Shown: positions 1 through 64,000 of the stretch, piece by piece | Position numbering within the stretch: position 1 is the first letter of the stretch | Layout: every line of letters begins with the position of its first letter | Source of the DNA: Oscillospiraceae bacterium | GTDB lineage: Bacteria > Bacillota > Clostridia > Oscillospirales > CAG-272 | DNA length: 64,000 nucleotides | Direction of reading: 5' to 3' | NCBI GenBank assembly: GCA_015063325.1 | Contig: SVUK01000003.1 | Location: 124,001-188,000 of the forward strand | The notes under the pieces: model-generated | Told to the model about the DNA's origin: nothing | The model's input: the letters and a program-made list of their open reading frames with translations, nothing else | The model's database searches: none | Position numbers and translations under genes: made by a program

Positions 1-74
1 TTTTTTCATGTTTTTTACTTTTCTGTATTCTTTATTTTTGTGTTTTTATTCTTTATTTTTTCGTTTTCTTTATT

Positions 75-1211
75 TCAATCCTCGACCCGTTCGCCGAGAA
101 TGTTGCGATACTTTTGATAAAAGGATTCAAAATAGCCGCCGTCCAAAGATTCGCGGATTTTGGCGGTGAGTTCGTTGTAAAACCAAAGGTTATGCGTGAC
201 GCAAAGCGACATTCCCACCGATTCCTTTGCCTTGATCAGATGGCGCAGATAGGATCGCGAATAGTTGCGGCAACAGGGACAACCGCAGGTCTCGTCCAGC
301 GGACGGGGGTCCTTTGCGTATTTCTCGTTGCCCAAATTGATCTTTCCGTGCCACGTGAACAGGTTTCCGTGACGCGCGTTGCGGCTGGGCATGACGCAAT
401 CGAAGAAATCGACCCCCAGGTGCACTGCCTCCAAAATATTGCAAGGTGTTCCAACACCCATCAGGTAGCGCGGCTTGTCCTTTGGCATATAAGGCTCCAC
501 CGCGTCGATAATGCGGTACATTTCCTCGGTCGGCTCTCCCACGGCAAGTCCTCCGATGGCGTACCCTTCACAAGGGACCTCGGCAATCATTTGCATATGC
601 GCAATGCGCAAATCCTCAAAGGTGCTTCCCTGGTTGATTCCGAACAGCATTTGGTGGGGATTGAGCGTATCCGGCAGGCTGTTGAGACGGTCCATTTCGG
701 CACGGCAACGCAAAAGCCACCGGTAGGTGCGCTCCATGCTCTTTTTACAATAGAGGTAGGGCGAGGGGTTCTCCACGCATTCGTCAAACGCCATGGCAAT
801 TGTGGAGGCAAGGTTAGACTGAATTCTCATGCTTTCCTCGGGTCCCATAAAAATCTTCTTGCCGTCGACATGGGAGGAAAAATAGACGCCTTCCTCCTTG
901 ATCCGCCGCAGTTTGGCAAGCGAAAAGACCTGAAATCCGCCGCTGTCGGTCAAAATCGGGCGGTCCCAGTTCATGAATTTATGCAGTCCGCCCATCTCGC
1001 GAATCAAACCATCGCCGGGGCGGATATGCAGGTGGTAGGTATTGGAAAGCTCAACCTGACAGCCGATTTGCCGCAGTTGCATGGTATTGACGCCGCCCTT
1101 GATAGCGGCACAGGTACCGACGTTCATAAACACCGGGGTTTGGATATCCCCATGTACGGTGTGTAAAATTCCGCGGCGCGCACGCCCGTCGGTCGTTAAC
1201 AATTCAAACAT
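75..1211 (-). CDS. tgt: tRNA-guanine (queuine) transglycosylase
   Basis: This enzyme exchanges guanine-34 of GUN-anticodon tRNAs for preQ1 in queuosine synthesis. The 378 residues match bacterial Tgt length. Visible motifs are the base-pocket/general-acid segment TDSGGFQVFSL, the nucleophile segment FDCVMPSRNARHGN and the C-terminal zinc ligands CGCPCC followed by a histidine. The start is the ATG at 1211 (MFELL), preceded by GAAAGG; the frame is open further upstream but lacks a ribosome site. It is the last gene of the miaB-ymcA-mutS-mutL-tgt transcription unit, 40 bases after mutL. No queA is visible in the window. The 74 bases downstream are only T-rich. Confidence 0.96.
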   Translation of the reverse strand: MFELLTTDGRARRGILHTVHGDIQTPVFMNVGTCAAIKGGVNTMQLRQIGCQVELSNTYHLHIRPGDGLIREMGGLHKFMNWDRPILTDSGGFQVFSLAKLRRIKEEGVYFSSHVDGKKIFMGPEESMRIQSNLASTIAMAFDECVENPSPYLYCKKSMERTYRWLLRCRAEMDRLNSLPDTLNPHQMLFGINQGSTFEDLRIAHMQMIAEVPCEGYAIGGLAVGEPTEEMYRIIDAVEPYMPKDKPRYLMGVGTPCNILEAVHLGVDFFDCVMPSRNARHGNLFTWHGKINLGNEKYAKDPRPLDETCGCPCCRNYSRSYLRHLIKAKESVGMSLCVTHNLWFYNELTAKIRESLDGGYFESFYQKYRNILGERVED

Positions 1212-1251
1212 ATAGAGGTTTTTCCTTTCGTTTTTGCAGAGGGACAGATTT

Positions 1252-3423
1252 TCAAAAGCCGGTGCGGTCAAATTGCCGATCCAGCACGCGTTTGGAAAGC
1301 TCCATTGCAACCGGGCGGCCATGGGGACAAAAGGTGATATCCGGCAATTCCATCAGCTTTTGAACCAGCCATTCAATTTCCTCGGAAGCATATTCCCTGC
1401 CCCCCTTGATTGCCGCTTTACAAGCCGCTTGATAAAGCGCCTTTTCAAACAGAATATCACGCGTGAGCTTGACACTGCCGGTGTTGTCAATCAATCGCCC
1501 TGCCATGGTGCCGAGCATGGCGCCCACGGCGCCCGGCTCCACTCCTTGGGGAATCGCATCGGCAAGGACGGTATTTTTTGCATAGCGCAAACGGAATCCG
1601 ATTTTTTGCAACTCTTCGTCAAATTCCTCCAGCGCCGAAACCTCGGCGGCGGTGAGCATGGTCTCCACCGGGAGCATCATCAACTGCGAGGTAACGGGAA
1701 TATTTGCAAGTCCGGCTTTCAGCTCCTCAAAGAGAATGCGCTCATGGGCGGCATGTTGATCCACAAGAAGCAGTTTTTCGCCCGTCTCCACCAAAATATA
1801 GCACCGGAATGCAACCCCCAAAATGCGGTAAGGCGGCAGTTCGGGCACCGGTTCACCGGAACTCGGAATTTCATTTTTTGCCGGAGAAGCCCCCGTTCCG
1901 GCGGCGTTAATCTCCGTGGAAAAATGCGTTTCCGGAACCGAAAGCTCCTCGTTTGGGTTGACCGACGGCGGAAATTTTACATCCATGTGTAGCGGCACGC
2001 GAACGGTGTTTTCGGGCAATTTTTCCGTTTTTTCGGTCTTTATTTCTCCCTTTGGCGACACAGGTATTTCGACCTTTGCCTCTTCTCCCTTTGACGGTAC
2101 ATGTGTTTCGACCTTTGCCTCTTCTCCCTTTGACGGTACATGTGTTTCGACCTTTGCCTCTCCTTTTGGCGGCTCCGCTTTTTCGGATTTTACCGCCGGC
2201 ATTGGTTTTTCCTTCGGTGCAGTTCCCACCACCTCGCGCAAATACTCGGCAGAGGTCATGCGCGATTGCGGCTGGTGCTGAATGGTTTTTCCCACGTCAT
2301 AGGATAGCTGGCGCTGGGAAAGGGAGCCTTGGCGTTCCACCTCGACCGGTGCGGTCGCCTGCGAAATTTTGCCGCCGGGATAGGCAAACGGGTTCTTTTT
2401 CAGCGCCGAATCCAAATTGATATTCGGCCTTGTCACGTTGTTTTCCAGCACGGTGCGCACGGCGTAATAGACCGCCTCGAACACCGCTTTTTCATTGGAA
2501 AACTTTACCTCCAGCTTGGAAGGATGGACATTGACATCCACGCGAGAGGGGTCAAGATCGATGCAAAGCACGCAACAGGGGAATCGCTCGGGCGGCATAT
2601 AGGAGGTGTACGCCTGCTCCAATGCCGCCATGATGGTTTTGCTTTTGACAAACCGCCCGTTGAGAAAGAAATTCTCCTGATTCCGGTTGGCTTTATAGCT
2701 ATCGCTTCTGCCGGTATATCCCGAAACGGTAATGCCATCTGCCCCGGACTGCACCTTGAGCATTCGCGCGGCAAAATCTTTTCCGTACAGTGAATGAATG
2801 GTATGCAACAGGTCGCCGTCCCCTTCGGTTTCCAGCCGGACGCTGCCGTCCACGATCAGGCGGAAGGCGATTTCCGGATGGGAAAGCGCCACTTTTTCCA
2901 CGTTTGCGGAGACCGCCATGGACTCGGTGACGTCCTTTTTGAGGAATTTGCGGCGCGCCGGAACACGGGCAAAGAGATTTTCCACGATGACCGTTGTGCC
3001 GTTGGAACAGCCGTGATCCTCTACGGTGACCTCGCCGCCGCAGGGAGCCGACAGCTGCGCGCCCATGGGCGAATCGGCGGTTTTGGAAAGGATTCGAACA
3101 TCGGTGACCGCCGCGATGGCGGCAAGCGCCTCGCCGCGGAAGCCGAGCGTCATGATGGCGGCAAGATCGTCGCGGTCTTTGATTTTACTGGTGGCATGGC
3201 GGCGCAGAGCAACCGGGAGATCCTCACGGGAAATACCGCACCCGTTATCGCTGACGCGCATGAACGCGATGCCACCCTGTCGAATTTCGACCACGATAGA
3301 AGTTGCTCCGGCATCGATGGAATTTTCCATTAGTTCCTTTATGACAGAGGCAGGTCGATCCACCACCTCACCGGCGGCGATGAGATTTGCGACCTCAAAG
3401 GGCAAAACGTTGATTTTTCCCAT
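1252..3423 (-). CDS. mutL: DNA mismatch repair protein MutL
   Basis: MutL is the ATPase that links MutS mismatch recognition to strand incision. The N-terminal GHKL ATPase region is clear (IAAGEVVDRPASVIKELMENS, then DNGCGI and GFRGEAL). The C-terminal domain carries the metal-dependent nicking motif DQHAAHERILFEE near residue 555, the ACKAAIKGG segment and the CPHGRP motif, as in Bacillus-type MutL endonucleases that work without MutH. The 723 residues are longer than usual because the linker holds a 13-residue tandem repeat (see the repeat at 2060). The start at 3423 follows GGAAAGG. It lies 84 bases after mutS. Confidence 0.97.
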   Translation of the reverse strand: MGKINVLPFEVANLIAAGEVVDRPASVIKELMENSIDAGATSIVVEIRQGGIAFMRVSDNGCGISREDLPVALRRHATSKIKDRDDLAAIMTLGFRGEALAAIAAVTDVRILSKTADSPMGAQLSAPCGGEVTVEDHGCSNGTTVIVENLFARVPARRKFLKKDVTESMAVSANVEKVALSHPEIAFRLIVDGSVRLETEGDGDLLHTIHSLYGKDFAARMLKVQSGADGITVSGYTGRSDSYKANRNQENFFLNGRFVKSKTIMAALEQAYTSYMPPERFPCCVLCIDLDPSRVDVNVHPSKLEVKFSNEKAVFEAVYYAVRTVLENNVTRPNINLDSALKKNPFAYPGGKISQATAPVEVERQGSLSQRQLSYDVGKTIQHQPQSRMTSAEYLREVVGTAPKEKPMPAVKSEKAEPPKGEAKVETHVPSKGEEAKVETHVPSKGEEAKVEIPVSPKGEIKTEKTEKLPENTVRVPLHMDVKFPPSVNPNEELSVPETHFSTEINAAGTGASPAKNEIPSSGEPVPELPPYRILGVAFRCYILVETGEKLLLVDQHAAHERILFEELKAGLANIPVTSQLMMLPVETMLTAAEVSALEEFDEELQKIGFRLRYAKNTVLADAIPQGVEPGAVGAMLGTMAGRLIDNTGSVKLTRDILFEKALYQAACKAAIKGGREYASEEIEWLVQKLMELPDITFCPHGRPVAMELSKRVLDRQFDRTGF
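2060..2166 (-). repeat. 39-bp tandem repeat in the mutL linker
   Basis: About two and a half near-identical 39-bp units encode a 13-residue unit of the type THVPSKGEEAKVE. They sit in the disordered linker between the ATPase and endonuclease domains. Units are in frame, so slippage changes linker length without breaking the gene. Confidence 0.9.
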
Positions 3424-3507
3424 GGTGTTTCCTTTCCAAAGGGAAGCTGGGCTATCCCTTTCGTTTTTTTGATTCTTCAGTTCTCCTCGATGATTCAGGT
3501 CCTTTTT

Positions 3508-6096
3508 TTACAAAAGTTTCTTTTTCAAGTCAAACAGGAAGGACATACATTCAAAGGGAGAAAGTGAATTGAGATCCGCCGCTTTCAGCTCGGCAAGCAC
3601 CTGCTCGTTGACCTGCTGTTCGATGGTGATGACAGAATCGTCCTTTTCCGTTTCCCGTCGTTCGGCGTTTCCGACGGCGCGCGCCGTTTGCTCGACCGAG
3701 GAAAGTACCTCACGGGCGCGCTTAATGACCTCGTTTGGAAGTCCTGCCAGTTTGGCAACCTCGATGCCGTAGCTATCGTCGGTAGATCCGCGCACGATCT
3801 TGCGCAAAAAGATGATGTCCTCGCCGCGCTTTTTTGCCGCGATATGGTAATTGACCACGCCTTCAAATTCCTCTTCCATAGAGGTTAGTTCATGGTAATG
3901 CGTGGCAAACAGCGTCTTTGCGCCGATTTTTTTGCTGTTGGTGTACTCCACGATGGCGCGCGCAATGCTCATGCCGTCAAAAGTAGACGTACCGCGCCCG
4001 ACTTCGTCGTAAATGATCAGGCTCCTCTTAGTCGCGTTTTTGAGGATGTAGGAGACCTCGTTCATTTCCAGCATGAAGGTCGACTGCCCGGAGGCAAGAT
4101 CATCTGAAGCTCCTACGCGCGTAAACACCTTATCCACCACGCCCACTCTTGCCTCGCTTGCCGGAACAAACGAGCCGATTTGCGCCATCACGGTGATGAG
4201 CGCGACCTGCCGCATATAAGTGGATTTACCCGCCATGTTCGGTCCGGTGATGAGCATAAGTCGGTTCTTACCGGTATCCAATTCCGCATCGTTCGGCACG
4301 AAATAGGTATCCTTGACAAACTGCTCCACAACCGGATGCCGTCCGTCTTTGATGGAAATGATATCTCCGGCATCGATCTCCGGACAAACGTATCGGTTTT
4401 TGGTGGCGACGGTTGCCAGCGAGAGGTAGGCATCCAGCTCGGCAAGCAATGCCGCCGATTTTTGGATTCTTGCGCTCTGCTCGGCAACAAAGGCACGCAC
4501 CTCTTGGAAAAGGTCGTATTCCAGTGCGCAGTCGCGGTCGGAGGCACCCAAAATGGTGGCTTCCATATCCTTGAGCGCCGGGGTGATATACCGCTCCGAA
4601 CCGACCAGCGTTTGTTTGCGGATATATTCTTCGGGTACGAGATCCCGATAGGAATTTGTGACTTCGATATAGTAGCCGAACACGCGGTTATAGGCAATGC
4701 GCAATGTTTTAATGCCGGTTTTTTCGCGCTCCTCGGCTTCTACCTTCCGCACCCACTCGCTGCCATTATTCATGATGGCGCGCAGTTCGTCCACGTCCTT
4801 GTTGTAGCCGGAGCGGATCATTTTGCCCTCGCGAACCGAGAGCGGCGGCTCTTCGGCGATGGATTCGTCAATCCGTGCGGCAACGTCCTCCAAAAGGTCC
4901 AGTTCCGCGTGAATCTTGCAGAGCCGCTCGCTTTGACAGTCGCCCAGAATGCGGACGACCTCGGGAATGACGGCGACCGTTCCGTAAACGGCGCGCAGAT
5001 CCTTGGCGTTTGCCGTTCCGTAGACGATCCGGGTGACGAGGCGCTCCAGATCATGGACGCCGGAAAGCACGTCCGAAAGTTCCTCCCGGAGCATGAAAGC
5101 GCCGGCAAGCTCGCCCACTGCTCCCTGGCGGCGTTTGATTTCCGATGTGGATAGCAACGGATGCTCCACCCATTTGCGCAAGCAACGCGCGCCGGGCGCC
5201 GTTTTGGTTCGATCCAGCACCCAAAGGAGCGAGCCGCGCTTTTCTTTGGTGCGCATCGACTCGGTCAACTCCAAATTCCGTCGGGTGTTGACGTCCATTT
5301 CCAAATACTGTCCGTCGGTATAGACATTGAGTTCTTTTAAGTAGGAAATATCGCGCTTTTCGCTTTCGCGGATGTAATCCAGCATGGCGCCGACCGCCGA
5401 AGTCATGGCGGCATTGGAATAGACCTCGCTCTTGATACTTTCGCCGAAATGCTCGCGCACGGTCTTGCGGCAGGATTCGGGATCAAAGCGCGCGGTTTGT
5501 GCGTCGGAGAGCATGATTTCGGGGTGCGCCGAAAGATAATCACCCACAGATCCCATATGCGTTTTGCTGATATTGCACAGGATCTCTCGCGGCGCGTAGG
5601 TGCCGAGCTCGTTGCGGATACGGTCGTTCATTCCGGCGCCCGAGAACGAGGTAACGTAAATTTGCGCCGTGGAAATATCGGCGAAGCAGACGCCGCTTTC
5701 AAATTCGCCCATGGCAAGCGTGCACAAGTAGTTATTCTTTTGCTCGGAAAGCAGATCTGCCTCGATCAGCGTTCCCGGTGTAACGATACGGATAACCTCA
5801 CGCTTGACCAGTCCCTTTGCCAACGCGGGATCTTCGGTTTGCTCGCAGATGGCAACTTTATATCCTTTTTCGATCAGTTTGCCGATATAAAGGTCTGCCG
5901 AATGGAAGGGCACGCCGCACATAGGGGCACGCTCCGCCTCGCCGCAATCGCGGCCGGTCAACGTCAATTCCAGTTCGCGCGAGCCGATGACGGCGTCATC
6001 GAAAAACAGTTCGTAAAAGTCGCCGAGCCGGTAGAAAAGCAGATAATCCTTATATTGATTTTTGATCTCGAAATACTGCTCCATCATGGGAGTCAT
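3508..6096 (-). CDS. mutS: DNA mismatch recognition protein MutS
   Basis: MutS binds base mismatches and small loops and recruits MutL. The 862 residues fit the MutS1 family. The mismatch-binding N-terminus is intact (TPMMEQYFEIK, then LFYRLGDFYELF with the Phe-x-Glu-type contact region). The C-terminal ABC-type ATPase has Walker A GPNMAGKSTYMRQ and the signature/Walker B run ending DEVGRGTSTFDG, then a helix-turn-helix tail. I choose the ATG at 6096, which has AAAGGGGG upstream and aligns with the family N-terminus; the open frame to 6150 adds an unlikely extension. It starts 26 bases after the YmcA/YlbF gene. Confidence 0.97.
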   Translation of the reverse strand: MTPMMEQYFEIKNQYKDYLLFYRLGDFYELFFDDAVIGSRELELTLTGRDCGEAERAPMCGVPFHSADLYIGKLIEKGYKVAICEQTEDPALAKGLVKREVIRIVTPGTLIEADLLSEQKNNYLCTLAMGEFESGVCFADISTAQIYVTSFSGAGMNDRIRNELGTYAPREILCNISKTHMGSVGDYLSAHPEIMLSDAQTARFDPESCRKTVREHFGESIKSEVYSNAAMTSAVGAMLDYIRESEKRDISYLKELNVYTDGQYLEMDVNTRRNLELTESMRTKEKRGSLLWVLDRTKTAPGARCLRKWVEHPLLSTSEIKRRQGAVGELAGAFMLREELSDVLSGVHDLERLVTRIVYGTANAKDLRAVYGTVAVIPEVVRILGDCQSERLCKIHAELDLLEDVAARIDESIAEEPPLSVREGKMIRSGYNKDVDELRAIMNNGSEWVRKVEAEEREKTGIKTLRIAYNRVFGYYIEVTNSYRDLVPEEYIRKQTLVGSERYITPALKDMEATILGASDRDCALEYDLFQEVRAFVAEQSARIQKSAALLAELDAYLSLATVATKNRYVCPEIDAGDIISIKDGRHPVVEQFVKDTYFVPNDAELDTGKNRLMLITGPNMAGKSTYMRQVALITVMAQIGSFVPASEARVGVVDKVFTRVGASDDLASGQSTFMLEMNEVSYILKNATKRSLIIYDEVGRGTSTFDGMSIARAIVEYTNSKKIGAKTLFATHYHELTSMEEEFEGVVNYHIAAKKRGEDIIFLRKIVRGSTDDSYGIEVAKLAGLPNEVIKRAREVLSSVEQTARAVGNAERRETEKDDSVITIEQQVNEQVLAELKAADLNSLSPFECMSFLFDLKKKLL

Positions 6097-6122
6097 GGGC
6101 GTGTTCCCCCTTTCGTGCTTTT

Positions 6123-6515
6123 TTAGTGACAGCCGCCGCAGGTACTGCAATCGTGGGTGCAGGCGCTCCCCGGCAGCTCGCCGGTAATTTCATAGTTGAT
6201 TGCCGCATTGACGCGCTCCATCAGATCGTTGACGGCTTTTTGCGCGGCGGCAAGCGTTTGGTAGGATGCGTTTTCATTGATGGCGCGGTAGAGTTCGTCG
6301 ATACGATTTTGGATCGCCTCGATCAGGTGCAGGTCCTTCCCCTCCTGTTTGCCGATCTCGCCGGCGAGCAGGGTTTGCTGGACTTCATATTCCTTTCGCA
6401 GGCGCAAAAGCGCCGCATCGTTCTCGTATGCCTCTTTTGCCGTTTCCAGCGCTTTTAAGCGATCATCGGCTTTAAGCGCCTTTCCCAACTGCGCGGCAAG
6501 TTCAAAAATTTCCAT
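6123..6515 (-). CDS. YlbF/YmcA family regulator with Cys-rich tail
   Basis: This 130-residue, mostly helical protein belongs to the YlbF/YmcA family. In Bacillus subtilis these proteins form the Ric (Y) complex with YaaT and affect competence, sporulation and mRNA processing. Its place between miaB and mutS matches the ymcA locus of B. subtilis, so YmcA is the likelier orthologue. The C-terminus holds a cysteine/histidine cluster (ACTHDCSTCGGCH) suited to binding an iron-sulfur cluster or zinc. The start is ATG 6515 after GAAAGGA; a TTG at 6536 is in frame but upstream of that site. YlbF versus YmcA cannot be settled by eye. Confidence 0.85.
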   Translation of the reverse strand: MEIFELAAQLGKALKADDRLKALETAKEAYENDAALLRLRKEYEVQQTLLAGEIGKQEGKDLHLIEAIQNRIDELYRAINENASYQTLAAAQKAVNDLMERVNAAINYEITGELPGSACTHDCSTCGGCH

Positions 6516-6536
6516 AGGTCGCTTTCCTTTCAGCAA

Positions 6537-7964
6537 TTAATCTTCCGCCGGTTCGCCTTGCAGGGCAAACGGCTCGGCGCCGGTGATTTTGACACGCACG
6601 AATTTGCCCCGATCGGCGGTATCGCCCTGCCAAAAAACGAGCTTATTCCCTTCGGTTCGTCCGCTGATGGTCAAAGAATCATTTTTGCTTTCCCCGTCGC
6701 ACAACACGCGCAAGGTTTTGCCGATCAGCTCCGTATTTTTTTCCAGTCCGATGACGTTCTGCCGTGCAAGCAGGCGGTCAAAACGCGTGTGGGTCACGTC
6801 TGCCGGCACTTGATTTTCCATCTCTGCTGCAGGCGTGCCCTTTCTGGGCGAATAGATGAACGAAAAAATCATATCGAACCTTGCACGGTCGATCATTTTC
6901 AGCGTCGCTTCAAAATCCTCTTCGCTCTCGCCCGGAAAACCGACAATAATATCTGACGTGACCGTTACGTCCGGCATTTTTTCGCGCAGATAATCCAGCG
7001 TTTGGGTATAGGTTTCAGTAGTATATCGCCGGTTCATCTTCTTCAAAACGGCGTCGCTTCCCGATTGCAACGGCAGATGGAACTGATGGGCAATATGGGT
7101 AGAAGCCGCCATAACGTCGATCAGTTTTTTGCCGGCGTCCTTCGGGTGGCTGGTCATAAAGCGGAGGACGTAATCTCCCTGGATTTTATCCGCCTCGGCA
7201 AGCAGATCGGCAAAATCCCAGCCGGCTTTGGTGCCCTTGCCGTAGGAATTGACGTTCTGCCCCAAAAGGGTGATATCGCGGTAGCCTGCGGCGACAAGCG
7301 AACGAATTTCCTCCAAAATCGGTTCCGGCTCGCGACTCCTCTCCCTGCCCCGAACATAGGGGACGATGCAATAGGAGCAAAAATTGTTGCACCCGTACAT
7401 GATCGAAACCCACGCGCGGTAGCCGTTCTCGCGGCGGATCGGCAACCCTTCGGCAACCGCGGTCTCCTCGGCTCCTGCGCGAAACACGCGGCGGTGGGTG
7501 CTTGTCCACTCCCAAAGAAGGCAGGGAAACGATTGCAGCATGGAAGTTCCGAAGATGAAATTGACATAGGGATACCGCCGTTTGATCTCCTCGGCGCGGT
7601 GCTCCTGCGAAACCATGCAACCGCACATAGCGATGACAAGCTCCGGGTTTTGCGCCTTGAGATGTTTATACTGCCCAACGGTGGAAAGCGCGCGCTTTTC
7701 GGCGTGCTCACGCACGGCGCAGGTGTTAACCACGATCAGATCCGCCTGCTCGGGCGCATCGGCAATCCCATATCCCATTGCCTGTGCCATTCCTGCAATC
7801 TTTTCGCTGTCCGCCTCGTTTTGCTGACAGCCGAAAGTCAGAACAAATGCGCGGCGAGAACGCCCCGATTCCATAGCGTAACGGTCGTTTTCCTGCCGCA
7901 TGAGCCGGGTTGCATCCATGGTATTCAAAATCGTTTTGCCGGCTTGCGGTCTGCTTGTCTCCAT
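6537..7964 (-). CDS. miaB: tRNA-2-methylthio-N6-dimethylallyladenosine synthase MiaB
   Basis: MiaB adds the 2-methylthio group to i6A-37 of tRNAs that read UNN codons. The 475-residue protein has the UPF0004 domain with its cysteines (FGCQQNEADSEK near residue 45), the radical-SAM CxxxCxxC motif (GCNNFCSYCIVPYVRGRE) and a C-terminal TRAM domain. The start is ATG 7964, with GAGGT six bases upstream; the longer frame to 8006 has no ribosome site. It is the first gene of the operon driven from the promoter at 8018-8046. Confidence 0.96.
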   Translation of the reverse strand: METSRPQAGKTILNTMDATRLMRQENDRYAMESGRSRRAFVLTFGCQQNEADSEKIAGMAQAMGYGIADAPEQADLIVVNTCAVREHAEKRALSTVGQYKHLKAQNPELVIAMCGCMVSQEHRAEEIKRRYPYVNFIFGTSMLQSFPCLLWEWTSTHRRVFRAGAEETAVAEGLPIRRENGYRAWVSIMYGCNNFCSYCIVPYVRGRERSREPEPILEEIRSLVAAGYRDITLLGQNVNSYGKGTKAGWDFADLLAEADKIQGDYVLRFMTSHPKDAGKKLIDVMAASTHIAHQFHLPLQSGSDAVLKKMNRRYTTETYTQTLDYLREKMPDVTVTSDIIVGFPGESEEDFEATLKMIDRARFDMIFSFIYSPRKGTPAAEMENQVPADVTHTRFDRLLARQNVIGLEKNTELIGKTLRVLCDGESKNDSLTISGRTEGNKLVFWQGDTADRGKFVRVKITGAEPFALQGEPAED

Positions 7965-8017
7965 TCTTTTACCTCGGTTTTCGAACAACATTTTCAGATA
8001 AAACAATATTCTGTTTT

Positions 8018-8046
8018 ATTATACCATATTATAAAATAAAAGTCAA
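8018..8046 (-). promoter_or_regulatory. sigma-A promoter of the miaB-mutSL-tgt operon
   Basis: Read on the minus strand, TTGACT and TATAAT are separated by 17 bases, about 50 bases upstream of miaB. It is back to back with the promoter at 8085. Confidence 0.85.
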
Positions 8047-8084
8047 TATTTGCCGACTATTTCGCTCCGCTGACTTTTTTGTAC

Positions 8085-8113
8085 TTGACAAAAAAAGGCT
8101 CTTTTGGTATAAT
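8085..8113 (+). promoter_or_regulatory. sigma-A promoter of the acyl-CoA synthetase gene
   Basis: A consensus TTGACA (8085-8090) and TATAAT (8108-8113) are spaced by 17 bases. The gene starts 45 bases downstream behind AGGAGGT. Confidence 0.9.
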
Positions 8114-8157
8114 AGATTGATTCATTTGTTTTCTTTTGAAACAGGAGGTTACAACTT

Positions 8158-9861
8158 ATGGCACCGAAAAAAACGCCTCGCATTTACACGCCGATCGAAT
8201 CGATGGCGCATTTTGCGCAAAAACTTTCGTCTTTTGAAGATCACATCGCCTTTCGTTGGCTGAACAAACAACACGAAATTTTAACCATGACCTACGCTGA
8301 GCTTGCCGACCGCATCCGCCGCGAAGCCGCCGGGCTTTCCGCCGCCGGACTTGCCGGGAAGCGCGTTGCTGTGATTGGTGAAACCTCGGTGGAATGGGTG
8401 ACGACCTATGTTGCCGTTGTCGCTTCGGGCGGTATTGCCATTCCGATGGACCGCGAGCTGGATTCCAACGAGATTTTCGGCTTTTTGGAAATTGCCGAAG
8501 CTGACGCCGTTGTCTTTTCTTCCTGCATGAACGCAAAATTTGCGCCGCTGGTGGAAGGTCACGCAACGGTCAGCCGCGTGATTCCCATCACGCCGGATGA
8601 GACCATGCCGGAGAACGACCGCGTGCTTCCTTTCTCTAAGCTGATGGAGCTGGGCGCGGCGGAAGCGGCAAACGGCTACCAATATCCGCAAACGACCGAC
8701 CTTGACCGCATTGCCGAAATGCTCTTCACCTCCGGAACCACCGGCACGAGCAAATGCGTCATGCTCTCGGAGCGGAACATTGTTACCACGGTGAACGCCG
8801 CCTGCGAAACGGTCAATTTCTCCTGCGACGACCGCATTGTTTCGGTGCTTCCCATTCACCACACCTATGAACTTGCCATTATGATTGCCGGTTTGAACTA
8901 CGGCATGAACATTGCCATTAACGACAGTCTCAAGCGTGTACTGCGTAACTTTGCGCTCTTCCAGCCGACCGGTTTAATCCTGGTTCCGCTTTTTGTGACC
9001 ACCATGAACAAAAAGATCTGGGAAGAAGCCAAAAAGTCGGGCAAGAAGGGGCTGCTCAAAATGATGCTCAAGGTCTCGCACGGTCTGCGCGGCGTGAACA
9101 TCGACCTGCGCCGCAAGTTCTTCAAATCGGTCAACGAGGCGTTTGGCGGTTCGCTTTGCAAAATCGTTTGCGGCGGCGCGCCCCTGAACCCCGAAATTGC
9201 CGACATCTTTTACGAGTTCGGCATTCAGATCAGCGAGGGCTACGGCATTACCGAATGCTCGCCGCTGATTGCCGTTAACCCCTACTTTGCGCCCAAGCGC
9301 GGATCGGTCGGCCCTGCCGTTCCCACCTGCACGGTACGCATTGAAGCCGACCACAAAAACGACAAGGGCTTTGACGAGGGCGAGATCGTGGTCAAGGGCA
9401 CGAATGTGATGCTCGGCTACTACAAGAATCCTGCCGCCACCGCCGAAGCGTTCACCTCCGACGGCTGGTTCCGCACCGGAGACGTTGGCTACATGGATAA
9501 GGACGGCTACATCTACATCACCGGGCGCAAAAAGTTTGTCATCGTGCTGGAAAACGGCAAAAACGTCTTCCCGGAGGAGATCGAAGAATACATTGCCAAC
9601 CAGTGCACCGTTGCCGAATCGGTGGTGCTGGGCCGCAAAGCCGCCGACGGCGACCTTGTCCTGACGGCGATCGTCTTCCCCAAGCTGGACGCCTTCAAAG
9701 ATACCGCCGATCACGAAACCATCGAGCGCACCATTCGCGCCGAGATCGACAAAATGAACAAAAAACTCGTTTCCTATAAACAGATCCGCAACGTCGAATT
9801 CCGCTATACCGAGTTCGAGAAAACTACCTCTAAAAAGATAAAAAGACACTTGGTGAATTGA
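8158..9861 (+). CDS. AMP-dependent long-chain acyl-CoA synthetase
   Basis: The 567-residue protein belongs to the ANL (adenylating) superfamily and probably activates fatty acids as acyl-AMP and then acyl-CoA. Visible motifs are the phosphate-binding loop TSGTTGTSK (around residue 195), YGITECSPL, the TGDVGYMDKDGYIYITGRKK region with the hinge, and the C-terminal catalytic-lysine segment ending in KTTSKKIKRH. There is no signal peptide. It is a single-gene unit with its own promoter and is followed at once by repeat E1. The exact acyl substrate cannot be read from sequence; an acyl-ACP synthetase is possible. Confidence 0.88.
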   Translation: MAPKKTPRIYTPIESMAHFAQKLSSFEDHIAFRWLNKQHEILTMTYAELADRIRREAAGLSAAGLAGKRVAVIGETSVEWVTTYVAVVASGGIAIPMDRELDSNEIFGFLEIAEADAVVFSSCMNAKFAPLVEGHATVSRVIPITPDETMPENDRVLPFSKLMELGAAEAANGYQYPQTTDLDRIAEMLFTSGTTGTSKCVMLSERNIVTTVNAACETVNFSCDDRIVSVLPIHHTYELAIMIAGLNYGMNIAINDSLKRVLRNFALFQPTGLILVPLFVTTMNKKIWEEAKKSGKKGLLKMMLKVSHGLRGVNIDLRRKFFKSVNEAFGGSLCKIVCGGAPLNPEIADIFYEFGIQISEGYGITECSPLIAVNPYFAPKRGSVGPAVPTCTVRIEADHKNDKGFDEGEIVVKGTNVMLGYYKNPAATAEAFTSDGWFRTGDVGYMDKDGYIYITGRKKFVIVLENGKNVFPEEIEEYIANQCTVAESVVLGRKAADGDLVLTAIVFPKLDAFKDTADHETIERTIRAEIDKMNKKLVSYKQIRNVEFRYTEFEKTTSKKIKRHLVN

Positions 9862-9865
9862 GATT

Positions 9866-9955
9866 TTGGGGGATGGTAGACCTTGAGGGGGCGGAGGACT
9901 TTTCTTGAAAGAAAATGTCCTCCGCCCCCTCAATCTCCCCCACTACCGAAAAGAA
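9866..9955 (+). repeat. Family E palindromic element, copy E1
   Basis: A long imperfect palindrome begins five bases after the acyl-CoA synthetase stop. The core arms at 9883-9933 pair TTGAGGGGGCGGAGGAC with its complement around a TTTTCTTGAAAGAAAA centre, and outer GGTAG/CTACC arms extend it. Seen from the gene it has the family orientation: GGTAGACC side first, AAAAGAACT side last. It probably ends transcription between two convergent genes. Confidence 0.9.
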
Positions 9956-9986
9956 CTCGGGAAAGGGAAATAGGTCGGTTTTTCAA

Positions 9987-12500
9987 TTATTTAGCAATGT
10001 CGCCGTCGGTGCAATGGATCGTGTAGGAGCCGGTGTTATACTTCCAGTCACTTCCCTTACTGATGGCGTTCCACTGCGTTTTTGTTCCGTTAAAATAAAT
10101 ATTGGCTAAAGATGTATTTCCGTAAAACGCCTCACTTCCTATACTTTGCAAGTTGCTTGAAAAATACACATTTTTTAAATTATTACACTTATAACATACA
10201 CCTGATCCCACACTGATTGCTGCACTCTTTGGAAAAGTAATGCTTGTTATTCCGCAGTATTCAAAAGCCCAATCGCCAATAGAATTCACATTGTCAGGAA
10301 TAACAAGACTACCTGTTAATCCGGTACACCGAGAAAATGCTCGATAACCGATTTGCGTTAATTGACTGCCTGCTTCAAAAGTAATGCTTGTTATGCAACT
10401 GCACCCATAAAATGCATCCCTCGAAATACTGGTTACGGTTTTTGGAATTACCAAATTTTTAACCAAATTGCCATTCATATATAGATTTTTTGCACGCATA
10501 ATTGGGTTTGAAGTTTCTTCATAATCTCCTATATCAAATGAAACACCACACCAAGCTTCAATATCGGTAATATAAACACCCGTTAAACTGCTGCAACCAT
10601 AAAAAGCGTGTCTGCCAATGCTCTTTAGTCGATTATTGTCTTTGAAAGTTACACTTATTAAATTGTAACAACGAGAAAAAGCATCTTTACATATTGTTTC
10701 TACTTTTTCACCAATAACAACACTTTCCAAATAATTGCAATTATAGAATGTTCCGTCTGCAATTATAGTTAATCCGTTCCCAATTGTCACCTTTTTCAAT
10801 CCATTACAATACTCAAACGCCCATGTATCAATTGAAGTCACGCTATCCGGAATAATAACACTTGAAAAGAACTTTGTATTATTGAATGCTTTATAAGCAA
10901 TGCTCGTTACACGATCTCCTGCCGGGGATGTTTGCGGAATGGCAATTACAGAATCTTTACATGATCCTGTACCGCTAACATAGCAGGTACCGTCACCATT
11001 AGAAGTAAAGGAAAGACCAACGCTATAATCTACATTTCCACATCTTGTGCAGACACGGTCAATATAATTATGCCCCAACGCCGGAATCGTAGTTTGTGCG
11101 GTAAGTACGGTTCTGCAAACCGAACAATGAGAACCTTGCGTTTTCCCGGTTCTTGTACAAGTGGCGGAAACGGCAGCATCGGTTACGATTGTATGCCCTT
11201 TTGCCGGAATTGTAGATTGTGCTACCAAAACGATTCCGCAAACAGAACAATGCTTGCCTTGCGTTTTTCCTGCTTTTGTGCAAGTAGCCGCGACAGAACT
11301 ATCAATAACTTCGGTATGTCCGCGTGCCGGAATTACCATTTGCTCAACAAGCACTTCGCCGCAAATTGAACAATGCTTGCCTTCTGTTAATCCTGTTTGG
11401 GTACAAGTCTCTGAAACTGCCGCATCAATTACTTCAGTATGTCCGGTTGCAGGATGGATTAAATCAAAAATTTGTTTGTGATCTTCGTCAAAATTCATTT
11501 CACAATCCGCGCAATGGAAATGACCTTTTACCCCATTTTTAGTACACGTTTGTAAAATTTCCGGAATCCAATCCCCATAATGGTGACCGTTTGCAGGTAT
11601 GACTTGTTGTTTAAGCAAAACGGAACCGCAAACTGAACAATGCACACCTTCCGTTAAACCGGTTTCGGTGCAAGTCGGAGCGATTGCAGGGTCAATCACC
11701 TCAACGTGTTCTACACAAATCTCTTTATCCGTGCAAGACGCAAAAAATTTCTCATTTTCTTGTCCAACTGTAATTTGAAAAGATTCCCCTACTCCAATGA
11801 TTCTGCCTGAATCATTCGTCCAAAAAACTCTATATCCTTCCGGGGGAACTAAACTGGTTTGTAGGGTTACAACTTCACCCTCTTGATACAGCCCGTAGCC
11901 GATTTTATCCGGCAAATATCCGTTCTCAACGCGGATTTCATAATACGTTGCGTTAGCAAGACGATCCAACCGATAGCCAAAAAACTTTTGCGCCGCCGTT
12001 CCATATTCCAAAATGTCGGGGATCAATTCGCTTAACGGAATTGTTCCGTTTTCGTTGGCAAAGGCGCTTTCTTTTTTGTTCATGCAATACCGCAACACAC
12101 TGTATTTATCCGGTTTGCTGTATGTTACTTCATCGCCCACCTTCACATACGAAACGGCATAAACATCCACCGTCATCATTTTTGCGGCAAGATGGGGAAA
12201 CGTATAAATACTGCATTCTGTTCCGCCGACAATTCCTTTTTCGGTGGAAGAGAACTGATATTGCTTGTTCTCCAAAGTATAGTTTTCTTGCTGCTCGGTC
12301 CAGCAAAGGAGTCCGCATTCAGCTCCCTTTGGCGCATTTTCTTCTACGTAGTAAAGGATTCTGATATTATCGTCCAAAGAAAGGGTGTGCCCTTTGATAG
12401 AAGTGGCTACAGAATCCGCCGCATTTGCCGCTAAAAACGTCCCCAATATTGTTGCAAGGCAAAAAATAAAGAGAACGGCAAGCAAAAGTTTCTTTTTCAT
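9987..12500 (-). CDS. Secreted BspA-type LRR protein with zinc-ribbon-like repeats
   Basis: This 837-residue protein has a signal peptide (residues 1-28, ending ANAA). Residues 30-265 form a module shared with the 1532-residue protein at 15919 (for example [34 protein letters not shown]). Next come about five cysteine repeats of the form C-x(n)-HCSxCG followed by PAxGH (residues 275-490). LRR_5 repeats then run to the C-terminus ([16 protein letters not shown] type). The last 35 residues, with [19 protein letters not shown], also match the paralogue. No LPxTG or membrane anchor is seen. It lies 17 bases after the peptide gene at 12518. A cell-surface or host-glycan adhesin is the best guess; function is unproven. 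Confidence 0.85.
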
Positions 12501-12517
12501 ATTGATTTTCCTTTCTT

Positions 12518-12658
12518 TCAGTTCCCCAAACCGGGTGCAGGGGGTTCCGAAGTATTGGTTGATTCGTCAATGTCATCAATCTTATTTGATGTTGTTAAGA
12601 CGTCCTGTAAATTAACAAGGATTTTCAGGATTTCGGGTTTTTGATACTCTTTTTTCAT
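12518..12658 (-). CDS. Conserved small peptide preceding secreted LRR protein
   Basis: A 46-residue reading frame starts at ATG 12658 behind AAAGGAG and ends 17 bases before the secreted protein gene. Its N-terminus [13 protein letters not shown] matches the peptide at 15783 at 18 of the first 24 positions, including the shared LQD and LTTS blocks. The tails then diverge, here to an acidic, Pro-rich end (EPPAPGLGN). It has no signal peptide and no cysteine. A conserved sequence with a good ribosome site and the same place in two cassettes argues that it is translated. The YxxPE pattern recalls RiPP leader peptides, but no modifying enzyme is present in the window. Confidence 0.75.
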
Positions 12659-12674
12659 TTTTTCTCTCTCCTTT

Positions 12675-12692
12675 ATACTAATTTTTTAGTAT
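12675..12692. promoter_or_regulatory. Palindromic operator, ATACTA-N6-TAGTAT
   Basis: A perfect 6+6 inverted repeat lies just upstream of the peptide gene in the gap shared with the divergent XRE regulator. Further related pieces (ATACTAAAAA near 12727, GGTA/TACC near 12748-12768) continue towards the regulator. It is the likely site for the XRE protein at 12790. Confidence 0.6.
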
Positions 12693-12789
12693 ATTGATAT
12701 TTTACATGATTTTTATTGGTATGTCAATACTAAAAATGAAAAAAGTTGGTAAAATAGAGGTAAATACCAACGAAAGGTGGATTTTTGGA

Positions 12790-13062
12790 ATGCTCCGTAT
12801 CAAGGAATTGAGAGAGGATCGGGATTTGCGCCAAAGCGATCTGGCTCGTGCAACCGGCATTGACCAGCGCACCATTTCCAACTACGAAACCGGAAAATCC
12901 AATCCCGACAGTTACGCTTTGATCCGGCTTGCCGATTTTTTTGAAGTCTCCGTTGATTACCTGCTCGGCAGAACCGAGCGCGACCTGTTTTCTTCCACCA
13001 ATAAAAAACGCGCTATTGATGAAATTCAGTCCTCGCTTGAAGATTTGAAACGAATCCTTTGA
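12790..13062 (+). CDS. XRE-family HTH regulator of cassette 1
   Basis: This 90-residue protein consists of a Cro/C1-type helix-turn-helix (residues 1-62; LRQSDLARATGIDQRTISNYETGKSNPD) and a short helical tail. The frame is open from 12694, but only ATG 12790 has a ribosome site (GAAAGGTGG), so I start there. It is divergent from the peptide/secreted-protein operon across 131 bp that holds the palindromic operator. The same layout occurs at 15443-15902, with a 130 bp gap. The shared LREDRDL motif links it to the XRE proteins at 15443 and 37351. Role as repressor of its own cassette is inferred from position. Confidence 0.88.
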   Translation: MLRIKELREDRDLRQSDLARATGIDQRTISNYETGKSNPDSYALIRLADFFEVSVDYLLGRTERDLFSSTNKKRAIDEIQSSLEDLKRIL

Positions 13063-13070
13063 AAATACAG

Positions 13071-13199
13071 CCGCCGCGCCGCCGCAAACGGAACGTTTGC
13101 GGAGTTAAAAAAGAGCAAAACGCAATTTTTGCGTTTTGCTCTTTTTTGTTTGCGGTGACGGGCACCGTCACCGCCCGGCGCGGCGCCCGGCAAGCCGGG
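13071..13199 (+). repeat. Family B cloverleaf-like element, copy B1
   Basis: The closing stem is CCGCCGCGCC (13071-13080) with GGCGCGGCG (13177-13185). Inside it are three hairpins. P2 at 13082-13102 has a 9-bp stem with loop GAA. P3 at 13107-13147 has a 19-bp stem between A- and T-runs. P4 at 13152-13174 has a 10-bp stem with loop GCA. An extra CCCGGC/GCCGGG hairpin follows at 13186-13199. P3 should act as a bidirectional intrinsic terminator after the XRE gene. Confidence 0.9.
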
Positions 13200-13235
13200 T
13201 GCGAATACAAAAAGCCACCTGCCCTTCGTTTTCAA

Positions 13236-13325
13236 GTTCTTTTAGAGGGTGGGGAAAGTTTGAAAGGGGCGGGGGACATTTTCTTTCAAGAAAAGTCCCC
13301 CGCCCCTTTCAAGGTCTTCTTTCTA
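13236..13325 (-). repeat. Family E palindromic element, copy E2
   Basis: The core at 13260-13312 pairs TTGAAAGGGGCGGGGGAC with its complement around ATTTTCTTTCAAGAAAA, with the family's unpaired A in one arm. It lies directly behind the gapA stop codon in the orientation common to all copies (AAGTTCTTTT end distal to the gene). Confidence 0.9.
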
Positions 13326-13332
13326 AACTCTA

Positions 13333-14355
13333 TTACAGTTCAGCGAAGTATTTAATGGTGCGGACCATCTGGCTGGTGTAGGAGTTCTCGTTATCGTACC
13401 AAGCAACAACCTGCACCTGGTAGGTGTTATCGTCAATTTTTGCGACCATGGTCTGGGTTGCATCGAAGATGGAGCCGTGGGTCTCGCCGATGATATCGGA
13501 GGAGACGAGCTGTTCTTCGGTGTAGCCGAAGGAAGCCGAAGAAGCGGCTTTCATTGCGGCGTTGATACCCTCAACGGTGATATCCTTGCCCTTGACGACG
13601 GCAACCAGGATGGTGGTGGAGCCGGTGGGTACCGGGACGCGCTGAGCGGAACCGATAAGTTTGCCGTTCAGTTCGGGAATAACCAAACCGATTGCCTTTG
13701 CGGCACCGGTGGAGTTGGGAACGATGTTCACGGCAGCGGCGCGAGCGCGGCGGAGGTCACCCTTTCTGTGGGGACCGTCAAGAACCATCTGGTCGCCGGT
13801 GAAGGCGTGAACAGTGGTCATGATACCGGACTGGATGGGGGCGTAATCGTTCAGGGTTTTTGCCATGGGAGCCAGGCAGTTGGTGGTGCAGGAAGCGGCG
13901 GAAATGATCTGGTCGTCGGCGGTCAGGGTGTTTTCATTGACCGAGAAAACGATGGTCTTCAGATCCTTGCCGGCAGGAGCGGAAATGACGACTTTCTTTG
14001 CGCCTGCGGTGATGTGTGCCATGGATTTTTCCTTGGAGGTATAGAAACCGGTGCACTCCAAAACAACATCCACTTTCAGTTTCTTCCAGGGAAGGTTTGC
14101 GGCGTCTTTCTCCGCATAGATTTTGATGGTCTTGCCTGCAACGGTCAGGGTGCCTTCTTCATCGTTGGCGCTGACGGTGTCAGCCAGAGCATATCTGCCC
14201 TGTGCCGAGTCGTATTTGAGCAGGTGAGCGAGCATCGAGGGTTTGGTAAGGTCGTTGATAGCAACAATGGTGTAACCCTTTGCGCCGAACATCTGACGGA
14301 AAGCGAGACGACCGATGCGACCGAAACCGTTAATTGCAACTTTTACGTTTGCCAT
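13333..14355 (-). CDS. gapA: Glyceraldehyde-3-phosphate dehydrogenase (type I)
   Basis: This is the NAD-dependent glycolytic enzyme that oxidises and phosphorylates glyceraldehyde-3-phosphate. The 340-residue protein has the Rossmann start [18 protein letters not shown], the catalytic cysteine in [10 protein letters not shown], and the conserved C-terminal [15 protein letters not shown]. The start is ATG 14355, with GGAGGA upstream; the frame to 14400 has no such site. It is monocistronic, with a promoter at 14431-14459 and repeat E2 after the stop. Codon choice is strongly biased, as expected for a highly expressed gene. Confidence 0.97.
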
Positions 14356-14430
14356 TGGAAAAAATCCTCCGTTTTTTTTCATTTTCTGAATTGAGAGCAA
14401 CTGATCGGTTGCCCTTCTTCTTCATTTAAT

Positions 14431-14459
14431 ATTTTACAGCATTTTTTTCCAACTTGCAA
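14431..14459 (-). promoter_or_regulatory. gapA promoter
   Basis: On the minus strand TTGCAA and TAAAAT are spaced by 17 bases, leaving a leader of about 65 bases before gapA. Confidence 0.7.
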
Positions 14460-14515
14460 GCATTTTGTGAAAAATTCCTCATTTTTGTTAGAAATAGATG
14501 AATTTGCGTCTCAAT

Positions 14516-15268
14516 TCACTTGTTTTGTAGGCGATTTGACGCATTTTCGTCTGTTTTTTTGCCTGCAAATCGAAACCGCACGAGTGCCGGAAGATTGCGC
14601 AGGCGGCGCGGCTGGGTTACCATTCGCCATGCCCATTCCATATTTGCGGCGCGGACCAGCCCGGGCGCGCGGCGCACGCGCCCTGCCCAAACGTCAAGAC
14701 TGCCCCCAAGTCCGGCGGCAATGCGCACCGATGGCAAAAAGCCGACATTTTCGCGGATCCACTGCTCCTGAATCGGGAAACCGAAACAGACCAGCAGGAT
14801 AGACGGCTTGCAGGAATTGATGATGCTCAAAAGACGTCGATTTTCCTCCCCGTGTCGATCGAAATACCCCCAAAAACAGCCGCAAATGCAAAGCCCCGGA
14901 AATTTTTTTTGCAGATTTTTCGCCGCCGCAGGGGCAACGCCGTCGCCGCCGCCCAACAAAAAGACGCGCTCGCCGCGCTCCGCCGCCACGGCAAGCAGTC
15001 GCTCGGCAAAATCAATACCGGCAACGCGCTCGCGCAAGGGTGTTCCCTGCCGCCGCGCCGCCGAAAGAATCCCGGCACCGTCGGGAAGGACCATCGACGC
15101 CGAATTGACCAGCCGACAGAGAGAAGGATCCTTGGCGCAAGCCTGTGCCATAAGCGCATTTGGCGTGACAACCGTTTGCGGCTCCCCATGATCGCGTAAT
15201 GCGCGGCGTACCGCCTCGTCCATGCTTAAATTATCAAATCGTATGCCGAAAACCGTTACCTTCCCCAT
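14516..15268 (-). CDS. WecG/TagA/CpsF family glycosyltransferase
   Basis: This 250-residue GT26 protein probably adds a second sugar (N-acetylmannosamine class) to a lipid-linked GlcNAc in teichoic acid or surface polysaccharide synthesis. Supporting motifs are the N-terminal VTPNALM, the SASMVLPDGAGI block with the catalytic Asp region, FLLGGGDGVA, and the CFGFPIQEQWI segment. The start is ATG 15268 (MGKVTVFG), six bases after AAGGAG; the 50 residues open upstream are Phe/Cys-rich and not family-like. It stands alone between gapA and the second XRE cassette. Donor and acceptor are not readable from sequence. Confidence 0.88.
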   Translation of the reverse strand: MGKVTVFGIRFDNLSMDEAVRRALRDHGEPQTVVTPNALMAQACAKDPSLCRLVNSASMVLPDGAGILSAARRQGTPLRERVAGIDFAERLLAVAAERGERVFLLGGGDGVAPAAAKNLQKKFPGLCICGCFWGYFDRHGEENRRLLSIINSCKPSILLVCFGFPIQEQWIRENVGFLPSVRIAAGLGGSLDVWAGRVRRAPGLVRAANMEWAWRMVTQPRRLRNLPALVRFRFAGKKTDENASNRLQNK

Positions 15269-15442
15269 GTCAAGCTCCTTTTTCCAAATCAATTTTTTCA
15301 AAAATAGTATGCCACAAAAACACCGCAAAACTGCGCGATTTTTGAACGGCAAGATTTGGAAAAACGGACAGCACAAAATTTTTTCGGACAAACAAAAAAG
15401 AGGCGGAACGAAATCCACCTTTTGCGAAATTTTTTATCAAAG

Positions 15443-15652
15443 TCAGCGGCGAGTGGGGTCGTTGCTCTCGCCCAAAATATAATCAATGCTGGTATCGTAA
15501 AATCGGGAAAGCTGAATAAGAATGTGGGTTGGAATATCGTTCTCGCCGGTTTCGTACTTGGAATATCCCGTTTGCGACATTCCAAGCATTTTGGCGACCT
15601 GCGTTTGGTTCAAATCGCGGTCTTCGCGCAAGTCACGCAGGCGAGGATACAT
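15443..15652 (-). CDS. XRE-family HTH regulator of cassette 2
   Basis: This 69-residue protein is essentially only a Cro/C1-type helix-turn-helix (LRDLREDRDLNQTQVAKMLGMSQTGYSKYETG). The start is ATG 15652 behind AAGGGGG; the frame is open to 15691 without a ribosome site. It is divergent from the peptide gene at 15783 with 130 bp between them, the same arrangement as at 12790/12658. It probably binds the paired sites at 15694-15731 that overlap the forward promoter. Confidence 0.87.
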   Translation of the reverse strand: MYPRLRDLREDRDLNQTQVAKMLGMSQTGYSKYETGENDIPTHILIQLSRFYDTSIDYILGESNDPTRR

Positions 15653-15693
15653 AGCCAAATTCCCCCTTTTCCCTTTTTTCTCATTATACAATA

Positions 15694-15731
15694 ATCTGTT
15701 TCAGGGTATTGACTTTTAATCTGAAATAGAT
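15694..15731. promoter_or_regulatory. Paired operator half-sites overlapping promoter
   Basis: Two ATCTG-N4-AG sites (centres about 15700 and 15725, 25 bp apart) also form a long inverted repeat, AATCTGTTTCAG with CTGAAATAGATT. The second lies between the -35 and -10 boxes of the peptide gene promoter. Confidence 0.6.
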
Positions 15732-15737
15732 TATAAT
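15709..15737 (+). promoter_or_regulatory. Promoter of the peptide/secreted-protein operon
   Basis: TTGACT (15709-15714) and TATAAT (15732-15737) are spaced by 17 bases and overlap the operator half-sites. Confidence 0.85.
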
Positions 15738-15782
15738 TGTATTTGACATTTTTTGTCAATATGAAAAAAGGAGAAGAAAAGC

Positions 15783-15902
15783 ATGAAAAAAGATTACCAA
15801 CCGCCCGAAATCCTGAAAATTTCAATCGATTTGCAGGATATTTTAACCACTTCACCCGGAAGCAGCGAACTTGACCCCGACATGAAACTCAAAAAACTAT
15901 AA
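15783..15902 (+). CDS. Conserved small peptide preceding secreted LRR protein
   Basis: A 39-residue frame starts at ATG 15783 behind AAGGAG and stops 16 bases before the ATG of the 1532-residue secreted protein. The sequence begins MKKDYQPPEILKI and shares 18 of 24 N-terminal residues with the peptide at 12518, up to the LTTS block. Its tail (SSELDPDMKLKKL) is unrelated. No signal peptide, cysteine or membrane segment is seen. The conserved distance to the secreted protein suggests translational coupling. It could be a leader, a regulator-binding peptide or a RiPP-like precursor; none is shown. Confidence 0.78.
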   Translation: MKKDYQPPEILKISIDLQDILTTSPGSSELDPDMKLKKL

Positions 15903-15918
15903 AAAAGGAGAAAAACCC

Positions 15919-18900
15919 ATGAAAAAGAAGATTCTACTGCTTGCCCTGTCGATTCTTTGCCTTGCGGCGCTGCTTGGCATTGTTTTTGTTGCCAACGCGG
16001 CGGAGGCTCCGGCAACCGATATTGTCGGGCACAACCTCTCGCTGGACGACAGCGTGCAGATCATTTATTACGTAAAGCAAACCGCTCCCGAGGGGGCGGA
16101 GGTCGGCGTTCTCTGCTGGTTCGATCCGCAACAGAACTACACGCTTGAGAACGCGCAGTACAAGCTGAAACAAAGCGGCACGCAAACCATCGGCGGATAT
16201 GAATATGCCAAATATACTTTCCCCCATGTTGCCGCGAAGATGTACACGCAGGACGTGTATGCCGTTTCGTATATCAAAGCAGGCGATACGATTACATACA
16301 GCTCCCTTGACAAATACAGCGTGTTGCAGTACTGCCAAAACAAGAAGAACAGCGGCAGTGCGCTGGGGAACTTGGTCGATCAGATTTTGGAGTACGGCGC
16401 GGCGGCGCAAGTCTACTTTGATTTCAATATTGACCGCCTTGCCAACGCCGATTATTACCAAATCAGCGTGAAAAATGGCGTGCTGGAGGACGGGACGACC
16501 GAGGGGCTGTATCAGGCAGGCGAAACGATCACTCTGAAAGCGATTGCTCCCGAAAACGCTTACGTGCTTTGGAAGAACAGCGCGGAGGAGGTTGTTGGAA
16601 CGACCGCCGGGCTGACCGTTACCGTTGCGGCTGGCGAAACCTACACATCGCTAAGCCTTTCAAATTCCTACAACAGCACCTATGGCTATGAATATCTCGG
16701 CACCATGGAAAAGGGAGCGGATCGGCAAACGCTCTACAAGCGCATTGATAATGCCTGCAAGCTCTTCCATCTAAACGCCGGACAAACGGTGGAAATGGTG
16801 GACAATCACTCCATTTTTTCCCGGGTGTCCTATGCCGATCTTTCGCTGACCGACAGCGAAGCGATTTCCGTTTGGAAGACCGTTAAGGACGATTGTCCGC
16901 TGTATTACTGGCTTTCCAACACCGTTCAGTATTCGTCGGATAAAACGCTGTCGCTCATTTCGGTAGATGAATACGCCGATGGCGCCGCGCGGATCGCCCA
17001 AAATCAGGCGCTTTCCAAAAAGATCGACGAATACGTTGCAAAGGTAGACCCGGACGCCACCAACTACCAAAAGGCGCTTGCCTTCCACGATTGGATCATC
17101 GAGGCGGTCAACTATACCTACGGCACCGACGGAAAGCCCGAAACCGCCGATTGGGCGCATAGCGTCGTTGGCGTTTTTGCCGGGAAGGGCGCCGTTTGCG
17201 AAAGCTACGCGCGTAGCTTCCAGTTGCTGCTGAACGTGACCGGTGTGGAAAACATTTTCGTTTCCGGCCGCTCAAAGAACGACGACCACGCTTGGAACCT
17301 TGTCAAAATGGATGACGGCAGCTGGTATTGGTTTGACCTGACCTACGACGACCTTGGCGAAGGGAACACCTTCGGCGTTACCTATACCTATTTCTGTGCG
17401 ACCGATTCCGGCTTTTTGAGCTCGCACACTCCGCATACCACCTCCGGAACATACGTCAGTTTCCTGTACGACCTGCCGGCGCGATCGGCGACTGCCTTTG
17501 CCGGCGGCGAGGGCGAGCGGCTTTTGGGAAGCGCCTTTACCTCCGGCATTTATACCGGCAAAATCGTTGGTTATCGCGCGGTGGAGCTGCATGAAATCAA
17601 CACCGACGATCAGGACGTGGTGATTCCCGAGCAGATCGAGATCGACGGAAAACTCTATACCGTTGTTTCGTTGGGATACGATGATGGATACGAGGTCGTG
17701 TCAAGTGGAACCCGTTTAGTTGTCCTGCCCAAAACGGTAAAATTCATTTGGGATCGTGCATTTCGTGTTTCCTCGATCGCATCGTTCCAGGTTGACGAGG
17801 AAAACGTATGGTTCCGCTCGCAGGACGGCGTACTGTTCACAAAATCACTCTATACGCTAATCCGATATCCAAGCGCGAACAGCCGGACCGAATACCGGAT
17901 TCCCGATGAAACAAGAGAACTTGCATATTGGTCTTTTGAGAGTTGCTCCCATTTGGAAACGCTGGCGTTTGGGAAAAATGTGAAGATCATTGGCATTACA
18001 AACTGGGGAAACGGATACCATGATTCCGGAAATTATTCCTTTGGGAATATTGTACAGGGCGGTTTTTCCAGAATTCTGAGCAGTCTTGCCGGAAACGGAA
18101 CCATCCTGATCGACCCGGAAAACGCTACCTATGAAAGCGATGGAAGCGCGATCTACACAAAAGGAAAAACGGGATTGATGGTGCTCTTACCAGCAACAAC
18201 CACTTACGAAATTCCAAAAAATTTAAGATATATTGATTCCATTAGTACCGGGTCAAATGTGCTGACCGGAAACAAATCATTGGCGTTCATTACCGTCGAG
18301 GAAGGAAACGCCTACTTCAGTGCGGTTGACGGCGTGCTTTATAACAAAGCGCAAACGGAAATCGTTGCGGCTCCACGCGCACTCACGGGGCCCGTGACCA
18401 TTCCGGACGGCGTGACGACCCTTGGGCAGTATGCGTTCTACAACTGTATCTCCTTGACGGGCATTACCATACCAGACAGCGTGACGAGTATTGATAGATT
18501 TGCGTTCTCCCAATGCTATTGCTTGGTAGAGGTTCACAATTTGTCCGCACTTCCAATTGTCGCCGGAAGTGGGGATTATGGCGGTGTTGGCTATTATGCA
18601 AAACATGTTTACAAGGACGGCGAAAGTTACCTATACACCACCGATGATGGCTTTATATTCTATGACGACGGTACGGACGTATATCTAGTCCAACACAATG
18701 GAACAGAAACAGACCTGACCTTGCCGGAGACCTATAACGGAAAGCCTTATGCAGTCTATCAATATGCGTTCTACAATTGCACCTTCTTGACGAGCGTGAC
18801 CATTCCGGATAGCGTGACGAGCATTGGAAATTATGCGTTCAACGGTTGCACCTCCTTGACGAGCGTGACCATTCCGGATAGCGTGACGTGGATTGGAGAA

Positions 18901-20517
18901 CGGGCATTCGCTTATTGTGCATCTTTGAAAACAGTATCAATTGGCAAGAATGTTAAAGCAATGGGAACTGACAATGGCGTCTATAACATTAGCGGCACAT
19001 TTGCATATAACCCGGAACTTTCTTATGTCTATTTTAATGCCGTTGAATGTGACGATTTCTCCCATTGGGGGCCAAAACCATTTCAAGGTAGTGGGAAAAA
19101 CCACGGTATTTGTTTGGTAATTGGCAAGGATTGCAAACGAGTTCCTTCCGGTTTGTTAAACTTCAACCAGGATTCCTCGCCATACATTACATACGTAACA
19201 GAGATCCTTTTTGAGGAAGGAAGCGTTTGCGAATGCATTGGTTCGAACGCGTTTTCAAATTCTTACATTACAAGTATCACGCTTCCAAGCAGTTTGAAAA
19301 CAATTGAATCCTATGCTTTCGACGGTTGTAATCAACTTGTGGAAGTTTTCAATCTTTCGCAATTAGAAATTGTAAAAGGTGAAACAAGTAACGGGAGCGT
19401 TGGTTACTATGCAATCGATGTTTATAATGAGATTTCCGATAAAAAAACAGGAAGAACCGAGGAGGGGTATCTCTTTTATTCAAACCCTGAAAATGGCGTT
19501 AATTACCTGTTAGGTTATATTGGAAGCGATAAAACGCTGGTTTTGCCGGAACTCATCAATGGTCTTCCTTACGTAATTCACAGTTATTCTTTCAAAAACG
19601 GAGCGGCAGAATTATACGGTCGGGGTTTAACGGATATTATCATTCCAAATACCATAATTGGAATTGAATCGAATGCATTTGCTGGGTGCGATCGACTAAA
19701 TTACAACATTTATGACAACGCCAAATACCTTGGCAACGAGAGCAATCCCTACATTGTGTTGATAAAAGCAACCGATCTTTCTATTACCTCTTGTACCATC
19801 CATCCGGATACAAAGTTCATTTATAGTTCTGCGTTCTCCCAATGCTATTACTTGGTAGAGGTTCACAATTTGTCCGCACTTCCAATTACTGCCGGAAGCG
19901 AGGATTATGGCGGTGTTGGCTATTATGCAAAACATGTTTACAAGGACGGCGAAAGTTACCTACACACCACCGATGATGGCTTTATATTCTATGACGACGG
20001 TACGGACGTATATCTTGTCCAACACAACGGAACAGAAACAGACCTGACCTTGCCGGAGACCTACAACGGAAAGCCTTATGCAGTCTATCAATATGCGTTC
20101 TACAATTGCACCTCCTTGACGAGCGTGACCATAGGGAACAGCGTGACGAGCATTGGAGAGTATGCGTTCTCCTGGTGCACCTCCTTGACGAGCGTGATAA
20201 TTCCGGACAGCGTGACGAGCATTGGAGAGTATGCGTTCTCCGGTTGCACCTCCTTGACGAGCATGACGATCGGAAACAGCGTAACGAGCATTGGAAATGG
20301 TGCGTTCTTCGGTTGCGAATCATTGACGAGCGTGACGATTCCGGACAGCGTGACGAGCATTGGAAGGTATGCGTTCTATGATTGCTACTCCTTGACCGAA
20401 ATCATCTTCCTTGGAACCGAGGAAGAATGGAATGCCATCAGCAAAGGGAGCAACTGGAATTACAACACCGGCGCCTATACCGTTCACTGCACCGACGGCA
20501 ATCTTGAAAAATCATAA
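15919..20517 (+). CDS. Giant secreted LRR/transglutaminase-like surface protein
   Basis: This 1532-residue protein has a signal peptide (residues 1-28). Residues 30-250 repeat the module of the 837-residue paralogue at 9987. A transglutaminase/peptidase-like domain follows, with a visible triad: Cys427 in GAVCESYA, His457 in DDHAWN and Asp473 in FDLTYDD. The remaining 950 residues are BspA-type LRR_5 repeats, 23 residues long ([18 protein letters not shown] type). Two copies of a roughly 340-bp segment lie 1329 bp apart, in frame. The C-terminus [20 protein letters not shown] matches the paralogue. No sortase signal is present. The family is often linked to surface adhesion; the substrate of the triad is unknown. 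Repeat B2 abuts the stop codon. Confidence 0.87.
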   Translation: MKKKILLLALSILCLAALLGIVFVANAAEAPATDIVGHNLSLDDSVQIIYYVKQTAPEGAEVGVLCWFDPQQNYTLENAQYKLKQSGTQTIGGYEYAKYTFPHVAAKMYTQDVYAVSYIKAGDTITYSSLDKYSVLQYCQNKKNSGSALGNLVDQILEYGAAAQVYFDFNIDRLANADYYQISVKNGVLEDGTTEGLYQAGETITLKAIAPENAYVLWKNSAEEVVGTTAGLTVTVAAGETYTSLSLSNSYNSTYGYEYLGTMEKGADRQTLYKRIDNACKLFHLNAGQTVEMVDNHSIFSRVSYADLSLTDSEAISVWKTVKDDCPLYYWLSNTVQYSSDKTLSLISVDEYADGAARIAQNQALSKKIDEYVAKVDPDATNYQKALAFHDWIIEAVNYTYGTDGKPETADWAHSVVGVFAGKGAVCESYARSFQLLLNVTGVENIFVSGRSKNDDHAWNLVKMDDGSWYWFDLTYDDLGEGNTFGVTYTYFCATDSGFLSSHTPHTTSGTYVSFLYDLPARSATAFAGGEGERLLGSAFTSGIYTGKIVGYRAVELHEINTDDQDVVIPEQIEIDGKLYTVVSLGYDDGYEVVSSGTRLVVLPKTVKFIWDRAFRVSSIASFQVDEENVWFRSQDGVLFTKSLYTLIRYPSANSRTEYRIPDETRELAYWSFESCSHLETLAFGKNVKIIGITNWGNGYHDSGNYSFGNIVQGGFSRILSSLAGNGTILIDPENATYESDGSAIYTKGKTGLMVLLPATTTYEIPKNLRYIDSISTGSNVLTGNKSLAFITVEEGNAYFSAVDGVLYNKAQTEIVAAPRALTGPVTIPDGVTTLGQYAFYNCISLTGITIPDSVTSIDRFAFSQCYCLVEVHNLSALPIVAGSGDYGGVGYYAKHVYKDGESYLYTTDDGFIFYDDGTDVYLVQHNGTETDLTLPETYNGKPYAVYQYAFYNCTFLTSVTIPDSVTSIGNYAFNGCTSLTSVTIPDSVTWIGERAFAYCASLKTVSIGKNVKAMGTDNGVYNISGTFAYNPELSYVYFNAVECDDFSHWGPKPFQGSGKNHGICLVIGKDCKRVPSGLLNFNQDSSPYITYVTEILFEEGSVCECIGSNAFSNSYITSITLPSSLKTIESYAFDGCNQLVEVFNLSQLEIVKGETSNGSVGYYAIDVYNEISDKKTGRTEEGYLFYSNPENGVNYLLGYIGSDKTLVLPELINGLPYVIHSYSFKNGAAELYGRGLTDIIIPNTIIGIESNAFAGCDRLNYNIYDNAKYLGNESNPYIVLIKATDLSITSCTIHPDTKFIYSSAFSQCYYLVEVHNLSALPITAGSEDYGGVGYYAKHVYKDGESYLHTTDDGFIFYDDGTDVYLVQHNGTETDLTLPETYNGKPYAVYQYAFYNCTSLTSVTIGNSVTSIGEYAFSWCTSLTSVIIPDSVTSIGEYAFSGCTSLTSMTIGNSVTSIGNGAFFGCESLTSVTIPDSVTSIGRYAFYDCYSLTEIIFLGTEEEWNAISKGSNWNYNTGAYTVHCTDGNLEKS
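18502..18840 (+). repeat. Long in-frame direct repeat, first copy
   Basis: This segment recurs at 19831-20169 with only scattered base changes. The offset is 1329 bp, exactly 443 codons. The identity includes the unusual non-LRR insert (FYDDGTDVYLVQHNGTE), which marks it as a recent duplication rather than ordinary LRR similarity. Confidence 0.88.
19831..20169 (+). repeat. Long in-frame direct repeat, second copy
   Basis: This is the partner of 18502-18840. Downstream of it, nearly identical 69-bp LRR units run to about 20395. Confidence 0.88.
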
Positions 20518-20518
20518 G

Positions 20519-20634
20519 CCCCGCCGCGGCGGGCGGAATGGAACATTCCGCAAAGAAAAGGGAGCAAAACGCAAATTGCGTTTTGCTCCCTTTTCAGCAG
20601 CCGCAAAAGGCACTTTTGCGGTGCCGCGGCGGGC
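20519..20634 (+). repeat. Family B cloverleaf-like element, copy B2
   Basis: The closing stem is CCGCCGCGGC (20521-20530) with GCCGCGGCGG (20623-20632). P2 at 20533-20551 has loop GAA. P3 at 20556-20594 has 19-bp arms around a single A. P4 at 20601-20621 has loop GCA. Compared with B1, the closing stem changes C to G on one side and G to C on the other. It starts directly after the stop codon of the giant protein. Confidence 0.92.
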
Positions 20635-20667
20635 ATTCGGAGCAGTAAAGAAAGCCGATCTCTAAAA

Positions 20668-20765
20668 CCTTCAAACCTTTGGTTGAAGTTTTTGAAAACG
20701 GGGAGAGCGCGAGAGGGGAGAAACCTTTTTCCAAAAAGGTTTCTCCCCTCTCGCGGCCTTTCTAC
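20668..20765 (-). repeat. Family E palindromic element, copy E3
   Basis: The core at 20708-20755 has 23-bp arms (CGCGAGAGGGGAGAAACCTT and complement) around two bases. A second hairpin, CTTCAAACC/GGTTGAAG, lies on the distal side; this subtype is shared only with E6. It follows the pckA stop codon in the family orientation. Confidence 0.9.
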
Positions 20766-20774
20766 CTTTATCTC

Positions 20775-22349
20775 TCACGCCTTCGGGCCGGCGTTTACGA
20801 TGTTGGCAGGCATATCGGGATATTTTTTAGCAAAGTTCTCGCGGAACTTTTTGGCAAGCGTTTTTGCGCTTTCCAAATAGGCGTCCTTATCCTCCCAAAC
20901 GTTGCGCGGATCGAGGATCTCGGACGGCACGTTGGGGCAGGATTTTGGAATGTTGACGTTGAAAATGGGATCCAGCTCGTATTCCACGTCGTTCAGGTCG
21001 CCGTTGAGCGCCGCGGTGACCATGGCGCGCGTATATTTGAGCTTCATGCGCGGTCCGTTTGCCGCCGAGTGCCCGCACCAACCGGTGTTGACCAGGAAGA
21101 CGTTTGCGCCGGTCTCTTTGAGCTTTTCGCCCAGCATTTGCGCGTAAACCGAGGCATTCAGGGGGAAGAAGGGCGCGCCGAACAGCGTGGAGAAGGTGGT
21201 GACCGGCTCGGTAATGCCGCGCTCGGTGCCTGCCAGCTTGCTGGTGTAACCGGAAACGAAATGGTACATTGCCATGTCGTTATCCAGCTTGGAAATGGGC
21301 GGAATCACGCCGAACGCGTCGGCAGTCAGGAACACGATGGTCTTGGGAAGTCCGCCTACGCCCGGAATCGCCGCGTTGGGAATGTACTCCACCGGGTAGC
21401 CGGCGCGAGTATTCTCGGTCAGCGAGCCGTCGGTATAGTCGGGTTTTCCGTTCTCATCCACGATCACATTTTCCAGCAGAGTGCCAAACTTGATGGCGCC
21501 GTAAATCTCCGGCTCGCGCGCAGGATCAAGATCAATGCACTTGGCATAGCATCCGCCCTCGATGTTGAACACGCCGTCGGGCGACCAGCCGTGCTCGTCG
21601 TCGCCGATCAGCTTGCGGTTCGGATCAGCCGAAAGAGTGGTCTTGCCGGTACCGGAGAGCCCGAAGAAGACCGCGCTGTCGCCCTCCGCGCCGATGTTCG
21701 CCGAGCAATGCATGGAGAGAATGCCGCGCTTGGGAAGCACATAGTTCATAACCGAGAAGACGCTCTTTTTAATCTCGCCGGCATACTGGCTGCCGGCAAT
21801 GAGAACCTCGTGCGCTTCGTAGTCGATGATAATGGCCGCCTCGCTATGGACGCCGTCAATTTCGGGAATGCACTTAAATCCCGGCGCCGCCAAAATGGTG
21901 TAGTCTGGGGTGTAGGTCTCCAGCTCCTCGTCGGTGGGGCGAATGAGCAATTGGTGAATGAACAGATTTTGGCTTGCCAACTCATTGACGATGCGGAAAC
22001 GCTGGGTATATTTGGGATCGGCTCCGGCAAAACCGTCAAACACGTAAAGCTCCTTGTTTTGCAGGTAGGCAAGCATTTTGGCTTTGATTGCCTCGTACTT
22101 CGCTTTTTCGATGGGGCGGTTGATCGCTCCCCATGCGATTTCGCCATGAACTGCAGGCGTATCGACGATGAACTTATCGTCGGGACTTCTGCCGGTGTAT
22201 TTCCCGGTTTTGACGACCAGAGCGCCGGTATCCGAAAGCGTTCCTTCGCCGCGCGCAAGCGCGATTTCAACCAGTCTTGCAGGCGCAAGATTGCGGTAAA
22301 CTTTACCGCTCCCGGCAATGCCGAGATCGATTGGATTAAGCATTTTCAT
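20775..22349 (-). CDS. pckA: Phosphoenolpyruvate carboxykinase (ATP)
   Basis: This enzyme interconverts oxaloacetate + ATP and PEP + CO2 + ADP. In fermenting anaerobes it often runs towards oxaloacetate. The 524 residues match the ATP-dependent family. Motifs are the kinase-1a loop [14 protein letters not shown], the kinase-2 segment LIGDDEHGW, the substrate-binding [13 protein letters not shown] and the C-terminal [12 protein letters not shown]. The start ATG 22349 follows GGAGGA. It is a single-gene unit with a promoter at 22394-22422 and element E3 behind it. Confidence 0.97.
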
Positions 22350-22393
22350 ATCAGTTTCCTCCGTGTTTTGTATGCTTTTTCTTTTTCGCTCTC

Positions 22394-22422
22394 ATTATAA
22401 CATAAAGATATGTCAAAAACAA
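22394..22422 (-). promoter_or_regulatory. pckA promoter
   Basis: On the minus strand TTGTTT and TATAAT are spaced by 17 bases. Confidence 0.65.
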
Positions 22423-22515
22423 GATTTTCGCGCTTTATTTTTTAAATTATTTTCCGATTTTTGTATTTATTTTAGAATAATACTTAATCTTATTCTAAAT
22501 CATGTGTATAAAAAG

Positions 22516-22538
22516 AGAAACCCGAAAATCGGGTTTCT
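22516..22538 (-). terminator. Terminator behind the aminotransferase gene
   Basis: AGAAACCCG and CGGGTTTCT pair around five bases, with T-runs on both strands. It lies 17 bases after the aminotransferase stop and isolates that gene from pckA. Confidence 0.8.
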
Positions 22539-22554
22539 TCTTTTTTCTTTTATA

Positions 22555-23730
22555 TCAGCTATTTTTCAAGTCCCGCAAAAAGATGGAAATGCGGCGCAAC
22601 GCCTCGGAAATATGCTCGGTAGAATAGCAATAGGAGGCGCGGATAAAGCCTTCGCCGCCCTTACCAAACGCCGTCCCCGGAACGACCGCGACCTTTTGAC
22701 TGTACAGCAATTTTTCGCAGAATTCCTCGCTGGTCATGCCGGTTGACTTGATGCAGGGGAAAGCGTAAAACGCGCCGCGCGGCGTGCGGCAAGGAAGCCC
22801 GATCTCGTTAAAGCCTTTGACGATCAGACGGCGGCGCATATCGTATTCCTCTTTCATGGCGGCAACAGCGTCGTCCCCGTTGCGCAACGCCTCAATGGCG
22901 GCATACTGCGCGGTGGTCGGCGCGCACATGATTGCATACTGATGAATTTTGACCATTTGCCGCAGAATCGGCTCGGGCGCGCAGGCATACCCCAAACGCC
23001 ACCCGGTCATGGAGAACGTCTTGGAAAAGCCGTTGACCACCACCGTTCGCTCCTTCATACCGTCAATCGACGCGATGGATGTATGGGACAGACCGCCAAA
23101 AGTCAGCTCGGCGTAAATCTCATCCGAAAGGACGACCACGTTGGTATCCTTCAAAACGGCGGCAAGCGCCTCCAGATCGGCTTTTTCCATAATCGCGCCG
23201 GTCGGGTTGCAGGGATAGGGCAAAATGAGCAGTTTGGTGCGTTCGGTCAGCGCGCCGGAAAGCATTTCGGGCGTGACTTTGAAATCGTGCTCGGCGGTGG
23301 TCTCCAAAATGACCGGAATGCCGCCGACAAGCCGCACCAGCGGCTCGTAGCAGACGTAGCTCGGCTGGGGAATGATAACCTCGTCGCCCGGCGTGACCAT
23401 GGCGCGAATGGCGGCGTCAATGCCCTCCGAACCGCCAACGGTGACCATGACCTCGGTTTTGGGGTCATAGGAAAGGTCATATTTGCGCTTCTGATAGGTT
23501 GCGATCTCGCGGCAGAGCGCTTCCAGTCCGCGGTTTGCCGTGTATCTCGTCTTGCCGTTTTCCAGCGACCGGATGCCGGCGTTGCGGATCTCCCACGGAG
23601 TGGGAAAATCCGGTTCTCCCACGCCGAGCGAGATCACGCCCTGCATGGTTCCGGCAATGTCAAAAAATTTGCGAATCCCGGACGGCGGAAGCGATACCAC
23701 CGTTTGGGACAGAATCTTCTCGTAGTCCAT
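22555..23730 (-). CDS. Pyridoxal-phosphate aminotransferase, class I/II
   Basis: This 391-residue fold-type I transaminase resembles the AspC/PatA group that acts on aspartate or aromatic amino acids. It shows GVGEPDFPTPW near the N-terminus, YTANRGLEAL, the NPTGAI block, and the PLP-lysine segment GFSKTFSMTGWRLGY. The start ATG at 23730 shares its A with the TGA of the upstream lrp gene (TGATG), so the two are translationally coupled. A regulator-enzyme pair of this kind suggests amino-acid-responsive control. Substrate is not determined by sequence. Confidence 0.9.
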   Translation of the reverse strand: MDYEKILSQTVVSLPPSGIRKFFDIAGTMQGVISLGVGEPDFPTPWEIRNAGIRSLENGKTRYTANRGLEALCREIATYQKRKYDLSYDPKTEVMVTVGGSEGIDAAIRAMVTPGDEVIIPQPSYVCYEPLVRLVGGIPVILETTAEHDFKVTPEMLSGALTERTKLLILPYPCNPTGAIMEKADLEALAAVLKDTNVVVLSDEIYAELTFGGLSHTSIASIDGMKERTVVVNGFSKTFSMTGWRLGYACAPEPILRQMVKIHQYAIMCAPTTAQYAAIEALRNGDDAVAAMKEEYDMRRRLIVKGFNEIGLPCRTPRGAFYAFPCIKSTGMTSEEFCEKLLYSQKVAVVPGTAFGKGGEGFIRASYCYSTEHISEALRRISIFLRDLKNS

Positions 23731-24212
23731 CACAGCGAATAGCAGCCCCTCTCGTCCTCGCCGTCACCCAACAGTTCCACGTCCATTTCCTTATAGCGGC
23801 GCAGGACAAAATGCGTTGCTGTGGAGGTGACAGACTCGATGGTGGAAAGCTCCTTTGCAACGAACATGGCAACCTCATGGAAGGTGCGCCCTTTGACTAC
23901 GACGTTCAAATCGTACACACCGGACATCAGATAAACCGACTCTACCTCGGGATAGCGCATGATTTTGGAGGCGATCTCCTCAAATCCGAGTCCTGCCTTC
24001 GGCGTGACCTTCAGCTCAATGATGGCAGAAACGTTGGCGTCGTCCAGCCGCTCCCAGTCGATAACCGCTTTATAGCCGCGGATCACCCCCGTGCGCTCCA
24101 TTTCGGCAATCTCTTCGCGCACTTGATCCTCCGAAAGTCCCAGCATTGCGGAAAGATCCTTAACCGACGAGCGGCAATCGCGGTTCAGCAATTTCAAAAG
24201 TTTTGTATTCAT
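23730..24212 (-). CDS. Lrp/AsnC family transcriptional regulator
   Basis: The 160-residue protein has the N-terminal winged helix-turn-helix (LLKLLNRDCRSSVKDLSAMLG) and the C-terminal RAM ligand-binding domain (VESVYLMSGVYDLNVVVKG). These regulators sense amino acids. It is translated from ATG 24212 behind AGGAG and overlaps the start of the aminotransferase by one base. Control of that aminotransferase is the natural inference. Confidence 0.93.
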   Translation of the reverse strand: MNTKLLKLLNRDCRSSVKDLSAMLGLSEDQVREEIAEMERTGVIRGYKAVIDWERLDDANVSAIIELKVTPKAGLGFEEIASKIMRYPEVESVYLMSGVYDLNVVVKGRTFHEVAMFVAKELSTIESVTSTATHFVLRRYKEMDVELLGDGEDERGCYSL

Positions 24213-24227
24213 CGTTCTTTCTCCTGT

Positions 24228-24293
24228 TCAATCTTCGATTCAAGCTTTGATTCAATTCTCGAATCAATCTTCAATCCGTTCGATTGATTCAAT
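24228..24293. repeat. Duplication of the cyclophilin gene's 3' end
   Basis: The last 30 or so bases of the cyclophilin gene (24264-24293) recur, diverged, just past its stop codon (24228-24255), as GATTCAA/TCAATCTTC blocks. A similar post-stop duplication occurs at 25359-25399. Confidence 0.6.
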
Positions 24294-24767
24294 CACCACC
24301 GGCGCTTTGGGAACATCCTCGTACCAGCCGAAACGTCCGGTTTTAACGCTTGCAATTTGATCGACGATGTCCATTCCCTCAAGAACCTGACCGAATCCGG
24401 CGTACTGACTATCCAGATACCCGGCATCGCCGTGCATGATGAAAAACTGGGAGGACGCCGAGTTGGGATCGCTCGTCCGCGCCATGGAAAGCACGCCGGG
24501 CGCATGGTGCAAATCGTTTGCCATGAATCCGTTGGCGCGGAATTCGCCCGGAATGGCGGCGGCGCGCTTTTCGGAAAAGTCCTCGGTAAATCCGCCGCCC
24601 TGGATCATGAACCCTTTGATGACGCGGTGGAAGATCATGCCGGAAAAGAATCCGCTATCCACGAGCGACAAAAAATTGCGGACGGTGTTGGGCGCTTTTT
24701 CGGGATAGAGCTCGGCGGTCATGGTGCCAAAATCGCGGACGATGATTTTAATTTTCGGATTTTTCAT
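24264..24767 (-). CDS. Cyclophilin-type peptidyl-prolyl isomerase
   Basis: This 167-residue cytosolic cyclophilin catalyses cis-trans isomerisation of Xaa-Pro bonds in protein folding. It shows the family core: ELYPEKAPNTVRNF, the catalytic FHRVIKGFMIQGG with its Arg, the LSMAR segment, and SQFFI. It has no signal peptide. The ATG at 24767 lies inside the end of mrnC (20-base overlap) and is preceded by AGAGGA, so the two are coupled. Confidence 0.95.
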   Translation of the reverse strand: MKNPKIKIIVRDFGTMTAELYPEKAPNTVRNFLSLVDSGFFSGMIFHRVIKGFMIQGGGFTEDFSEKRAAAIPGEFRANGFMANDLHHAPGVLSMARTSDPNSASSQFFIMHGDAGYLDSQYAGFGQVLEGMDIVDQIASVKTGRFGWYEDVPKAPVVIESIERIED

Positions 24768-25170
24768 GTTTCTGTTCCTCTTTTTTCATGGATTCTTTTT
24801 GCAGTTCGTAGCCTGCGGCAAACAGTTCGCGCGCGCGGTCGTTCTGCCCGGACTCGTGCAAATAGCCGAACAGGACCTCCAGCCCGGTTGCCTTGCGGTA
24901 ATCGGCAGGGTCGGCGTTTTTGGGGAAATTGAGGTGCTTAGAATTGCGCCCCCGGTGAAACCACGCGGTTTCCTCCTCCGAAAGGAGCGGCAACAGCCGA
25001 TCGGCGGCGACCGCCTGCGCCGAGGCGCGGACATACTTGAGCGCCTCCCGGTTGAGCACCGCGGAATGTGCAAGCCCCTTTGCGACCAGATGTTCGCGGA
25101 CGAAAACTTCCATGACCGCGTCGCCGAGATAGGCGAGCGCAGGGATCGTCCATGCAACGGGTCTTGTCAT
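24748..25170 (-). CDS. mrnC: Mini-ribonuclease 3 (MrnC)
   Basis: The 140-residue protein is an RNase III catalytic domain without a dsRNA-binding domain. In Bacillota it matures 23S rRNA ends. The signature PALAYLGDAVMEVFVRE with the metal-binding Asp is at residues 10-25, and the second acidic region (ATGLEVLFGYLH) is near residue 95. The start ATG 25170 follows AAAGGGGG. It heads a two-gene unit with the cyclophilin and has a promoter at 25225-25253. Confidence 0.93.
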   Translation of the reverse strand: MTRPVAWTIPALAYLGDAVMEVFVREHLVAKGLAHSAVLNREALKYVRASAQAVAADRLLPLLSEEETAWFHRGRNSKHLNFPKNADPADYRKATGLEVLFGYLHESGQNDRARELFAAGYELQKESMKKEEQKHEKSEN

Positions 25171-25224
25171 TCTTTTGCCCCCTTTCCCATCAATGCCGAC
25201 AATATAAGCAATATAAGATAATTC

Positions 25225-25253
25225 ATCATATCATAAATATGCCGCAAATGCAA
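25225..25253 (-). promoter_or_regulatory. mrnC promoter
   Basis: On the minus strand TTGCAT and TATGAT are spaced by 17 bases. Confidence 0.6.
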
Positions 25254-25319
25254 TATAAAAAGCTATTTTTTCACTGAATTTCCGTTTCATAGCACCTTGT
25301 CATGCGGTTTTTGAAAAAG

Positions 25320-25341
25320 CACGGGGCGATTTTACCCCGTG
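25320..25341 (-). terminator. Terminator of the radC-yjbR unit
   Basis: CACGGGG and CCCCGTG pair around eight bases, and on the minus strand a CTTTTTC run follows. Confidence 0.75.
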
Positions 25342-25358
25342 TCCCTCTTTTTTTATTC

Positions 25359-25399
25359 CACCAATCCGTAACTTTTTTATTTCACCAATCCGTAACTTT
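25359..25399. repeat. 24-bp tandem duplication across a stop codon
   Basis: CACCAATCCGTAACTTT occurs at 25359-25375 and 25383-25399. The second copy is the true 3' end of the YjbR gene; the first lies just after its stop codon and would encode almost the same final residues. Confidence 0.85.
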
Positions 25400-26021
25400 C
25401 GTCGATCAAGGTTTGCAGTAATTCGGTCGGGATGTTGCTATCCAACAGCACGCTGATCCAATATTTGCGGTTCATGTGCCATGCCGGAAAAATATACCGA
25501 TAATCGGGATTGACAATGCGCTCCGGCGTTGCTTTGAGGTTGATGACGTCCACCTCTGTACTCCTTGAAAGTCCCAACTTTTCGGCAGGAATGGTCATCA
25601 GCAGCCCATACCATTTTCCACTCGGTTTGCGCACTACCTGCGCGTTGCTATCCTGAAAAGGGTAGTCCGCCTCGGTTCCGTATGTTTCTTTGCAATAGCG
25701 CAAAACCTCGGCGCGGTTCGGTCGAACGCCAAAACATTCCTCGCCCACCCGGACAAGAAAGTTTTCCGCCTCCGCACGCAAAAAAAGAACGGTGGCTCCG
25801 CCGGAGGAAGGAACGTTGAAAAGGTCGTATTCCCAACCGCTTTCGGTATCGGTTACGTCCACGCGACAGGAACTGCCTTCAATGCGATATGTAATGGAAA
25901 ATCCCGGCTTTTCGGATGGTTTTTCCAAAAGAAAACTTCCGTCCTTTTGCGGTAAAAAACCGAGCGCACGCAACGCGGTTTCATCGGCAGGAACATTCGG
26001 AAAGCAGGAAGAATACAGCAT
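25377..26021 (-). CDS. YjbR/MmcQ family protein with N-terminal extension
   Basis: The 214-residue protein ends in a YjbR (CyaY-fold, putative DNA-binding) domain, recognised by VINLKATPERIVNPDYR, PAWHMNRKYWISV and LIDESYGLV. YjbR proteins are normally 110-120 residues. Here about 90 residues precede the domain, probably a second fold without a clear motif. The ATG at 26021 directly follows the radC stop, behind AAGGAG. Function of the family is not firmly known. The 3' end is partly duplicated after the stop codon. Confidence 0.8.
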   Translation of the reverse strand: MLYSSCFPNVPADETALRALGFLPQKDGSFLLEKPSEKPGFSITYRIEGSSCRVDVTDTESGWEYDLFNVPSSGGATVLFLRAEAENFLVRVGEECFGVRPNRAEVLRYCKETYGTEADYPFQDSNAQVVRKPSGKWYGLLMTIPAEKLGLSRSTEVDVINLKATPERIVNPDYRYIFPAWHMNRKYWISVLLDSNIPTELLQTLIDESYGLVK

Positions 26022-26819
26022 TCATTTCGTCTCCTTTTCGCTTGCAAGATCACGGTAAAAAGTAAAACGCCAGGTTTCGTAATCAATATCGTAGAAATTT
26101 TCCAAAAACATGGGATTGGATTTTGCCACTGATTCGGGGAGCTTGAATGCGTTGCGGCACTTTCCGCTTTTCAGGACAGGAAAAACGTTATCATCCGCCA
26201 CGATCAAGTGCTCCAAAAGCGGAACGCCGATGGTATCAAGCGTTTCGGCAATTTTACCGGTGACTTCTAAATCGCTCTCGGACGGATATGCGTATCCATT
26301 TGGATGGTTATGCGCCAGCACTGCCACCGACGCTTTTCGAAAAATCGTACTTTCGGTGATCTTTCGAAGCGGAATGGTGGCTTTGTTAACCGTTCCCTCG
26401 GCAAGTTTACAGCAGTCGATCAAAGAAAGACGGTTGTTCAGAAGCATTAAATAAACGCACTCGACACCAAGCCCCACAAATTTGCGGCAAAGATATTCGC
26501 TGATCGAACTCAACGTTCGAAAAGCAGGCGGCACAACAAGCGTGTCTTTCGCATATCTGCGAAGCGTCTCACAGGTCAATTTGAACAAAAACACGGATCG
26601 CTCACCGATCCCATCCTCGGCGGCAAGCTCTTCGGGCGTTGCCTCCAAAAGATTGCGGATCGAACCAAACCGCTCCATGAGCTTGTGGGCAAGCTCGTTG
26701 GTGTCGCTGCGCGGAATGCTGAAATAGAGCAAACATTCCAAAATTTCATGATCGGAAAAGCCGTCAAATCCGCTTAAAAGAAACCGCTCGCGCATTCTCT
26801 TTCGATGCTCTTCGTGCAT
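26022..26819 (-). CDS. radC: RadC-like JAMM/MPN domain protein
   Basis: The 265-residue protein has an N-terminal helix-hairpin-helix-like region (LLEATPEELAAEDGIGE) and a JAMM metal-binding domain with HNHPNGYAYPSESD. This family was named RadC; its role in repair is doubtful, and the biochemical activity is not settled. The start is ATG 26819 (MHEEHRKRM), behind GGGAGGAG; the frame to 26852 lacks a ribosome site. About 40 residues after the JAMM core (FLENFYDIDYETWRF) are unusual for RadC. It is co-transcribed with the YjbR protein. Confidence 0.88.
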   Translation of the reverse strand: MHEEHRKRMRERFLLSGFDGFSDHEILECLLYFSIPRSDTNELAHKLMERFGSIRNLLEATPEELAAEDGIGERSVFLFKLTCETLRRYAKDTLVVPPAFRTLSSISEYLCRKFVGLGVECVYLMLLNNRLSLIDCCKLAEGTVNKATIPLRKITESTIFRKASVAVLAHNHPNGYAYPSESDLEVTGKIAETLDTIGVPLLEHLIVADDNVFPVLKSGKCRNAFKLPESVAKSNPMFLENFYDIDYETWRFTFYRDLASEKETK

Positions 26820-26869
26820 GAACGCTCCTCCCTTCCCGATCGCGTGAATCAAAATCAGACAACGGAATT

Positions 26870-26898
26870 ATTATAATATAAACTGCTCCGATTGTCAA
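26870..26898 (-). promoter_or_regulatory. radC promoter
   Basis: On the minus strand TTGACA and TATAAT are spaced by 17 bases, about 50 bases upstream of radC. Confidence 0.85.
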
Positions 26899-26928
26899 GC
26901 GCTCGCCTAAAGGCAATCATTTTTGTTC

Positions 26929-26943
26929 AGACGTTTTTCGTCT
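26929..26943. promoter_or_regulatory. Operator site 1, AGACG-N5-CGTCT
   Basis: A perfect 5+5 inverted repeat lies upstream of the XRE gene at 27003. Its centre is 25 bp from that of site 2. Confidence 0.65.
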
Positions 26944-26953
26944 AATATGAATC

Positions 26954-26968
26954 AGACAAAATCTGTCT
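26954..26968. promoter_or_regulatory. Operator site 2, AGACA-N5-TGTCT
   Basis: This is a second 15-bp inverted repeat of the same consensus (AGACR-N5-YGTCT), just upstream of a TAAAAT box at 26973. Autoregulation by the XRE protein is likely. Confidence 0.65.
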
Positions 26969-27002
26969 ATGATAAAATAGAATTGGAAAGGTGGTAAATG
27001 GC

Positions 27003-27221
27003 ATGACATTTGGAGAAACGCTGCGAGAACTGCGGCAGGATCGCGGATTGACGCAAGCGCAACTGGGAAAGATCTTAAATACGACGCAGAGAAAAATATC
27101 CTATCTGGAAACCGACAAAAATGAACCGAGTATGGAAGATTTGAAACAACTTTGTCTTTTTTTTGAGGTTTCGGCAGATTATTTTTTAGGACTTTCATTT
27201 CATCAAAAAAAACAGAATTGA
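27003..27221 (+). CDS. Small XRE-family HTH regulator
   Basis: The 72-residue protein is a single Cro/C1-type helix-turn-helix (LRELRQDRGLTQAQLGKILNTTQRKISYLETDKNEPS). ATG 27003 is preceded by AAAGGTGG; another ATG five bases earlier is out of frame. Two tandem 15-bp inverted repeats upstream are probable autoregulatory sites. The following genes are tRNAs with their own promoter, so a target beyond itself is not evident. It is divergent from radC. Confidence 0.87.
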   Translation: MTFGETLRELRQDRGLTQAQLGKILNTTQRKISYLETDKNEPSMEDLKQLCLFFEVSADYFLGLSFHQKKQN

Positions 27222-27265
27222 CGAATCGGATCGAAAAGAAAAAAACAGAAAATGCCCAAAAAGGG

Positions 27266-27294
27266 TTGACAAATCCCTAAAACTATGCTATAAT
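27266..27294 (+). promoter_or_regulatory. Promoter of the tRNA-Leu/tRNA-fMet unit
   Basis: TTGACA (27266-27271) and TATAAT (27289-27294) are spaced by 17 bases, followed by a GC-rich leader typical of stable RNA units. Confidence 0.88.
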
Positions 27295-27340
27295 AAGCAA
27301 CGCGAACCGAAAACGGGGAGCAAAGTTCCATGGTGAGAAC

Positions 27341-27429
27341 GCCGGTGTGGCGGAACTGGCAGACGCCCGGGACTTAAAATCCCGTGATGCGAAAGCATCG
27401 TACCGGTTCGATCCCGGTCACCGGCACCA
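27341..27429 (+). tRNA. tRNA-Leu (anticodon UAA)
   Basis: The 89-base class II tRNA has acceptor arms GCCGGTG/CACCGGC, discriminator A and encoded CCA. The anticodon loop CTTAAAA carries TAA. A long variable arm (GATGCGAAAGCATC) and T-arm ACCGG-TTCGATC-CCGGT are present. Confidence 0.97.
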
Positions 27430-27502
27430 CCGAGGGCTAAAAAAGGCGCAAGAGCAAGGCAGGAAGCGCGGCGCCGGAATGGGGTATCCCCCCTTAAAAT
27501 AT

Positions 27503-27579
<77 letters not shown>

Positions 27580-27584
27580 AAAAC

Positions 27585-27608
27585 AAAAGGCACCATATGG
27601 TGCCTTTT
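27585..27608 (+). terminator. Terminator of the tRNA unit
   Basis: AAAAGGCACCAT and ATGGTGCCTTTT form a perfect hairpin six bases after the initiator tRNA. Confidence 0.9.
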
Positions 27609-27756
27609 ATTTTTGTCTGTGGGGGTGTCGCCGCGGATCACAAGCAATCGCAAAAATCACAAATGGGTTTTGCAAAGTTATGATGCGATTGCCGGACGGA
27701 GCAAAGGCGGTCGGGAGCCCGCCGTCACGGCTTGCCGTGTTGCGAAGTTGTGGTTA

Positions 27757-27780
27757 TCAAGTCCCACCTCCGCAACCAAA
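27757..27780 (+). repeat. Repeated 3' end of tRNA-fMet (att-like)
   Basis: These 24 bases are identical to tRNA positions 27558-27581 (T-arm to CCA plus AA). The match continues leftward as GTGGTT, interrupted by two extra bases. Such a tRNA-end direct repeat is the usual footprint of a tyrosine-integrase element. Only 175 bp of non-coding DNA remain between the copies. Confidence 0.75.
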
Positions 27781-27885
27781 CAAAAAAGGACACCCGATTA
27801 CCGCACTTCCGTTAGGGAATTTCGGTAAGGCTGTCCTTTGAGAATCAGGCGTGGCGTGATACTACGCCTTTTCTCTTGCTCTTTT

Positions 27886-28212
27886 TTAATCGAAGTCGGG
27901 GATTTCAACGACTCCAACGAAGTTGTAAATTATTTCGATTGTGTGTTTGTAATATCCGTCAATTTTCTCCTTTTCGTAGATCAGCACCTTATGGTTGATA
28001 CAAATACCGTTCTTCCGCATAACTGCCAAAACTCGCCGGTATCCATATCTACCTTTGTGCTCTTGAAAGATGTTTGTTATCTCTTGCTTTTCGCTTTCGT
28101 GCTTGTCGAGTTTCGGATGGCTCAGATAGTAATAGAACGTGCTTTGTGCAAGCCCTGAAATCTCTAAAAATATGCACCTCCAAAAGTGTCTAACTTTTGG
28201 GGTGCATATCAC
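27886..28212 (-). pseudogene. Degenerate IS3-family transposase (OrfB fragment)
   Basis: The minus-strand frame encodes a piece of an IS3-type OrfB: SGLAQSTFYYYLS and then EHKGRYGYRRVLAVMRKNG, the HTH_21 region. OrfA and the DDE catalytic domain are gone; after about residue 75 the sequence is no longer transposase-like. At its start a TGCACC-x-CCAAAAGT arm and its complement (28172-28206) look like insertion-sequence ends. The block is a wreck left between the tRNA-end repeat and the SpoIVB gene. The DNA from 27790 to 27886 holds only small hairpins. Confidence 0.75.
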
Positions 28213-28217
28213 AAGGT

Positions 28218-29375
28218 CTACCCCTCCTTCACAACCGGCATCTTGGCAAGCATGTTTTCCAAAAAGATGCCGTAACCTGTGGTGGGGTCATTGACAAGAA
28301 CGTGGGTAACCGCGCCGACAAGTTTGCCGTTTTGCAGAATGGGAGAACCGGACATTCCCTGCACAATTCCACCCGTTTCGCTCAAAAGACGCGGATCTGT
28401 AACGGTGACGGTAAAACATTTCGCGCCGTCCGACGTTGGATTGACCGCCGAAAGCCGAACCGTATATTCGCGCGTGACGTTATCGGCAAGAGTGCAAAGA
28501 ATGGTGGCGTCGCCGTCCTGCACCTCCTCTCTCGGGGCAACACTCATCGGCTCGCAGGAAAGCGCCGGAAGCTCCGAATAAACGCCCCAAACGCCAAAGG
28601 ATGAATTGCCCAAAAGAGAACCGACTTTACCCGGGTTAAAATAGCCCTTCAGCTCGCCCGGATCGCCTGCCGTCCCCTTGACAACCGAACTGATGGTCAC
28701 ATCCGAAACGCTTCCCCTGCGAATAGGAATTGGTTCGCCGCTGTCGGCATCGCAAATCCCGTGCCCAAGTCCGGCAAACGCGCCGCTTTCGGGCATCAAA
28801 AAGGTCACCGTTCCAATTCCTGCGCCGCTATCCCGAACCCAAATTCCGGTTTTGTATCGATTTTCCCCGGCGCAATAAACCGGAGCAATTCGAATTTCCA
28901 TCTCCTTTTTCCCGCGGCGACAAAGAAGCGTCATTGCCGCGCCGTTTCCGTTCTCAATCCGTTCGGTCAGGTCTGCCGCGCTCTCCAATGGAGTACCGTC
29001 CACGCGCAAAATGACGTCTCCGCGTTTCACTCCTGCCGAAAGAGCGGGGTTGATTTTTTTGCCGTTTACTTCAAAATCCGAAAAACCAACCACCGTTACG
29101 CCGTCGGTCATAAATCGAACGCCGAACGGCATTCCGCCCGGGTACAGCTTCAGGTTTTCCAGCTCTTCCCGGGTAAGCGGCGTTTGTACCGGCAAGAAAT
29201 CGTCGTCAACCCCGGCAAAAAGTTCGGAGCCTTGCGAAATGTTTCCTGTTTGAATTGCCATGCGGTCATCTATCGTTTGTATTTCGTCGGTTGCGCCGAT
29301 CGAAAGCGTTGCAAAAACCGCCGCCGAAAGGAGCATTACCGCCGAGACCAACCATCTCCAAATTCGTTTTTTCAT
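28218..29375 (-). CDS. spoIVB: SpoIVB-type serine peptidase (S55) with PDZ domain
   Basis: SpoIVB is secreted by the forespore and activates pro-sigma-K processing at the SpoIVFA/FB complex. The 385-residue protein has an N-terminal signal/membrane anchor, a PDZ domain (residues 90-170; AGVKRGDVILRVDGTPL) and the S55 protease region. Catalytic candidates are His in AGLGHGICD and Ser in VQGMSGSPILQNG. The start is ATG 29375 (MKKRIW), spaced correctly from AAGGATGG; ATG 29387 abuts that site. Its presence is direct evidence for endospore formation or ancestry of it. Identity rests on family motifs. Confidence 0.92.
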   Translation of the reverse strand: MKKRIWRWLVSAVMLLSAAVFATLSIGATDEIQTIDDRMAIQTGNISQGSELFAGVDDDFLPVQTPLTREELENLKLYPGGMPFGVRFMTDGVTVVGFSDFEVNGKKINPALSAGVKRGDVILRVDGTPLESAADLTERIENGNGAAMTLLCRRGKKEMEIRIAPVYCAGENRYKTGIWVRDSGAGIGTVTFLMPESGAFAGLGHGICDADSGEPIPIRRGSVSDVTISSVVKGTAGDPGELKGYFNPGKVGSLLGNSSFGVWGVYSELPALSCEPMSVAPREEVQDGDATILCTLADNVTREYTVRLSAVNPTSDGAKCFTVTVTDPRLLSETGGIVQGMSGSPILQNGKLVGAVTHVLVNDPTTGYGIFLENMLAKMPVVKEG

Positions 29376-29620
29376 TCTTCCATCCATCCTTCGCGCAACA
29401 TTTTTTTGCATCCGCGCCAGCGGATTGCCGATTGTTATTTTGCACAGAACGCGGTATTTTCATGTCTGCCAATTCAGTTTCCAAAAGGCATTTTTTGCAC
29501 ATTCGGGATGTAAAAACACTTTTTTTCGAAAAAAGAATCGATACGGTTATTTTTGCCGCAAAAACAAAAATCATACGCCTTTGAATACCGGTAAATTCTC
29601 TTTTTTGATTTTGAAAACTA

Positions 29621-29649
29621 TTTACAAAAATAAAAAAAAGATGTATAAT
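29621..29649 (+). promoter_or_regulatory. Promoter of the gene at 29682
   Basis: TTTACA and TATAAT are spaced by 17 bases, 32 bases upstream of the start codon. Confidence 0.75.
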
Positions 29650-29681
29650 AAACGTGTATCTTTTTTAAAGGGGAAAAATCA

Positions 29682-30647
29682 ATGAGCCAAAAACGAAAAT
29701 CGTCCGGCAAAAACGCCGTCAAGTCCCTCCGGGGCGCAGGAAAAACGGGACTGTTGCTCCTCGCCGCCGCTTCGTTCCTTCCGGTACGTTCGCTCGGCTG
29801 CGAATTGATTGCCCTCGGTGAAAAACTGGAAAAAATTGTATTTGCAACCAAATTCGGCATTGCAACAAAACGGGAAAAGAAAGCCGACGCCACCGCATTG
29901 TTTTACGCCGACGAACCGGTAGAACCGGAAGATTTCTTTACACCTGCTCCGGAACAAAGAGAGAAACCGGAAACATCGGCAAAGGAAGCAACGAAGCCGA
30001 CAAAGGAAGCGACAGAGTCGGATGAAAAAAAAGAAGAACCGACAACACCTGAATTCACGGCAAACGGAGATCTTGAATTGGTCGACGTCAGCGCACAACC
30101 GGAGGTTTACCAAAACTTACTGGAGCGCGAAAAAAAAGGCGAGATAGAACTGATTCGACGCTACCGCCGCAGTTACGAAAGCCGATTGATTCAATCCAAA
30201 GACCCGATGCAGGATTACTACAGCGGATTGAAAAACGCACTTTTACGCTACAAGGGTGTGAAAAGCCGCGTCAGCTGGGCAAACGAGACCTTCCACCAAG
30301 GGCGCAACCATTTGGCAAAAATCATTGTGAAAACGAGTTGTCTCTATATCTATCTTTCGGTCGATCCCAAATCGCTTAAGGGAACAAAGTTCGAGTCCGC
30401 GATAGAGGACGTTTCCGGCACCAAAAAATTCGTCGAATTTCCAACCGTCGTTAAAATCAAGGGCGAGCGGAAATACAAATATGCGCTGGAACTGATCGAT
30501 CGAATTTGCGCCGAGAATCTTTCCCTGCCGCTGAATAAAAAATTTGTGGAGGCGGACTATCGTCGTCCGGCTAAAACCGACGAGGAGTTGGCTGAAGAAG
30601 GACTTGTTAAACTGCTGGTGGCTGTGAAAAAAAACGATACGAAATGA
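29682..30647 (+). CDS. Conserved hypothetical protein, unnamed C-terminal domain
   Basis: This 321-residue protein has no family name I can give with confidence. A basic start and one hydrophobic stretch (residues 20-40, possibly a membrane anchor) lead into an acidic, Glu/Lys/Thr-rich linker (80-130). A conserved globular domain follows at 150-310 (RRSYESRLIQSKDPMQDYYS, KSRVSWANETFHQGRNHLAK). That domain recurs in many Bacillota hypothetical proteins. ATG 29682 follows AAAGGGG. It is a single gene between spoIVB and rpsT. A function is not inferable. Confidence 0.75.
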   Translation: MSQKRKSSGKNAVKSLRGAGKTGLLLLAAASFLPVRSLGCELIALGEKLEKIVFATKFGIATKREKKADATALFYADEPVEPEDFFTPAPEQREKPETSAKEATKPTKEATESDEKKEEPTTPEFTANGDLELVDVSAQPEVYQNLLEREKKGEIELIRRYRRSYESRLIQSKDPMQDYYSGLKNALLRYKGVKSRVSWANETFHQGRNHLAKIIVKTSCLYIYLSVDPKSLKGTKFESAIEDVSGTKKFVEFPTVVKIKGERKYKYALELIDRICAENLSLPLNKKFVEADYRRPAKTDEELAEEGLVKLLVAVKKNDTK

Positions 30648-30684
30648 CTTTTTGAAAAAAATGTAAGAAAAATTAAAAAAACTC

Positions 30685-30713
30685 TTGCAAATCCGAAAAG
30701 AATGTGATACAAT
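30685..30713 (+). promoter_or_regulatory. rpsT promoter
   Basis: TTGCAA and TACAAT are spaced by 17 bases, giving a leader of about 75 bases before rpsT. Confidence 0.75.
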
Positions 30714-30794
30714 ATCGATATGTATGAAACGAACTGTGCGCACCCTCTCAGGCGCCGGTCAATCGAAATTAAAACAGGGAGGTGAAAACAAAAA

Positions 30795-31061
30795 ATGCCG
30801 AACATTAAATCCGCAAAGAAGAGAGTTAAGGTCATTACTGCCAAAACGCTTCAAAACAAAATGTATCGCTCCGCTCTGAAAACAGAGATGAAGAAATACG
30901 AGGCGGCTCTTGCTTCGGGCGACCAGGCTGCTGCTCAAGCGGCTTACAAGATTGCCGTGAAGAAGATCGATCAGGCAGCTGCTTACGGAATTATCCATAA
31001 GAACGCCGCCGCGCATAAGAAGAGCCAGTTCACCAAAAAGTTGAACGCACTCGGAAACTGA
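30795..31061 (+). CDS. rpsT: 30S ribosomal protein S20
   Basis: The 88-residue, lysine-rich, all-helical protein is S20, which binds 16S rRNA in the body of the small subunit. The start MPNIKSAKKRVK and the end NAAAHKKSQFTKKL are typical. It is translated from ATG 30795 behind GGGAGGTG and is monocistronic, with a strong terminator at 31122. Confidence 0.98.
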   Translation: MPNIKSAKKRVKVITAKTLQNKMYRSALKTEMKKYEAALASGDQAAAQAAYKIAVKKIDQAAAYGIIHKNAAAHKKSQFTKKLNALGN

Positions 31062-31121
31062 CAAAAAATCATACCGACGGGCAGGCAGAGACCAACCCAC
31101 TTTGCCGTCCGCCGCGGAAAT

Positions 31122-31154
31122 ATGCGGCATTTCCTTTGGAATTGCCGCATTTTC
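31122..31154 (+). terminator. rpsT terminator
   Basis: ATGCGGCA and TGCCGCAT arms with an inner TCC/GGA pair are followed by TTTT. The next gene's ribosome site lies about 25 bases further on, so some read-through is possible. Confidence 0.75.
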
Positions 31155-31191
31155 TCTACCAAAAACACTTTGCCGGAAAGGAGGGGGCGTT

Positions 31192-31992
31192 TTGAACCTT
31201 TTTTTAACGGTCTTATTTCTATTTTTTCTTGGCAGTAGTTTCGGCTGGGTTTTGGAGTTGTTTTACCGCCGCTTATTTTCGGCAAAAAAATGGCTCAACC
31301 CAGGCTTTTTGGTTGGTCCCTACCTTCCCCTTTACGGCTTTGGATTGATTTTGCTTTATTTCCTTTCCAATATTCCGTTTGACTTTTTGCCAAACGAAAT
31401 TTGGCGAAATACCGTTGCCGTTCTTTTAATGGGACTTGCCATGACCACCATTGAATACGTTGCCGGATTGATTTTTATTCACGGCATGAAAGTCAAGCTT
31501 TGGGACTATAGCAACGAATGGGGAAACCTGCAAGGTATCATCTGCCCGAAATTCACCCTGTTTTGGACAGCGCTCGCCGCCCTCTATTACTTTTTGATTC
31601 ACCCGTTCTTTTTGGGGGCTGTCTCGTGGCTGTTTGAGCATTTTGCCTTTGTATTCGTTGTGGGAATGTTCTACGGCGTCATGCTGGTGGACTTGATTTG
31701 GTCGTTCCGCCTGCTCACCAAAATCCGCGCGTTTGCAAAGGAAAGCAAGATTGTTGTGCGGCTGGAAGAATTCAAAAAAGAAATCTCCGAGCGCGCAACG
31801 AAAAACAAATTCTGGCAGTTTATGCTCGCACTGCAGGAGCGCAGCCGCTCAACGGTAGACTCTTTGCAGGATTATTTTGACAACTTGTTGAAAAAGGTTG
31901 CCGATCCGCCCAAAAAGAAACGAAAAAAACACAAGGAACTGCCTGCCGCGCAAGAAACAACAACCACCAACGACGACGTTGATCACGCATGA
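31192..31992 (+). CDS. CmpB-type putative ABC transporter permease
   Basis: The 266-residue membrane protein belongs to the family labelled putative ABC transporter permease (CmpB type). Five or six membrane segments span residues 5-180 (for example FLGSSFGWVLELFYRRLF, the usual family start). The cytosolic tail is long and basic, ending in a Lys and Thr-rich stretch. I start it at TTG 31192, seven bases after GGAGGG; no ATG is near, and the frame upstream crosses the rpsT terminator. The family's transport role is a database label, not shown biochemically. The XRE-membrane regulator follows after 12 bases. Confidence 0.8.
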   Translation: MNLFLTVLFLFFLGSSFGWVLELFYRRLFSAKKWLNPGFLVGPYLPLYGFGLILLYFLSNIPFDFLPNEIWRNTVAVLLMGLAMTTIEYVAGLIFIHGMKVKLWDYSNEWGNLQGIICPKFTLFWTALAALYYFLIHPFFLGAVSWLFEHFAFVFVVGMFYGVMLVDLIWSFRLLTKIRAFAKESKIVVRLEEFKKEISERATKNKFWQFMLALQERSRSTVDSLQDYFDNLLKKVADPPKKKRKKHKELPAAQETTTTNDDVDHA

Positions 31993-32004
31993 AAGGATTT
32001 TTGC

Positions 32005-32610
32005 ATGGAAAATCTGGAACAAATCGTTGCGCAAAACCTGACCGAATTGCGCAAATCCAAAAAATGGACGCAAGCCGAACTTGCCGAAAAGATTAACTAC
32101 TCGGATAAATCGGTTTCCAAGTGGGAGCGCGGCGAAGCGTTGCCCGACCTGAAAGTCCTCGCCCAAATGGCAGAGCTATTCGGCGTGACGCTGGACTTTT
32201 TCGTAACCGAAAATGCCGCCGCTGAACGCGCCAGTTTCGAAAGTCCCAAAAGCGAGCTCGGTTATCGCATCGGTGTGGAGTTGCTTGCCGTTTGCGCCGT
32301 TTGGTTGGTTTCGCTCTCGCTCTTTCTGTTCGGTTCAACAACCCCCGCTCTGCATCTTCCGAATATTTGGATGGCATTGATTTGGGCGGTCCCTGCCTCG
32401 GCGTTGATCATGGTTTTCTTCAGCATCCGCTGGAAGTTCCGGATCACGGCGATTGTGTTTGAATCAATCCTCTGCTGGACGACGCTGACATCGGTCTTCC
32501 TGCAGCTTCTCGTTCGGTATCAAGTCAACCTTTGGCATTTGTTTTTAATTGGAATTCCGCTTCAAGGCGCCATCATTCTTTGGGCGCAAGTGCGGAAACA
32601 AAGACGATAA
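32005..32610 (+). CDS. XRE regulator fused to a membrane domain
   Basis: The 201-residue protein has a Cro/C1-type helix-turn-helix (residues 5-62; KKWTQAELAEKINYSDKSVSKWERGEALPD). Four predicted membrane helices follow (residues 90-195), placing the DNA-binding domain at the inner membrane face. ATG 32005 follows AAAGGA. It is co-transcribed with the CmpB-like protein, so it may sense an envelope signal and act on that operon. Such HTH-plus-membrane proteins are common in Bacillota but poorly studied. Confidence 0.85.
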   Translation: MENLEQIVAQNLTELRKSKKWTQAELAEKINYSDKSVSKWERGEALPDLKVLAQMAELFGVTLDFFVTENAAAERASFESPKSELGYRIGVELLAVCAVWLVSLSLFLFGSTTPALHLPNIWMALIWAVPASALIMVFFSIRWKFRITAIVFESILCWTTLTSVFLQLLVRYQVNLWHLFLIGIPLQGAIILWAQVRKQRR

Positions 32611-32658
32611 AAAGCAACCGAAAAAGCGCCGAAAAAATCCGCTTTTTCCCAAAAAAAT

Positions 32659-32706
32659 CTTCAAAAAGGACCTCTTTTTCAGGTGAAAAAGAGGTCCTTT
32701 TTGAAG
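32659..32706 (+). terminator. Long perfect terminator hairpin
   Basis: A 22-bp perfect stem with loop AGGT lies about 50 bases after the XRE-membrane gene. From here to 33014 there is no convincing gene. A weak TAAATCTACCG inverted repeat (about 32740-32790) and the promoter at 32938 are all I see. Confidence 0.8.
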
Positions 32707-32937
32707 AAAAATGCGGTAGAATTGTTTATTGCATTCCCGATTTAAATCTACCGAAGGGCGGATTCTGCTCTACCGGCGGTAGATTTAATGATTTTTCCAA
32801 AAGGGCAAGAAATCAAAGAATGTTTAAAAAAGCGCATAAATAAGCCATTCTACAAAATCTATAATCAAGAGAATATGCCTCTACGCGAAAAAGAATTGCA
32901 TTTTCAGAATTGTGGAGGCGCAACACCGAAAAGTAGG

Positions 32938-32966
32938 TTGTTTTTTCGTCCCTTTCCATTTATAAT
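32938..32966 (+). promoter_or_regulatory. Promoter of the GT8 gene
   Basis: TTGTTT and TATAAT are spaced by 17 bases, 48 bases upstream of the start. Confidence 0.65.
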
Positions 32967-33014
32967 ATCATACGGAATGATCCGCAAAACTGCGGCATTC
33001 GGAAAGGAGCGCTT

Positions 33015-33989
33015 ATGACGATCCCAATTTTTTATGCTTGCGACGATAAATTTTTGAAATATACGATCGTTTCGCTGACCTCGATGATTCAAAATGCATC
33101 GAAACGGCGGAGCTATCACGTTTACGTTCTTCACACCAATATTCCAGAAGAATCGCAGGCGCGCGTACTTGCTTTGCAAACAAAAAAATTTAAAATTTCG
33201 TTTGTAAACGTAACCGACTATCTCGATTCGATTTCCGAGCGGTTGCCCCTGCGTCATTACTACACCAAGACAACCTATTTCCGTTTCTTTATCGCCGAAA
33301 TGTTCCCTGAATACGATAAGGCAATCTATATCGACAGCGACACCATTGTTCAAGGTGATATTTCCCGTCTTTACGACACAAATATCGGAAGCAACTATCT
33401 TGGCGCCTGCCATGAACAGGCAATGGCACAAATCGATGTCTACGGCACCTACTGCGAGCGCGTAGTCGGCGTTTCCCGGAAAGATTACTTTAATGCCGGC
33501 GTAATGCTGATCAACTGCGAGCAGTTCCGAGTACATCACGTGCTGGATCGCTTTATCCACTACTTGGGCATCTATAATTTTGCCGTGACGCAGGATGAAG
33601 ATTACCTGAATCTGATCTGCAAAAATCGCGTTTATCACCTGGATCAGCACTGGAACACCGAATTGACCGAAGGATTGGTCTTCCCTTACGACATTCGCGA
33701 GGGATTTATCCTGCATTACATTATGGTCAATAAGCCTTGGCACTACGAGGATTGCCGCCTTGCCGATATTTTCTGGCAGTACGCCGCAAAGACCTCGGAA
33801 TATGCAGTCCTGCGCGCCGAGCTGGAAGCCTATACCGACGAGGAACGCGCGCGTGATCAGCGTTCGGCGGAAAACCTTTACCAAATGGCAATCAGTGAAA
33901 CCGAAAAGGTAACTGCCATGCGCCCGGCACGCAGTCAACGTCCGCTTCGCTGGAACAACCCCGTTTTTGTTTATCAAAAATCCGAATAA
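33015..33989 (+). CDS. Glycosyltransferase family 8 protein
   Basis: This 324-residue cytosolic protein resembles the LgtC/GspA-type galactosyl- or glucosyltransferases (GT8) that use UDP-sugars. Features are the N-terminal IPIFYACDDKFLKYTIVSL, the DxD metal site in AIYIDSDTIV (about residue 100), the FNAGVMLIN motif and the LHYIMVNKPWH histidine motif near the end. ATG 33015 follows AAAGGAG. It has its own promoter, and a bidirectional hairpin separates it from the convergent flavoprotein gene. Acceptor is unknown; a cell-surface glycan is likely. Confidence 0.92.
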   Translation: MTIPIFYACDDKFLKYTIVSLTSMIQNASKRRSYHVYVLHTNIPEESQARVLALQTKKFKISFVNVTDYLDSISERLPLRHYYTKTTYFRFFIAEMFPEYDKAIYIDSDTIVQGDISRLYDTNIGSNYLGACHEQAMAQIDVYGTYCERVVGVSRKDYFNAGVMLINCEQFRVHHVLDRFIHYLGIYNFAVTQDEDYLNLICKNRVYHLDQHWNTELTEGLVFPYDIREGFILHYIMVNKPWHYEDCRLADIFWQYAAKTSEYAVLRAELEAYTDEERARDQRSAENLYQMAISETEKVTAMRPARSQRPLRWNNPVFVYQKSE

Positions 33990-34010
33990 AAATCGTCAGA
34001 CCGATACAAA

Positions 34011-34056
34011 CCGCAAGGGGCGGAACTTGTTTTCAAACAGGTTCCGCCCCTTGCGG
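34011..34056 (+). terminator. Terminator between convergent genes
   Basis: CCGCAAGGGGCGGAAC pairs with its complement around 14 bases and is followed by TGTTTTTT. Confidence 0.85.
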
Positions 34057-34063
34057 TGTTTTT

Positions 34064-35203
34064 TCAATGGTGCAATCGCTTGTAATCCCTGTAGAGCTTC
34101 CAAAGCCGGGCGTAGGAATAGTTGTATTGCGCAATCTGATTGTCGCAGTAAAACCCGACAAAGCCGTTCTTGCCGCGCACGATCTTTCGGAAGAGTTTTT
34201 GCACCGTTGGCTTAAAGAAAAACTTTTGCAGACGATTGCCCTGCACGATCGTCTTTCTAAGTGCCTCCGTCCGTTTGCAAAATACGAATCGAATGTTTTC
34301 GGAACTTTCCGAAATTGCGTTTGCCGCTTCCATTCCGCTCGCAACCGCAAAATAAAGTCCCTCTCCGTAAATCGGATCCACAAATCCGCCGGCGTCGCCG
34401 ATCAAAATCACATCGCCCGAGCCGTGCGCTTGATTCACCGGCTTTCCGTACGGTACAAACGCGCCCTTTTTACGGCAGGTTTGCGGATGGACGCCGAGCG
34501 AAGAAAGAAATTGATCTAACAAGCGATTGTATGGAATCTTTTTTTGATAAACGCCGCCCAATCCGACGCAAAAATCATCTCCTGACGGAAAAATCCAAGC
34601 GTATCCCTTCGGAACCGCTCCGAAAGCGATTCTCGTTTCTCGGCAATCGGGCAATTGTTTTTTGGGAATGTGCGTCTCCACGCAAAAGCCGAGTTTGGGC
34701 GCTCGATATCCGAGCAGTTTTCTCGTCTCGCTCAATGCTCCGTCCGCACCGACAAGATGACAAAACGCAACGGAATCTCCGTTGGAAAGAGACAGTTTAT
34801 GCTGTTGCAAATCAATTCTCTTACAGCAGGTATTCTCCAGCATATTTCCGCCCTTTTTGCGGTATTGTTCAACCAAGAAAGAATCAAAAATCGTTCTTTT
34901 CACAAAGCGAAACGGTTTGGAAACGGTCGATTCCGTTAAACAGTCGGTGCCGGAAAACAACGCAACAACCTTGCTTTGGTCGCAAAAAACGGATTCCAAA
35001 TCTCCGTCATCCGAAAGATCCAAAAGTTCGACCAAACGGTCTACCGTCTTGCCTGTAACCATCCCCCCACAAGTCTTTTCGCGCGGAAAGCTCTTTTTTT
35101 CGATGACAAGGGTGGTTATGCCGCGTTTTTGCAAACCAATCGCACAGCAAATGCCGGCAGGTCCGCCGCCGATGATCACGGTATCTACGGTATGAATTGT
35201 CAT
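34064..35203 (-). CDS. Geranylgeranyl-reductase-family flavoprotein
   Basis: The 379-residue FAD-dependent oxidoreductase belongs to the geranylgeranyl reductase family, which saturates isoprenoid or related double bonds. The dinucleotide fold is at the N-terminus (DTVIIGGGPAGICCAIGL). The family motif PREKTCGG is near residue 40 and the second FAD motif VILIGDAGGFVDPIYGEG near 280. ATG 35203 follows GGAGGG. No isoprenoid gene is nearby, so the substrate is open. The promoter region carries a tandem duplication (35254-35305). Confidence 0.85.
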   Translation of the reverse strand: MTIHTVDTVIIGGGPAGICCAIGLQKRGITTLVIEKKSFPREKTCGGMVTGKTVDRLVELLDLSDDGDLESVFCDQSKVVALFSGTDCLTESTVSKPFRFVKRTIFDSFLVEQYRKKGGNMLENTCCKRIDLQQHKLSLSNGDSVAFCHLVGADGALSETRKLLGYRAPKLGFCVETHIPKKQLPDCRETRIAFGAVPKGYAWIFPSGDDFCVGLGGVYQKKIPYNRLLDQFLSSLGVHPQTCRKKGAFVPYGKPVNQAHGSGDVILIGDAGGFVDPIYGEGLYFAVASGMEAANAISESSENIRFVFCKRTEALRKTIVQGNRLQKFFFKPTVQKLFRKIVRGKNGFVGFYCDNQIAQYNYSYARLWKLYRDYKRLHH

Positions 35204-35279
35204 TTTGCTTTCCCTCCGGCTTCCTTTCTTTTTTGCCCTTCTTTTGTTGTATCATATTGTATCGGCATTTTTCCCTTTT

Positions 35280-35308
35280 ATTGTATCAGCATTTTCCCTT
35301 TTTTGCAA
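35280..35308 (-). promoter_or_regulatory. Promoter of the flavoprotein gene, with duplicated -10
   Basis: On the minus strand TTGCAA and TACAAT are spaced by 17 bases. The -10 region and about 25 bases downstream (GATACAATA... blocks) are duplicated in tandem, giving a second TACAAT near 35256. Confidence 0.6.
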
Positions 35309-35352
35309 GAGAAATGCGTTTTTTATTTTTGACTTGCAAATGCAAAAAAGAA

Positions 35353-35381
35353 TTGACTTTCCTTGAAAAAAAGAGTATAAT
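35353..35381 (+). promoter_or_regulatory. Promoter of the beta-helix gene
   Basis: TTGACT and TATAAT are spaced by 17 bases, 36 bases upstream of the start codon. Confidence 0.88.
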
Positions 35382-35417
35382 CAATCTATATACAAAATAA
35401 GGAAAGGATTCCGCACC

Positions 35418-36980
35418 ATGAGCATTCGATTTGAAAAATTAACCCAAAAAGAGCGCGCCGAGCTGGACGCGATCTGCCAAAAAGTAACGGCGGCAACCGA
35501 GGCTTTTGCCCCTCTGCCCGAACCGAAAGGTGAAGTTTACTACTTTTCCTCCCTTCGCGGAGATGACGCAGCCGACGGCAAAACACCGGACACCCCTTGG
35601 AAAAGTTTGGTCAAGGCAAGCGACCTTCCCGAAAAATCAACAATTTTGATCGAATGCGGAAGTGTTTATCACGAGGCGCCGCGCCCCGGAGACACCTCGC
35701 TGATCTATCCCAAAAGCGGCATGACCTTTTCCTCCTACGGCAAGGGAGCAAAGCCGGTGATCTACGGCTCGATTGACGCCAAAGGCGCAGAAAACTGGAT
35801 GCCGGTTGCACTGAACGTTTATCGTTTTGTCACTCCCATTGAGCGGCGGTACGAAATTGCAAGCGTTGTTTTTGACGAAGGCAAGGCATGGGGCATCAAA
35901 ATTCAGATGACCTATTCCAAAGATGAAAAAGACCTTTACACCATTCCGGCTTACCGTTCGCTGGCGCTGGAAAACGCAGAAAACGGCTTGACCACCTACA
36001 AAAAAGTGAAATCCTTCCCCTTGCATACCGGCGAAGAACTGCAAGCCTACGATCTTGCTTTCTACCATAATGTGGAAACCGGCTATCTTTATGTCTATTC
36101 CGAAAAAGGCAACCCCGGCGAGCGTTTCTCCTCTATTGAGCTTTCACGCGGACAAAAAATCTTTCTTTGCGGCGGCGCCGGAGACCTGACCTTTTTGAAT
36201 TTGGATTTGCGCTGTGCAGGCGAATTCGGAATTCGCACCGCCAATACATGGAATTTGACGATTCAAAATTGCAATTTCTTCTTCATCGGCGGCGCGGTAC
36301 AGCCCGGGTTTGGCAAAAGCTGGCGCAACTACGATACGCGCCTGGGCAACGCCATTGAAAACTGGGGAACCTGCAACGGAATGACGGTGGAAAACTGTTG
36401 GTTTGACCAAATTTACGACGCTGCCATTACCACTCAGGCAAACGACAACGTTCCGCAAACACGGCAAATTTATAAAAACAACCTTGTTCGCCGCGCATAC
36501 TATGGCGTGGAGCTTTGGACCGGAGATTACAGCGAAACAGACCGCCCGTTTGTCGATTTTGATATTTCGGGCAACTACTTTAGCGATTGCGGACGCGGTT
36601 TTGCAACCACCCGTCCCGACAAAAACGAGCGCAGTGGCGCACCCATTGACGCCTTTATCAAGCTTTCGCGCGGTTTCTATCGCGCCGAGAATGCAAAGGT
36701 TGTGGGCAATGTGATCGACGGTGCGGCAGGAAAAATGTTTTATTGCTCCCAGCCGATTACCACGCAGAACGCCAATGGATTTTTGTTTGACCGCAACACC
36801 TACATTTTTAAGCGCGACGGCATTTTTGCCGATCTTCCTGCCGACTTGCCGACCCTGACGGGCACATACAAAAACGGCAAATATTCCATTTCCACAAAAA
36901 TATATCGCTATGATGAAGAAACGCTCGCCGCTCTCGCCGCCGCCGGAATTGAACCGAACGGTATGTTTTGGTACGAATAA
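35418..36980 (+). CDS. Right-handed beta-helix protein, pectate-lyase-like
   Basis: The 520-residue protein has a parallel beta-helix region (residues 60-470) with the usual start YYFSSLRGDDAADGKTPDTPW, as in polysaccharide lyases and some GH families. Typical rungs are NLTIQNCNFFFIGGA and GMTVENCWFDQIYDAAITTQ. It has no signal peptide, so it should act inside the cell on imported oligosaccharides. ATG 35418 follows AAGGA. Catalytic residues cannot be assigned by eye, and lyase versus glycosidase is open. It is monocistronic. Confidence 0.8.
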   Translation: MSIRFEKLTQKERAELDAICQKVTAATEAFAPLPEPKGEVYYFSSLRGDDAADGKTPDTPWKSLVKASDLPEKSTILIECGSVYHEAPRPGDTSLIYPKSGMTFSSYGKGAKPVIYGSIDAKGAENWMPVALNVYRFVTPIERRYEIASVVFDEGKAWGIKIQMTYSKDEKDLYTIPAYRSLALENAENGLTTYKKVKSFPLHTGEELQAYDLAFYHNVETGYLYVYSEKGNPGERFSSIELSRGQKIFLCGGAGDLTFLNLDLRCAGEFGIRTANTWNLTIQNCNFFFIGGAVQPGFGKSWRNYDTRLGNAIENWGTCNGMTVENCWFDQIYDAAITTQANDNVPQTRQIYKNNLVRRAYYGVELWTGDYSETDRPFVDFDISGNYFSDCGRGFATTRPDKNERSGAPIDAFIKLSRGFYRAENAKVVGNVIDGAAGKMFYCSQPITTQNANGFLFDRNTYIFKRDGIFADLPADLPTLTGTYKNGKYSISTKIYRYDEETLAALAAAGIEPNGMFWYE

Positions 36981-37005
36981 AAGACCATATCGAGACGAAA
37001 AAGAA

Positions 37006-37028
37006 CGCCGCAGGCGATGCCTGCGGCG
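37006..37028. terminator. Bidirectional terminator
   Basis: CGCCGCAGGC and its complement pair around GAT, with A-rich and T-rich flanks. It serves the beta-helix gene and the convergent TM2-like gene. Confidence 0.88.
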
Positions 37029-37041
37029 CTTTTTTATTCGA

Positions 37042-37272
37042 TTACTCTTTGATGTAGCCGATGTTGGAGTTCTTGCTGGGATCGAAGACCAGGTTGCAAA
37101 TAGAAGCAACCAGCTCGTAGATACCAAAGGTAATAATGCTCAGGAAGAAGTAGGCAAGCGTTCTGGATCTCCAACCTTGGGGTTTGAGGGAGGTATGGTT
37201 GATAATCAGACTACCGATAAAGCCCAGGAAGAAGGTAAGCAGAAAACGAACGATATTGTTGTTGTCTTTCAT
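37042..37272 (-). CDS. Small TM2-like membrane protein
   Basis: The 76-residue protein has two predicted membrane helices (residues 8-25 and 38-62) joined by a short polar turn, like TM2-domain proteins. The first helix reads FLLTFFLGFIGSLIIN. ATG 37272 follows AAGGAG. Upstream, over the end of the XRE gene, lies an ATCTC-N5-GTGAC site like those before the zinc-ribbon genes, so it is probably in the same regulon. Function unknown. Confidence 0.75.
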   Translation of the reverse strand: MKDNNNIVRFLLTFFLGFIGSLIINHTSLKPQGWRSRTLAYFFLSIITFGIYELVASICNLVFDPSKNSNIGYIKE

Positions 37273-37347
37273 CTTAATGTTCTCCTTTTTTTCTTATTTT
37301 TAGGACACTATTATTTTACAAAATTTTACCCTTTCATGTTCACAATT

Positions 37348-37362
37348 ATCTCAAATTGTGAC
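37348..37362. promoter_or_regulatory. Operator site, ATCTCAAATTGTGAC
   Basis: This is a single copy of the ATCTC-N5-GWGAY motif, overlapping the stop codon of the XRE gene and lying upstream of the TM2-like gene. Confidence 0.6.
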
Positions 37363-37626
37363 ATCGTCAGGCATTGCTTCTGACTTTTTACAAAGCTTAA
37401 CTTGCGGCGTCTTTGCCGAACGCCCGTAGGGGAGCGGATTGTTGGTCAACCCCAACAGATAATCGGTGGAAGTCTGATAAAACTTTGCAAGGGCAATTAA
37501 AACGTCAATCGGCAGTTGGCGCTGTTCGGTTTCGTATTGGGAATAGGTGTTTTGCCGGATGTGCAAATATTCGGCAATCTCTTTTTGCCGAATGTCCCGA
37601 TCCTCGCGCAGTTCCTTCAGACGCAT
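37351..37626 (-). CDS. XRE-family HTH regulator of the zinc-ribbon locus
   Basis: The 91-residue protein has a Cro/C1-type helix-turn-helix (LKELREDRDIRQKEIAEYLHIRQNTYSQYETEQRQLP) and a short basic tail. ATG 37626 follows AAGGAG. It is divergent from the zinc-ribbon genes at 37777. Two 15-bp sites of the same motif lie between them, and a third precedes the TM2-like gene. The LREDRD motif groups it with the XRE proteins of the two secreted-protein cassettes. Confidence 0.88.
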   Translation of the reverse strand: MRLKELREDRDIRQKEIAEYLHIRQNTYSQYETEQRQLPIDVLIALAKFYQTSTDYLLGLTNNPLPYGRSAKTPQVKLCKKSEAMPDDVTI

Positions 37627-37678
37627 GAAAATTCTCCTTTTTTCTTATTTTATCCAAATTACAGCATCATTTTACAAA

Positions 37679-37693
37679 ATCTCGCATTGAGAT
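37679..37693. promoter_or_regulatory. Operator site, ATCTCGCATTGAGAT
   Basis: This is a 5+5 perfect inverted repeat; its centre is 25 bp from the next site. Confidence 0.7.
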
Positions 37694-37694
37694 A

Positions 37695-37723
37695 TTGACA
37701 AATATCTCGTATTGTGATAAAAT
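37695..37723 (+). promoter_or_regulatory. Promoter of the zinc-ribbon operon
   Basis: TTGACA (37695-37700) and TAAAAT (37718-37723) are spaced by 17 bases and enclose an operator. Confidence 0.82.
37704..37718. promoter_or_regulatory. Operator site, ATCTCGTATTGTGAT
   Basis: The second copy sits exactly between the -35 and -10 boxes of the forward promoter, so binding would block polymerase. Confidence 0.7.
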
Positions 37724-37776
37724 AAGGTAGGATTTCCAAAAAACGGAAACCTATAAATGAAAAGGAGAAAAGAAAA

Positions 37777-38100
37777 ATGTTCTGTTCAAAATGCGGAAAA
37801 GAAATTATGGACGAGGCTGTCATTTGCCCCCATTGTGGGTGCTCGCCGAAAGGACAAAATGCAAAAGCAATTACGAATTCGAGTAATTCCGGAATGAAAA
37901 CCGTCGCAAAGGTACTTATGATTCTTTCAACCGTGATTTTGGGATTTTGGATTATTCCCCTTGCATGGTGCTTGCCGTTGACGATTATGTATTGCAACAA
38001 AGTATCGAGGGGCGAGCCGATTTCAACAGGTTTTAAGGTCTGTTGCCTGCTTTTTGTGAATTTGATTGCCGGTATTTTGATGCTTTGCGATAATGATTGA
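37777..38100 (+). CDS. Zinc-ribbon membrane protein, first of a pair
   Basis: The 107-residue protein starts with a zinc ribbon (CSKCGKEIMDEAVICPHCG, two CxxC knuckles at residues 3-22). After a Ser/Asn linker come two membrane helices (residues 42-62 and 85-103). The first 22 codons are almost identical in DNA to those of the gene at 38139, while the rest differs. ATG 37777 follows AAGGAG. Function unknown; the XRE regulator at 37351 probably controls it. Confidence 0.82.
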   Translation: MFCSKCGKEIMDEAVICPHCGCSPKGQNAKAITNSSNSGMKTVAKVLMILSTVILGFWIIPLAWCLPLTIMYCNKVSRGEPISTGFKVCCLLFVNLIAGILMLCDND

Positions 38101-38138
38101 AAACTGTTTAACAAAAAACAAGAGCGGAGGTTGACGAA

Positions 38139-38483
38139 TTGTTCTGTCCAAAATGCGGAAAAGAGATTATGGACGAGGCTGTCATTTGCCCTCATTGCGG
38201 GTGCGCGACAAGAATCGGAGCACCCCACGTAGAAGAACAGAAAACGAATATTTTTGCCCTTGTGGGATTTATTCTTTCTTTCTTTTTTGCTTTGGCAGGC
38301 TTGATTTTAAGTATTATCGGCTACAAAAAAGCACCGGAATACAACAATTCCGGTAAAGGTCTTGCCCTTGCCGGGATCATCATCAGTTCCGCTACAATGG
38401 TTCTTGCCATCATTTACAGCATTTTCTACATTATTCTTATCACCGGTGTAGCCGGTGTAACGATTACCGCGCTCATTCATTAA
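38139..38483 (+). CDS. Zinc-ribbon membrane protein, second of a pair
   Basis: The 114-residue protein repeats the zinc ribbon (CPKCGKEIMDEAVICPHCG) and continues with two or three membrane helices of the DUF4190 kind (FALVGFILSFFFALAGLILSI, then GKGLALAGIIIS). It starts at TTG 38139, eight bases after GGAGG; there is no ATG in the right place. It lies 38 bases after its partner and shares its promoter. The shared ribbon with different membrane parts points to exon-like module swapping or duplication. Confidence 0.82.
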   Translation: MFCPKCGKEIMDEAVICPHCGCATRIGAPHVEEQKTNIFALVGFILSFFFALAGLILSIIGYKKAPEYNNSGKGLALAGIIISSATMVLAIIYSIFYIILITGVAGVTITALIH

Positions 38484-38495
38484 AATAAAAAGACC

Positions 38496-38524
38496 GCAGG
38501 GCTGTCCGTTTCGGACAGCCCTGC
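38496..38524 (+). terminator. Terminator of the zinc-ribbon operon
   Basis: GCAGGGCTGTCC and its complement pair around five bases, followed by TGTTTTAT. Confidence 0.85.
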
Positions 38525-38565
38525 CGCTGTTTTATATAGATTTTAGAAAACCTTTTTCATTTCCA

Positions 38566-38655
38566 AAGTTCTTTTAGGGGTGGGGAGAGATTGAGAGGGG
38601 CGGGGACATTTTCTTGCAAGAAAAGTCCCCGCCCCTCTCAAGGTCTATCCGTCTT
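38566..38655 (-). repeat. Family E palindromic element, copy E4
   Basis: The core at 38591-38641 pairs TTGAGAGGGGCGGGGAC with its complement around ATTTTCTTGCAAGAAAA. The AAGTTCTTTT end is distal, the AAGGTCT end next to the DUF1667 gene's stop. It is nearest in sequence to E2. Confidence 0.92.
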
Positions 38656-38659
38656 TCCC

Positions 38660-39034
38660 TTAAATCGCTTCTACGCTACCGGTGGCGATGAGGTCGACGC
38701 CGGTGCCAAGGAAGTTGGCAACAATCACGTCGCCGCAGGTGACTTTGCCCTTCACGGTGATGCCGCGAATTTCATCCATTCCCTTGAACAGCAGTTCCTT
38801 CGGAATTGCCGTACGGGTACGAACGGGTACGAGCGGTGCGCTCGATCCCTCGGTTTTAACCGAGGAGGTCAAAATGCGAAGCGGATGAACAAACTCGTTC
38901 TCGGCATAGGCAAGACCGCGTTTGCAGGTGTAGCCCTCAATGCTCTCGATAGTGCCCTTTTCGGCGTCGCCCTTGACGGTGATGTTGCAACCCTGGGGGC
39001 AAATAATGCAAATAATCTTCTTTTCGGTTGTCAT
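38660..39034 (-). CDS. DUF1667 protein of the glycerol-3-phosphate oxidase trio
   Basis: The 124-residue protein has the DUF1667 cysteine motif ICIICPQGCNITV and a second Cys in GYTCKRG. Such proteins are encoded next to GlpA- and GlpB-like flavoproteins and may carry an iron-sulfur or zinc site that passes electrons. ATG 39034 follows AAGGAGG. It is the third gene of the operon, 17 bases after the NAD(P)/FAD oxidoreductase. Its precise role is not established. Confidence 0.85.
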   Translation of the reverse strand: MTTEKKIICIICPQGCNITVKGDAEKGTIESIEGYTCKRGLAYAENEFVHPLRILTSSVKTEGSSAPLVPVRTRTAIPKELLFKGMDEIRGITVKGKVTCGDVIVANFLGTGVDLIATGSVEAI

Positions 39035-39051
39035 AATCTTCTGCCTCCTTT

Positions 39052-40299
39052 TTAATTTGCAACAACGTTGATGGTGATTTGGTTTGCGCCGGCAATCTGC
39101 TCGGGTTTCACTTCCACTTTTTCCATTTCACCGGGGTTGATCTTAATCAACTTCTTGGAGAAGATCTCTTTCTCGCCTGCCAAAACCTTGATGGTAACGT
39201 TCTTCTGCGGTGCGGCGGCACGGAAGAAGAGGGTTGCCGGCTCGGTGGGGCAAACACGCTGCGGACAAATATATCGAACGTTGGTGCCCGGAACGGTGGG
39301 AATCTCTTCGCCGGCGGTCAGTTTTCCGGCAGCATACATTGCTGCGTACTTGCCGGCACGTTCGCTTTCCTCGGAAACGTTATCCGCCAAGTCGTTGACA
39401 TGGACAACGTTACCGCTGGCAAAGACCGACGGCTTGTTGGTCTGCATGAACTGGTTGACTTCCGGCCCGCTGGTAATGCGGTTGAGTTTAATACCGGAGG
39501 CTTTGCTCAACTCGTTCTCCGGAATCAAGCCGCAGGAGAGCAAAAGCGTATCGCACTCGTAGAGTTTTTCGGTGCCTTCGATCGGCTTTTTGGTTGCCGG
39601 ATCGACCTCGGCAATGACCACGCCCTCGACACGCTTGTTGCCCTTGATTTCCACAACGGTGTGGGAGAGCAGAAGCGGAATATCAAAGTCTTCCAGGCAC
39701 TGTACGCGGTTACGCGTCAGACCTGCGGTGTAATCCATCAATTCGGCAACGGCAAGCACCTTTGCACCTTCCAGCGTCATGCGGCGCGCCATAATCATTC
39801 CGATATCGCCCGAACCGAGGATAACGACCTTTTTACCAACCATCATGTTCTGACGGTTGACCAATCTCTGCGCGGCACCGGCGGTGTATACGCCTGCCGG
39901 ACGGGTACCGGGGGTCATAATCGCGCCTCTGGTGCGCTCGCGGCAACCCATGCAAAGGACGATGCTCTTGCCCTCGGCAATGAACAAACCGTCCTTTGAG
40001 TTGATACCGGTCACGCTATGGTCGCCGACTTCCAGCACCATGGTTTCCAGTTTGTATTCAACGCCCAAATCCAAAACTTCTTTGATGTAACGGCGCGCAT
40101 ATTCCGGACCGGTGAGTTCTTCACCAAAGGTTTTCAGACCAAATCCGGGGTGAATGCACTGCTCCAGAATACCGCCCAGCGAAATATCGCGCTCGACGAT
40201 GAGAACGTCTTTTGCTCCGGCTTTCTTTGCGCCGACAGCCGCGGCAAGACCTGCAGGGCCGCCGCCGACGATGATCACGTCATAAATCTTATTTCCCAT
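39052..40299 (-). CDS. GlpB-like NAD(P)/FAD oxidoreductase
   Basis: The 415-residue pyridine-nucleotide-disulphide-type flavoprotein has two dinucleotide folds: IYDVIIVGGGPAGLAAAVGAK at the start and KKVVILGSGDIGMIMARR near residue 160. It probably passes electrons between the GlpA-like dehydrogenase and NAD or another carrier. The start is ATG 40299 (MGNKIYD), correctly spaced from GAAAGG; an in-frame ATG at 40311 sits within that site. It is the middle gene of the glpA-like/glpB-like/DUF1667 operon. Confidence 0.85.
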   Translation of the reverse strand: MGNKIYDVIIVGGGPAGLAAAVGAKKAGAKDVLIVERDISLGGILEQCIHPGFGLKTFGEELTGPEYARRYIKEVLDLGVEYKLETMVLEVGDHSVTGINSKDGLFIAEGKSIVLCMGCRERTRGAIMTPGTRPAGVYTAGAAQRLVNRQNMMVGKKVVILGSGDIGMIMARRMTLEGAKVLAVAELMDYTAGLTRNRVQCLEDFDIPLLLSHTVVEIKGNKRVEGVVIAEVDPATKKPIEGTEKLYECDTLLLSCGLIPENELSKASGIKLNRITSGPEVNQFMQTNKPSVFASGNVVHVNDLADNVSEESERAGKYAAMYAAGKLTAGEEIPTVPGTNVRYICPQRVCPTEPATLFFRAAAPQKNVTIKVLAGEKEIFSKKLIKINPGEMEKVEVKPEQIAGANQITINVVAN

Positions 40300-40332
40300 T
40301 GTTGTTTCCATCCTTTCTCGGCGTTTTCCGTA

Positions 40333-41772
40333 TTATCTTGCCTTCCCGGTCAGCATTTCAGAACCGGGATCGTTCTTGCGGACTTCTTCGGGGGTAATGC
40401 CAAGCTCACGCGCCAAAATCTCAATCACGCGCGGACCGCAGAACCCACCCTGGCAACGTCCCATTCCGGCGCGCAGACGGCGTTTGACACCGTCCACCGA
40501 GCGAGCACCCAGCGTGCGGTGGATCGCGTCGCAAATCTGACCTTCGGTAACCGTTTCGCAACGGCAGATGATATTGCCGTAGCGCGGATCCTTGGCAATG
40601 AGCGCGGCTCTTTCCTCGTTGGAAAGTTCGGCAAAAATCGGCGTGCCCTTGCGGATGGGGTTAAAGTTGGTCTTGAACTCGGCGTGCATACCGCCCTCGA
40701 TCATCAGATCAACCACGTATTTTGCAATGGCGACCGAGCCGGTCAAACCGGTGGAGCGAACGCCCGAAATGTTAACGTAGCCTTTGAGGTCGTCGTAAAC
40801 GTCAATGTTAAGTCCCTCGGGGTTGCGCTGTGCGCGCAGACCGCTGTACTGGGTGATGGTATCGCGCAGGTTGACGTTCGGGATCATTTTGCGGACGTCG
40901 GTTGCAATGCTCTCCAGTCCTGCGGCGTTGGTGCTCTTATCCTCTTTATCCAGCATATCCTCGGCGGTCGGTCCGACGAGCATATTGCCGTGAATGGTGG
41001 GGCACATCAGCTTGCCCTTGGTGATCTTGGTCGGAATGGGCAGAATGATCATGCCGACTTTGCAGGAGGTGTTCTTATCCAGGATGTAGAACTGACCTTT
41101 ACGGGGCGTTACGTAGTAATCTGCCTTGCCGACATAGCCGGCGATTTCATCGCAGTAAAGTCCGGCGGCATTGATCACGTACTTGGTTTGAATATCGCCT
41201 GCGGTTGTTTGAACCGTAGTAACAGCACCCTCTTCCACCTTGATGCCGGTGCACTTGGTGCCCAGCATAAAGTGAACGCCGTTATCGGCTGCGTTTTCGG
41301 CAAGTCCGATGCAGAGCAGGAACGGGTCGATAATGCTCTCGCGCGGGATGTAAAGTCCGCCCTTGACCTCAGGATTGAGGTTGGGCTCCATTTTAAGCAT
41401 CTGTTCGCCGGTCAGGTATTCAATGTCGTAAACGCGGTTCATCATTGCCTTGTGTTTGAGCGCAGGGAGCTGCTCAAACTGCTCCTGCGTAAATGCCGGC
41501 AACAACGCGCCGATACGGGAGAACGGAATGTCCAAATCCTTGGTGATCTTATCATACATGGGGTTGGCGGCAACAACCAGCTGACTTTCCAGCGTTCCCG
41601 GTTTTGCGTCATAACCCGTATGAATAATGGCACTGTTGGATTTGGAGCTGTCGCCGCCCAAATCTTCGTTCTTTTCGACAACGGTAACGTCCAACTGATA
41701 CTTGGAAAGTTCCCGTGCCAGCGCGCTGCCTACGGCACCTGCGCCGATGATGACAATGTCTGTCTTTTTCAT
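40333..41772 (-). CDS. GlpA-like FAD-dependent glycerol-3-phosphate dehydrogenase
   Basis: The 479-residue flavoprotein has an N-terminal DAO domain (TDIVIIGAGAVGSALARELSK). Its C-terminal BFD-like [2Fe-2S] domain has cysteines in NIICRCETVTEG and GRCQGGFCGP. This is the layout of anaerobic glycerol-3-phosphate dehydrogenase GlpA and of related L-2-hydroxyglutarate-type oxidases. Oxidation of glycerol-3-phosphate to dihydroxyacetone phosphate is the likely reaction. ATG 41772 follows AAGGAG. It heads the operon, whose promoter and GlpR-type sites lie at 41847-41926. Confidence 0.87.
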   Translation of the reverse strand: MKKTDIVIIGAGAVGSALARELSKYQLDVTVVEKNEDLGGDSSKSNSAIIHTGYDAKPGTLESQLVVAANPMYDKITKDLDIPFSRIGALLPAFTQEQFEQLPALKHKAMMNRVYDIEYLTGEQMLKMEPNLNPEVKGGLYIPRESIIDPFLLCIGLAENAADNGVHFMLGTKCTGIKVEEGAVTTVQTTAGDIQTKYVINAAGLYCDEIAGYVGKADYYVTPRKGQFYILDKNTSCKVGMIILPIPTKITKGKLMCPTIHGNMLVGPTAEDMLDKEDKSTNAAGLESIATDVRKMIPNVNLRDTITQYSGLRAQRNPEGLNIDVYDDLKGYVNISGVRSTGLTGSVAIAKYVVDLMIEGGMHAEFKTNFNPIRKGTPIFAELSNEERAALIAKDPRYGNIICRCETVTEGQICDAIHRTLGARSVDGVKRRLRAGMGRCQGGFCGPRVIEILARELGITPEEVRKNDPGSEMLTGKAR

Positions 41773-41846
41773 CTTTGGTCCACTCCTTTTGATTGTTTTT
41801 TTGAAATCAAACTTTGGTTTGGAAGATTTCTGTTTCTCCGATGTTT

Positions 41847-41875
41847 ATTGTATCACTACGCGCGCGTGAAGGCAA
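41847..41875 (-). promoter_or_regulatory. Promoter of the glp-type operon
   Basis: On the minus strand TTGCCT and TACAAT are spaced by 17 bases. Confidence 0.65.
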
Positions 41876-41879
41876 TAGA

Positions 41880-41926
41880 TGTTCGATATTTTGAAAAACG
41901 AACAAAAATCAAACAAAAATCGAACA
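41880..41926. promoter_or_regulatory. DeoR/GlpR-type operator cluster
   Basis: TGTTCG (41880-41885) and CGAACA (41899-41904) form an inverted repeat, and a further CGAACA is at 41921-41926. The TGTTCG core resembles GlpR and other DeoR-family sites. The cluster lies just upstream of the -35 of the operon and between the two divergent promoters. Confidence 0.65.
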
Positions 41927-41933
41927 AAACCGG

Positions 41934-41962
41934 TTGTTTTTTTGTCGATAATGTGGTATGAT
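41934..41962 (+). promoter_or_regulatory. Promoter of the DeoR-family regulator
   Basis: TTGTTT and TATGAT are spaced by 17 bases, 30 bases upstream of the start codon. Confidence 0.65.
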
Positions 41963-41992
41963 AGAAGCAGAACCGAACAGGAGGGGCTACGC

Positions 41993-42685
41993 ATGGAACT
42001 GAACAACCGGCAAAAAAAGATTTTAGAGGTGATCAACAGCTCGGGAACGGTTAAGGTCGCCGAGCTTTCCCGAACGCTGTATTTCAGCGAGATGACCATT
42101 CGCCGTGACCTGCAAATGATGGAAAAAGAGGGCTTGCTCAAACGGGTGCACGGCGGCGCGATGATGAACGAATCCGAATTTCAATACCCCATCTGGTACC
42201 GCATGGAGATCAACAAAGAGCAAAAAAAGGCCCTGGCTTTGCAGGCGGCAAAGTACCTTCACGATGGACAGGTCATCTTTTTGAACAGTTCCTCTACCCT
42301 TGCCTACCTGCTTCCCTACTTGCAGCAATACAAGCACTTGCAGGTCATCACCAACTCGGTGCACCTCTTGTTCCAGCTCTCCAAAATGCACATTCCCTGC
42401 TTTTTGACCGGCGGACGCTACAACGAAATCGAGGGTAGCCTTTCGGGGCGCCAGGCGGAAACCTTCCTGCGCTCCATCAACCCCGACATCGCCTTCCTTT
42501 CCTGCGAGGGACTCTCCTCCGACGGAACCGTGACCGATGGCAACGCCGATATCGCTGAAATTGACAAAATCGCCGTCGAACGCGCAAAAACCGCCGTGCT
42601 TTTGATGGACCGCTCCAAAATGAATACCCTTTATACCTACACCGTTTGCCATACCGACCGTCTGACAGAGGTGATTTTATTGTAA
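41993..42685 (+). CDS. DeoR/GlpR family transcriptional regulator
   Basis: The 230-residue protein has a DeoR-type winged helix (RQKKILEVINSSGTVKVAELSRTLYFSEMTIRRDLQ, then KEGLLKRVHGGA). The C-terminal sugar-phosphate-sensing domain shows FLNSSSTLAYLLPYL, the effector loop region, and DIAFLSCEGLSSDGTVTD. ATG 41993 follows AGGAGGGG; the frame back to 41879 crosses the promoter. It is divergent from the glp-type operon, so glycerol-3-phosphate is the plausible inducer. Repeat E5 follows the stop codon. Confidence 0.92.
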   Translation: MELNNRQKKILEVINSSGTVKVAELSRTLYFSEMTIRRDLQMMEKEGLLKRVHGGAMMNESEFQYPIWYRMEINKEQKKALALQAAKYLHDGQVIFLNSSSTLAYLLPYLQQYKHLQVITNSVHLLFQLSKMHIPCFLTGGRYNEIEGSLSGRQAETFLRSINPDIAFLSCEGLSSDGTVTDGNADIAEIDKIAVERAKTAVLLMDRSKMNTLYTYTVCHTDRLTEVILL

Positions 42686-42687
42686 GA

Positions 42688-42776
42688 ATGGGAAGGATAT
42701 GCAGGGGGAGGTAGGCTTTTCTGAAAAGAAAATGCCCTCCTCCCCCTGCACCCCCACCACACAAAAGAATTTCAGG
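42688..42776 (+). repeat. Family E palindromic element, copy E5
   Basis: The core at 42700-42750 pairs TGCAGGGGGAGG with its complement around TTTTCTGAAAAGAAAA. It begins three bases after the regulator's stop codon, gene-sense orientation as in all copies. The GGAAGGATATGCAGG arm is shared with E8. Confidence 0.9.
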
Positions 42777-42874
42777 AAAAGGGGAAAAAGAAACGGTTTA
42801 TTATATTCGCTTTCCGCGGATTTTCCAAGGGCTGCGAAAAAAGGGGCTTGAAACGTCAAGTCCCTTTTTGATAT

Positions 42875-43063
42875 TCATTTTTGATCGTCCGGTTTGATCT
42901 CGATCGGCCCGTTTTCACTTTCAAATTTCTTGACGCATTGCCGGATAAGGTACAAAATCTGCCCATTGATGGAGCGCCCCTCGTATTCGGCAACATATTT
43001 GATTTTTTGATGCAGTTCGGGATCGATCTCAATTCCCAAATGCTTGTTGGATTTGTTTCTCAT
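42875..43063 (-). CDS. Arc-like ribbon-helix-helix protein
   Basis: This 62-residue protein is a probable Arc/MetJ-type ribbon-helix-helix DNA-binding protein: the strand LGIEIDPELHQKIK, then AEYEGRSINGQILYLIRQ. ATG 43063 (MRNKSN) follows GGAG; ATG 43075 is in frame but upstream of that site. No partner toxin is adjacent, so it is probably a stand-alone regulator. It is bracketed by repeats E5 and E6. Confidence 0.8.
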   Translation of the reverse strand: MRNKSNKHLGIEIDPELHQKIKYVAEYEGRSINGQILYLIRQCVKKFESENGPIEIKPDDQK

Positions 43064-43150
43064 ATTTTTCTCCAAAAAAATCTTAACTCTTTTAAGTTTT
43101 TAACAGTCGATTTCTACGAATTTTATCAAGGGCGCTGAAAGATATCACTT

Positions 43151-43258
43151 TCAAAAACTCCAAACCTTTGGTTGGAGTTTTTGAAAAGGGAGGGGGCTTG
43201 GGGGAGGGGAAAACTTTTTGCAAAAAGTTTTCCCCTCCCCCAAGGTCTTCCCCTCCCT
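43151..43258 (-). repeat. Family E palindromic element, copy E6 (perfect 48-bp core)
   Basis: The core at 43197-43244 is a perfect 48-bp palindrome (CTTGGGGGAGGGGAAAACTT arm). A distal hairpin CTCCAAACC/GGTTGGAG defines the E3/E6 subtype. It abuts the stop codon of the SGNH hydrolase gene. Confidence 0.95.
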
Positions 43259-43897
43259 TTACAAAGACAGCAAGAAGTTGCCCAAACGATCGGCGATTTT
43301 TTCGTAGCCGGCGTCGTTGGGGTGCAATCCGTCGGGCATATAAAGCTCTTTCAGGATCGGCACTTTCGGCTGGATGCCGCTGGTTTCGTAAAGGTCAAGC
43401 ACCGGGATCGCGTAATAGGCGGCAACCTCTTTGACGGCGTTGACGAAATCCACCAATTTCAGTCCGCGGCTTTCCTCTTCCTCGCGGTGCGGCGTGGTCA
43501 TAAAGACGATCATGGCTTTCGGATATTTGTTGATCAGCCCTGTCATCAGGTAGTGGAGCGCCCCGTAAAAGGTGTCGGGCGTGCGGTCGGACATCTCGCC
43601 CAACGGGGCGTCGCCGTGGCCGTAGTCGTTGGTTCCGCCCATGACGACCACAAGATCGGCGTCGTTATCCATCTGGTCGTAACGACCGCAAAAGTCCATG
43701 TCAAACCATCCGTAGGGTTCGGGCGTGGGAACGTGTTTACGTGCAATGCGCGTGCCGCCGATACCGTAGCCGCGAACCTCGCCCAAGCCAAATTTACGTT
43801 TGAGAATGTTCCAAAAGGTAAATTCCTTGGTGGAAGCGCCGTTCCCCTCAGTAATGCTGTCGCCCAAAAAGTTGGCTTTGATTCCTTGCAGTTTCAT
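43259..43897 (-). CDS. SGNH/GDSL-family hydrolase
   Basis: The 212-residue cytosolic hydrolase has block I NFLGDSITEGNG (Ser nucleophile), block III VVVMGGTNDYGHG and block V DGLHPNDAGY (Asp-His). SGNH enzymes remove acyl groups from lipids or acetyl groups from sugars. ATG 43897 follows AGAGGA. It lies 18 bases after the GH30 gene on the same strand, so deacetylation of a glycan that GH30 also attacks is a reasonable guess. No signal peptide. Confidence 0.9.
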   Translation of the reverse strand: MKLQGIKANFLGDSITEGNGASTKEFTFWNILKRKFGLGEVRGYGIGGTRIARKHVPTPEPYGWFDMDFCGRYDQMDNDADLVVVMGGTNDYGHGDAPLGEMSDRTPDTFYGALHYLMTGLINKYPKAMIVFMTTPHREEEESRGLKLVDFVNAVKEVAAYYAIPVLDLYETSGIQPKVPILKELYMPDGLHPNDAGYEKIADRLGNFLLSL

Positions 43898-43915
43898 TTT
43901 CTAATTCCTCTTTTC

Positions 43916-45211
43916 TTAACAAATGGTGTTTGCCGAAACCGACATGGGGGGCAGGAAGAAAAGCCCGGCCTTTTTGCCCATGCGCAGAGCAACCGGCAGT
44001 TTTTCGTCCGACGCGTTCAGAACAAACAGAATGACCGTTCCGTCGGCTTTTTTAACCGCCACCATAGGCACGTTCTGCTTTGCCGCCGAGGTCGCAACCA
44101 CGCGGTCGCCAGGGTCCAACTGCGAGACGACGGTGTTAATGGCACCGTAAATGCCGTCTTGAATCAGTTCTTTCTTCTCCTCGTCATAGTAGAACGCTGC
44201 CGAGCATCCGCCCGGTTCCTGCCGCCAATGGTAGGGACCGCCTGCCGGATTGAGCAAGAGGTTCCAATCGCAAAGTCCGGCGCTTCCGAAACGGAGCGAG
44301 CGGATATACTCGTTCGCGTAGTAACGGGTGCGCTTATCGTCGTCAAAATTACCGCAGGATTCGCTGCAGAATTCGGTTTCGATGATCTCTTTTTCAGGGT
44401 ACTTCTCACGGAAAAGGGCAATGTTATCAAAATGCTCGCCCGAATACCAGTGGTATCCCATACCCCAAATTGCTTCGCGCGCGCCGGGAACCGAGAAGCT
44501 CTCGTCGGCACGGTTCATAATGCGCTCCTTGTTGTGGTCCCAAATCATGATTTTGACGTCTTGCAAGCCGTTTTTATCCAGCGTGGGGCGCAGGTAGTTG
44601 GTTGCAAACACGGCTTCTTCGGTTGCCGTCCAGCGGCAGCTTTCCCAGTTCTGCTTTGCTCTCGCCTCGTTCTGCACGGTTACCGCCGAAATCTCGATTC
44701 CCTCGGCGCGGTAAGCGAGGATAAATTTGGCAAAATACTCGGCGTAGGTGCCGTAAAATTCGGGCTTGAGTTTGCCGGCATGGTTGAGTTCACCCGTGTC
44801 CTTCATGAACGCCGGGGGACTCCACGGGGACGCCAAAAGAAAAATTTTTCTGCCTGCTTTTTTCAGCGCGTCGCGGATCATGGGAATGATGTATTTTTTA
44901 TCCTGCTCAATGTTGAAGTCGCTCAAATCGGGGCGGTAGGATTCGCTGTAGGGTGCCAGCGCAAAATCACAAGAGCCCATGTGCACGCGGCCGAGCGAAT
45001 AGCGGTTGCCGCTCTCGCCGAAACAGGCTTCCATAAATTTTTCCTTCAGTTCGGCAGGCATGAGAGAATACATATACGCCGCCGCCTCGGTGAACGCGCC
45101 GCCGAAACCTAAAATTTTCTGCCGTTCAATTTCAGGATAAATATTGACAACGTTTGCCTCGTATTCGTCCTCGGATTCTTTGAGTTCCCAACGATTTTTC
45201 AAATATTGCAT
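43916..45211 (-). CDS. Glycoside hydrolase family 30 (glucosylceramidase-like)
   Basis: This 431-residue retaining glycosidase has the family start KILGFGGAFTEAAAY, the acid/base Glu in TVQNEA and the nucleophile Glu in IIETEFCS. Its C-terminal beta-sandwich ends in LPPMSVSANTI. GH30 members cleave beta-glucosides, beta-xylosides or beta-1,6-glucans; the subfamily is not clear. No signal peptide is present, so it should act on imported substrates. ATG 45211 follows AAGGAG, with a consensus promoter at 45268. It forms a two-gene unit with the SGNH hydrolase. Confidence 0.92.
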   Translation of the reverse strand: MQYLKNRWELKESEDEYEANVVNIYPEIERQKILGFGGAFTEAAAYMYSLMPAELKEKFMEACFGESGNRYSLGRVHMGSCDFALAPYSESYRPDLSDFNIEQDKKYIIPMIRDALKKAGRKIFLLASPWSPPAFMKDTGELNHAGKLKPEFYGTYAEYFAKFILAYRAEGIEISAVTVQNEARAKQNWESCRWTATEEAVFATNYLRPTLDKNGLQDVKIMIWDHNKERIMNRADESFSVPGAREAIWGMGYHWYSGEHFDNIALFREKYPEKEIIETEFCSESCGNFDDDKRTRYYANEYIRSLRFGSAGLCDWNLLLNPAGGPYHWRQEPGGCSAAFYYDEEKKELIQDGIYGAINTVVSQLDPGDRVVATSAAKQNVPMVAVKKADGTVILFVLNASDEKLPVALRMGKKAGLFFLPPMSVSANTIC

Positions 45212-45267
45212 GGTCTTCTCCTTTTTTGTTATAATACCGCCGCACGGGCGCTTTCCCTGACATATTT

Positions 45268-45296
45268 ATTATACCATCTCTAAAAAAAACTGTCAA
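45268..45296 (-). promoter_or_regulatory. Promoter of the GH30-SGNH unit
   Basis: On the minus strand TTGACA and TATAAT are spaced by 17 bases. Confidence 0.9.
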
Positions 45297-45349
45297 GAAA
45301 AAAAGAAAATATTGTAAAGAAAAAAGATACCCTATCTGTTTTGCCTTTT

Positions 45350-45448
45350 CCGCCGCGCCGACTGTGGCAGAGCCACAGCACAGAAAAAAGGAGAGCCGAA
45401 AAGCTCTCCTTTCTTCGATTGGCACCCGGCAAAGCCGGGTGGGCGCGG
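45350..45448 (+). repeat. Family B cloverleaf-like element, copy B3
   Basis: The closing stem pairs CCGCGCC (45353-45359) with GGCGCGG (45442-45448). P2 at 45362-45378 has loop AGA. P3 at 45387-45412 pairs AAAGGAGAGC with GCTCTCCTTT. P4 at 45423-45441 has loop AAA and is the same CACCCGGC hairpin that trails B1. It lies behind the tspO stop codon, in inverted orientation relative to that gene. Confidence 0.9.
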
Positions 45449-45469
45449 TGAGAATACAAGACTGCTTTC

Positions 45470-45958
45470 TTATTTGTTCAAAAACCAAATACCGATATTG
45501 AGATACCCTGCAAACGCCACCCAAACAGCATAGGGAATTTGCAGATATGCCGCCGCACGGTTGACTTTCCAATAGGAAAGAATGGTGCCGATAATTAGTC
45601 CGAAAAGAATGAGCAACCAGAAAAACGAGAACAGGTATAGCTCAAAATTGAAGAACAGGATGCTCCAAACAAAATTGAACAGCAGGCTGACGGCATAAAA
45701 GGAGATGCCGGCGTCGGCGTTTTTGGGATCGTTCTGCCGATTTCTCCAAATCAACCCCGAACTGACGCCCATGAGAATATAGAGGAGCGTCCAAACGATT
45801 GGAAAAAGGATCGACGGCGGCGAGAGCGGCGGCGTTTGCACGCGAGAATAAAGATCCATGTTTTTCATGGTCAAAAGCGCAGACAAAATGCCAACCGCCA
45901 AAGGAATTGCAACGGCAACGGCATAGGTTTTGATCGCCGATTTGGTTTCTTGCTTCAT
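45470..45958 (-). CDS. TspO/MBR family membrane protein
   Basis: The 162-residue protein is a TspO (tryptophan-rich sensory/translocator) homologue with five membrane helices. Signatures are PPLSPPSILFPIVWTLLYILMG and FNFVWSILFF. TspO proteins bind tetrapyrroles and other hydrophobic ligands; the bacterial role is not settled. ATG 45958 follows AAAGGAG. No photosynthesis or haem gene is nearby. Confidence 0.92.
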   Translation of the reverse strand: MKQETKSAIKTYAVAVAIPLAVGILSALLTMKNMDLYSRVQTPPLSPPSILFPIVWTLLYILMGVSSGLIWRNRQNDPKNADAGISFYAVSLLFNFVWSILFFNFELYLFSFFWLLILFGLIIGTILSYWKVNRAAAYLQIPYAVWVAFAGYLNIGIWFLNK

Positions 45959-46035
45959 AACAGAGCTCCTTTCGCAAAATGCGTTTTCGGTACCCCTATT
46001 ATATGGCGGCCGCGCTTGTCTTTATTCCGAAAAGA

Positions 46036-46065
46036 CCCCCGGTTGATCCTTTTTTCAACCGGGGG
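46036..46065 (-). terminator. Terminator behind the tocopherol-cyclase-like gene
   Basis: CCCCCGGTTGA and its complement pair around eight bases, with T-runs on both strands. Confidence 0.82.
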
Positions 46066-46074
46066 CGCGTTTTT

Positions 46075-46935
46075 TTATTTTTGATATTCGTATTCAAACG
46101 AGGCACGGTCGGAAACGAAAGAAAACAATGTTTTGCCGCCCTTGCGGAAGCGGTAAAACGCCCGGCAGGAGGCGCTTTCCCGAATGGTACGCGTCATGGC
46201 TCCGTTTGCCGGGGCATAAAGCGGATGCGCTTTTTTTTCGATTAATTTGACGATCAGCTCTTCATCCCCTTGCCGGACAACCGCGGTATTGTTACCGATA
46301 TAAGTTGTGCGCGCGCCGAGATAAGTGGCAAGCCGGTATTCTTTCCCTCCGTGCCAAATAGTGCAAAGCAGACCGGTAAAATGGAACAGTCCGAAAGGGA
46401 TATTTGCAACCGAAAGCATGAGCGAATCATGCCCTTCTTCCCCAAAGTTGCAGTGCGTCCAAAGGTACTCACTCGGAAACGACCGTCCGCGGTCGCCCTC
46501 AATATAGCCGTTGTCGCCGTCAAAGCGGTACTCCACGCCGTTGACGGTTACAGAACCGTCCACCGAATGCCAAAGGCTTTTGACCGCATGGCGGCACTCC
46601 ATGAAAGGAATGAAACGGAACGGCCCCATAATGTCATAGGCAACAGGGGTGAGTTTTCCAAACGTCAACGCCCCTGTCGCGCAAAAATCCTGCGTTTGGA
46701 TCGAAAGCGTCAAACCGTCCTCTCCGAATTTGTTTTCGCCAACCGAGGTGGTAAATCCATCCTGCTCCACGTGGTATTCTTCGGCGGCAAAGGGGATGTT
46801 CCATGCGCCCTCGTCGTTGATGATTTGAATGGAAGCAGAGGGTTTCCCCTCGTGAATATGCCCGGCAACGATGACCGCCAGCGTTTGTATTTTGCTTTGA
46901 CTTTTGAAATACCAGCCGCCGAAATACTCGTTCAT
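46075..46935 (-). CDS. Tocopherol-cyclase-like protein
   Basis: The 286-residue protein matches the family named after plant tocopherol cyclase: the start NEYFGGWYFKSQSK, the SASIQIINDEG strand, GPFRFIPFMECRHAVKS in the middle, and repeated Trp-rich beta strands as in carotenoid/lipid-binding calycins. Bacteria of this kind make no tocopherol, so the label describes the fold only. ATG 46935 follows GGGAG, with a promoter at 46969. It stands alone. A lipid- or surfactant-related role is a guess. Confidence 0.72.
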   Translation of the reverse strand: MNEYFGGWYFKSQSKIQTLAVIVAGHIHEGKPSASIQIINDEGAWNIPFAAEEYHVEQDGFTTSVGENKFGEDGLTLSIQTQDFCATGALTFGKLTPVAYDIMGPFRFIPFMECRHAVKSLWHSVDGSVTVNGVEYRFDGDNGYIEGDRGRSFPSEYLWTHCNFGEEGHDSLMLSVANIPFGLFHFTGLLCTIWHGGKEYRLATYLGARTTYIGNNTAVVRQGDEELIVKLIEKKAHPLYAPANGAMTRTIRESASCRAFYRFRKGGKTLFSFVSDRASFEYEYQK

Positions 46936-46968
46936 AAAAACCGCTCCCTTTTCCTTGCCATTTTTTCC

Positions 46969-46997
46969 ATTTTATCATAAATAAAAATATTTGTCAA
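46969..46997 (-). promoter_or_regulatory. Promoter of the tocopherol-cyclase-like gene
   Basis: On the minus strand TTGACA and TAAAAT are spaced by 17 bases. Confidence 0.82.
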
Positions 46998-47027
46998 GGA
47001 AAAAGGAGCGCGCTTTCCCTGTTGCCT

Positions 47028-49415
47028 TTACTCCGCGTTTTTGAGCGCTTCGACCATATCGATCTTCTTGTTTTTCCGCGCCACCATCCAGCCGACGAGA
47101 AGCGATACGCCGAAAGTGAGCAAAATGGAAGCAAGATAAGTCAAAGGCCCGAGCATCAATTTCATTTCGTATTCCGAAGCGAGCGCCGAAAGCATCCATT
47201 GCAGTGTTCCCAGCCCGGCAGGAAGCCCGAGAATGACGCCGACGACGGTCAGCCAGATATTTTGGGAAATGAGCAGTCGCCCGATTTTTCTGCTTCGGAA
47301 GCCGAGCACTTTCAGGGTTGCGAGTTCGCGCGAACGCTCTACATAACTCATAATACCGAGGTTGTAGAGTACCACGATGCCGAGGATGACGGCGGCAATA
47401 ACCAAAATGATGACCATGCCGTCCATAATTTGCACGAAACTGCCGAAACTGTCCATCAGTTGCCGTTTATCCTGCTTGCCGGAAATAAGCTCTGACGAGG
47501 GAATCTCGCCCGAATCTTGATTGGTATAAAGCGCCGATATACTATACTTGATTCCGAGTTCGTCGGCAAGTTCCGCCGTCATGGTAATGCTTTCGGTCAT
47601 GATGGAACGGTTATAGCCGACCACCTTGACACGGTAAGTTTCCTCCCCACCATAGGGCGAAAACTCAATGTATTCGCCGATTTCTGCCCGGTCGGCAAGC
47701 CGCAGGCAGAGATAAACGCCGTCGTTTGAAAGGGCGATCGGCTTGTTGTTTTTGTCGATCACGTCAAATCTGCCCTTGTCGTTTTGGACAATATCCAGCG
47801 TTGCCGTGTATCCGTCAATGCTGATGCCGGAATAGCTTTCCCAGTCGGCGTCCAATTCGGCGATCAGCCCTTTTGCCCGTTCGTAATCGGTATTCTCCAC
47901 AAGGTTGACCTTGGTGGTATAATGCGAAACACCGTTGTCAAGCAGATCAAGAAACCCTGCCATGGTATCGCGCATTCCAAGTCCACCGACCAAAAGAACC
48001 ATACAGCCGATAATTCCGACCAGCGTCATGGCAAAACGACTTTTATGACGCGAAAGGTCGCGTAGATTCCACTTGGTTGCAAAATCCATCTTTTTGAAAA
48101 TCAACAGTTTTTCAAGCAAGGATTGTTTCATCTTTTTGGGCGTGTAAGGGCGGAGCGCATCTGCGGCTGTTCCGCGTAACTGCGCTTTGACCGATAGAAA
48201 ACTAATGAGCATGAGAAGCAAAATTGTTCCTACAATGACCGGGTAACAAAATACGGGTGTTGCCGCCGTCCAATCGGGCATATCGAAATAAGTGCCCATC
48301 ATGCCGTTCTCGCTCATTACCGCTTTGCAAACAAAATAGCCGAGCACCGCGCCGAGCGCCGCACCGATGACGCCTATGGTCAGACCATAGAAGGAATAGT
48401 GCAAAAGAATCGTCCTGTTTTTGAACCCTAACGCCTTGAGAACACCGATTTGCGTTTTCTCCTTGGTGGCAATACGGTGCATGGTGGTAACCATCGTTAA
48501 AATGGCAATGGCAAGGAACAACACCGGCAGAATCGACCCCATCGCCTTGCCCTCAGTCGCCTCCCCCATTGCCTCTTTGTAAACGGCGTGGTCTTCCTTT
48601 GGAACCACCATCAGCGTTCTGCCGAGCTTTTCGCTGACGGCGTCCTCCAATTCGGCTTTTTCCAATTTCGAGCGCAAATTGATTTGTGCAAAAACTTTGT
48701 CGGTTGCCGACGCAAGCATTTCATCGGTCAGCGTAGCTTCCGCCTGCGTTTTTGCCGCCGCGGCAGGAACGCCGGCTTTCTGCAAGTCGTCGGCAAGATT
48801 GTTCAAAATCTTTTGCCGCAGAATAGCGTTTAGTTTTGCAGGAGAGATATAAGCAAACCCAAATGTGTTGAAATCCGGCATAACCTGGTTCGAGTCGGCA
48901 AGGCAGATCATATGCTCGCCTGCCTTGATCAGCCCGACAACCGCGCATTCAATTTCGGTTCCCTGAAATTCAAACGTCAGCGTATCGCCGACGGCAATTC
49001 CGTTTTTATTTGCAAATTTGTCCGAAAGCCAAACGCCGGCGCTTGTCTCATCATAATCCGAACCGCTCATCAGGGTAAAGGTAGAAACGGTGTAGTTTTC
49101 CGAAACGTCCAGCGCGAGGGCTTTTTTGCTCTCTCCCTTGACTTCCAGATTGACCGAGAGATAGCGCGTTGCCGCGTCCACGCCGTCAATCGAAGCAATT
49201 TTGTTAAGATCATCCTTGGTAAAACCGGTTTCCGAATACAACCGATAATCGGCGTAGTTGGTTTCCTCAAAAAAGGTTGATACATCGTATTCAATGGTTT
49301 TCCATTCCATGTTAAAGCCAAGAAAAATGCCGATTCCAAGCGTCATCATAATGATCATGGAAATGAATTGCGCCTTGTAGCTCCACGCAGTGCGGAGCAT
49401 TTTTTTGAACAACAT
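47028..49415 (-). CDS. FtsX/MacB-type ABC transporter permease
   Basis: The 795-residue protein has an N-terminal membrane helix, a large extracytoplasmic domain (about residues 45-290) and two FtsX-type membrane blocks (residues 300-430 and 675-785), with a second external domain between them. This is the layout of Bacillota peptide-antibiotic and lipid exporters. ATG 49415 shares a base with the stop of the ATPase gene (TGATG), so the two are coupled. The operon is probably controlled by the paired GTTAGC palindromes upstream of the ATPase gene. Substrate unknown; bacitracin-type defence is one possibility. Confidence 0.88.
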   Translation of the reverse strand: MLFKKMLRTAWSYKAQFISMIIMMTLGIGIFLGFNMEWKTIEYDVSTFFEETNYADYRLYSETGFTKDDLNKIASIDGVDAATRYLSVNLEVKGESKKALALDVSENYTVSTFTLMSGSDYDETSAGVWLSDKFANKNGIAVGDTLTFEFQGTEIECAVVGLIKAGEHMICLADSNQVMPDFNTFGFAYISPAKLNAILRQKILNNLADDLQKAGVPAAAAKTQAEATLTDEMLASATDKVFAQINLRSKLEKAELEDAVSEKLGRTLMVVPKEDHAVYKEAMGEATEGKAMGSILPVLFLAIAILTMVTTMHRIATKEKTQIGVLKALGFKNRTILLHYSFYGLTIGVIGAALGAVLGYFVCKAVMSENGMMGTYFDMPDWTAATPVFCYPVIVGTILLLMLISFLSVKAQLRGTAADALRPYTPKKMKQSLLEKLLIFKKMDFATKWNLRDLSRHKSRFAMTLVGIIGCMVLLVGGLGMRDTMAGFLDLLDNGVSHYTTKVNLVENTDYERAKGLIAELDADWESYSGISIDGYTATLDIVQNDKGRFDVIDKNNKPIALSNDGVYLCLRLADRAEIGEYIEFSPYGGEETYRVKVVGYNRSIMTESITMTAELADELGIKYSISALYTNQDSGEIPSSELISGKQDKRQLMDSFGSFVQIMDGMVIILVIAAVILGIVVLYNLGIMSYVERSRELATLKVLGFRSRKIGRLLISQNIWLTVVGVILGLPAGLGTLQWMLSALASEYEMKLMLGPLTYLASILLTFGVSLLVGWMVARKNKKIDMVEALKNAE

Positions 49416-50116
49416 CACCACTCCACCTCGTCAGCGGAAAGCGGATTTTCCTGCTCGATGACCTCGCGGATCTTTCCGTTCTTGACGCGGATTACTTCAT
49501 CCGCCATTTTCGCAATGTTCTGGTTATGAGTGACGATAACGATGGTCTTGCCGTAGTTGCGCGCCATTTCCAAAAGCAGTTTTAACACCATGACACCGGT
49601 TTCGGAATCAAGCGCACCGGTCGGCTCATCGCAAAGCAGAATTTTGGGATTCTTGCAAAGTGCGCGTGCTATGGAAATGCGCTGCTGTTCGCCGCCCGAA
49701 AGCTCCGCCGGAAAGTTATTCAGATGGTCGGAAAGCCCCACTTTGGCAATCATCTCTTTCGCGTCCAAGGCATTTTTGGAAATTTCGGAAACAAGTTTGA
49801 CGTTCTCAAAAACGGTCAGTGTGGGAATCAAATTATAAAATTGAAACACAAAGCCGACCGTGGACGCGCGGTAATCGGCAAGTTCGTTGTCGGTCAGTTT
49901 GGAAATATCCGCGCCCGAAACGGTAATTTTGCCCTCGCTTGGGCTATCCAGACCGCCGAGCAGGTTGAGCAACGTGCTTTTCCCCGCTCCGGACGGGCCT
50001 AATATCACCACGAATTTGCCCTCGTCAAGAGCAAAATCGACATGATCCAGCGCGCGTAGCTCATGGTCGCCGCTTTTGTAGATTTTTGATACGTTTTCAA
50101 ATTGAACGATGGACAT
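49415..50116 (-). CDS. MacB/LolD-type ABC transporter ATPase
   Basis: The 233-residue ATPase has Walker A LGPSGAGKSTLLN, Q-loop FVFQFYNLIPTLTV, signature LSGGEQQRISIARAL and Walker B ILLCDEPTGALDSE. ATG 50116 follows GGGAGG; the frame to 50143 runs into the operator. It powers the FtsX-type permease at 47028. Its 5' leader carries two GTTAGC-type palindromes, suggesting a repressor encoded elsewhere. Confidence 0.93.
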   Translation of the reverse strand: MSIVQFENVSKIYKSGDHELRALDHVDFALDEGKFVVILGPSGAGKSTLLNLLGGLDSPSEGKITVSGADISKLTDNELADYRASTVGFVFQFYNLIPTLTVFENVKLVSEISKNALDAKEMIAKVGLSDHLNNFPAELSGGEQQRISIARALCKNPKILLCDEPTGALDSETGVMVLKLLLEMARNYGKTIVIVTHNQNIAKMADEVIRVKNGKIREVIEQENPLSADEVEW

Positions 50117-50135
50117 ATGAAAGCCTCCCACATTT

Positions 50136-50151
50136 GTTAGCATATGCTAAC
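50136..50151. promoter_or_regulatory. Operator palindrome GTTAGCATATGCTAAC
   Basis: This perfect 16-bp palindrome lies in the 5' leader, 20 bases before the ATPase start codon. Its centre is 67 bp from that of the second copy. Confidence 0.8.
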
Positions 50152-50202
50152 TCATTGTCGAAAAAGAAAGAGCAAGTTGCTCTTTTATATTTCATTTTGA
50201 GA

Positions 50203-50218
50203 GTTAGCCTTTGCTAAC
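50203..50218. promoter_or_regulatory. Operator palindrome GTTAGCCTTTGCTAAC
   Basis: The same 6+6 arms abut the -10 box of the promoter, covering the expected transcription start. A TetR/MarR-type repressor site is likely. AGAGCA/TGCTCT, a small hairpin, lies between the two operators. Confidence 0.8.
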
Positions 50219-50219
50219 A

Positions 50220-50248
50220 ATTATACCAGCACCTAATTGGTTTGTCAA
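50220..50248 (-). promoter_or_regulatory. Promoter of the FtsX-type ABC operon
   Basis: On the minus strand TTGACA and TATAAT are spaced by 17 bases: a strong promoter followed at once by an operator. Confidence 0.9.
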
Positions 50249-50305
50249 TAGGTTTTTTATTATTTTTTCCGATCGGCAGTCTTCCAGCCTTTTCTCTTTC
50301 GTTTC

Positions 50306-50383
50306 AAATTTCTTTTGGAGGGTAGGGTGCAGGTGGAGAGGGACTTTTCTTGCAAGAAAAGTCCCTCTCCACCTTTTTATCTT
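50306..50383 (-). repeat. Family E palindromic element, copy E7 (perfect 44-bp core)
   Basis: The core at 50331-50374 is a perfect 44-bp palindrome centred on CTTGCAAG. It directly follows the stop codon of the amino-acid ABC ATPase gene. The distal end TTTCTTTTGGAGGG matches the family. Confidence 0.93.
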
Positions 50384-50384
50384 C

Positions 50385-51170
50385 CTATTTCTGAATCGAT
50401 CCTACAAACTCCTTCAGCCGGACGCTGGGGCAATCCGCTCCGAACGCCGTTTTGGTATCACCGTAGTAGTCGACCACGCCGTTATCCATAAACAGGATTT
50501 GATCGGCGACCTCGGCGGCAAACGCCATTTCATGTGTAACGACGATCATGGTCATATTATCGTCGGCGAGCGAACGGAGAACGTTCAAAACCTCAACCGT
50601 CAGTTCGGGGTCAAGCGCCGAAGTCGGCTCATCAAAGCAGAGAATATCCGGCGACATAGCAAGCGCACGAGCGATTGCCACGCGCTGTTGCTGTCCGCCC
50701 GAAAGCTGACAAGGGTAGGCGTCGGCTTTCTCCGAAAGTCCCACCTTGGCAAGCAGTTCGTTGGCTTTCGCCTCAATTTCTGCAAACAGGGTTTTGCGCT
50801 TCGCCTTGTCTTTTTCCTGCTCTTTTGCCAACAATTTGGGCGCTAAACACAGGTTTTCGCGCACCGTGTACTGCGGAAAGAGATTGAAGTTTTGAAACAC
50901 CAATCCAAAATGCAACCGCTTTTCGCGCAGTTCTTTTTCAGAAAGTTTTTTCGCTCCCTCCGCGTTAAAAAGCAGTTCCCCGTTCAAAAACATTTTGCCC
51001 TCGTCCGGCGTTTCCAAAAAGTTGATGCATCGCAAAAGAGTGGTCTTGCCCGACCCGGAAGAGCCGATGATGGCAAGCGTTTTTCCCTTTTCCAACGACA
51101 GGTCGATCCCCTTGAGAACTTCGGTGCGTCCAAAGCTCTTTTTCACGCCTTGAAATTCCAAAAATGCCAT
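50385..51170 (-). CDS. Polar amino-acid ABC transporter ATPase
   Basis: The 261-residue ATPase belongs to the GlnQ/ArtP-type polar amino-acid importers. It has Walker A IIGSSGSGKTTLLRCINFLE, signature LSGGQQQRVAIARAL and Walker B ILCFDEPTSALDPE. An insertion of about 20 charged residues lies in the helical domain (KEQEKDKAKRK). ATG 51170 follows GGGAG. It is the last gene of the binding-protein/permease/ATPase operon. Confidence 0.93.
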   Translation of the reverse strand: MAFLEFQGVKKSFGRTEVLKGIDLSLEKGKTLAIIGSSGSGKTTLLRCINFLETPDEGKMFLNGELLFNAEGAKKLSEKELREKRLHFGLVFQNFNLFPQYTVRENLCLAPKLLAKEQEKDKAKRKTLFAEIEAKANELLAKVGLSEKADAYPCQLSGGQQQRVAIARALAMSPDILCFDEPTSALDPELTVEVLNVLRSLADDNMTMIVVTHEMAFAAEVADQILFMDNGVVDYYGDTKTAFGADCPSVRLKEFVGSIQK

Positions 51171-51191
51171 GGCTTTCTCTCCCTTCCCCCC

Positions 51192-51887
51192 TCAACTTTT
51201 GAAATAGGCGAGTTTCTTTTCCAGCCGCCCCAAAAGTATGGTCAATCCGCCGACAAAGAGCAAATAGAACACTCCCGTATAGAACAGCGGCCAAATGAGC
51301 GCTTGCGTTGCCGCAAGTTTTTTCGCCTGCCAGATAACCTCGGCAACCGTGATGCAGTTTGCCAGCGCCGTATCCTTGATGAGCGTGATGATCTCGTTGG
51401 ACATGGGTGGTACAATTCGTTTAACGACCTGCAACAGCACCACGCGGAAAAAGATTTGCCGGCGCGTCATCCCCAAAACCTGCCCCGCTTCATATTGCCC
51501 TTGGCTGATGCTCTCAATGCCGCCGCGGTAGATCTCGGAGAAATAGCAGGCGTAGTTAATGGAAAACGCAATGAGAACCGCAAAAATTCGACCGGCATCT
51601 TCAATCCCGTAATTCAGAAAGAAAAACTTATCTACCTGCGCAAAAATTTGATGATTGAACACCAATCCCGGAACATAATAAATAATGAAGATCTGCAACA
51701 TCAGCGGTACGCCGCGAATGATCCAAACGAACACCTTGGAAACGGTGCGTAACGGTTTGAAACGGCTCATGGAGCAAAATGCAATGGGAAGCCCCAGCGG
51801 AATGCCGACAAGCAAGGTAACGCAAAAGATCAGACAGGAAAGTTTAAACCCGTTGAGCAAAAAAACGGTGATTTGCCAAAATGTCAT
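51192..51887 (-). CDS. Polar amino-acid ABC transporter permease
   Basis: The 231-residue membrane protein is a HisM/GlnP-type permease with five or six helices. The coupling EAA loop is EAGQVLGMTRRQIFFRVVLLQ, and the N-terminal part has FVWIIRGVPLMLQIF. ATG 51887 follows AAAGGA. It lies between binding protein and ATPase; a stable hairpin (51926-51957) separates it from the binding-protein gene. Confidence 0.94.
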   Translation of the reverse strand: MTFWQITVFLLNGFKLSCLIFCVTLLVGIPLGLPIAFCSMSRFKPLRTVSKVFVWIIRGVPLMLQIFIIYYVPGLVFNHQIFAQVDKFFFLNYGIEDAGRIFAVLIAFSINYACYFSEIYRGGIESISQGQYEAGQVLGMTRRQIFFRVVLLQVVKRIVPPMSNEIITLIKDTALANCITVAEVIWQAKKLAATQALIWPLFYTGVFYLLFVGGLTILLGRLEKKLAYFKS

Positions 51888-51925
51888 GGTAAAAATCCTT
51901 TCGAGAAAATCGAAAAACAGCCGTC

Positions 51926-51957
51926 AACGGCGCAGGAGTTCTCACCCCTGCGCCGTT
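51926..51957 (-). promoter_or_regulatory. Intercistronic hairpin in the amino-acid ABC operon
   Basis: AACGGCGCAGG and CCTGCGCCGTT pair around ten bases, with no T-run after it. It probably protects the binding-protein mRNA from 3' decay, or acts as a weak attenuator, so that more binding protein than membrane part is made. Confidence 0.65.
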
Positions 51958-52021
51958 GTGCGGTTAAGCAACAAAAATTTAAAAACGGAAGACTTTGAAA
52001 AAGGTCGTTCTCAAAGAACTC

Positions 52022-52840
52022 TTATTTTTGACTGGTGAAATCGGTGATAACCGTGGTGGCAACGCCGTATTTCTCAGCAAGGGTAAGCAGTTCGCCGCTC
52101 TTTGCAAGCGCCTCAAGCTGCTCGTTAACTTTTGCGGTCAAGTCGCTTCCCTTCTTGAAACCGATGGCATAGAACTCGGTATCGCCCGAAAGAGTTTCCA
52201 CAATGGCAAGATCGGAATAGTCACCCTTGCCGCAGTAGCTCTTGGCAAGCTGAACGTCCAAAACAGCGAAATCAGAAGCGCCGGATTTGACTTCCATCAG
52301 CGCGTCGGTCTGTTTCAAAACGGTTTTCACGGTAGCTTCGGTAAAGTTCTCTTTTGCAAAGCCTTCGCCGGCGGAACCAGCCTCTGCTGCTCCGGCTTTT
52401 CCGGCAAGGTCGGCAGCAGTGGCAATGCCGCTATCCTTTTTCGCAACTACAACCTGCTGATTTTCCATGTAGTTATAGGAAAAATCAACCTTGGAAGAAC
52501 GCGCTACGCCATCGTCATCCGAGCAGTTTGCGGTAAAGCCGTTCCAAACGCAGTCGATGGTGCCGGAGTTAAGATCCATGTACTTATTATCCCAGTTGAT
52601 CTCTTTGAAGATGATCTTGTAGCCGAGAGCGCCGAACACCTTCTCGGCAAGTTCGGTATCAAAACCGACCAGTTTTCCGGTTTCGTCCACATAGTTCATC
52701 GGGGCATAATCGGTATAGCCGACGGTAACGACTTTTTCTTCGGGTTGTGCGTCTTCGGTCTTTTTGCCGCAGGATGCGAACATTGCGACGGTTGCGAGCA
52801 GAAGGACTGCCGCCATTGCGATTGCGATAAGCTTTTTCAT
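52022..52840 (-). CDS. Amino-acid ABC transporter substrate-binding lipoprotein
   Basis: The 272-residue protein is a family 3 extracellular solute-binding protein. A lipoprotein signal ends in the lipobox AMFASC (Cys near residue 24). The family motifs GFDTELAEKVFGALGYK, WDNKYMDLNSGTIDCVWNG and the C-terminal GFKKGSDLTAKVNEQLEAL are present. It feeds the permease and ATPase that follow. ATG 52840 follows AAGGAG. The ligand is probably a polar amino acid; which one is not clear. Confidence 0.94.
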   Translation of the reverse strand: MKKLIAIAMAAVLLLATVAMFASCGKKTEDAQPEEKVVTVGYTDYAPMNYVDETGKLVGFDTELAEKVFGALGYKIIFKEINWDNKYMDLNSGTIDCVWNGFTANCSDDDGVARSSKVDFSYNYMENQQVVVAKKDSGIATAADLAGKAGAAEAGSAGEGFAKENFTEATVKTVLKQTDALMEVKSGASDFAVLDVQLAKSYCGKGDYSDLAIVETLSGDTEFYAIGFKKGSDLTAKVNEQLEALAKSGELLTLAEKYGVATTVITDFTSQK

Positions 52841-52881
52841 TTTTTGTTTCTCCTTTTTTGTTTGGCTCTTTGCCTTTTTGA

Positions 52882-52911
52882 TTTAGCAGTTTAACGCTTT
52901 AGCCTGCTAAA
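52882..52911 (-). promoter_or_regulatory. Leader hairpin before the binding-protein gene
   Basis: TTTAGCAG and CTGCTAAA pair in the 5' leader, between the promoter at 52923 and the gene. It could be an operator or a transcript hairpin; I cannot tell which. Confidence 0.45.
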
Positions 52912-52922
52912 CTGATGAATTC

Positions 52923-52950
52923 ATTATAGCACTTTTCAAACAAATGTCAA
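52923..52950 (-). promoter_or_regulatory. Promoter of the amino-acid ABC operon
   Basis: On the minus strand TTGACA and TATAAT are spaced by 16 bases. Upstream, an 18-bp TTTGATA-N4-TATCAAA palindrome (52986-53003) may be a regulator site. The rest of the 53003-53157 gap is AT-rich and shows no gene. Confidence 0.85.
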
Positions 52951-53157
52951 TAGTTTTTTGCAAATTTTTTCCGTTTTTTAAAAGTTTGATAAAAATATCA
53001 AATTTAATAGTTTTTGCAATTTGTTTTTATTAAACATGCACAAAGTAAATATGGGGAAGCCAAACAACAGACAACATTTGTTATAGTAGGGTAGGTTTGC
53101 AAGTAACAAAATCCCAAAAACAACAAGTTATAACCAAACTTCCCGTTTTTCCCCAAA

Positions 53158-53263
53158 CCGCCGCGCCAACCCACAAAATGTGGGTTTAGAAAGAAAAAGG
53201 ACGAAGAATTTTCTTCGTCCTTTTTCTTGTGCTGTGACGTGACACGTCACAGCCGGCGCGGCG
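53158..53263 (+). repeat. Family B cloverleaf-like element, copy B4
   Basis: The closing stem is CCGCCGCGCC (53158-53167) with GGCGCGGCG (53255-53263). P2 at 53168-53186 has loop AAA. P3 at 53191-53228 has 18-bp arms around two bases. P4 at 53231-53253 pairs GCTGTGACG with CGTCACAGC. None of the three hairpin sequences resembles those of B1-B3. Confidence 0.92.
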
Positions 53264-53267
53264 AGGG

Positions 53268-53356
53268 AGGAGAAGACCTTGAGGGGGTGGGCGGTTTCCA
53301 AAGGAAACCTTTCTTATCAAGAAAAGTCCCCCTCCCCCTGCATATCCTTCTCCCTA
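53268..53356 (-). repeat. Family E palindromic element, copy E8 (degenerate)
   Basis: The gene-proximal arm (GGGGGAGGGGGACTTTTC, then TGCATATCC) is like E5. The distal arm (ACCTTGAGGGGGTGGG) is like the gene-proximal arm of E1. A small GGTTTCC/GGAAACC hairpin sits at the centre. It abuts the aldolase gene's 3' end and looks recombined. Confidence 0.75.
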
Positions 53357-53367
53357 AAAGCCGTTTT

Positions 53368-54399
53368 TTACGTTTCCAGTGCTTCGGCAAGGGCGGCGAG
53401 ATCGTCCTCAGTGGTTGACCAGCTGGTTGCAAAGCGGACGACGGTATGCGCTTCGTCATAAGGCTCCCAAATGGAGCAACCGATCGTTTTCCGAATCCGC
53501 TCCAATCGATCATTTTCCAGAATGACGAACTGCTGATTGGTGGGCGACGGCAAAAAGAACGGAATGGCGCGCGCGGCAAACAAGTCTTTCAGGCGCTCTG
53601 CCATTTGAATGGCGTACGCACCGATGCGGAAATACAGATCATTTGTAAAAAGTGCGTCGAACTGTACCCCCAGGAGCCGCCCTTTGGCAAGCAGAGCGCC
53701 CCGTTTTTTTACCGACGTCAAAAAGTGCGCCGGGCGATTCCCCTTGGTAAAAACGACTGCCTCACCGCAGAGCGCGCCGACTTTCGTGCCGCCGATGTAG
53801 AACACGTCGCAAAACCGTGCAAGCTCGGGGAGCGTCAGGTCGCATTCCCTGCTCATCAATCCATAGCCGAGGCGCGCGCCGTCCACAAACAGCGGAATTT
53901 TGTATTCGCCGCAAATCGCTGAGATTGCCTCCAGTTCCTTTTTAGAATAAAGCGTGCCGTATTCGGTGGGATAGGAGATGTAAACCATGCCAGGAAACAC
54001 CATATGCTCGCGGCTATCGTTTTTGTAAAAGTCGATCAGATATGCGCGCAGTTCGGCGGCGTCGATCTTTCCCTGATGGTGCGGTAACGGGAGCACTTTA
54101 TGCCCGGTATATTCGACCGCACCGGATTCGTGCGCGTTGATATGTCCGGTCACAGCGGCAATCACGCCCTCGTAATCGGCAAGCATAGCCGAAATAACCA
54201 CAGCATTGGTCTGCGTTCCGCCAACCAAAAATTCGACCTGCGCCGCCTCTATACCGACAGCGCGGCGGATCTTCTCTTTTGCGCGCTCGCAGTATTCGTC
54301 TGAACCGTAGCCGGGTTGCGGTGCCAAATTGCTTTTGATCAATGCTTGCAATACCTCGGGGTGCGCCCCGGTGGTATAATCGCTTTCAAAGGTGATCAT
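53368..54399 (-). CDS. Low-specificity threonine aldolase-type PLP enzyme
   Basis: The 343-residue fold-type I PLP enzyme resembles threonine aldolases, which cleave L-threonine to glycine and acetaldehyde. It has [33 protein letters not shown], the PTEYGTLYS block, [10 protein letters not shown] with the cofactor-binding Asp, and the PLP Lys in [12 protein letters not shown] 54399 overlaps the stop of the GNAT fusion gene (ATGA), so the two are coupled. E8 and B4 follow. Confidence 0.9.
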
Positions 54400-55460
54400 T
54401 GCTTTTCTCTTCCTTTATATAATTCTTTCCATTCCTCTTTGGTCATGCGGTTGACATGCCCTTTGCGTACCTCGTTCAACTGCGGAACCGGCACACTTTC
54501 GCTCCTCCATTGATGGGAAAAGCCGAGCTTTTCCTGCACGCGCCGCGATTTTTCATTGCCATCGTAATAGCCGCACCAAACGCGCTCCAGTTTTAAATCC
54601 TCAAAAGCATGGCGCAATAATTCACGCGCCGCCTCCGGCACAATTCCCTGTCCCCAATAGGGCTTGCCCAGCCAGTAACCAAGCTCGGCTTCGTCGTCCC
54701 CTGTGGCAAGATCATTGCGGTGCAAGCCAATGCTTCCCACAGGCAAACCGGTCTCTTTCAGCACAATGGCATAGGTCTCGGGCTTGGAGAGCACGTTGCG
54801 AATGATCTCGCGGCTGTTTTCCACGCTCGTGTGCACCGGCCAACCGGCGGCAGGTCCGACATCGGGATCTTTGGCATAGCGGTAACATTCCTCCGCGTCC
54901 TCTTCCGACCACGGGCGCAAAATCAAGCGTTCGGTTTCCGGTAACGTCCGACGCATCGACCGCTCCATAATATCAAAATCCACCAATTTGCCGTCGATTT
55001 TGAAATATCCTTTAAAGGTGCCGATTTTTTCAAACCCGAATTTTTGATAAAGTGAGATAGCGCGATCATTATCGCTCCGCACTTCCAGCGAAATGATCTC
55101 GGAGCGTGCAACAACCGCCGCAAAGTTGAGGATGGTTTGCATCAGTTGCGTTCCGATCCCTTTTCCCCAAAACGCCTTTCGGACGGAAATGCCGAATTCG
55201 CCGCGATGCGCCATTCGTTTGCGGTGAAAAACGCTGTAATTCGCCAAGCCGACGATCTCGTCGCCCGATTTTGCAAGCCAAAGCCGATCGGTTTTTGAAG
55301 CGCAGGCGGAGGCAAGGAATTCTTTCTCCTGTTCTACGGAAAACGGAATGCCATCGGCTCCGAAAGTCAAGTTATCCGACTCCGCGCCGACAGCCGCCGA
55401 ATACGCCAGGATTGCTTCGGCGTCCTCCGGTGTTGCGCGAACGATGAAAATTCCATTCAT
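54396..55460 (-). CDS. Fusion of two GNAT acetyltransferase domains
   Basis: The 354-residue protein contains two N-acetyltransferase domains in tandem. The first (residues 3-170) resembles PhnO/RimI types with the acetyl-CoA loop [14 protein letters not shown]. The second (residues 175-340) is RimJ-like, with [19 protein letters not shown] and [20 protein letters not shown] 55460 (MNGIF) follows GGAGGG and is better spaced than the upstream in-frame codon at 55481. It shares an operon with the aldolase gene. Acetylation targets are unknown. Confidence 0.9.
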
Positions 55461-55500
55461 CTTTTTTCCCTCCGATCGCAAATAAGCTACATTTTTACTT

Positions 55501-55529
55501 ATTATAACACAAATAACTTTTCAGTGCAA
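55501..55529 (-). promoter_or_regulatory. Promoter of the GNAT-aldolase unit
   Basis: On the minus strand TTGCAC and TATAAT are spaced by 17 bases. Confidence 0.7.
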
Positions 55530-55593
55530 CAGAAAAACAGAAGAAACGAAAAAAGGAGCTTTCTTCCCAAAAGGCGGAATGCTCCCAAAAATT

Positions 55594-56334
55594 TCAATTT
55601 ACCGATTGATCAATTCGCCTTTTCCCCTGCGCAAATCGTCCGCCGGAAACGGCAATCAGCACTTGAGACGGCGCATAAAAAATCCAAATCCAATAGCCCA
55701 CGCCTGCAACGCCAACTGAGGAAAGTCCCACGCAAACGTCACAAGCAAGAAAAAGCACAAAACCAATCGAAAGCAAAATGCTTCTGCGCTTTTCCTCCGG
55801 CTCAACGGTACGGAATGCGCCAAACAGATGCTCGATCAGGTTGCCGATGAGTTGAGGGGCATAGAACGCGGTTGCAACGTAGAGCTGCAAAAATAACTTC
55901 AGGGGGCCTAAAACAGCAAGCGCCACAAAAGTAGCGCCGAATCGCAACGAAAAGCTGATGACGGCTTGTTTTTTGCTTCGCCGAATCTGCAAAGCATGGA
56001 AAATTTGCGCCGCAAAAAAGGTACATACGCCGAGTGTGTAATGATCCTCCAAAACGAGTAAAAAAACGTCGCTGATAAGCGTAAACAGCATTGCCGGAAC
56101 CAAAAGGAACCGACGGCGGAAAAGCGGATCATCCTGATTTGTGGATGAAAACTCCAGCGCTACATAGCAAAACGCGCCTGCGATTACAAAAAATTTCCAA
56201 ACGGTGGAAGGAAGCAACAAAGTTTGCCCATACCGGTCGCTGAAAAAGAAGAGAAAGAAAAACAAGCTCTCCAAACTCAAAAAACAGCATATTCCGCGCC
56301 ACTGCGATTTTTCCATTTTGCGAGCTTGTTCCAT
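55594..56334 (-). CDS. YhhN-like (lysoplasmalogenase-type) membrane protein
   Basis: The 246-residue protein has seven or eight predicted membrane helices and the YhhN/TMEM86 pattern of conserved acidic residues (LISDVFLLV near residue 85, LFLACDVCVGLS near residue 205). Some members hydrolyse lysoplasmalogen. ATG 56334 follows GGAAAGG; the frame to 56421 runs through the terminator upstream and is not used. Promoter at 56369. Plasmalogen lipids occur in many clostridia, so the role is plausible but not shown. Confidence 0.75.
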   Translation of the reverse strand: MEQARKMEKSQWRGICCFLSLESLFFFLFFFSDRYGQTLLLPSTVWKFFVIAGAFCYVALEFSSTNQDDPLFRRRFLLVPAMLFTLISDVFLLVLEDHYTLGVCTFFAAQIFHALQIRRSKKQAVISFSLRFGATFVALAVLGPLKLFLQLYVATAFYAPQLIGNLIEHLFGAFRTVEPEEKRRSILLSIGFVLFLACDVCVGLSSVGVAGVGYWIWIFYAPSQVLIAVSGGRFAQGKRRIDQSVN

Positions 56335-56368
56335 ACGTTTTCCCTTTCCTTCAAAAATCGACGTTTTT

Positions 56369-56397
56369 ATTGTATCACAAAAGCGCGCATTTTGCAA
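56369..56397 (-). promoter_or_regulatory. Promoter of the YhhN-like gene
   Basis: On the minus strand TTGCAA and TACAAT are spaced by 17 bases, directly beyond the terminator at 56410. Confidence 0.7.
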
Positions 56398-56409
56398 GAG
56401 GTATAAAAG

Positions 56410-56437
56410 TCGCGTTTGCAATTCTCTGCAAACGCGA
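56410..56437 (-). terminator. Terminator behind the alpha/beta hydrolase gene
   Basis: TCGCGTTTGCA and its complement pair around six bases, with T-rich flanks on both strands. Confidence 0.85.
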
Positions 56438-56477
56438 TTTTTTTATTTGGTATTCTTTCTGAAAAGAAGGATAGAAA

Positions 56478-57269
56478 TCATCCTCCGATCAAAAAGTCAA
56501 ACACTCTGTTTTTATAGTCGGGCGCTTCGTCGTAAACTGCGTGCCCAAAGTTCGGATATTCGCAGTAATCGCACCCCAACGCTTCTGCCGTCTCTTTTGC
56601 CCCGGCGGCGGTGGTCACTCGATCTCCGGCTGCCGAGATCACCAGCGTTTTCGCTTTGATTAGCCCGAGAGACCCCAAAACATCGAATCTTTTTCCGGCG
56701 TTGAGATAGATCAGAAAACGCGTCGTTTTTTCATTGGTTGCAATCGTTTTGATTTGGGAGAAGACCTCGCCGTATCGTTTCAGCGTTTCCGCTGAATAGA
56801 TCGTTTGATAAAAATCGGCGGTCATCTCGTCAATTTTTCCGTTTGCCGCAAGGGATTCCCAGCGCGACAGGACGGCTTCGGTCTCCGCATTCATTCGCGA
56901 AAGCGTAGATCCGAGAACAAGCTTTTTTACCCGTTTTGGAAAACCGATTGCCAACTCCTGCGCCGCCATACCGCCGAGCGACGCCCCGAAAACACAGGCG
57001 TTTTCAATTTTTAACTGCTCCATAACCTCCGCCGTATCTTCGGCAATATTTCGCACGGTGTACCCCATGTGCGGCATTTTGTTGCGGTCGATCAAGTAGA
57101 CGGTGAATCGATCGGTGAAAATGCGGTATGCCGATTCGATTACTTCCGCCTGTTCAAAAAAACCGTCATAGGAAAGCCCGGGAAGAATGACAAATGCCTC
57201 TTCCCCTCTTCCGAATTTGACGACCTCGACTGTGCCGTTTTGAATTTGAATTGTTTTTAATTCTGCCAT
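56478..57269 (-). CDS. Alpha/beta hydrolase
   Basis: The 263-residue protein is a small alpha/beta-fold hydrolase: nucleophile elbow GASLGGMAAQE (Ser near residue 97), the acid in SAAGDRVTTAAGAKE and His in PNFGHAVYDE. The start VEVVKFGRGEEAFVILPGLSYDG matches the family. ATG 57269 has only a weak GGAAAA upstream. It lies 15 bases after the nucleosidase gene on the same strand. Substrate unknown. Confidence 0.87.
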   Translation of the reverse strand: MAELKTIQIQNGTVEVVKFGRGEEAFVILPGLSYDGFFEQAEVIESAYRIFTDRFTVYLIDRNKMPHMGYTVRNIAEDTAEVMEQLKIENACVFGASLGGMAAQELAIGFPKRVKKLVLGSTLSRMNAETEAVLSRWESLAANGKIDEMTADFYQTIYSAETLKRYGEVFSQIKTIATNEKTTRFLIYLNAGKRFDVLGSLGLIKAKTLVISAAGDRVTTAAGAKETAEALGCDYCEYPNFGHAVYDEAPDYKNRVFDFLIGG

Positions 57270-57284
57270 TTCGCGTTTTCCGTT

Positions 57285-58088
57285 TTATTGCCCCATCATT
57301 TCCAGCATTCTGATCAGAATATGGCTGGAATTTGCGCCGGCAATGTCGCCAAAATCGGTATATGTTTCATGTGCGTTTCCGTCTGCCTTATCGGAGAGTG
57401 CGCGAATCACCACAAACGGTTTTCCGTATTTGATACACACCACGGCAACCGACGCGCCTTCCATTTCGCAGGCAATCGCGTCAAAATCCTCTTGCAGGCT
57501 TTTTACGTAAGTTTCCGATGCAATAAACTGATCTCCCGTTGCAATCGTCCCCTTAAAAACGTGATCCGCGCCAACCGTTTCCACCGCCGCCCGATAAGCA
57601 AGATCGACAAGGGTGGGATCGCACTCGTAGTAAAGTCCTTCCGTAATTCCGGCGCCGGGATCTCCCGATGTCCAAATAAAACCATCGTTTGTAATTCTGC
57701 CGTAATCATGTTCCACCAAACGCGTAGCAATAATCTCGTCAAACACCTGCGTTTCGTCGGTAACGCCACCGGCAATCCCTGTAAAAAGGACTTTGGAAAT
57801 GTTATAGGTATTCAACATGGTGGTTACGCCGGAAGAGGCACGCACCTTTCCGATGCCTGCTCTTGTAATAACGACCGCTTGTCCGTGAAGCGTGCCTACG
57901 TGATAGTCCACGCCGCCGATCGTATCCACGCGGTCGATCTTCGCTTCCGAGAGAAGTACGGAAATCTCGTTGTCCATAGCGGAAATAATTCCAATACGTT
58001 CCTTTTGCGCCGCGGACGCGCATCCTGTTCCGCACAGCAGAACAAACAGAAAAATAAAAATCAATAAAACAGAAACAATCCTTTTCAT
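57285..58088 (-). CDS. Exported MTA/SAH nucleosidase-like lipoprotein
   Basis: The 267-residue protein is a purine-nucleoside phosphorylase/MTAN-fold enzyme: IGIISAMDNEISVL, ITRAGIGKVRASSG, FTGIAGGV, ACEMEGASVAVVC and the catalytic Asp in RALSDKAD. Unlike the cytosolic Pfs enzymes it begins with a lipoprotein signal, hydrophobic with lipobox LCGTGC, so it should sit outside the membrane. ATG 58088 (MKRIV) follows AAAGGAG. It might salvage methylthioadenosine or nucleosides from outside. It is grouped with a hydrolase and two genes of unknown role. Confidence 0.87.
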   Translation of the reverse strand: MKRIVSVLLIFIFLFVLLCGTGCASAAQKERIGIISAMDNEISVLLSEAKIDRVDTIGGVDYHVGTLHGQAVVITRAGIGKVRASSGVTTMLNTYNISKVLFTGIAGGVTDETQVFDEIIATRLVEHDYGRITNDGFIWTSGDPGAGITEGLYYECDPTLVDLAYRAAVETVGADHVFKGTIATGDQFIASETYVKSLQEDFDAIACEMEGASVAVVCIKYGKPFVVIRALSDKADGNAHETYTDFGDIAGANSSHILIRMLEMMGQ

Positions 58089-58152
58089 TTTTTGCTCCTT
58101 TGGGGGTTTATCATTTAAAAATGTCGCTTTTCGACGAAAGCATTTTATACAT

Positions 58153-58710
58153 TCAAATCGTCGCATACGTTCCGTCCGGATTCTTCGCGTGCTTCAGGGT
58201 AAACTTTTTACGATAGGTCTTATTCATCGCAAAAGCAATCTCGCGAAAATGATACCAATCGTTCTCCGGCAAATCGCTGACGTAGAAAATTGTAAACCCA
58301 TCATCGGTTTTGCGAATGCCGAGAATTTTAAAGTTTGTAATTCCCAATTTTTCGGCAAAGCGATAAGCCGTTTCCATCCGTTCTGTTTCCTGCTTTTGCA
58401 AATTTTTAAGATGTCGTTTCTCGTCTTCTTTTCGGCGCGCTTTCTTTTCGGCAAAAAGTTGCTTTAATTCCTGCTTGCGGTGATATCGCTTCCAAAACGG
58501 ATATTCTTCAAATTTTTCAAAATAATGGCAGCCCTTGGCAATACAATCATGCTCGTTCATGATTGTCACCGTAACGATCCCCTTATGATCCGCGTGGTGG
58601 CAAAAGCCGACAATTGCAGGTGTATCGACGGTTGCATAGGCGCCGCCAAGCATTTGAACGGTGCGAAAAGGTTCGTTGCTGTTCAGATATTTCATGTCTT
58701 TTTCAGCCAT
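58153..58710 (-). CDS. Conserved hypothetical protein with His/Cys centre
   Basis: I do not recognise a named family for this 185-residue protein. The first half holds possible metal ligands (GFCHHADHKG, NEHDCIAKGCHYF). A charged coiled-coil-like stretch follows (residues 85-120; KKARRKEDEKRHLKNLQKQ), then a compact C-terminal part. Similar unnamed proteins occur across Bacillota, to my recollection. ATG 58710 follows GGAG; the frame to 58773 overlaps the acetyltransferase gene and lacks a ribosome site. It lies 14 bases after that gene and probably shares its transcript. Confidence 0.72.
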   Translation of the reverse strand: MAEKDMKYLNSNEPFRTVQMLGGAYATVDTPAIVGFCHHADHKGIVTVTIMNEHDCIAKGCHYFEKFEEYPFWKRYHRKQELKQLFAEKKARRKEDEKRHLKNLQKQETERMETAYRFAEKLGITNFKILGIRKTDDGFTIFYVSDLPENDWYHFREIAFAMNKTYRKKFTLKHAKNPDGTYATI

Positions 58711-58724
58711 CTCTTTCTCCGTGC

Positions 58725-59363
58725 TTATTCTATTGCCTTCAATTCCCTTTTGACCTTTTCCATATCGCTGCATGTTAAAAGCGGAATCAATCTGTTTATC
58801 TCATCTATACTCCTATCCCACCATTTGAAACGAAGCAAAAGTTCAATCATTTCATCATCAAACCTTCTCCGTATTTCTTTTATGGGATTTCCGACAGCAA
58901 TCGTATAGGGGGCTATATTTTTTCCAACAACGCTGTTTGCGCCGATGATTGCACCGTCACCGATATGAACACCGGGTAGAATAACTGCGTTCTGCCCGAT
59001 CCAAACATCGTTTCCAATAACGGTATCCCCCTTTATGGGAAGATCACTTTTTTCGGGCGGCTCCATATTCCATCCCTCCAACGTATAAAACGGGAATGTT
59101 GTAATCGCGTTCATCTGATGATTCGCACCGTTCATAATAAATTCTACGCCTGCCGCTATTTGACAAAACTTGCCGATAATAAGCTTGTCCCCGTTCCAAC
59201 CATAATGGTACGTAACATGGCTTTCAAAATCAAAATCTGCGATATAGGTAAAATCTCCGACATCGATATTGGAATTCTTAATTGTGGGTTTAACGTATAT
59301 TTCTTTGTCATATCCGGCTATCGGATAGATGACGTTCGGATTTGGAATTTTTTCGTTTTTCAT
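58725..59363 (-). CDS. Vat-like hexapeptide (XAT) acetyltransferase
   Basis: The 212-residue left-handed beta-helix acetyltransferase closely resembles virginiamycin (streptogramin A) acetyltransferases of the VatD type. The catalytic histidine lies in MNGANHQMNA at residue 82, the same number as in VatD. It also has IKGDTVIGNDVWIGQNAVIL, KWWDRSIDEINR and the C-terminal helix. ATG 59363 follows GGAGGTG, with a consensus promoter at 59439; the frame to 59456 crosses that leader. CatB-like or sugar acetyltransferases are related alternatives. Codon use includes many AUA, suggesting transfer. Resistance activity is untested. Confidence 0.85.
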   Translation of the reverse strand: MKNEKIPNPNVIYPIAGYDKEIYVKPTIKNSNIDVGDFTYIADFDFESHVTYHYGWNGDKLIIGKFCQIAAGVEFIMNGANHQMNAITTFPFYTLEGWNMEPPEKSDLPIKGDTVIGNDVWIGQNAVILPGVHIGDGAIIGANSVVGKNIAPYTIAVGNPIKEIRRRFDDEMIELLLRFKWWDRSIDEINRLIPLLTCSDMEKVKRELKAIE

Positions 59364-59438
59364 ATTATCCACCTCCGCAAATACCAAACGCAAAAAAAAG
59401 CCGTCTCCGGCGCATGATTCCACGCTTTTCATATTTTT

Positions 59439-59467
59439 ATTATAACTGATATTCAATCAATTGTCAA
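59439..59467 (-). promoter_or_regulatory. Promoter of the Vat-like gene
   Basis: On the minus strand TTGACA and TATAAT are spaced by 17 bases. Confidence 0.88.
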
Positions 59468-59513
59468 TGTATTTCACATGTTGAAAAGTGTAAATTCAAA
59501 GATGCCAAAAAAG

Positions 59514-59541
59514 AAAAAAGCAGCCAATCGGCTACCTTTTT
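59514..59541 (-). terminator. Weak terminator behind the small RHH gene
   Basis: A-run, AGCC/GGCT arms and a T-run form an imperfect hairpin about 50 bases past the small gene's stop codon. Confidence 0.5.
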
Positions 59542-59590
59542 CTGGTTTTACACCCCCTACGGAAATGCAACCTGTATGCTATAGGCATAA

Positions 59591-59704
59591 TTACCTTTGT
59601 CTTTTTTCCTTTTGCACTCTATCACGCACTTTTTTATAAGTATCTGGTGGCAATCGCAAAGAAAACGCCTTTTTAGCCGCTGTTAGCGTTTTTGTTTTGT
59701 TCAT
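59591..59704 (-). CDS. Truncated ribbon-helix-helix-like small protein
   Basis: A 37-residue frame starts at ATG 59704 with GGAGGG five bases upstream. FSLRLPPDTYKKVRDRVQKEK matches the strand and first helix of Arc-like ribbon-helix-helix proteins. The second helix is lost in this frame. After the A-run near 59607-59612 a shift of one base would continue as DKGNYAYSIQVAFP to a stop at 59554, so a frameshift or end decay is likely. A 16-bp palindrome just upstream (59729-59744) fits autoregulation. Confidence 0.6.
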   Translation of the reverse strand: MNKTKTLTAAKKAFSLRLPPDTYKKVRDRVQKEKRQR

Positions 59705-59728
59705 TGGTGCCCTCCAATAGTGATATCA

Positions 59729-59744
59729 TAATATCTTGATATTA
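59729..59744. promoter_or_regulatory. Palindromic operator TAATATC-TT-GATATTA
   Basis: A perfect 7+7 inverted repeat, flanked by further ATGATAT/ATATCAT arms, lies 25-40 bases upstream of the small RHH-like gene. No other gene shares this gap. Confidence 0.6.
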
Positions 59745-59832
59745 TATATCATAATTTAAAATATAATTCAAATAAATAGAAAAAGAGTAAATTTTCTAGG
59801 AAAAACAAACAATGAAATAATGTACAAAAATC

Positions 59833-59885
59833 AATGTCGTCGGTTCAAAACCTACAGATAGGAAAAAGTCCAAAATGACAGCTAT
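59833..59885 (+). repeat. tRNA T-arm-like direct repeat, left copy
   Basis: The blocks AATGTCGT, GTTCAA, CCTACA and GACAGCTAT recur in the same order and spacing at 63384-63437. GTTCAA flanked by partial pairing looks like a decayed tRNA T-arm, as at integrase attachment sites. The gap 59745-60099 holds this repeat, the hairpin at 59963 and a GCACTG/CAGTGC hairpin near 60000, but no gene. Confidence 0.55.
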
Positions 59886-59962
59886 CAAACGAAACATTTT
59901 TGCCCAACTTTCGACTGCATAAATATTTGCAGAAAGAACGGAATATTCAAAAAATAACGAAT

Positions 59963-59997
59963 AAAAAAGAGCAAGATTGCATATCTTACTCTTTTTT
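59963..59997. terminator. Bidirectional hairpin AAAAAAGAG/CTCTTTTTT
   Basis: Long arms with one mismatch are bordered by A- and T-runs, downstream of the NrdG-like fragment. Confidence 0.65.
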
Positions 59998-60099
59998 ATG
60001 CACTGTTAGCTAAATCACCAGTGCATTATGGCTTTCCTTCATGCCCTATCTTTGGACTAAAACACCCTTATATTTTCCCAAAATAAATATGTTTCTCTT

Positions 60100-60513
60100 T
60101 TAGAAATGATCTCCATTGAAACTGACTGCTTTGCCGGTGTTGATTTCAATCTCCTTCTTGTCTGAGAAAAACCATTGCAATGATGTTTCGTCGTATCTGT
60201 TTGTCAAAGATATTATCCGTTGATTTGTTGAACCCAACAAACGTCTTTTTGTTTCGGGACGAGAGTCGTTATAATTTCCGTCCAAGATAACGTCGCAGTT
60301 GCCTAAAATATTCTTCACGTCTTCAAACTCTCTTCCGGTAAACGAAATAACGCCGAGTCCAAGCTCATGTATTTTGTCGGTTAAGACGGAAAGATTTTGT
60401 TGTAGCGTAGGTTCGCCTCCCGAATATGTGACGCCTTCTATCCCGAACTTTTCTTTCGCTTCTCTTATGATTGCAACAAGTTCTTCAAGAGAAAGAATAT
60501 AAAGCGACTGTTT
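60100..60513 (-). pseudogene. 5'-truncated NrdG-like radical-SAM activase
   Basis: The frame open from 60513 to the TAA at 60100 encodes the C-terminal part of an anaerobic ribonucleotide-reductase activase-like protein. It has EGVTYSGGEPTLQQN, LGVISFTGREFEDV, CDVILDGNYNDSRPET and LLGSTNQRIISL. The N-terminus with the CxxxCxxC cluster motif is missing; an in-frame TAA lies at 60514-60516 and no good start or ribosome site is seen. A GTG at 60318 would give only 72 residues. No nrdD is nearby. It is a gene remnant in the acquired region. Confidence 0.8.
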
Positions 60514-60543
60514 TTATATGCTTAAATAATGACTATAAGTCCT

Positions 60544-61080
60544 CTATACGCTTGCGCCGAGGGCGTAAGCTTTTGACAGGTTTTCGTTGCCCTCTATTTC
60601 CTTCGGCGAGGTTACGCCGCCTACGAACAGGGTTTTAACAAACTCCACCCCGTCGAAACAGTCCACCCAACCCTGAACGCCTTTCATTGCGCCCTCGGGG
60701 ACGTAAGACTCGTTTTCCGTAGCGGTTGCAAGAAGGTAAACTTTCTTAAATTTATAATCCCTCGAATAGAGAGGATTAGCCCTGTCTATCATGGTTTTCA
60801 TCTGTCCGCTCATCTCGTAATAATAGATGGGCGTAGCCCATACTATAACGTCCGCCTGCTCCATTTTGTCGGTTATCCCGTTGGCGTCGTCGTCTATTAC
60901 GCAATGCCCCAGCTTTTGGCACGCAAGACAGCCACGGCAAAAGGAAAGGTTTTTACCCCTTAAAGATACCGTTTCCACGTCATGCCCCACGGACTTAGCT
61001 CCACCTGAAAAGGCTTGCGCCAATATATCAGAATTGCTGCCCGAACGAAGGCTTGTAGATATTATAAGAATTTTACTCAT
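60544..61080 (-). CDS. Flavodoxin-family NAD(P)H-dependent oxidoreductase
   Basis: The 178-residue protein has the FMN-binding flavodoxin-like fold: KILIISTSLRSGSNSDILAQ, the CRGCLACQKLGHCVIDDD cysteine block, and VIVWATPIYYYEMSGQMK. It belongs to the NADPH-dependent FMN reductase (iron-sulfur flavoprotein-like) group. ATG 61080 (MSKIL) follows GGAG, which overlaps the end of the lipoprotein gene; ATG 61095 is in frame but lacks a site. It is the third gene of the MerR-linked unit and uses AUA for many isoleucines. Confidence 0.87.
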   Translation of the reverse strand: MSKILIISTSLRSGSNSDILAQAFSGGAKSVGHDVETVSLRGKNLSFCRGCLACQKLGHCVIDDDANGITDKMEQADVIVWATPIYYYEMSGQMKTMIDRANPLYSRDYKFKKVYLLATATENESYVPEGAMKGVQGWVDCFDGVEFVKTLFVGGVTSPKEIEGNENLSKAYALGASV

Positions 61081-61084
61081 TTTT

Positions 61085-61579
61085 TTATTCTCCATACGTA
61101 ATAATTATATTGACGTCTTTTTCGCCGAGAAGAGAGGATAATTCGGCTTGCGTTTTATCCGTTATTTTCCCCAACCTCGTATACGCCCACGTGTTGGAAC
61201 CGTAAAAAATAACTATCTGATTTCCCGAATAAAGAACTATATCCCCGGGCGACGTCGTTATTCTTTCGTCCTCTCTTTTTAAGTTTACGCCGAGTGACCC
61301 CACCTGTTCGAATCCGCCGTATCTTGACATATTTACGGTTATAGCCCCGTTTTTTGCAAGATTTTTTAATGTGGAAACGCTGTCGTTGTCTTCCCAAGAT
61401 ACCGCTACTTTCTTTCCGTCAATATTGAGTTTTAAAGTATTTTCCATATCGTAATTCCCCTCCGCCGCATTTTCTTCTGCGGTGTCCGAATACGTAATAC
61501 TTTCTTCCACGCCGCAGGCGGAAACACAGAACGAAACAAAAAGCAAAACGGCTATAACAAAAAATTTTATTCTCTTCAT
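61085..61579 (-). CDS. Cyclophilin-like-fold lipoprotein
   Basis: The 164-residue protein has a lipoprotein signal with lipobox VSAC (Cys 22) and an acidic linker. The rest is a cyclophilin-like-fold domain (LNIDGKKVAVSWEDNDSVSTLKNL, YGGFEQVGSLGVNL, SPGDIVLYSGNQIVIFYGSNTWAYTRLGKI). Proteins of this family often accompany flavodoxins and hydrolases in Bacillota. ATG 61579 overlaps the stop of the hydrolase gene (ATGA). Ligand or activity is unknown; isomerase residues are not evident. Confidence 0.82.
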   Translation of the reverse strand: MKRIKFFVIAVLLFVSFCVSACGVEESITYSDTAEENAAEGNYDMENTLKLNIDGKKVAVSWEDNDSVSTLKNLAKNGAITVNMSRYGGFEQVGSLGVNLKREDERITTSPGDIVLYSGNQIVIFYGSNTWAYTRLGKITDKTQAELSSLLGEKDVNIIITYGE

Positions 61580-62580
61580 AAATTAAGGTATTTTTCAAAG
61601 AACGTCTGCAACTTATCAAACGGGATAACTTTACCCTCGCCGCCGTCGTAAAGGTCGGTGTGCGATGCGCCCTTTATTACAAGAAGCTGTTTATTGTCCG
61701 AATAGGGATTATCCTTTATCATATTATCGTAAGCGTCCTTGCCGAAATAGAAGGAATGAGCCTTGTCGCCGTGCATTATCATAACGGCGGAACGTATCTC
61801 GTTACTGTATTTTAAAATAGGCATATTCATAAACGACATACAGCCCGTCTTGTTCCAGCCGCCGTTTGAGTTGAGCGAACGGGGATGATAACCCCTATCA
61901 GTCTTATAATACGCATAGTAATCCTTTACGAAATCGGGAGCGTTTTCGGGCAGAGGGTCTATAACGCCGCCGCCGAGTTCGTATTCGCCCGAGGCGTATT
62001 CCTTAGTGCGTTGCTTATTCAAAGCTACCTTCTTTTCGTAACGAGCCTTTTCACTGTTTTCGCTGTCGAAATATCCGTTGGCGTTTACCCTCGTCATGTC
62101 ATACATGGTGGATGCGACGGTAGCTTTAATTCGGGTATCGAGAGCCGCAGCGTTTACGGCTAAGCCGCCCCAACCGCAAATACCTATTATTCCTATCCTT
62201 TCGGGATCTACGTTCGGCTGAACGGACAAAAAGTCCACCGCCGCCTGAAAGTCCTCTGTGTTTATATCGGGCGAAGCCATATATCTCGGCTCGCCGCCGC
62301 TCTCGCCCGTAAACGACGGGTCGAATGCGATAGTCAAAAATCCTCTTGTCGCCATCTCCTGCGCGTAAAGTCCGCTGCATTGTTCCTTTACCGCGCCGAA
62401 AGGTCCCGAGACCGCAATAGCCGCAAGTTTCCCTTTTGCGTTCTTCGGAACAAACATATCCGCCGCAAGCGTAATACCGTAACGATTGATAAAGGTAACC
62501 TTTGAATGGTTTACCCTTTCGTCCTTTTTATACGTCTTATCCCATTCTTTAGTAAGGTTGAGTTCAGCCGTTTTCATCAT
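61576..62580 (-). CDS. Alpha/beta hydrolase with Cys at the nucleophile elbow
   Basis: The 334-residue protein is a dienelactone-hydrolase/acetyl-esterase-like alpha/beta hydrolase: GITLAADMFVPKNAKGKLAAIAVSGPFGAV at the N-terminus, FDPSFTGESGG, PERIGIIGICGWGGLA at the elbow, MIMHGDKAHSFYFGKDAY and KGASHTDLYDGG. The elbow has Cys where Ser is usual. ATG 62580 follows GGAGG (a second ATG comes next); the frame to 62610 has no site. It is the first gene of a unit with the lipoprotein and flavodoxin genes, divergent from a MerR regulator. Confidence 0.85.
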   Translation of the reverse strand: MMKTAELNLTKEWDKTYKKDERVNHSKVTFINRYGITLAADMFVPKNAKGKLAAIAVSGPFGAVKEQCSGLYAQEMATRGFLTIAFDPSFTGESGGEPRYMASPDINTEDFQAAVDFLSVQPNVDPERIGIIGICGWGGLAVNAAALDTRIKATVASTMYDMTRVNANGYFDSENSEKARYEKKVALNKQRTKEYASGEYELGGGVIDPLPENAPDFVKDYYAYYKTDRGYHPRSLNSNGGWNKTGCMSFMNMPILKYSNEIRSAVMIMHGDKAHSFYFGKDAYDNMIKDNPYSDNKQLLVIKGASHTDLYDGGEGKVIPFDKLQTFFEKYLNL

Positions 62581-62638
62581 ATTTTTTGCCTCCAAAGAGT
62601 TTATTGCCAATAAAGATTATTATCTAACTAACTTTAAA

Positions 62639-62656
62639 TACGGTCGCTTCACCGTA
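62639..62656. promoter_or_regulatory. MerR-type dyad TACGGT-N6-ACCGTA
   Basis: A perfect 6+6 inverted repeat lies in the gap between the hydrolase unit and the MerR gene. It is a likely MerR-family operator for the leftward unit. Confidence 0.6.
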
Positions 62657-62675
62657 ATAATTTCGCAAAATTAAG

Positions 62676-62704
62676 TTGATTTATAACGTTTCGTATGATA
62701 TAAT
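62676..62704 (+). promoter_or_regulatory. Promoter of the MerR-family gene
   Basis: TTGATT and TATAAT are spaced by 17 bases, 27 bases upstream of the start codon. Confidence 0.75.
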
Positions 62705-62731
62705 ATAATTATAAAACCTAAACCTGACTTT

Positions 62732-63193
62732 ATGTCAAGAGTTTTTACGCAAAAAGGAGAAAAATTTTTTAATACCATCGGTCAAATATCCGAAATGTTC
62801 GGTTTGCCTATTTCCACCCTGCGCTATTACGATAAAGAGGGATTGTTCCCTAATATCGAAAGGCAGTCATTCGGAGAAAAAGAGATGGAAGCGCTTAACG
62901 TTATCGAGTGTTTAAAAAAGCCGGGACTTGAAATAAAGGATATAAAAAAGTTCATGGCTTGGTGCGTGGAAGGCGCAAGCACTTATAAGGAGCGCAAAGA
63001 ACTTTTCGAGTCGCGTAAAAAAATCGTCGAGTGCGAAATGATAAAACTTCAAAAAACGCTTGATATGCTAAATTTCAAATGCTGGAATTACGACGTTGCA
63101 ATACGTGACGGCAACGAAGTAAGGTTAGAGGCACTGATTCCCGATAGCCTCCCCGACGACATACGCAAACTTTACGACAACGCCCATTCATAA
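62732..63193 (+). CDS. MerR-family transcriptional regulator
   Basis: The 153-residue protein has the MerR winged helix (IGQISEMFGLPISTLRYYDKEGLFPNIER), a coiled-coil dimerisation helix (residues 75-115) and a short C-terminal effector part. ATG 62732 lies close to the predicted transcript start and lacks a clear ribosome site. An AAAGGAG inside the coding region (62754-62760) has no standard start codon after it. It is divergent from the hydrolase unit and probably activates it. AUA and AGG codons differ from the host-like genes. Confidence 0.88.
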   Translation: MSRVFTQKGEKFFNTIGQISEMFGLPISTLRYYDKEGLFPNIERQSFGEKEMEALNVIECLKKPGLEIKDIKKFMAWCVEGASTYKERKELFESRKKIVECEMIKLQKTLDMLNFKCWNYDVAIRDGNEVRLEALIPDSLPDDIRKLYDNAHS

Positions 63194-63383
63194 AAAAAGG
63201 AACGGATCAAAAAAAGCATCCCCCATTTTTGCTATCATATTTCAGAATCTACAAGTGATAATATGATCTTTTTCCCGTTCTTCAGGATGATATAACATAT
63301 ATCCAAGTTCTTGATCCATATTCCAGTATAATAGAAAATGAAAAAAATTTTGGGAAAAGCAAAAAAAACTTTCAAAAAAATAC

Positions 63384-63437
63384 TAATGTCGTAAGTTCAA
63401 GTCCTACATTATATAAAATTTTAAAAAAAGACAGCTA
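63384..63437 (+). repeat. tRNA T-arm-like direct repeat, right copy
   Basis: This is the partner of 59833-59885. The region 63194-63619 otherwise shows only AT-rich DNA, the terminator at 63517 and a GACAGCT/AGCTGTC inverted pair (63558-63607). Confidence 0.55.
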
Positions 63438-63516
63438 TAAAATGTAATCATTATGTCTAAATGTAAAAATGCATAAAAATTATAGAATGTATCGTAATAT
63501 ACAGTAAAAATGTAAT

Positions 63517-63551
63517 AAAAAAGGCGGATTTGCATAAAATCCGTCTTTTTT
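63517..63551 (+). terminator. Hairpin terminator
   Basis: AAAAAAGGCGGATTT and AAATCCGTCTTTTTT pair around five bases; it could act on both strands. Confidence 0.8.
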
Positions 63552-63619
63552 ATTCGTGACAGCTATTTTGTCACTAATCATGTCTCAAGCTCGTAAAACA
63601 GCTGTCATCCGATAAGATA

Positions 63620-64000
63620 TTATTTATACATCTTCAATATCTCGTTGTAAGAGTCCACAATGCTTCTCAAAACGCCCATTTGAGTAAAGTCCTCCGGGTA
63701 AGCGATATTGATCTCTCGTATCATACTGAGATTTTCAATAGGCAATACAACGATCTTTTTCTTTTTTAACTCATCCATGCAAACGCTTTTCGGGAGCACG
63801 GAAACGCCGAAATCCCGTCGAATAAGATCTTTGATGGTTGCCAGATTATCCACTTCCAGAATCACGTTGAACTCGTTGATGCTTGTATTGTTGCTTTCCA
63901 AATGAGCCACAAACAAATTTCGTGTACCGGATTCCGGCAGACGAAGGATCATACGTTCTTTTTTTAATTCATTGAGCGTTACCATGCTGCGATTAACAAA
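63620..64000 (-). CDS. LysR-type regulator, 3' part cut by the window edge
   Basis: The minus-strand frame runs off the right end of the window, so only the last 126 or so residues are seen. They match the C-terminal half of a LysR substrate-binding domain (DNLATIKDLIRRDFGVSVLPKSV, then EINIAYPEDF). An internal ATG at 63985 is not the start. The HTH domain lies beyond 64000. The target is unknown. Confidence 0.82.
   Translation of the reverse strand, partial: FVNRSMVTLNELKKERMILRLPESGTRNLFVAHLESNNTSINEFNVILEVDNLATIKDLIRRDFGVSVLPKSVCMDELKKKKIVVLPIENLSMIREINIAYPEDFTQMGVLRSIVDSYNEILKMYK

Follow-up and report, generated by a model that had tools for sequence, protein, structure and literature searches.

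A cloverleaf repeat of uncultured Clostridia that looks dispersed rather than a fixed RNA, with a putative terminator as its central arm

Four places in the window, a stretch of 64,000 nucleotides from an Oscillospiraceae bacterium, carry the same cloverleaf architecture with differing arms, which raises the question of what maintains the fold. The sequence-only reading proposed either selection for a four-way junction or a copying process that rewrites arms in pairs, and it set aside mobile repeats since those share sequence. We find that the element resembles a dispersed palindromic repeat more than it does a fixed RNA. In a small group of uncultured Clostridia, this cloverleaf of ~100 bases has spread by copying to the ends of unrelated genes, where, judged by its anatomy and its surroundings, it probably stops transcription. 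The repeat unit is non-coding, ~100-118 bp long, and consists of a closing stem enclosing three hairpins.

Copy B1 (13071..13186, plus strand) has its closing stem at 13072-13081/13176-13185, P2 at 13082-13102, a terminator-like P3 at 13106-13148, and P4 at 13152-13174; it scores 69.1 bits with our covariance model and lies between two convergent genes, named like all neighbours from Pfam, an HTH gene (plus strand, ending at 13062) and gapA (minus strand, ending at 13333). B2 (20519..20634, minus strand) also scores 69.1 bits, with the closing stem at 20520-20530/20623-20633 and hairpins at 20533-20551, 20555-20595 (P3), and 20601-20621, and is likewise flanked by convergent genes, a transglutaminase/LRR gene (plus strand, stop at 20517) and pckA (minus strand). 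B3 (45350..45451, minus strand; 64.6 bits), with the closing stem at 45353-45359/45442-45448 and hairpins at 45362-45378, 45383-45416 (P3), and 45423-45441, lies on the 3' side of tspO, ~20 bp away, and on the 5' side of a GH30 gene, both on the minus strand. B4 (53158..53264, plus strand; 103.5 bits) follows the 3' end of a beta-eliminating lyase gene (minus strand, ending at 53368) by ~100 bp and has the closing stem at 53159-53167/53255-53263, P2 at 53168-53186, P3 at 53191-53228, and P4 at 53231-53253. If orientation is read from which arm touches the closing stem, B2 and B3 run opposite to B1 and B4. All four copies stand where the earlier reading placed them, apart from the B1 end: the stretch from 13186 to 13200 is a separate free hairpin, CCCGGCAAGCCGGG, that adjoins the copy and is of the same module type as the arm at 45423-45441 of B3 and one of the arms of copy C18b.

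The closing stem and the three hairpins were present in all four window copies under both RNA-parameter and single-stranded-DNA folding. With short flanks included, the RNA-parameter energies of B1 to B4 were -89, -84, -66, and -73 kcal/mol, and the z scores of the single-stranded DNA folds were -11.7, -11.9, -6.3, and -14.1, none of 200 shuffles of any copy being equally stable. The A-run and T-run of P3, first described in three copies, stand on opposite sides of the arm in all four, those of B3 being uneven (six and three), and the exchange of a C-G for a G-C pair in the closing stem of B2 was confirmed. The copies do share structure, as had been claimed, but to say that they do not share sequence was too strong, given a median pairwise identity of 69% over 30 copies and a 98% identical counterpart of B1 elsewhere in the genome.

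A covariance-model search found further copies beyond these four, for a total of nine in the 1.68-Mb genome (G000), with E values in the better orientation from 4e-18 to 8e-10; the next match, at E 0.2, is an ordinary terminator. We assembled 21 more from three sister species (genomes with copies include G031, G032, and G033), giving 30 copies in four species, and, within the first-look candidates scored per genome (150, 111, or 19, depending on the search), the model found no copy in any other of 35 genomes of the genus. All 30 copies fold to three arms, partly by construction because they were picked by the model, and the closing stem is damaged in two of them (C124 and C54b of G033). The set leaves out G031 C72, whose 5' half is missing, and G033 C126, which is cut by a contig end. 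A looser closing-stem pattern matched at 12 places, every one of them on both strands, and its reversed control at 10; seven of the 12 were copies, C8 and B2 being new, and the remaining five resembled coding sequence and were dropped without folding. For a stricter pattern the reversed control gave zero. Several weak model matches were rejected by eye after folding or reading: L056, judged a terminator, which follows what is presumably a triosephosphate isomerase gene; L059-L062 (in G019, G022, G010, and G015), judged not to be copies; and G032 C124, a hairpin adjoining a tRNA-like sequence. Two Kaistella matches had another architecture, and one scan of viral contigs was empty.

Mobile repeats were set aside too soon. 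B1 and C18a in G000 are 98% identical and C24a and C26 in G033 are 96% identical, in both cases with unrelated flanks (flank identity 0.53-0.57, against a median of 0.50-0.53). Because the identity of these same-genome pairs stops at the closing stem, the unit has been copied whole. The five G032 copies are 81-93% identical in their ten pairings, and C68 and C76 among them also share their left flank (0.87). The distribution could instead have been caused by vertical inheritance of a terminator ornament that never moves, with gene conversion as the only cause of the likeness between copies. In at least five cases two species do carry a copy next to the same gene, and at tspO the copies of G000 and G031 share their orientation, with synteny on either side. 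We nevertheless regard this as unlikely, since the nearly identical pairs stand at unrelated sites and since at two of these five shared sites the copies lie in opposite orientation to the shared gene (gapA, for B1 and G032 C27, and the site of G032 C68 and G033 C24a); gene conversion that stopped exactly at the closing stem would itself copy the unit.

Covariation stayed strong as copies were added. In an alignment of 28 copies, which omits the two with a damaged closing stem, 34 of 47 pairs have changed on both sides (21.1 in shuffles), and the covariation score was 0.290 against 0.145 in shuffles, with none of 500 as high and slid controls at 0.07-0.13. Covarying changes were found in all four helices; 80.7% of the cells are paired, probably a low estimate because MAFFT mis-registers some P3 and X arms. 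The arms do change in pairs, and they do so at one fully syntenic site too: beside tspO, B3 and its G031 counterpart (C73) differ by three both-sided changes in a 7-bp Y arm, and their X arms are entirely different. Over the whole unit, this pair has five both-sided and nine one-sided changes, many where the X arms fail to align. In fourteen hand-chosen pairs of close copies, 31 changes are both-sided and preserve pairing, 38 are one-sided, and 6 are both-sided but leave the bases unpaired; since one-sided changes are no rarer here than paired ones, ordinary mutation and selection may suffice. Another part of the difference between copies is the swapping of whole arms, as the arm combinations indicate. 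The Y arm GCGGAATG is combined with the X arms ACCCGCG (in G032) and CCGCAAAAG (in B2), and ACCCGC-type X arms are combined with both GCGGAATG and GCTGTGGC. The original choice between junction selection and pairwise rewriting thus holds as far as paired change goes, as at tspO, but it passed over arm swapping and whole-unit copying, which also contribute.

The arms are well kept, 71 of 90 being without bulge or mismatch though P3 spans 13 to 20 bp and Y 6 to 16 bp; the 30 P3 arms contain one bulge and six mismatches in all, and three-base loops occur in 67 of the 90 arms. There are 21 G-T pairs among 1327 in the copies, and 14 on the other strand. The scarcity of G-U pairs was considered as proof of upkeep at the DNA level, but this argument was dropped in view of a similar rate in 22 other hairpins of the window (364 pairs, with 8 G-T, 6 A-C, and 7 further mismatches).

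The copies sit 3' of unrelated genes, including gapA, pckA, tspO, bipA, and nagB. An open frame of at least 86 aa ends within ~200 bp of each of the nine G000 copies, although the one at C15, 88 aa long and 50 bp away, is of uncertain status. In 22 of the 30 copies P3 carries both runs, A and T, with four or more bases each; three copies have only one such run, and five have neither by the same measure. With its A-run, stem, and T-run on both strands, P3 is probably a bidirectional intrinsic terminator. A simple consensus terminator scan of the window listed P3 in none of the four copies, probably because a T-run paired with an A-run was counted as stem. By eye, relatives have plain terminators at the same sites, namely at tspO (G032), prt (G031, G032), nagB (G031, G033), and tetR (G028); in G031, gapA has a plain terminator after a hairpin of another kind, family A, and the tetR site has a family A hairpin. 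This anatomy and these counterparts suggest that the repeat can probably stand in for a gene's own terminator.

Selection for the four-way junction of a structured non-coding or cis-regulatory RNA would also produce strong covariation in all four helices and a stable fold. We consider such an RNA improbable. A transcript terminated at the T-run of P3 would stop short of P4 and the closing strand and would hence leave the junction open. The neighbouring genes are unrelated, and the repeat matches no Rfam family, two tRNAs being the only matches in the window at the gathering score. Among the G000 copies, five have a single clear upstream gene; four of these point along it, as an RNA might, but B4 points against its own, three of the nine copies lie between convergent genes, and the gapA copies of G000 and G032 are oppositely oriented; with C15 ambiguous, orientation is no argument for or against an RNA. 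Wobble pairs are few and strand-symmetric, though window controls are similar. Nor is paired change alone proof of junction selection, since it also occurs in single hairpins without a junction. The long neighbouring hairpins of family A, such as the one at 20708..20755 between B2 and pckA (22 of 22 bp perfect), were compared by eye at gapA, pckA, and bipA and differ on both sides from species to species. This points to a general process of palindrome repair, for example template switching, together with selection. Because paired differences occur in dispersed elements as well as in neighbouring single hairpins at orthologous sites, a covariation test might report an RNA even though none may exist, and the repeat and these hairpins offer a test case of whether paired changes always reflect RNA selection or also palindrome repair in DNA replication.

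We favor, with moderate confidence, a dispersed repeat of the MITE or SPRITE kind that spreads as a unit, carries a terminator in P3, and changes by arm swapping and by palindrome repair with selection. A unit bounded by the 9-10 bp closing stem would spread by copying as one piece, and 3' of genes its central arm would terminate transcription on both strands and could replace the gene's own terminator. Hairpin arms would be swapped between copies and with free hairpins nearby. In what is the weakest step, template switching during replication may rewrite one side of an arm from the other, and selection for a working termination hairpin would act alongside this repair. As in MITEs, the repeat is short, non-coding, and dispersed (nine G000 copies of ~100-116 bp, and more in three species), and in most copies the two ends are terminal inverted repeats formed by the closing stem of 9-10 bp. 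Inspected by eye, the flanks of 18 copies, which had no clean empty site from a recent insertion to compare with, revealed no target-site duplication. A host or mobile recombinase that recognizes the folded single-stranded four-way junction, and not the sequence, is a doubtful candidate for the mover. If shape is recognized, any perfect hairpin could serve as an arm, and the repeat would be a mobile clostridial terminator that is recognized by shape and whose arms are exchanged in cassette fashion. Integron attC sites are recognized by their folded single-strand shape. The likeness is confined to this mode of working, in which folded-strand recognition would leave the arm sequence free; attC has one arm, whereas the clostridial repeat has three.

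Movement on folded single strands by a Y1 (HUH) transposase, as for a REP/RAYT-type element, seems very unlikely. Like REPs and BIMEs (PMC2817692, PMC3733652), the repeat is palindromic, extragenic, 3'-located, and found in mosaics with other repeats, but it forms a four-way junction and has nine copies where more than 100 per genome are given as usual for REPs (PMC2817692). Neither a Y1 transposase (control positive in 5 of 14 genomes) nor a reverse transcriptase (RVT_1) was found in the four copy-bearing assemblies, of which G031 is 61% and G033 71% complete. Chance clusters of ordinary terminators, suggested by the resemblance of P3 to plain terminators of the lineage and by the four weak matches in other species of the genus, are ruled out for practical purposes by the further copies, the covariation, E values down to 4e-18, fold z scores of -6 to -14, the conserved closing stem, and the zero of the reversed-pattern control.

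Among known systems, the closest in kind is the pneumococcal SPRITE repeat, compared by description. The account of SPRITE (PMC3049150) gives 30 copies, nearly confined to close relatives and enriched between convergent genes, terminator-like and proposed to have been co-opted as terminators, with target-site duplication not established there. Both are small dispersed repeats, nearly confined to close relatives, terminator-like and close 3' of genes (C15 being ambiguous here). In the same account SPRITE is a single duplex of 18 bp that has a T-rich tract and is bounded by AAAA/TTTT, whereas in the clostridial repeat a GC-rich closing stem encloses three hairpins, the middle one being the putative terminator; with it, the short list of known repeats that may act as portable terminators would gain one with several arms. 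RUP, BOX, ERIC, and CIR (PMC10969869, PMC2229807, PMC3049150) are also ~100-200 bp long with a stable fold and, in several, terminal inverted repeats; CIR has two arms and BOX is modular, whereas the clostridial repeat has three arms of exchangeable sequence, paired rewriting, and no target-site duplication seen. The hairpin-forming and double-hairpin elements of mitochondria (PMC2800124) are likewise dispersed intergenic multi-hairpins, double and even triple, without a known mover. Those of sponges keep their stems and vary their loops (PMC2800124), whereas the bacterial repeat varies its stems, often in pairs.

The cloverleaf family is real, non-random and lineage-specific. In the four window copies, B1 to B4 (starting at 13071, 20519, 45350 and 53158), the positions and fold proposed in the sequence-only reading proved right; for B1 the start stood, while the end was set too far and lies at 13186, the hairpin up to 13200 being a free module. 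Folded as single-stranded DNA, the nine copies in the source genome (G000), which include the four window copies, lie 6 to 14 SD below shuffled sequence in energy, and 0 of 200 shuffles were as stable for any copy. Our full set comprises 30 copies, nine from G000 and five, five and eleven from the sister species G031, G032 and G033. All 30 have three arms, partly by construction, as they were picked by a covariance model, and the closing stem is damaged in two. Stems measure 5-9 bp in X, 13-20 bp in the central hairpin P3 and 6-16 bp in Y, X and Y being the outer arms. Among the 90 arms, 71 are free of bulges and mismatches and 67 have three-base loops. When aligned by the arm touching the closing stem, B2 and B3 run opposite to B1 and B4, with the assignment least certain for B3 and another G000 copy, C18b.

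The covariation of the stems holds over more copies. In a 28-row alignment, 34 of 47 pairs change on both sides. Shuffles gave 21.1 such pairs and a covariation score of 0.145, where the real alignment scored 0.290, and in 500 shuffles neither observed value was equaled. Slid-structure controls, which keep the relatedness of rows that shuffling loses, scored 0.07-0.13. The G-C for C-G swap noticed in the B2 closing stem is there, at position 10. The same swap occurs at position 9 in a G031 copy (C73) and at outer closing-stem pairs in several G033 copies.

The closing-stem pattern identified seven distinct places in G000 and none in a reversed control; a looser version added B2 and the copy C8, plus five chance-like places, with ten in the control. 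A covariance model built from 18 copies confirmed that the element recurs beyond the window: of 2140 first-look candidates in G000, 150 were scored, and nine places matched with E values, taken in the better orientation, between 4e-18 and 8e-10. The next-ranked match, at E 0.2, is an ordinary terminator. Eight of 35 genomes of the genus gave a match at E ≤ 0.001, and four of these (G000, G031, G032 and G033) have genuine copies; each of the remaining four gave a single weak match that, by eye, did not pass as a copy. A search under tighter filters of 196 genomes sampled across the family, evidently without G031-G033, scored 19 candidates per listed genome and matched only G000 at 1e-6. Across 84,980 species, each represented by a single genome, an exact pattern that includes the P3 core matched five stretches of three MAGs from uncultured Clostridia, corresponding to G031-G033. 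As far as we have searched, the family is restricted to a few sister species, and copy numbers from MAGs are lower bounds because these assemblies are fragmentary. Two Kaistella records from the same scan have another architecture. In these sequences (L091 and L092), near-identical in two species, a terminator-like hairpin comes after a long inverted repeat rich in GC.

B1 and the G000 copy C18a lie on different contigs in opposite orientation and are 98% identical, the identity stopping at the closing stem. Two G033 copies (C24a and C26) are 96% identical, and the five G032 copies have 81-93% identity across all ten pairs. Flank identity in near-identical pairs is at background except for C68 and C76, which also have the left flank in common (0.87), the same further repeat preceding both. 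What has been copied is therefore a unit bounded by the closing stem. No target-site duplication was seen by eye, and neither Y1 transposases nor reverse transcriptases were found in the four assemblies with copies.

P3 is built like an intrinsic terminator that would work in both directions, a function predicted from sequence: 22 of 30 copies have both an A-run and a T-run, each of four or more bases close to the foot of the stem, three have only one of the two and, by this measure, five have neither. P3 is absent from the output of a simple terminator scan, which probably took the paired T-run for stem. A transcript terminated at P3 would be without P4 and the closing strand, leaving DNA and read-through RNA as the only places where the whole junction could form. 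On this ground the closing stem is better read as the boundary of the copied unit than as part of a working RNA.

Two arm-changing processes are visible, swapping and change in place. One Y arm occurs with differing X arms and vice versa, and CCCGGC-type hairpins occur both as element arms and free next to elements. At tspO, the Y arms of B3 and the G031 copy have seven pairs, three of which differ on both sides. Fourteen chosen close pairs of copies contain 31 both-sided pair-keeping changes, 38 one-sided and six both-sided non-pairing changes. Change is mostly paired in B4/C8 (5 to 1) and C24b/C69 (6 to 3) and not in C24a/C26 (0 to 2) or C24b/C124 (1 to 6); the one-sided counts weigh against paired in-place change. 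Wobble pairs are scarce in the elements (21 of 1327; 14 on the other strand), which could have been a sign of DNA-level upkeep. We dropped this argument, since 22 other window hairpins (364 pairs) are alike, with eight G-T, six A-C and seven other mismatches, and the scarcity is thus a general trait here. The stems of family A, neighboring long single hairpins without a junction, likewise show both-sided differences between species at gapA, pckA and bipA (by eye), so a general arm-changing mechanism is a simpler explanation than one special to the cloverleaf. Replication template switching is described as able to create and repair perfect hairpins and to give multi-base compensatory change (PMC8794818), and it may have acted on these hairpins. 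The widest interest lies in paired rewriting of hairpins in DNA with no need to encode a functional RNA.

The G000 copies sit near gene ends, 1 to about 200 bp from a stop. Three lie between convergent genes: B1 (HTH gene and gapA), B2 (LRR gene and pckA) and C11 (a small frame and tetR). B3 is at tspO, B4 at a beta-eliminating lyase gene, C8 at bipA, C18b at nagB, and C18a at a small gene upstream of recA whose homologue adjoins the G032 copy C25. At C15, the prt site, the only nearby end is that of an 88-aa frame of doubtful status. Of five copies with one clear upstream gene, B3, C8, C18a and C18b run along it and B4 against it. B2, C19 (G031) and C61 (G033) are each 3' of related protein genes (window 15919-20517; L030, L083); the window gene is of the BspA-type LRR kind, and matched stretches are about 33-44% identical between species.

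Orthologous sites were compared using one joined query against six relatives, and read by eye. The tspO site is syntenic on both sides in G000, G031 and G032, with the element in the same orientation in G000 and G031 and a plain terminator in G032. A plain terminator also stands in the element's place at prt in G031 and G032. At gapA, G000 and G032 have copies in opposite orientations, G031 a plain terminator and G033 family A hairpins only. At pckA, G000 and G032 have a copy, G031 a fragment without the 5' half and G034 family A only. The bipA copy of G000 corresponds to hairpins only in G033, preceded by the same repeats, and no copy was seen there in G034, G028 or G019. There is a family A hairpin at tetR in G031 and a plain terminator in G028, and plain terminators at nagB in G031 and G033. 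The region upstream of recA has a copy in none of five relatives, and the B4 lyase was unmatched in all six. Homologues of the small gene lie beside pckA in G032 (L085/L031), upstream of recA in G000 (L055, C18) and beside gapA in G031 (L099; by eye). The gene ends in a cloverleaf in G032 and G000 and in a plain terminator in G031, and gene and terminator may travel together.

The cloverleaf is probably a terminator repeat that is mobile or has been so recently. The nearest known kind is the pneumococcal SPRITE, a dispersed repeat resembling a terminator and found preferentially between convergent genes, for which target-site duplication is not established (PMC3049150); the cloverleaf with exchangeable arms distinguishes the present family. 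Sponge mitochondria offer a parallel in structure with their double and triple hairpin repeats, in which, however, stems are conserved and loops vary (PMC2800124). We found no description of this family in a partial coverage of the literature, which is weak evidence of absence.

Family A hairpins occur in the window at 20708-20755, 32658-32707, 34010-34057, 43197-43244 and 50331-50374. Four of the five are perfect across 20-23 bp, and two are palindromic throughout, their centre being self-complementary. Several species of the genus have hairpins of this kind 3' of gapA, pckA and bipA. Family A, further repeats and the cloverleaf often make up a BIME-like mosaic (examples are L010 1296-1500, L037, L044, L082, L128 and L095). 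The further repeats often lie between family A and the cloverleaf in a similar order: a AAAACTCC..GGAGTTTTTGAAA hairpin, then GCTCCGGGT.., then GGGGCTTTATTTTTTGGCG...
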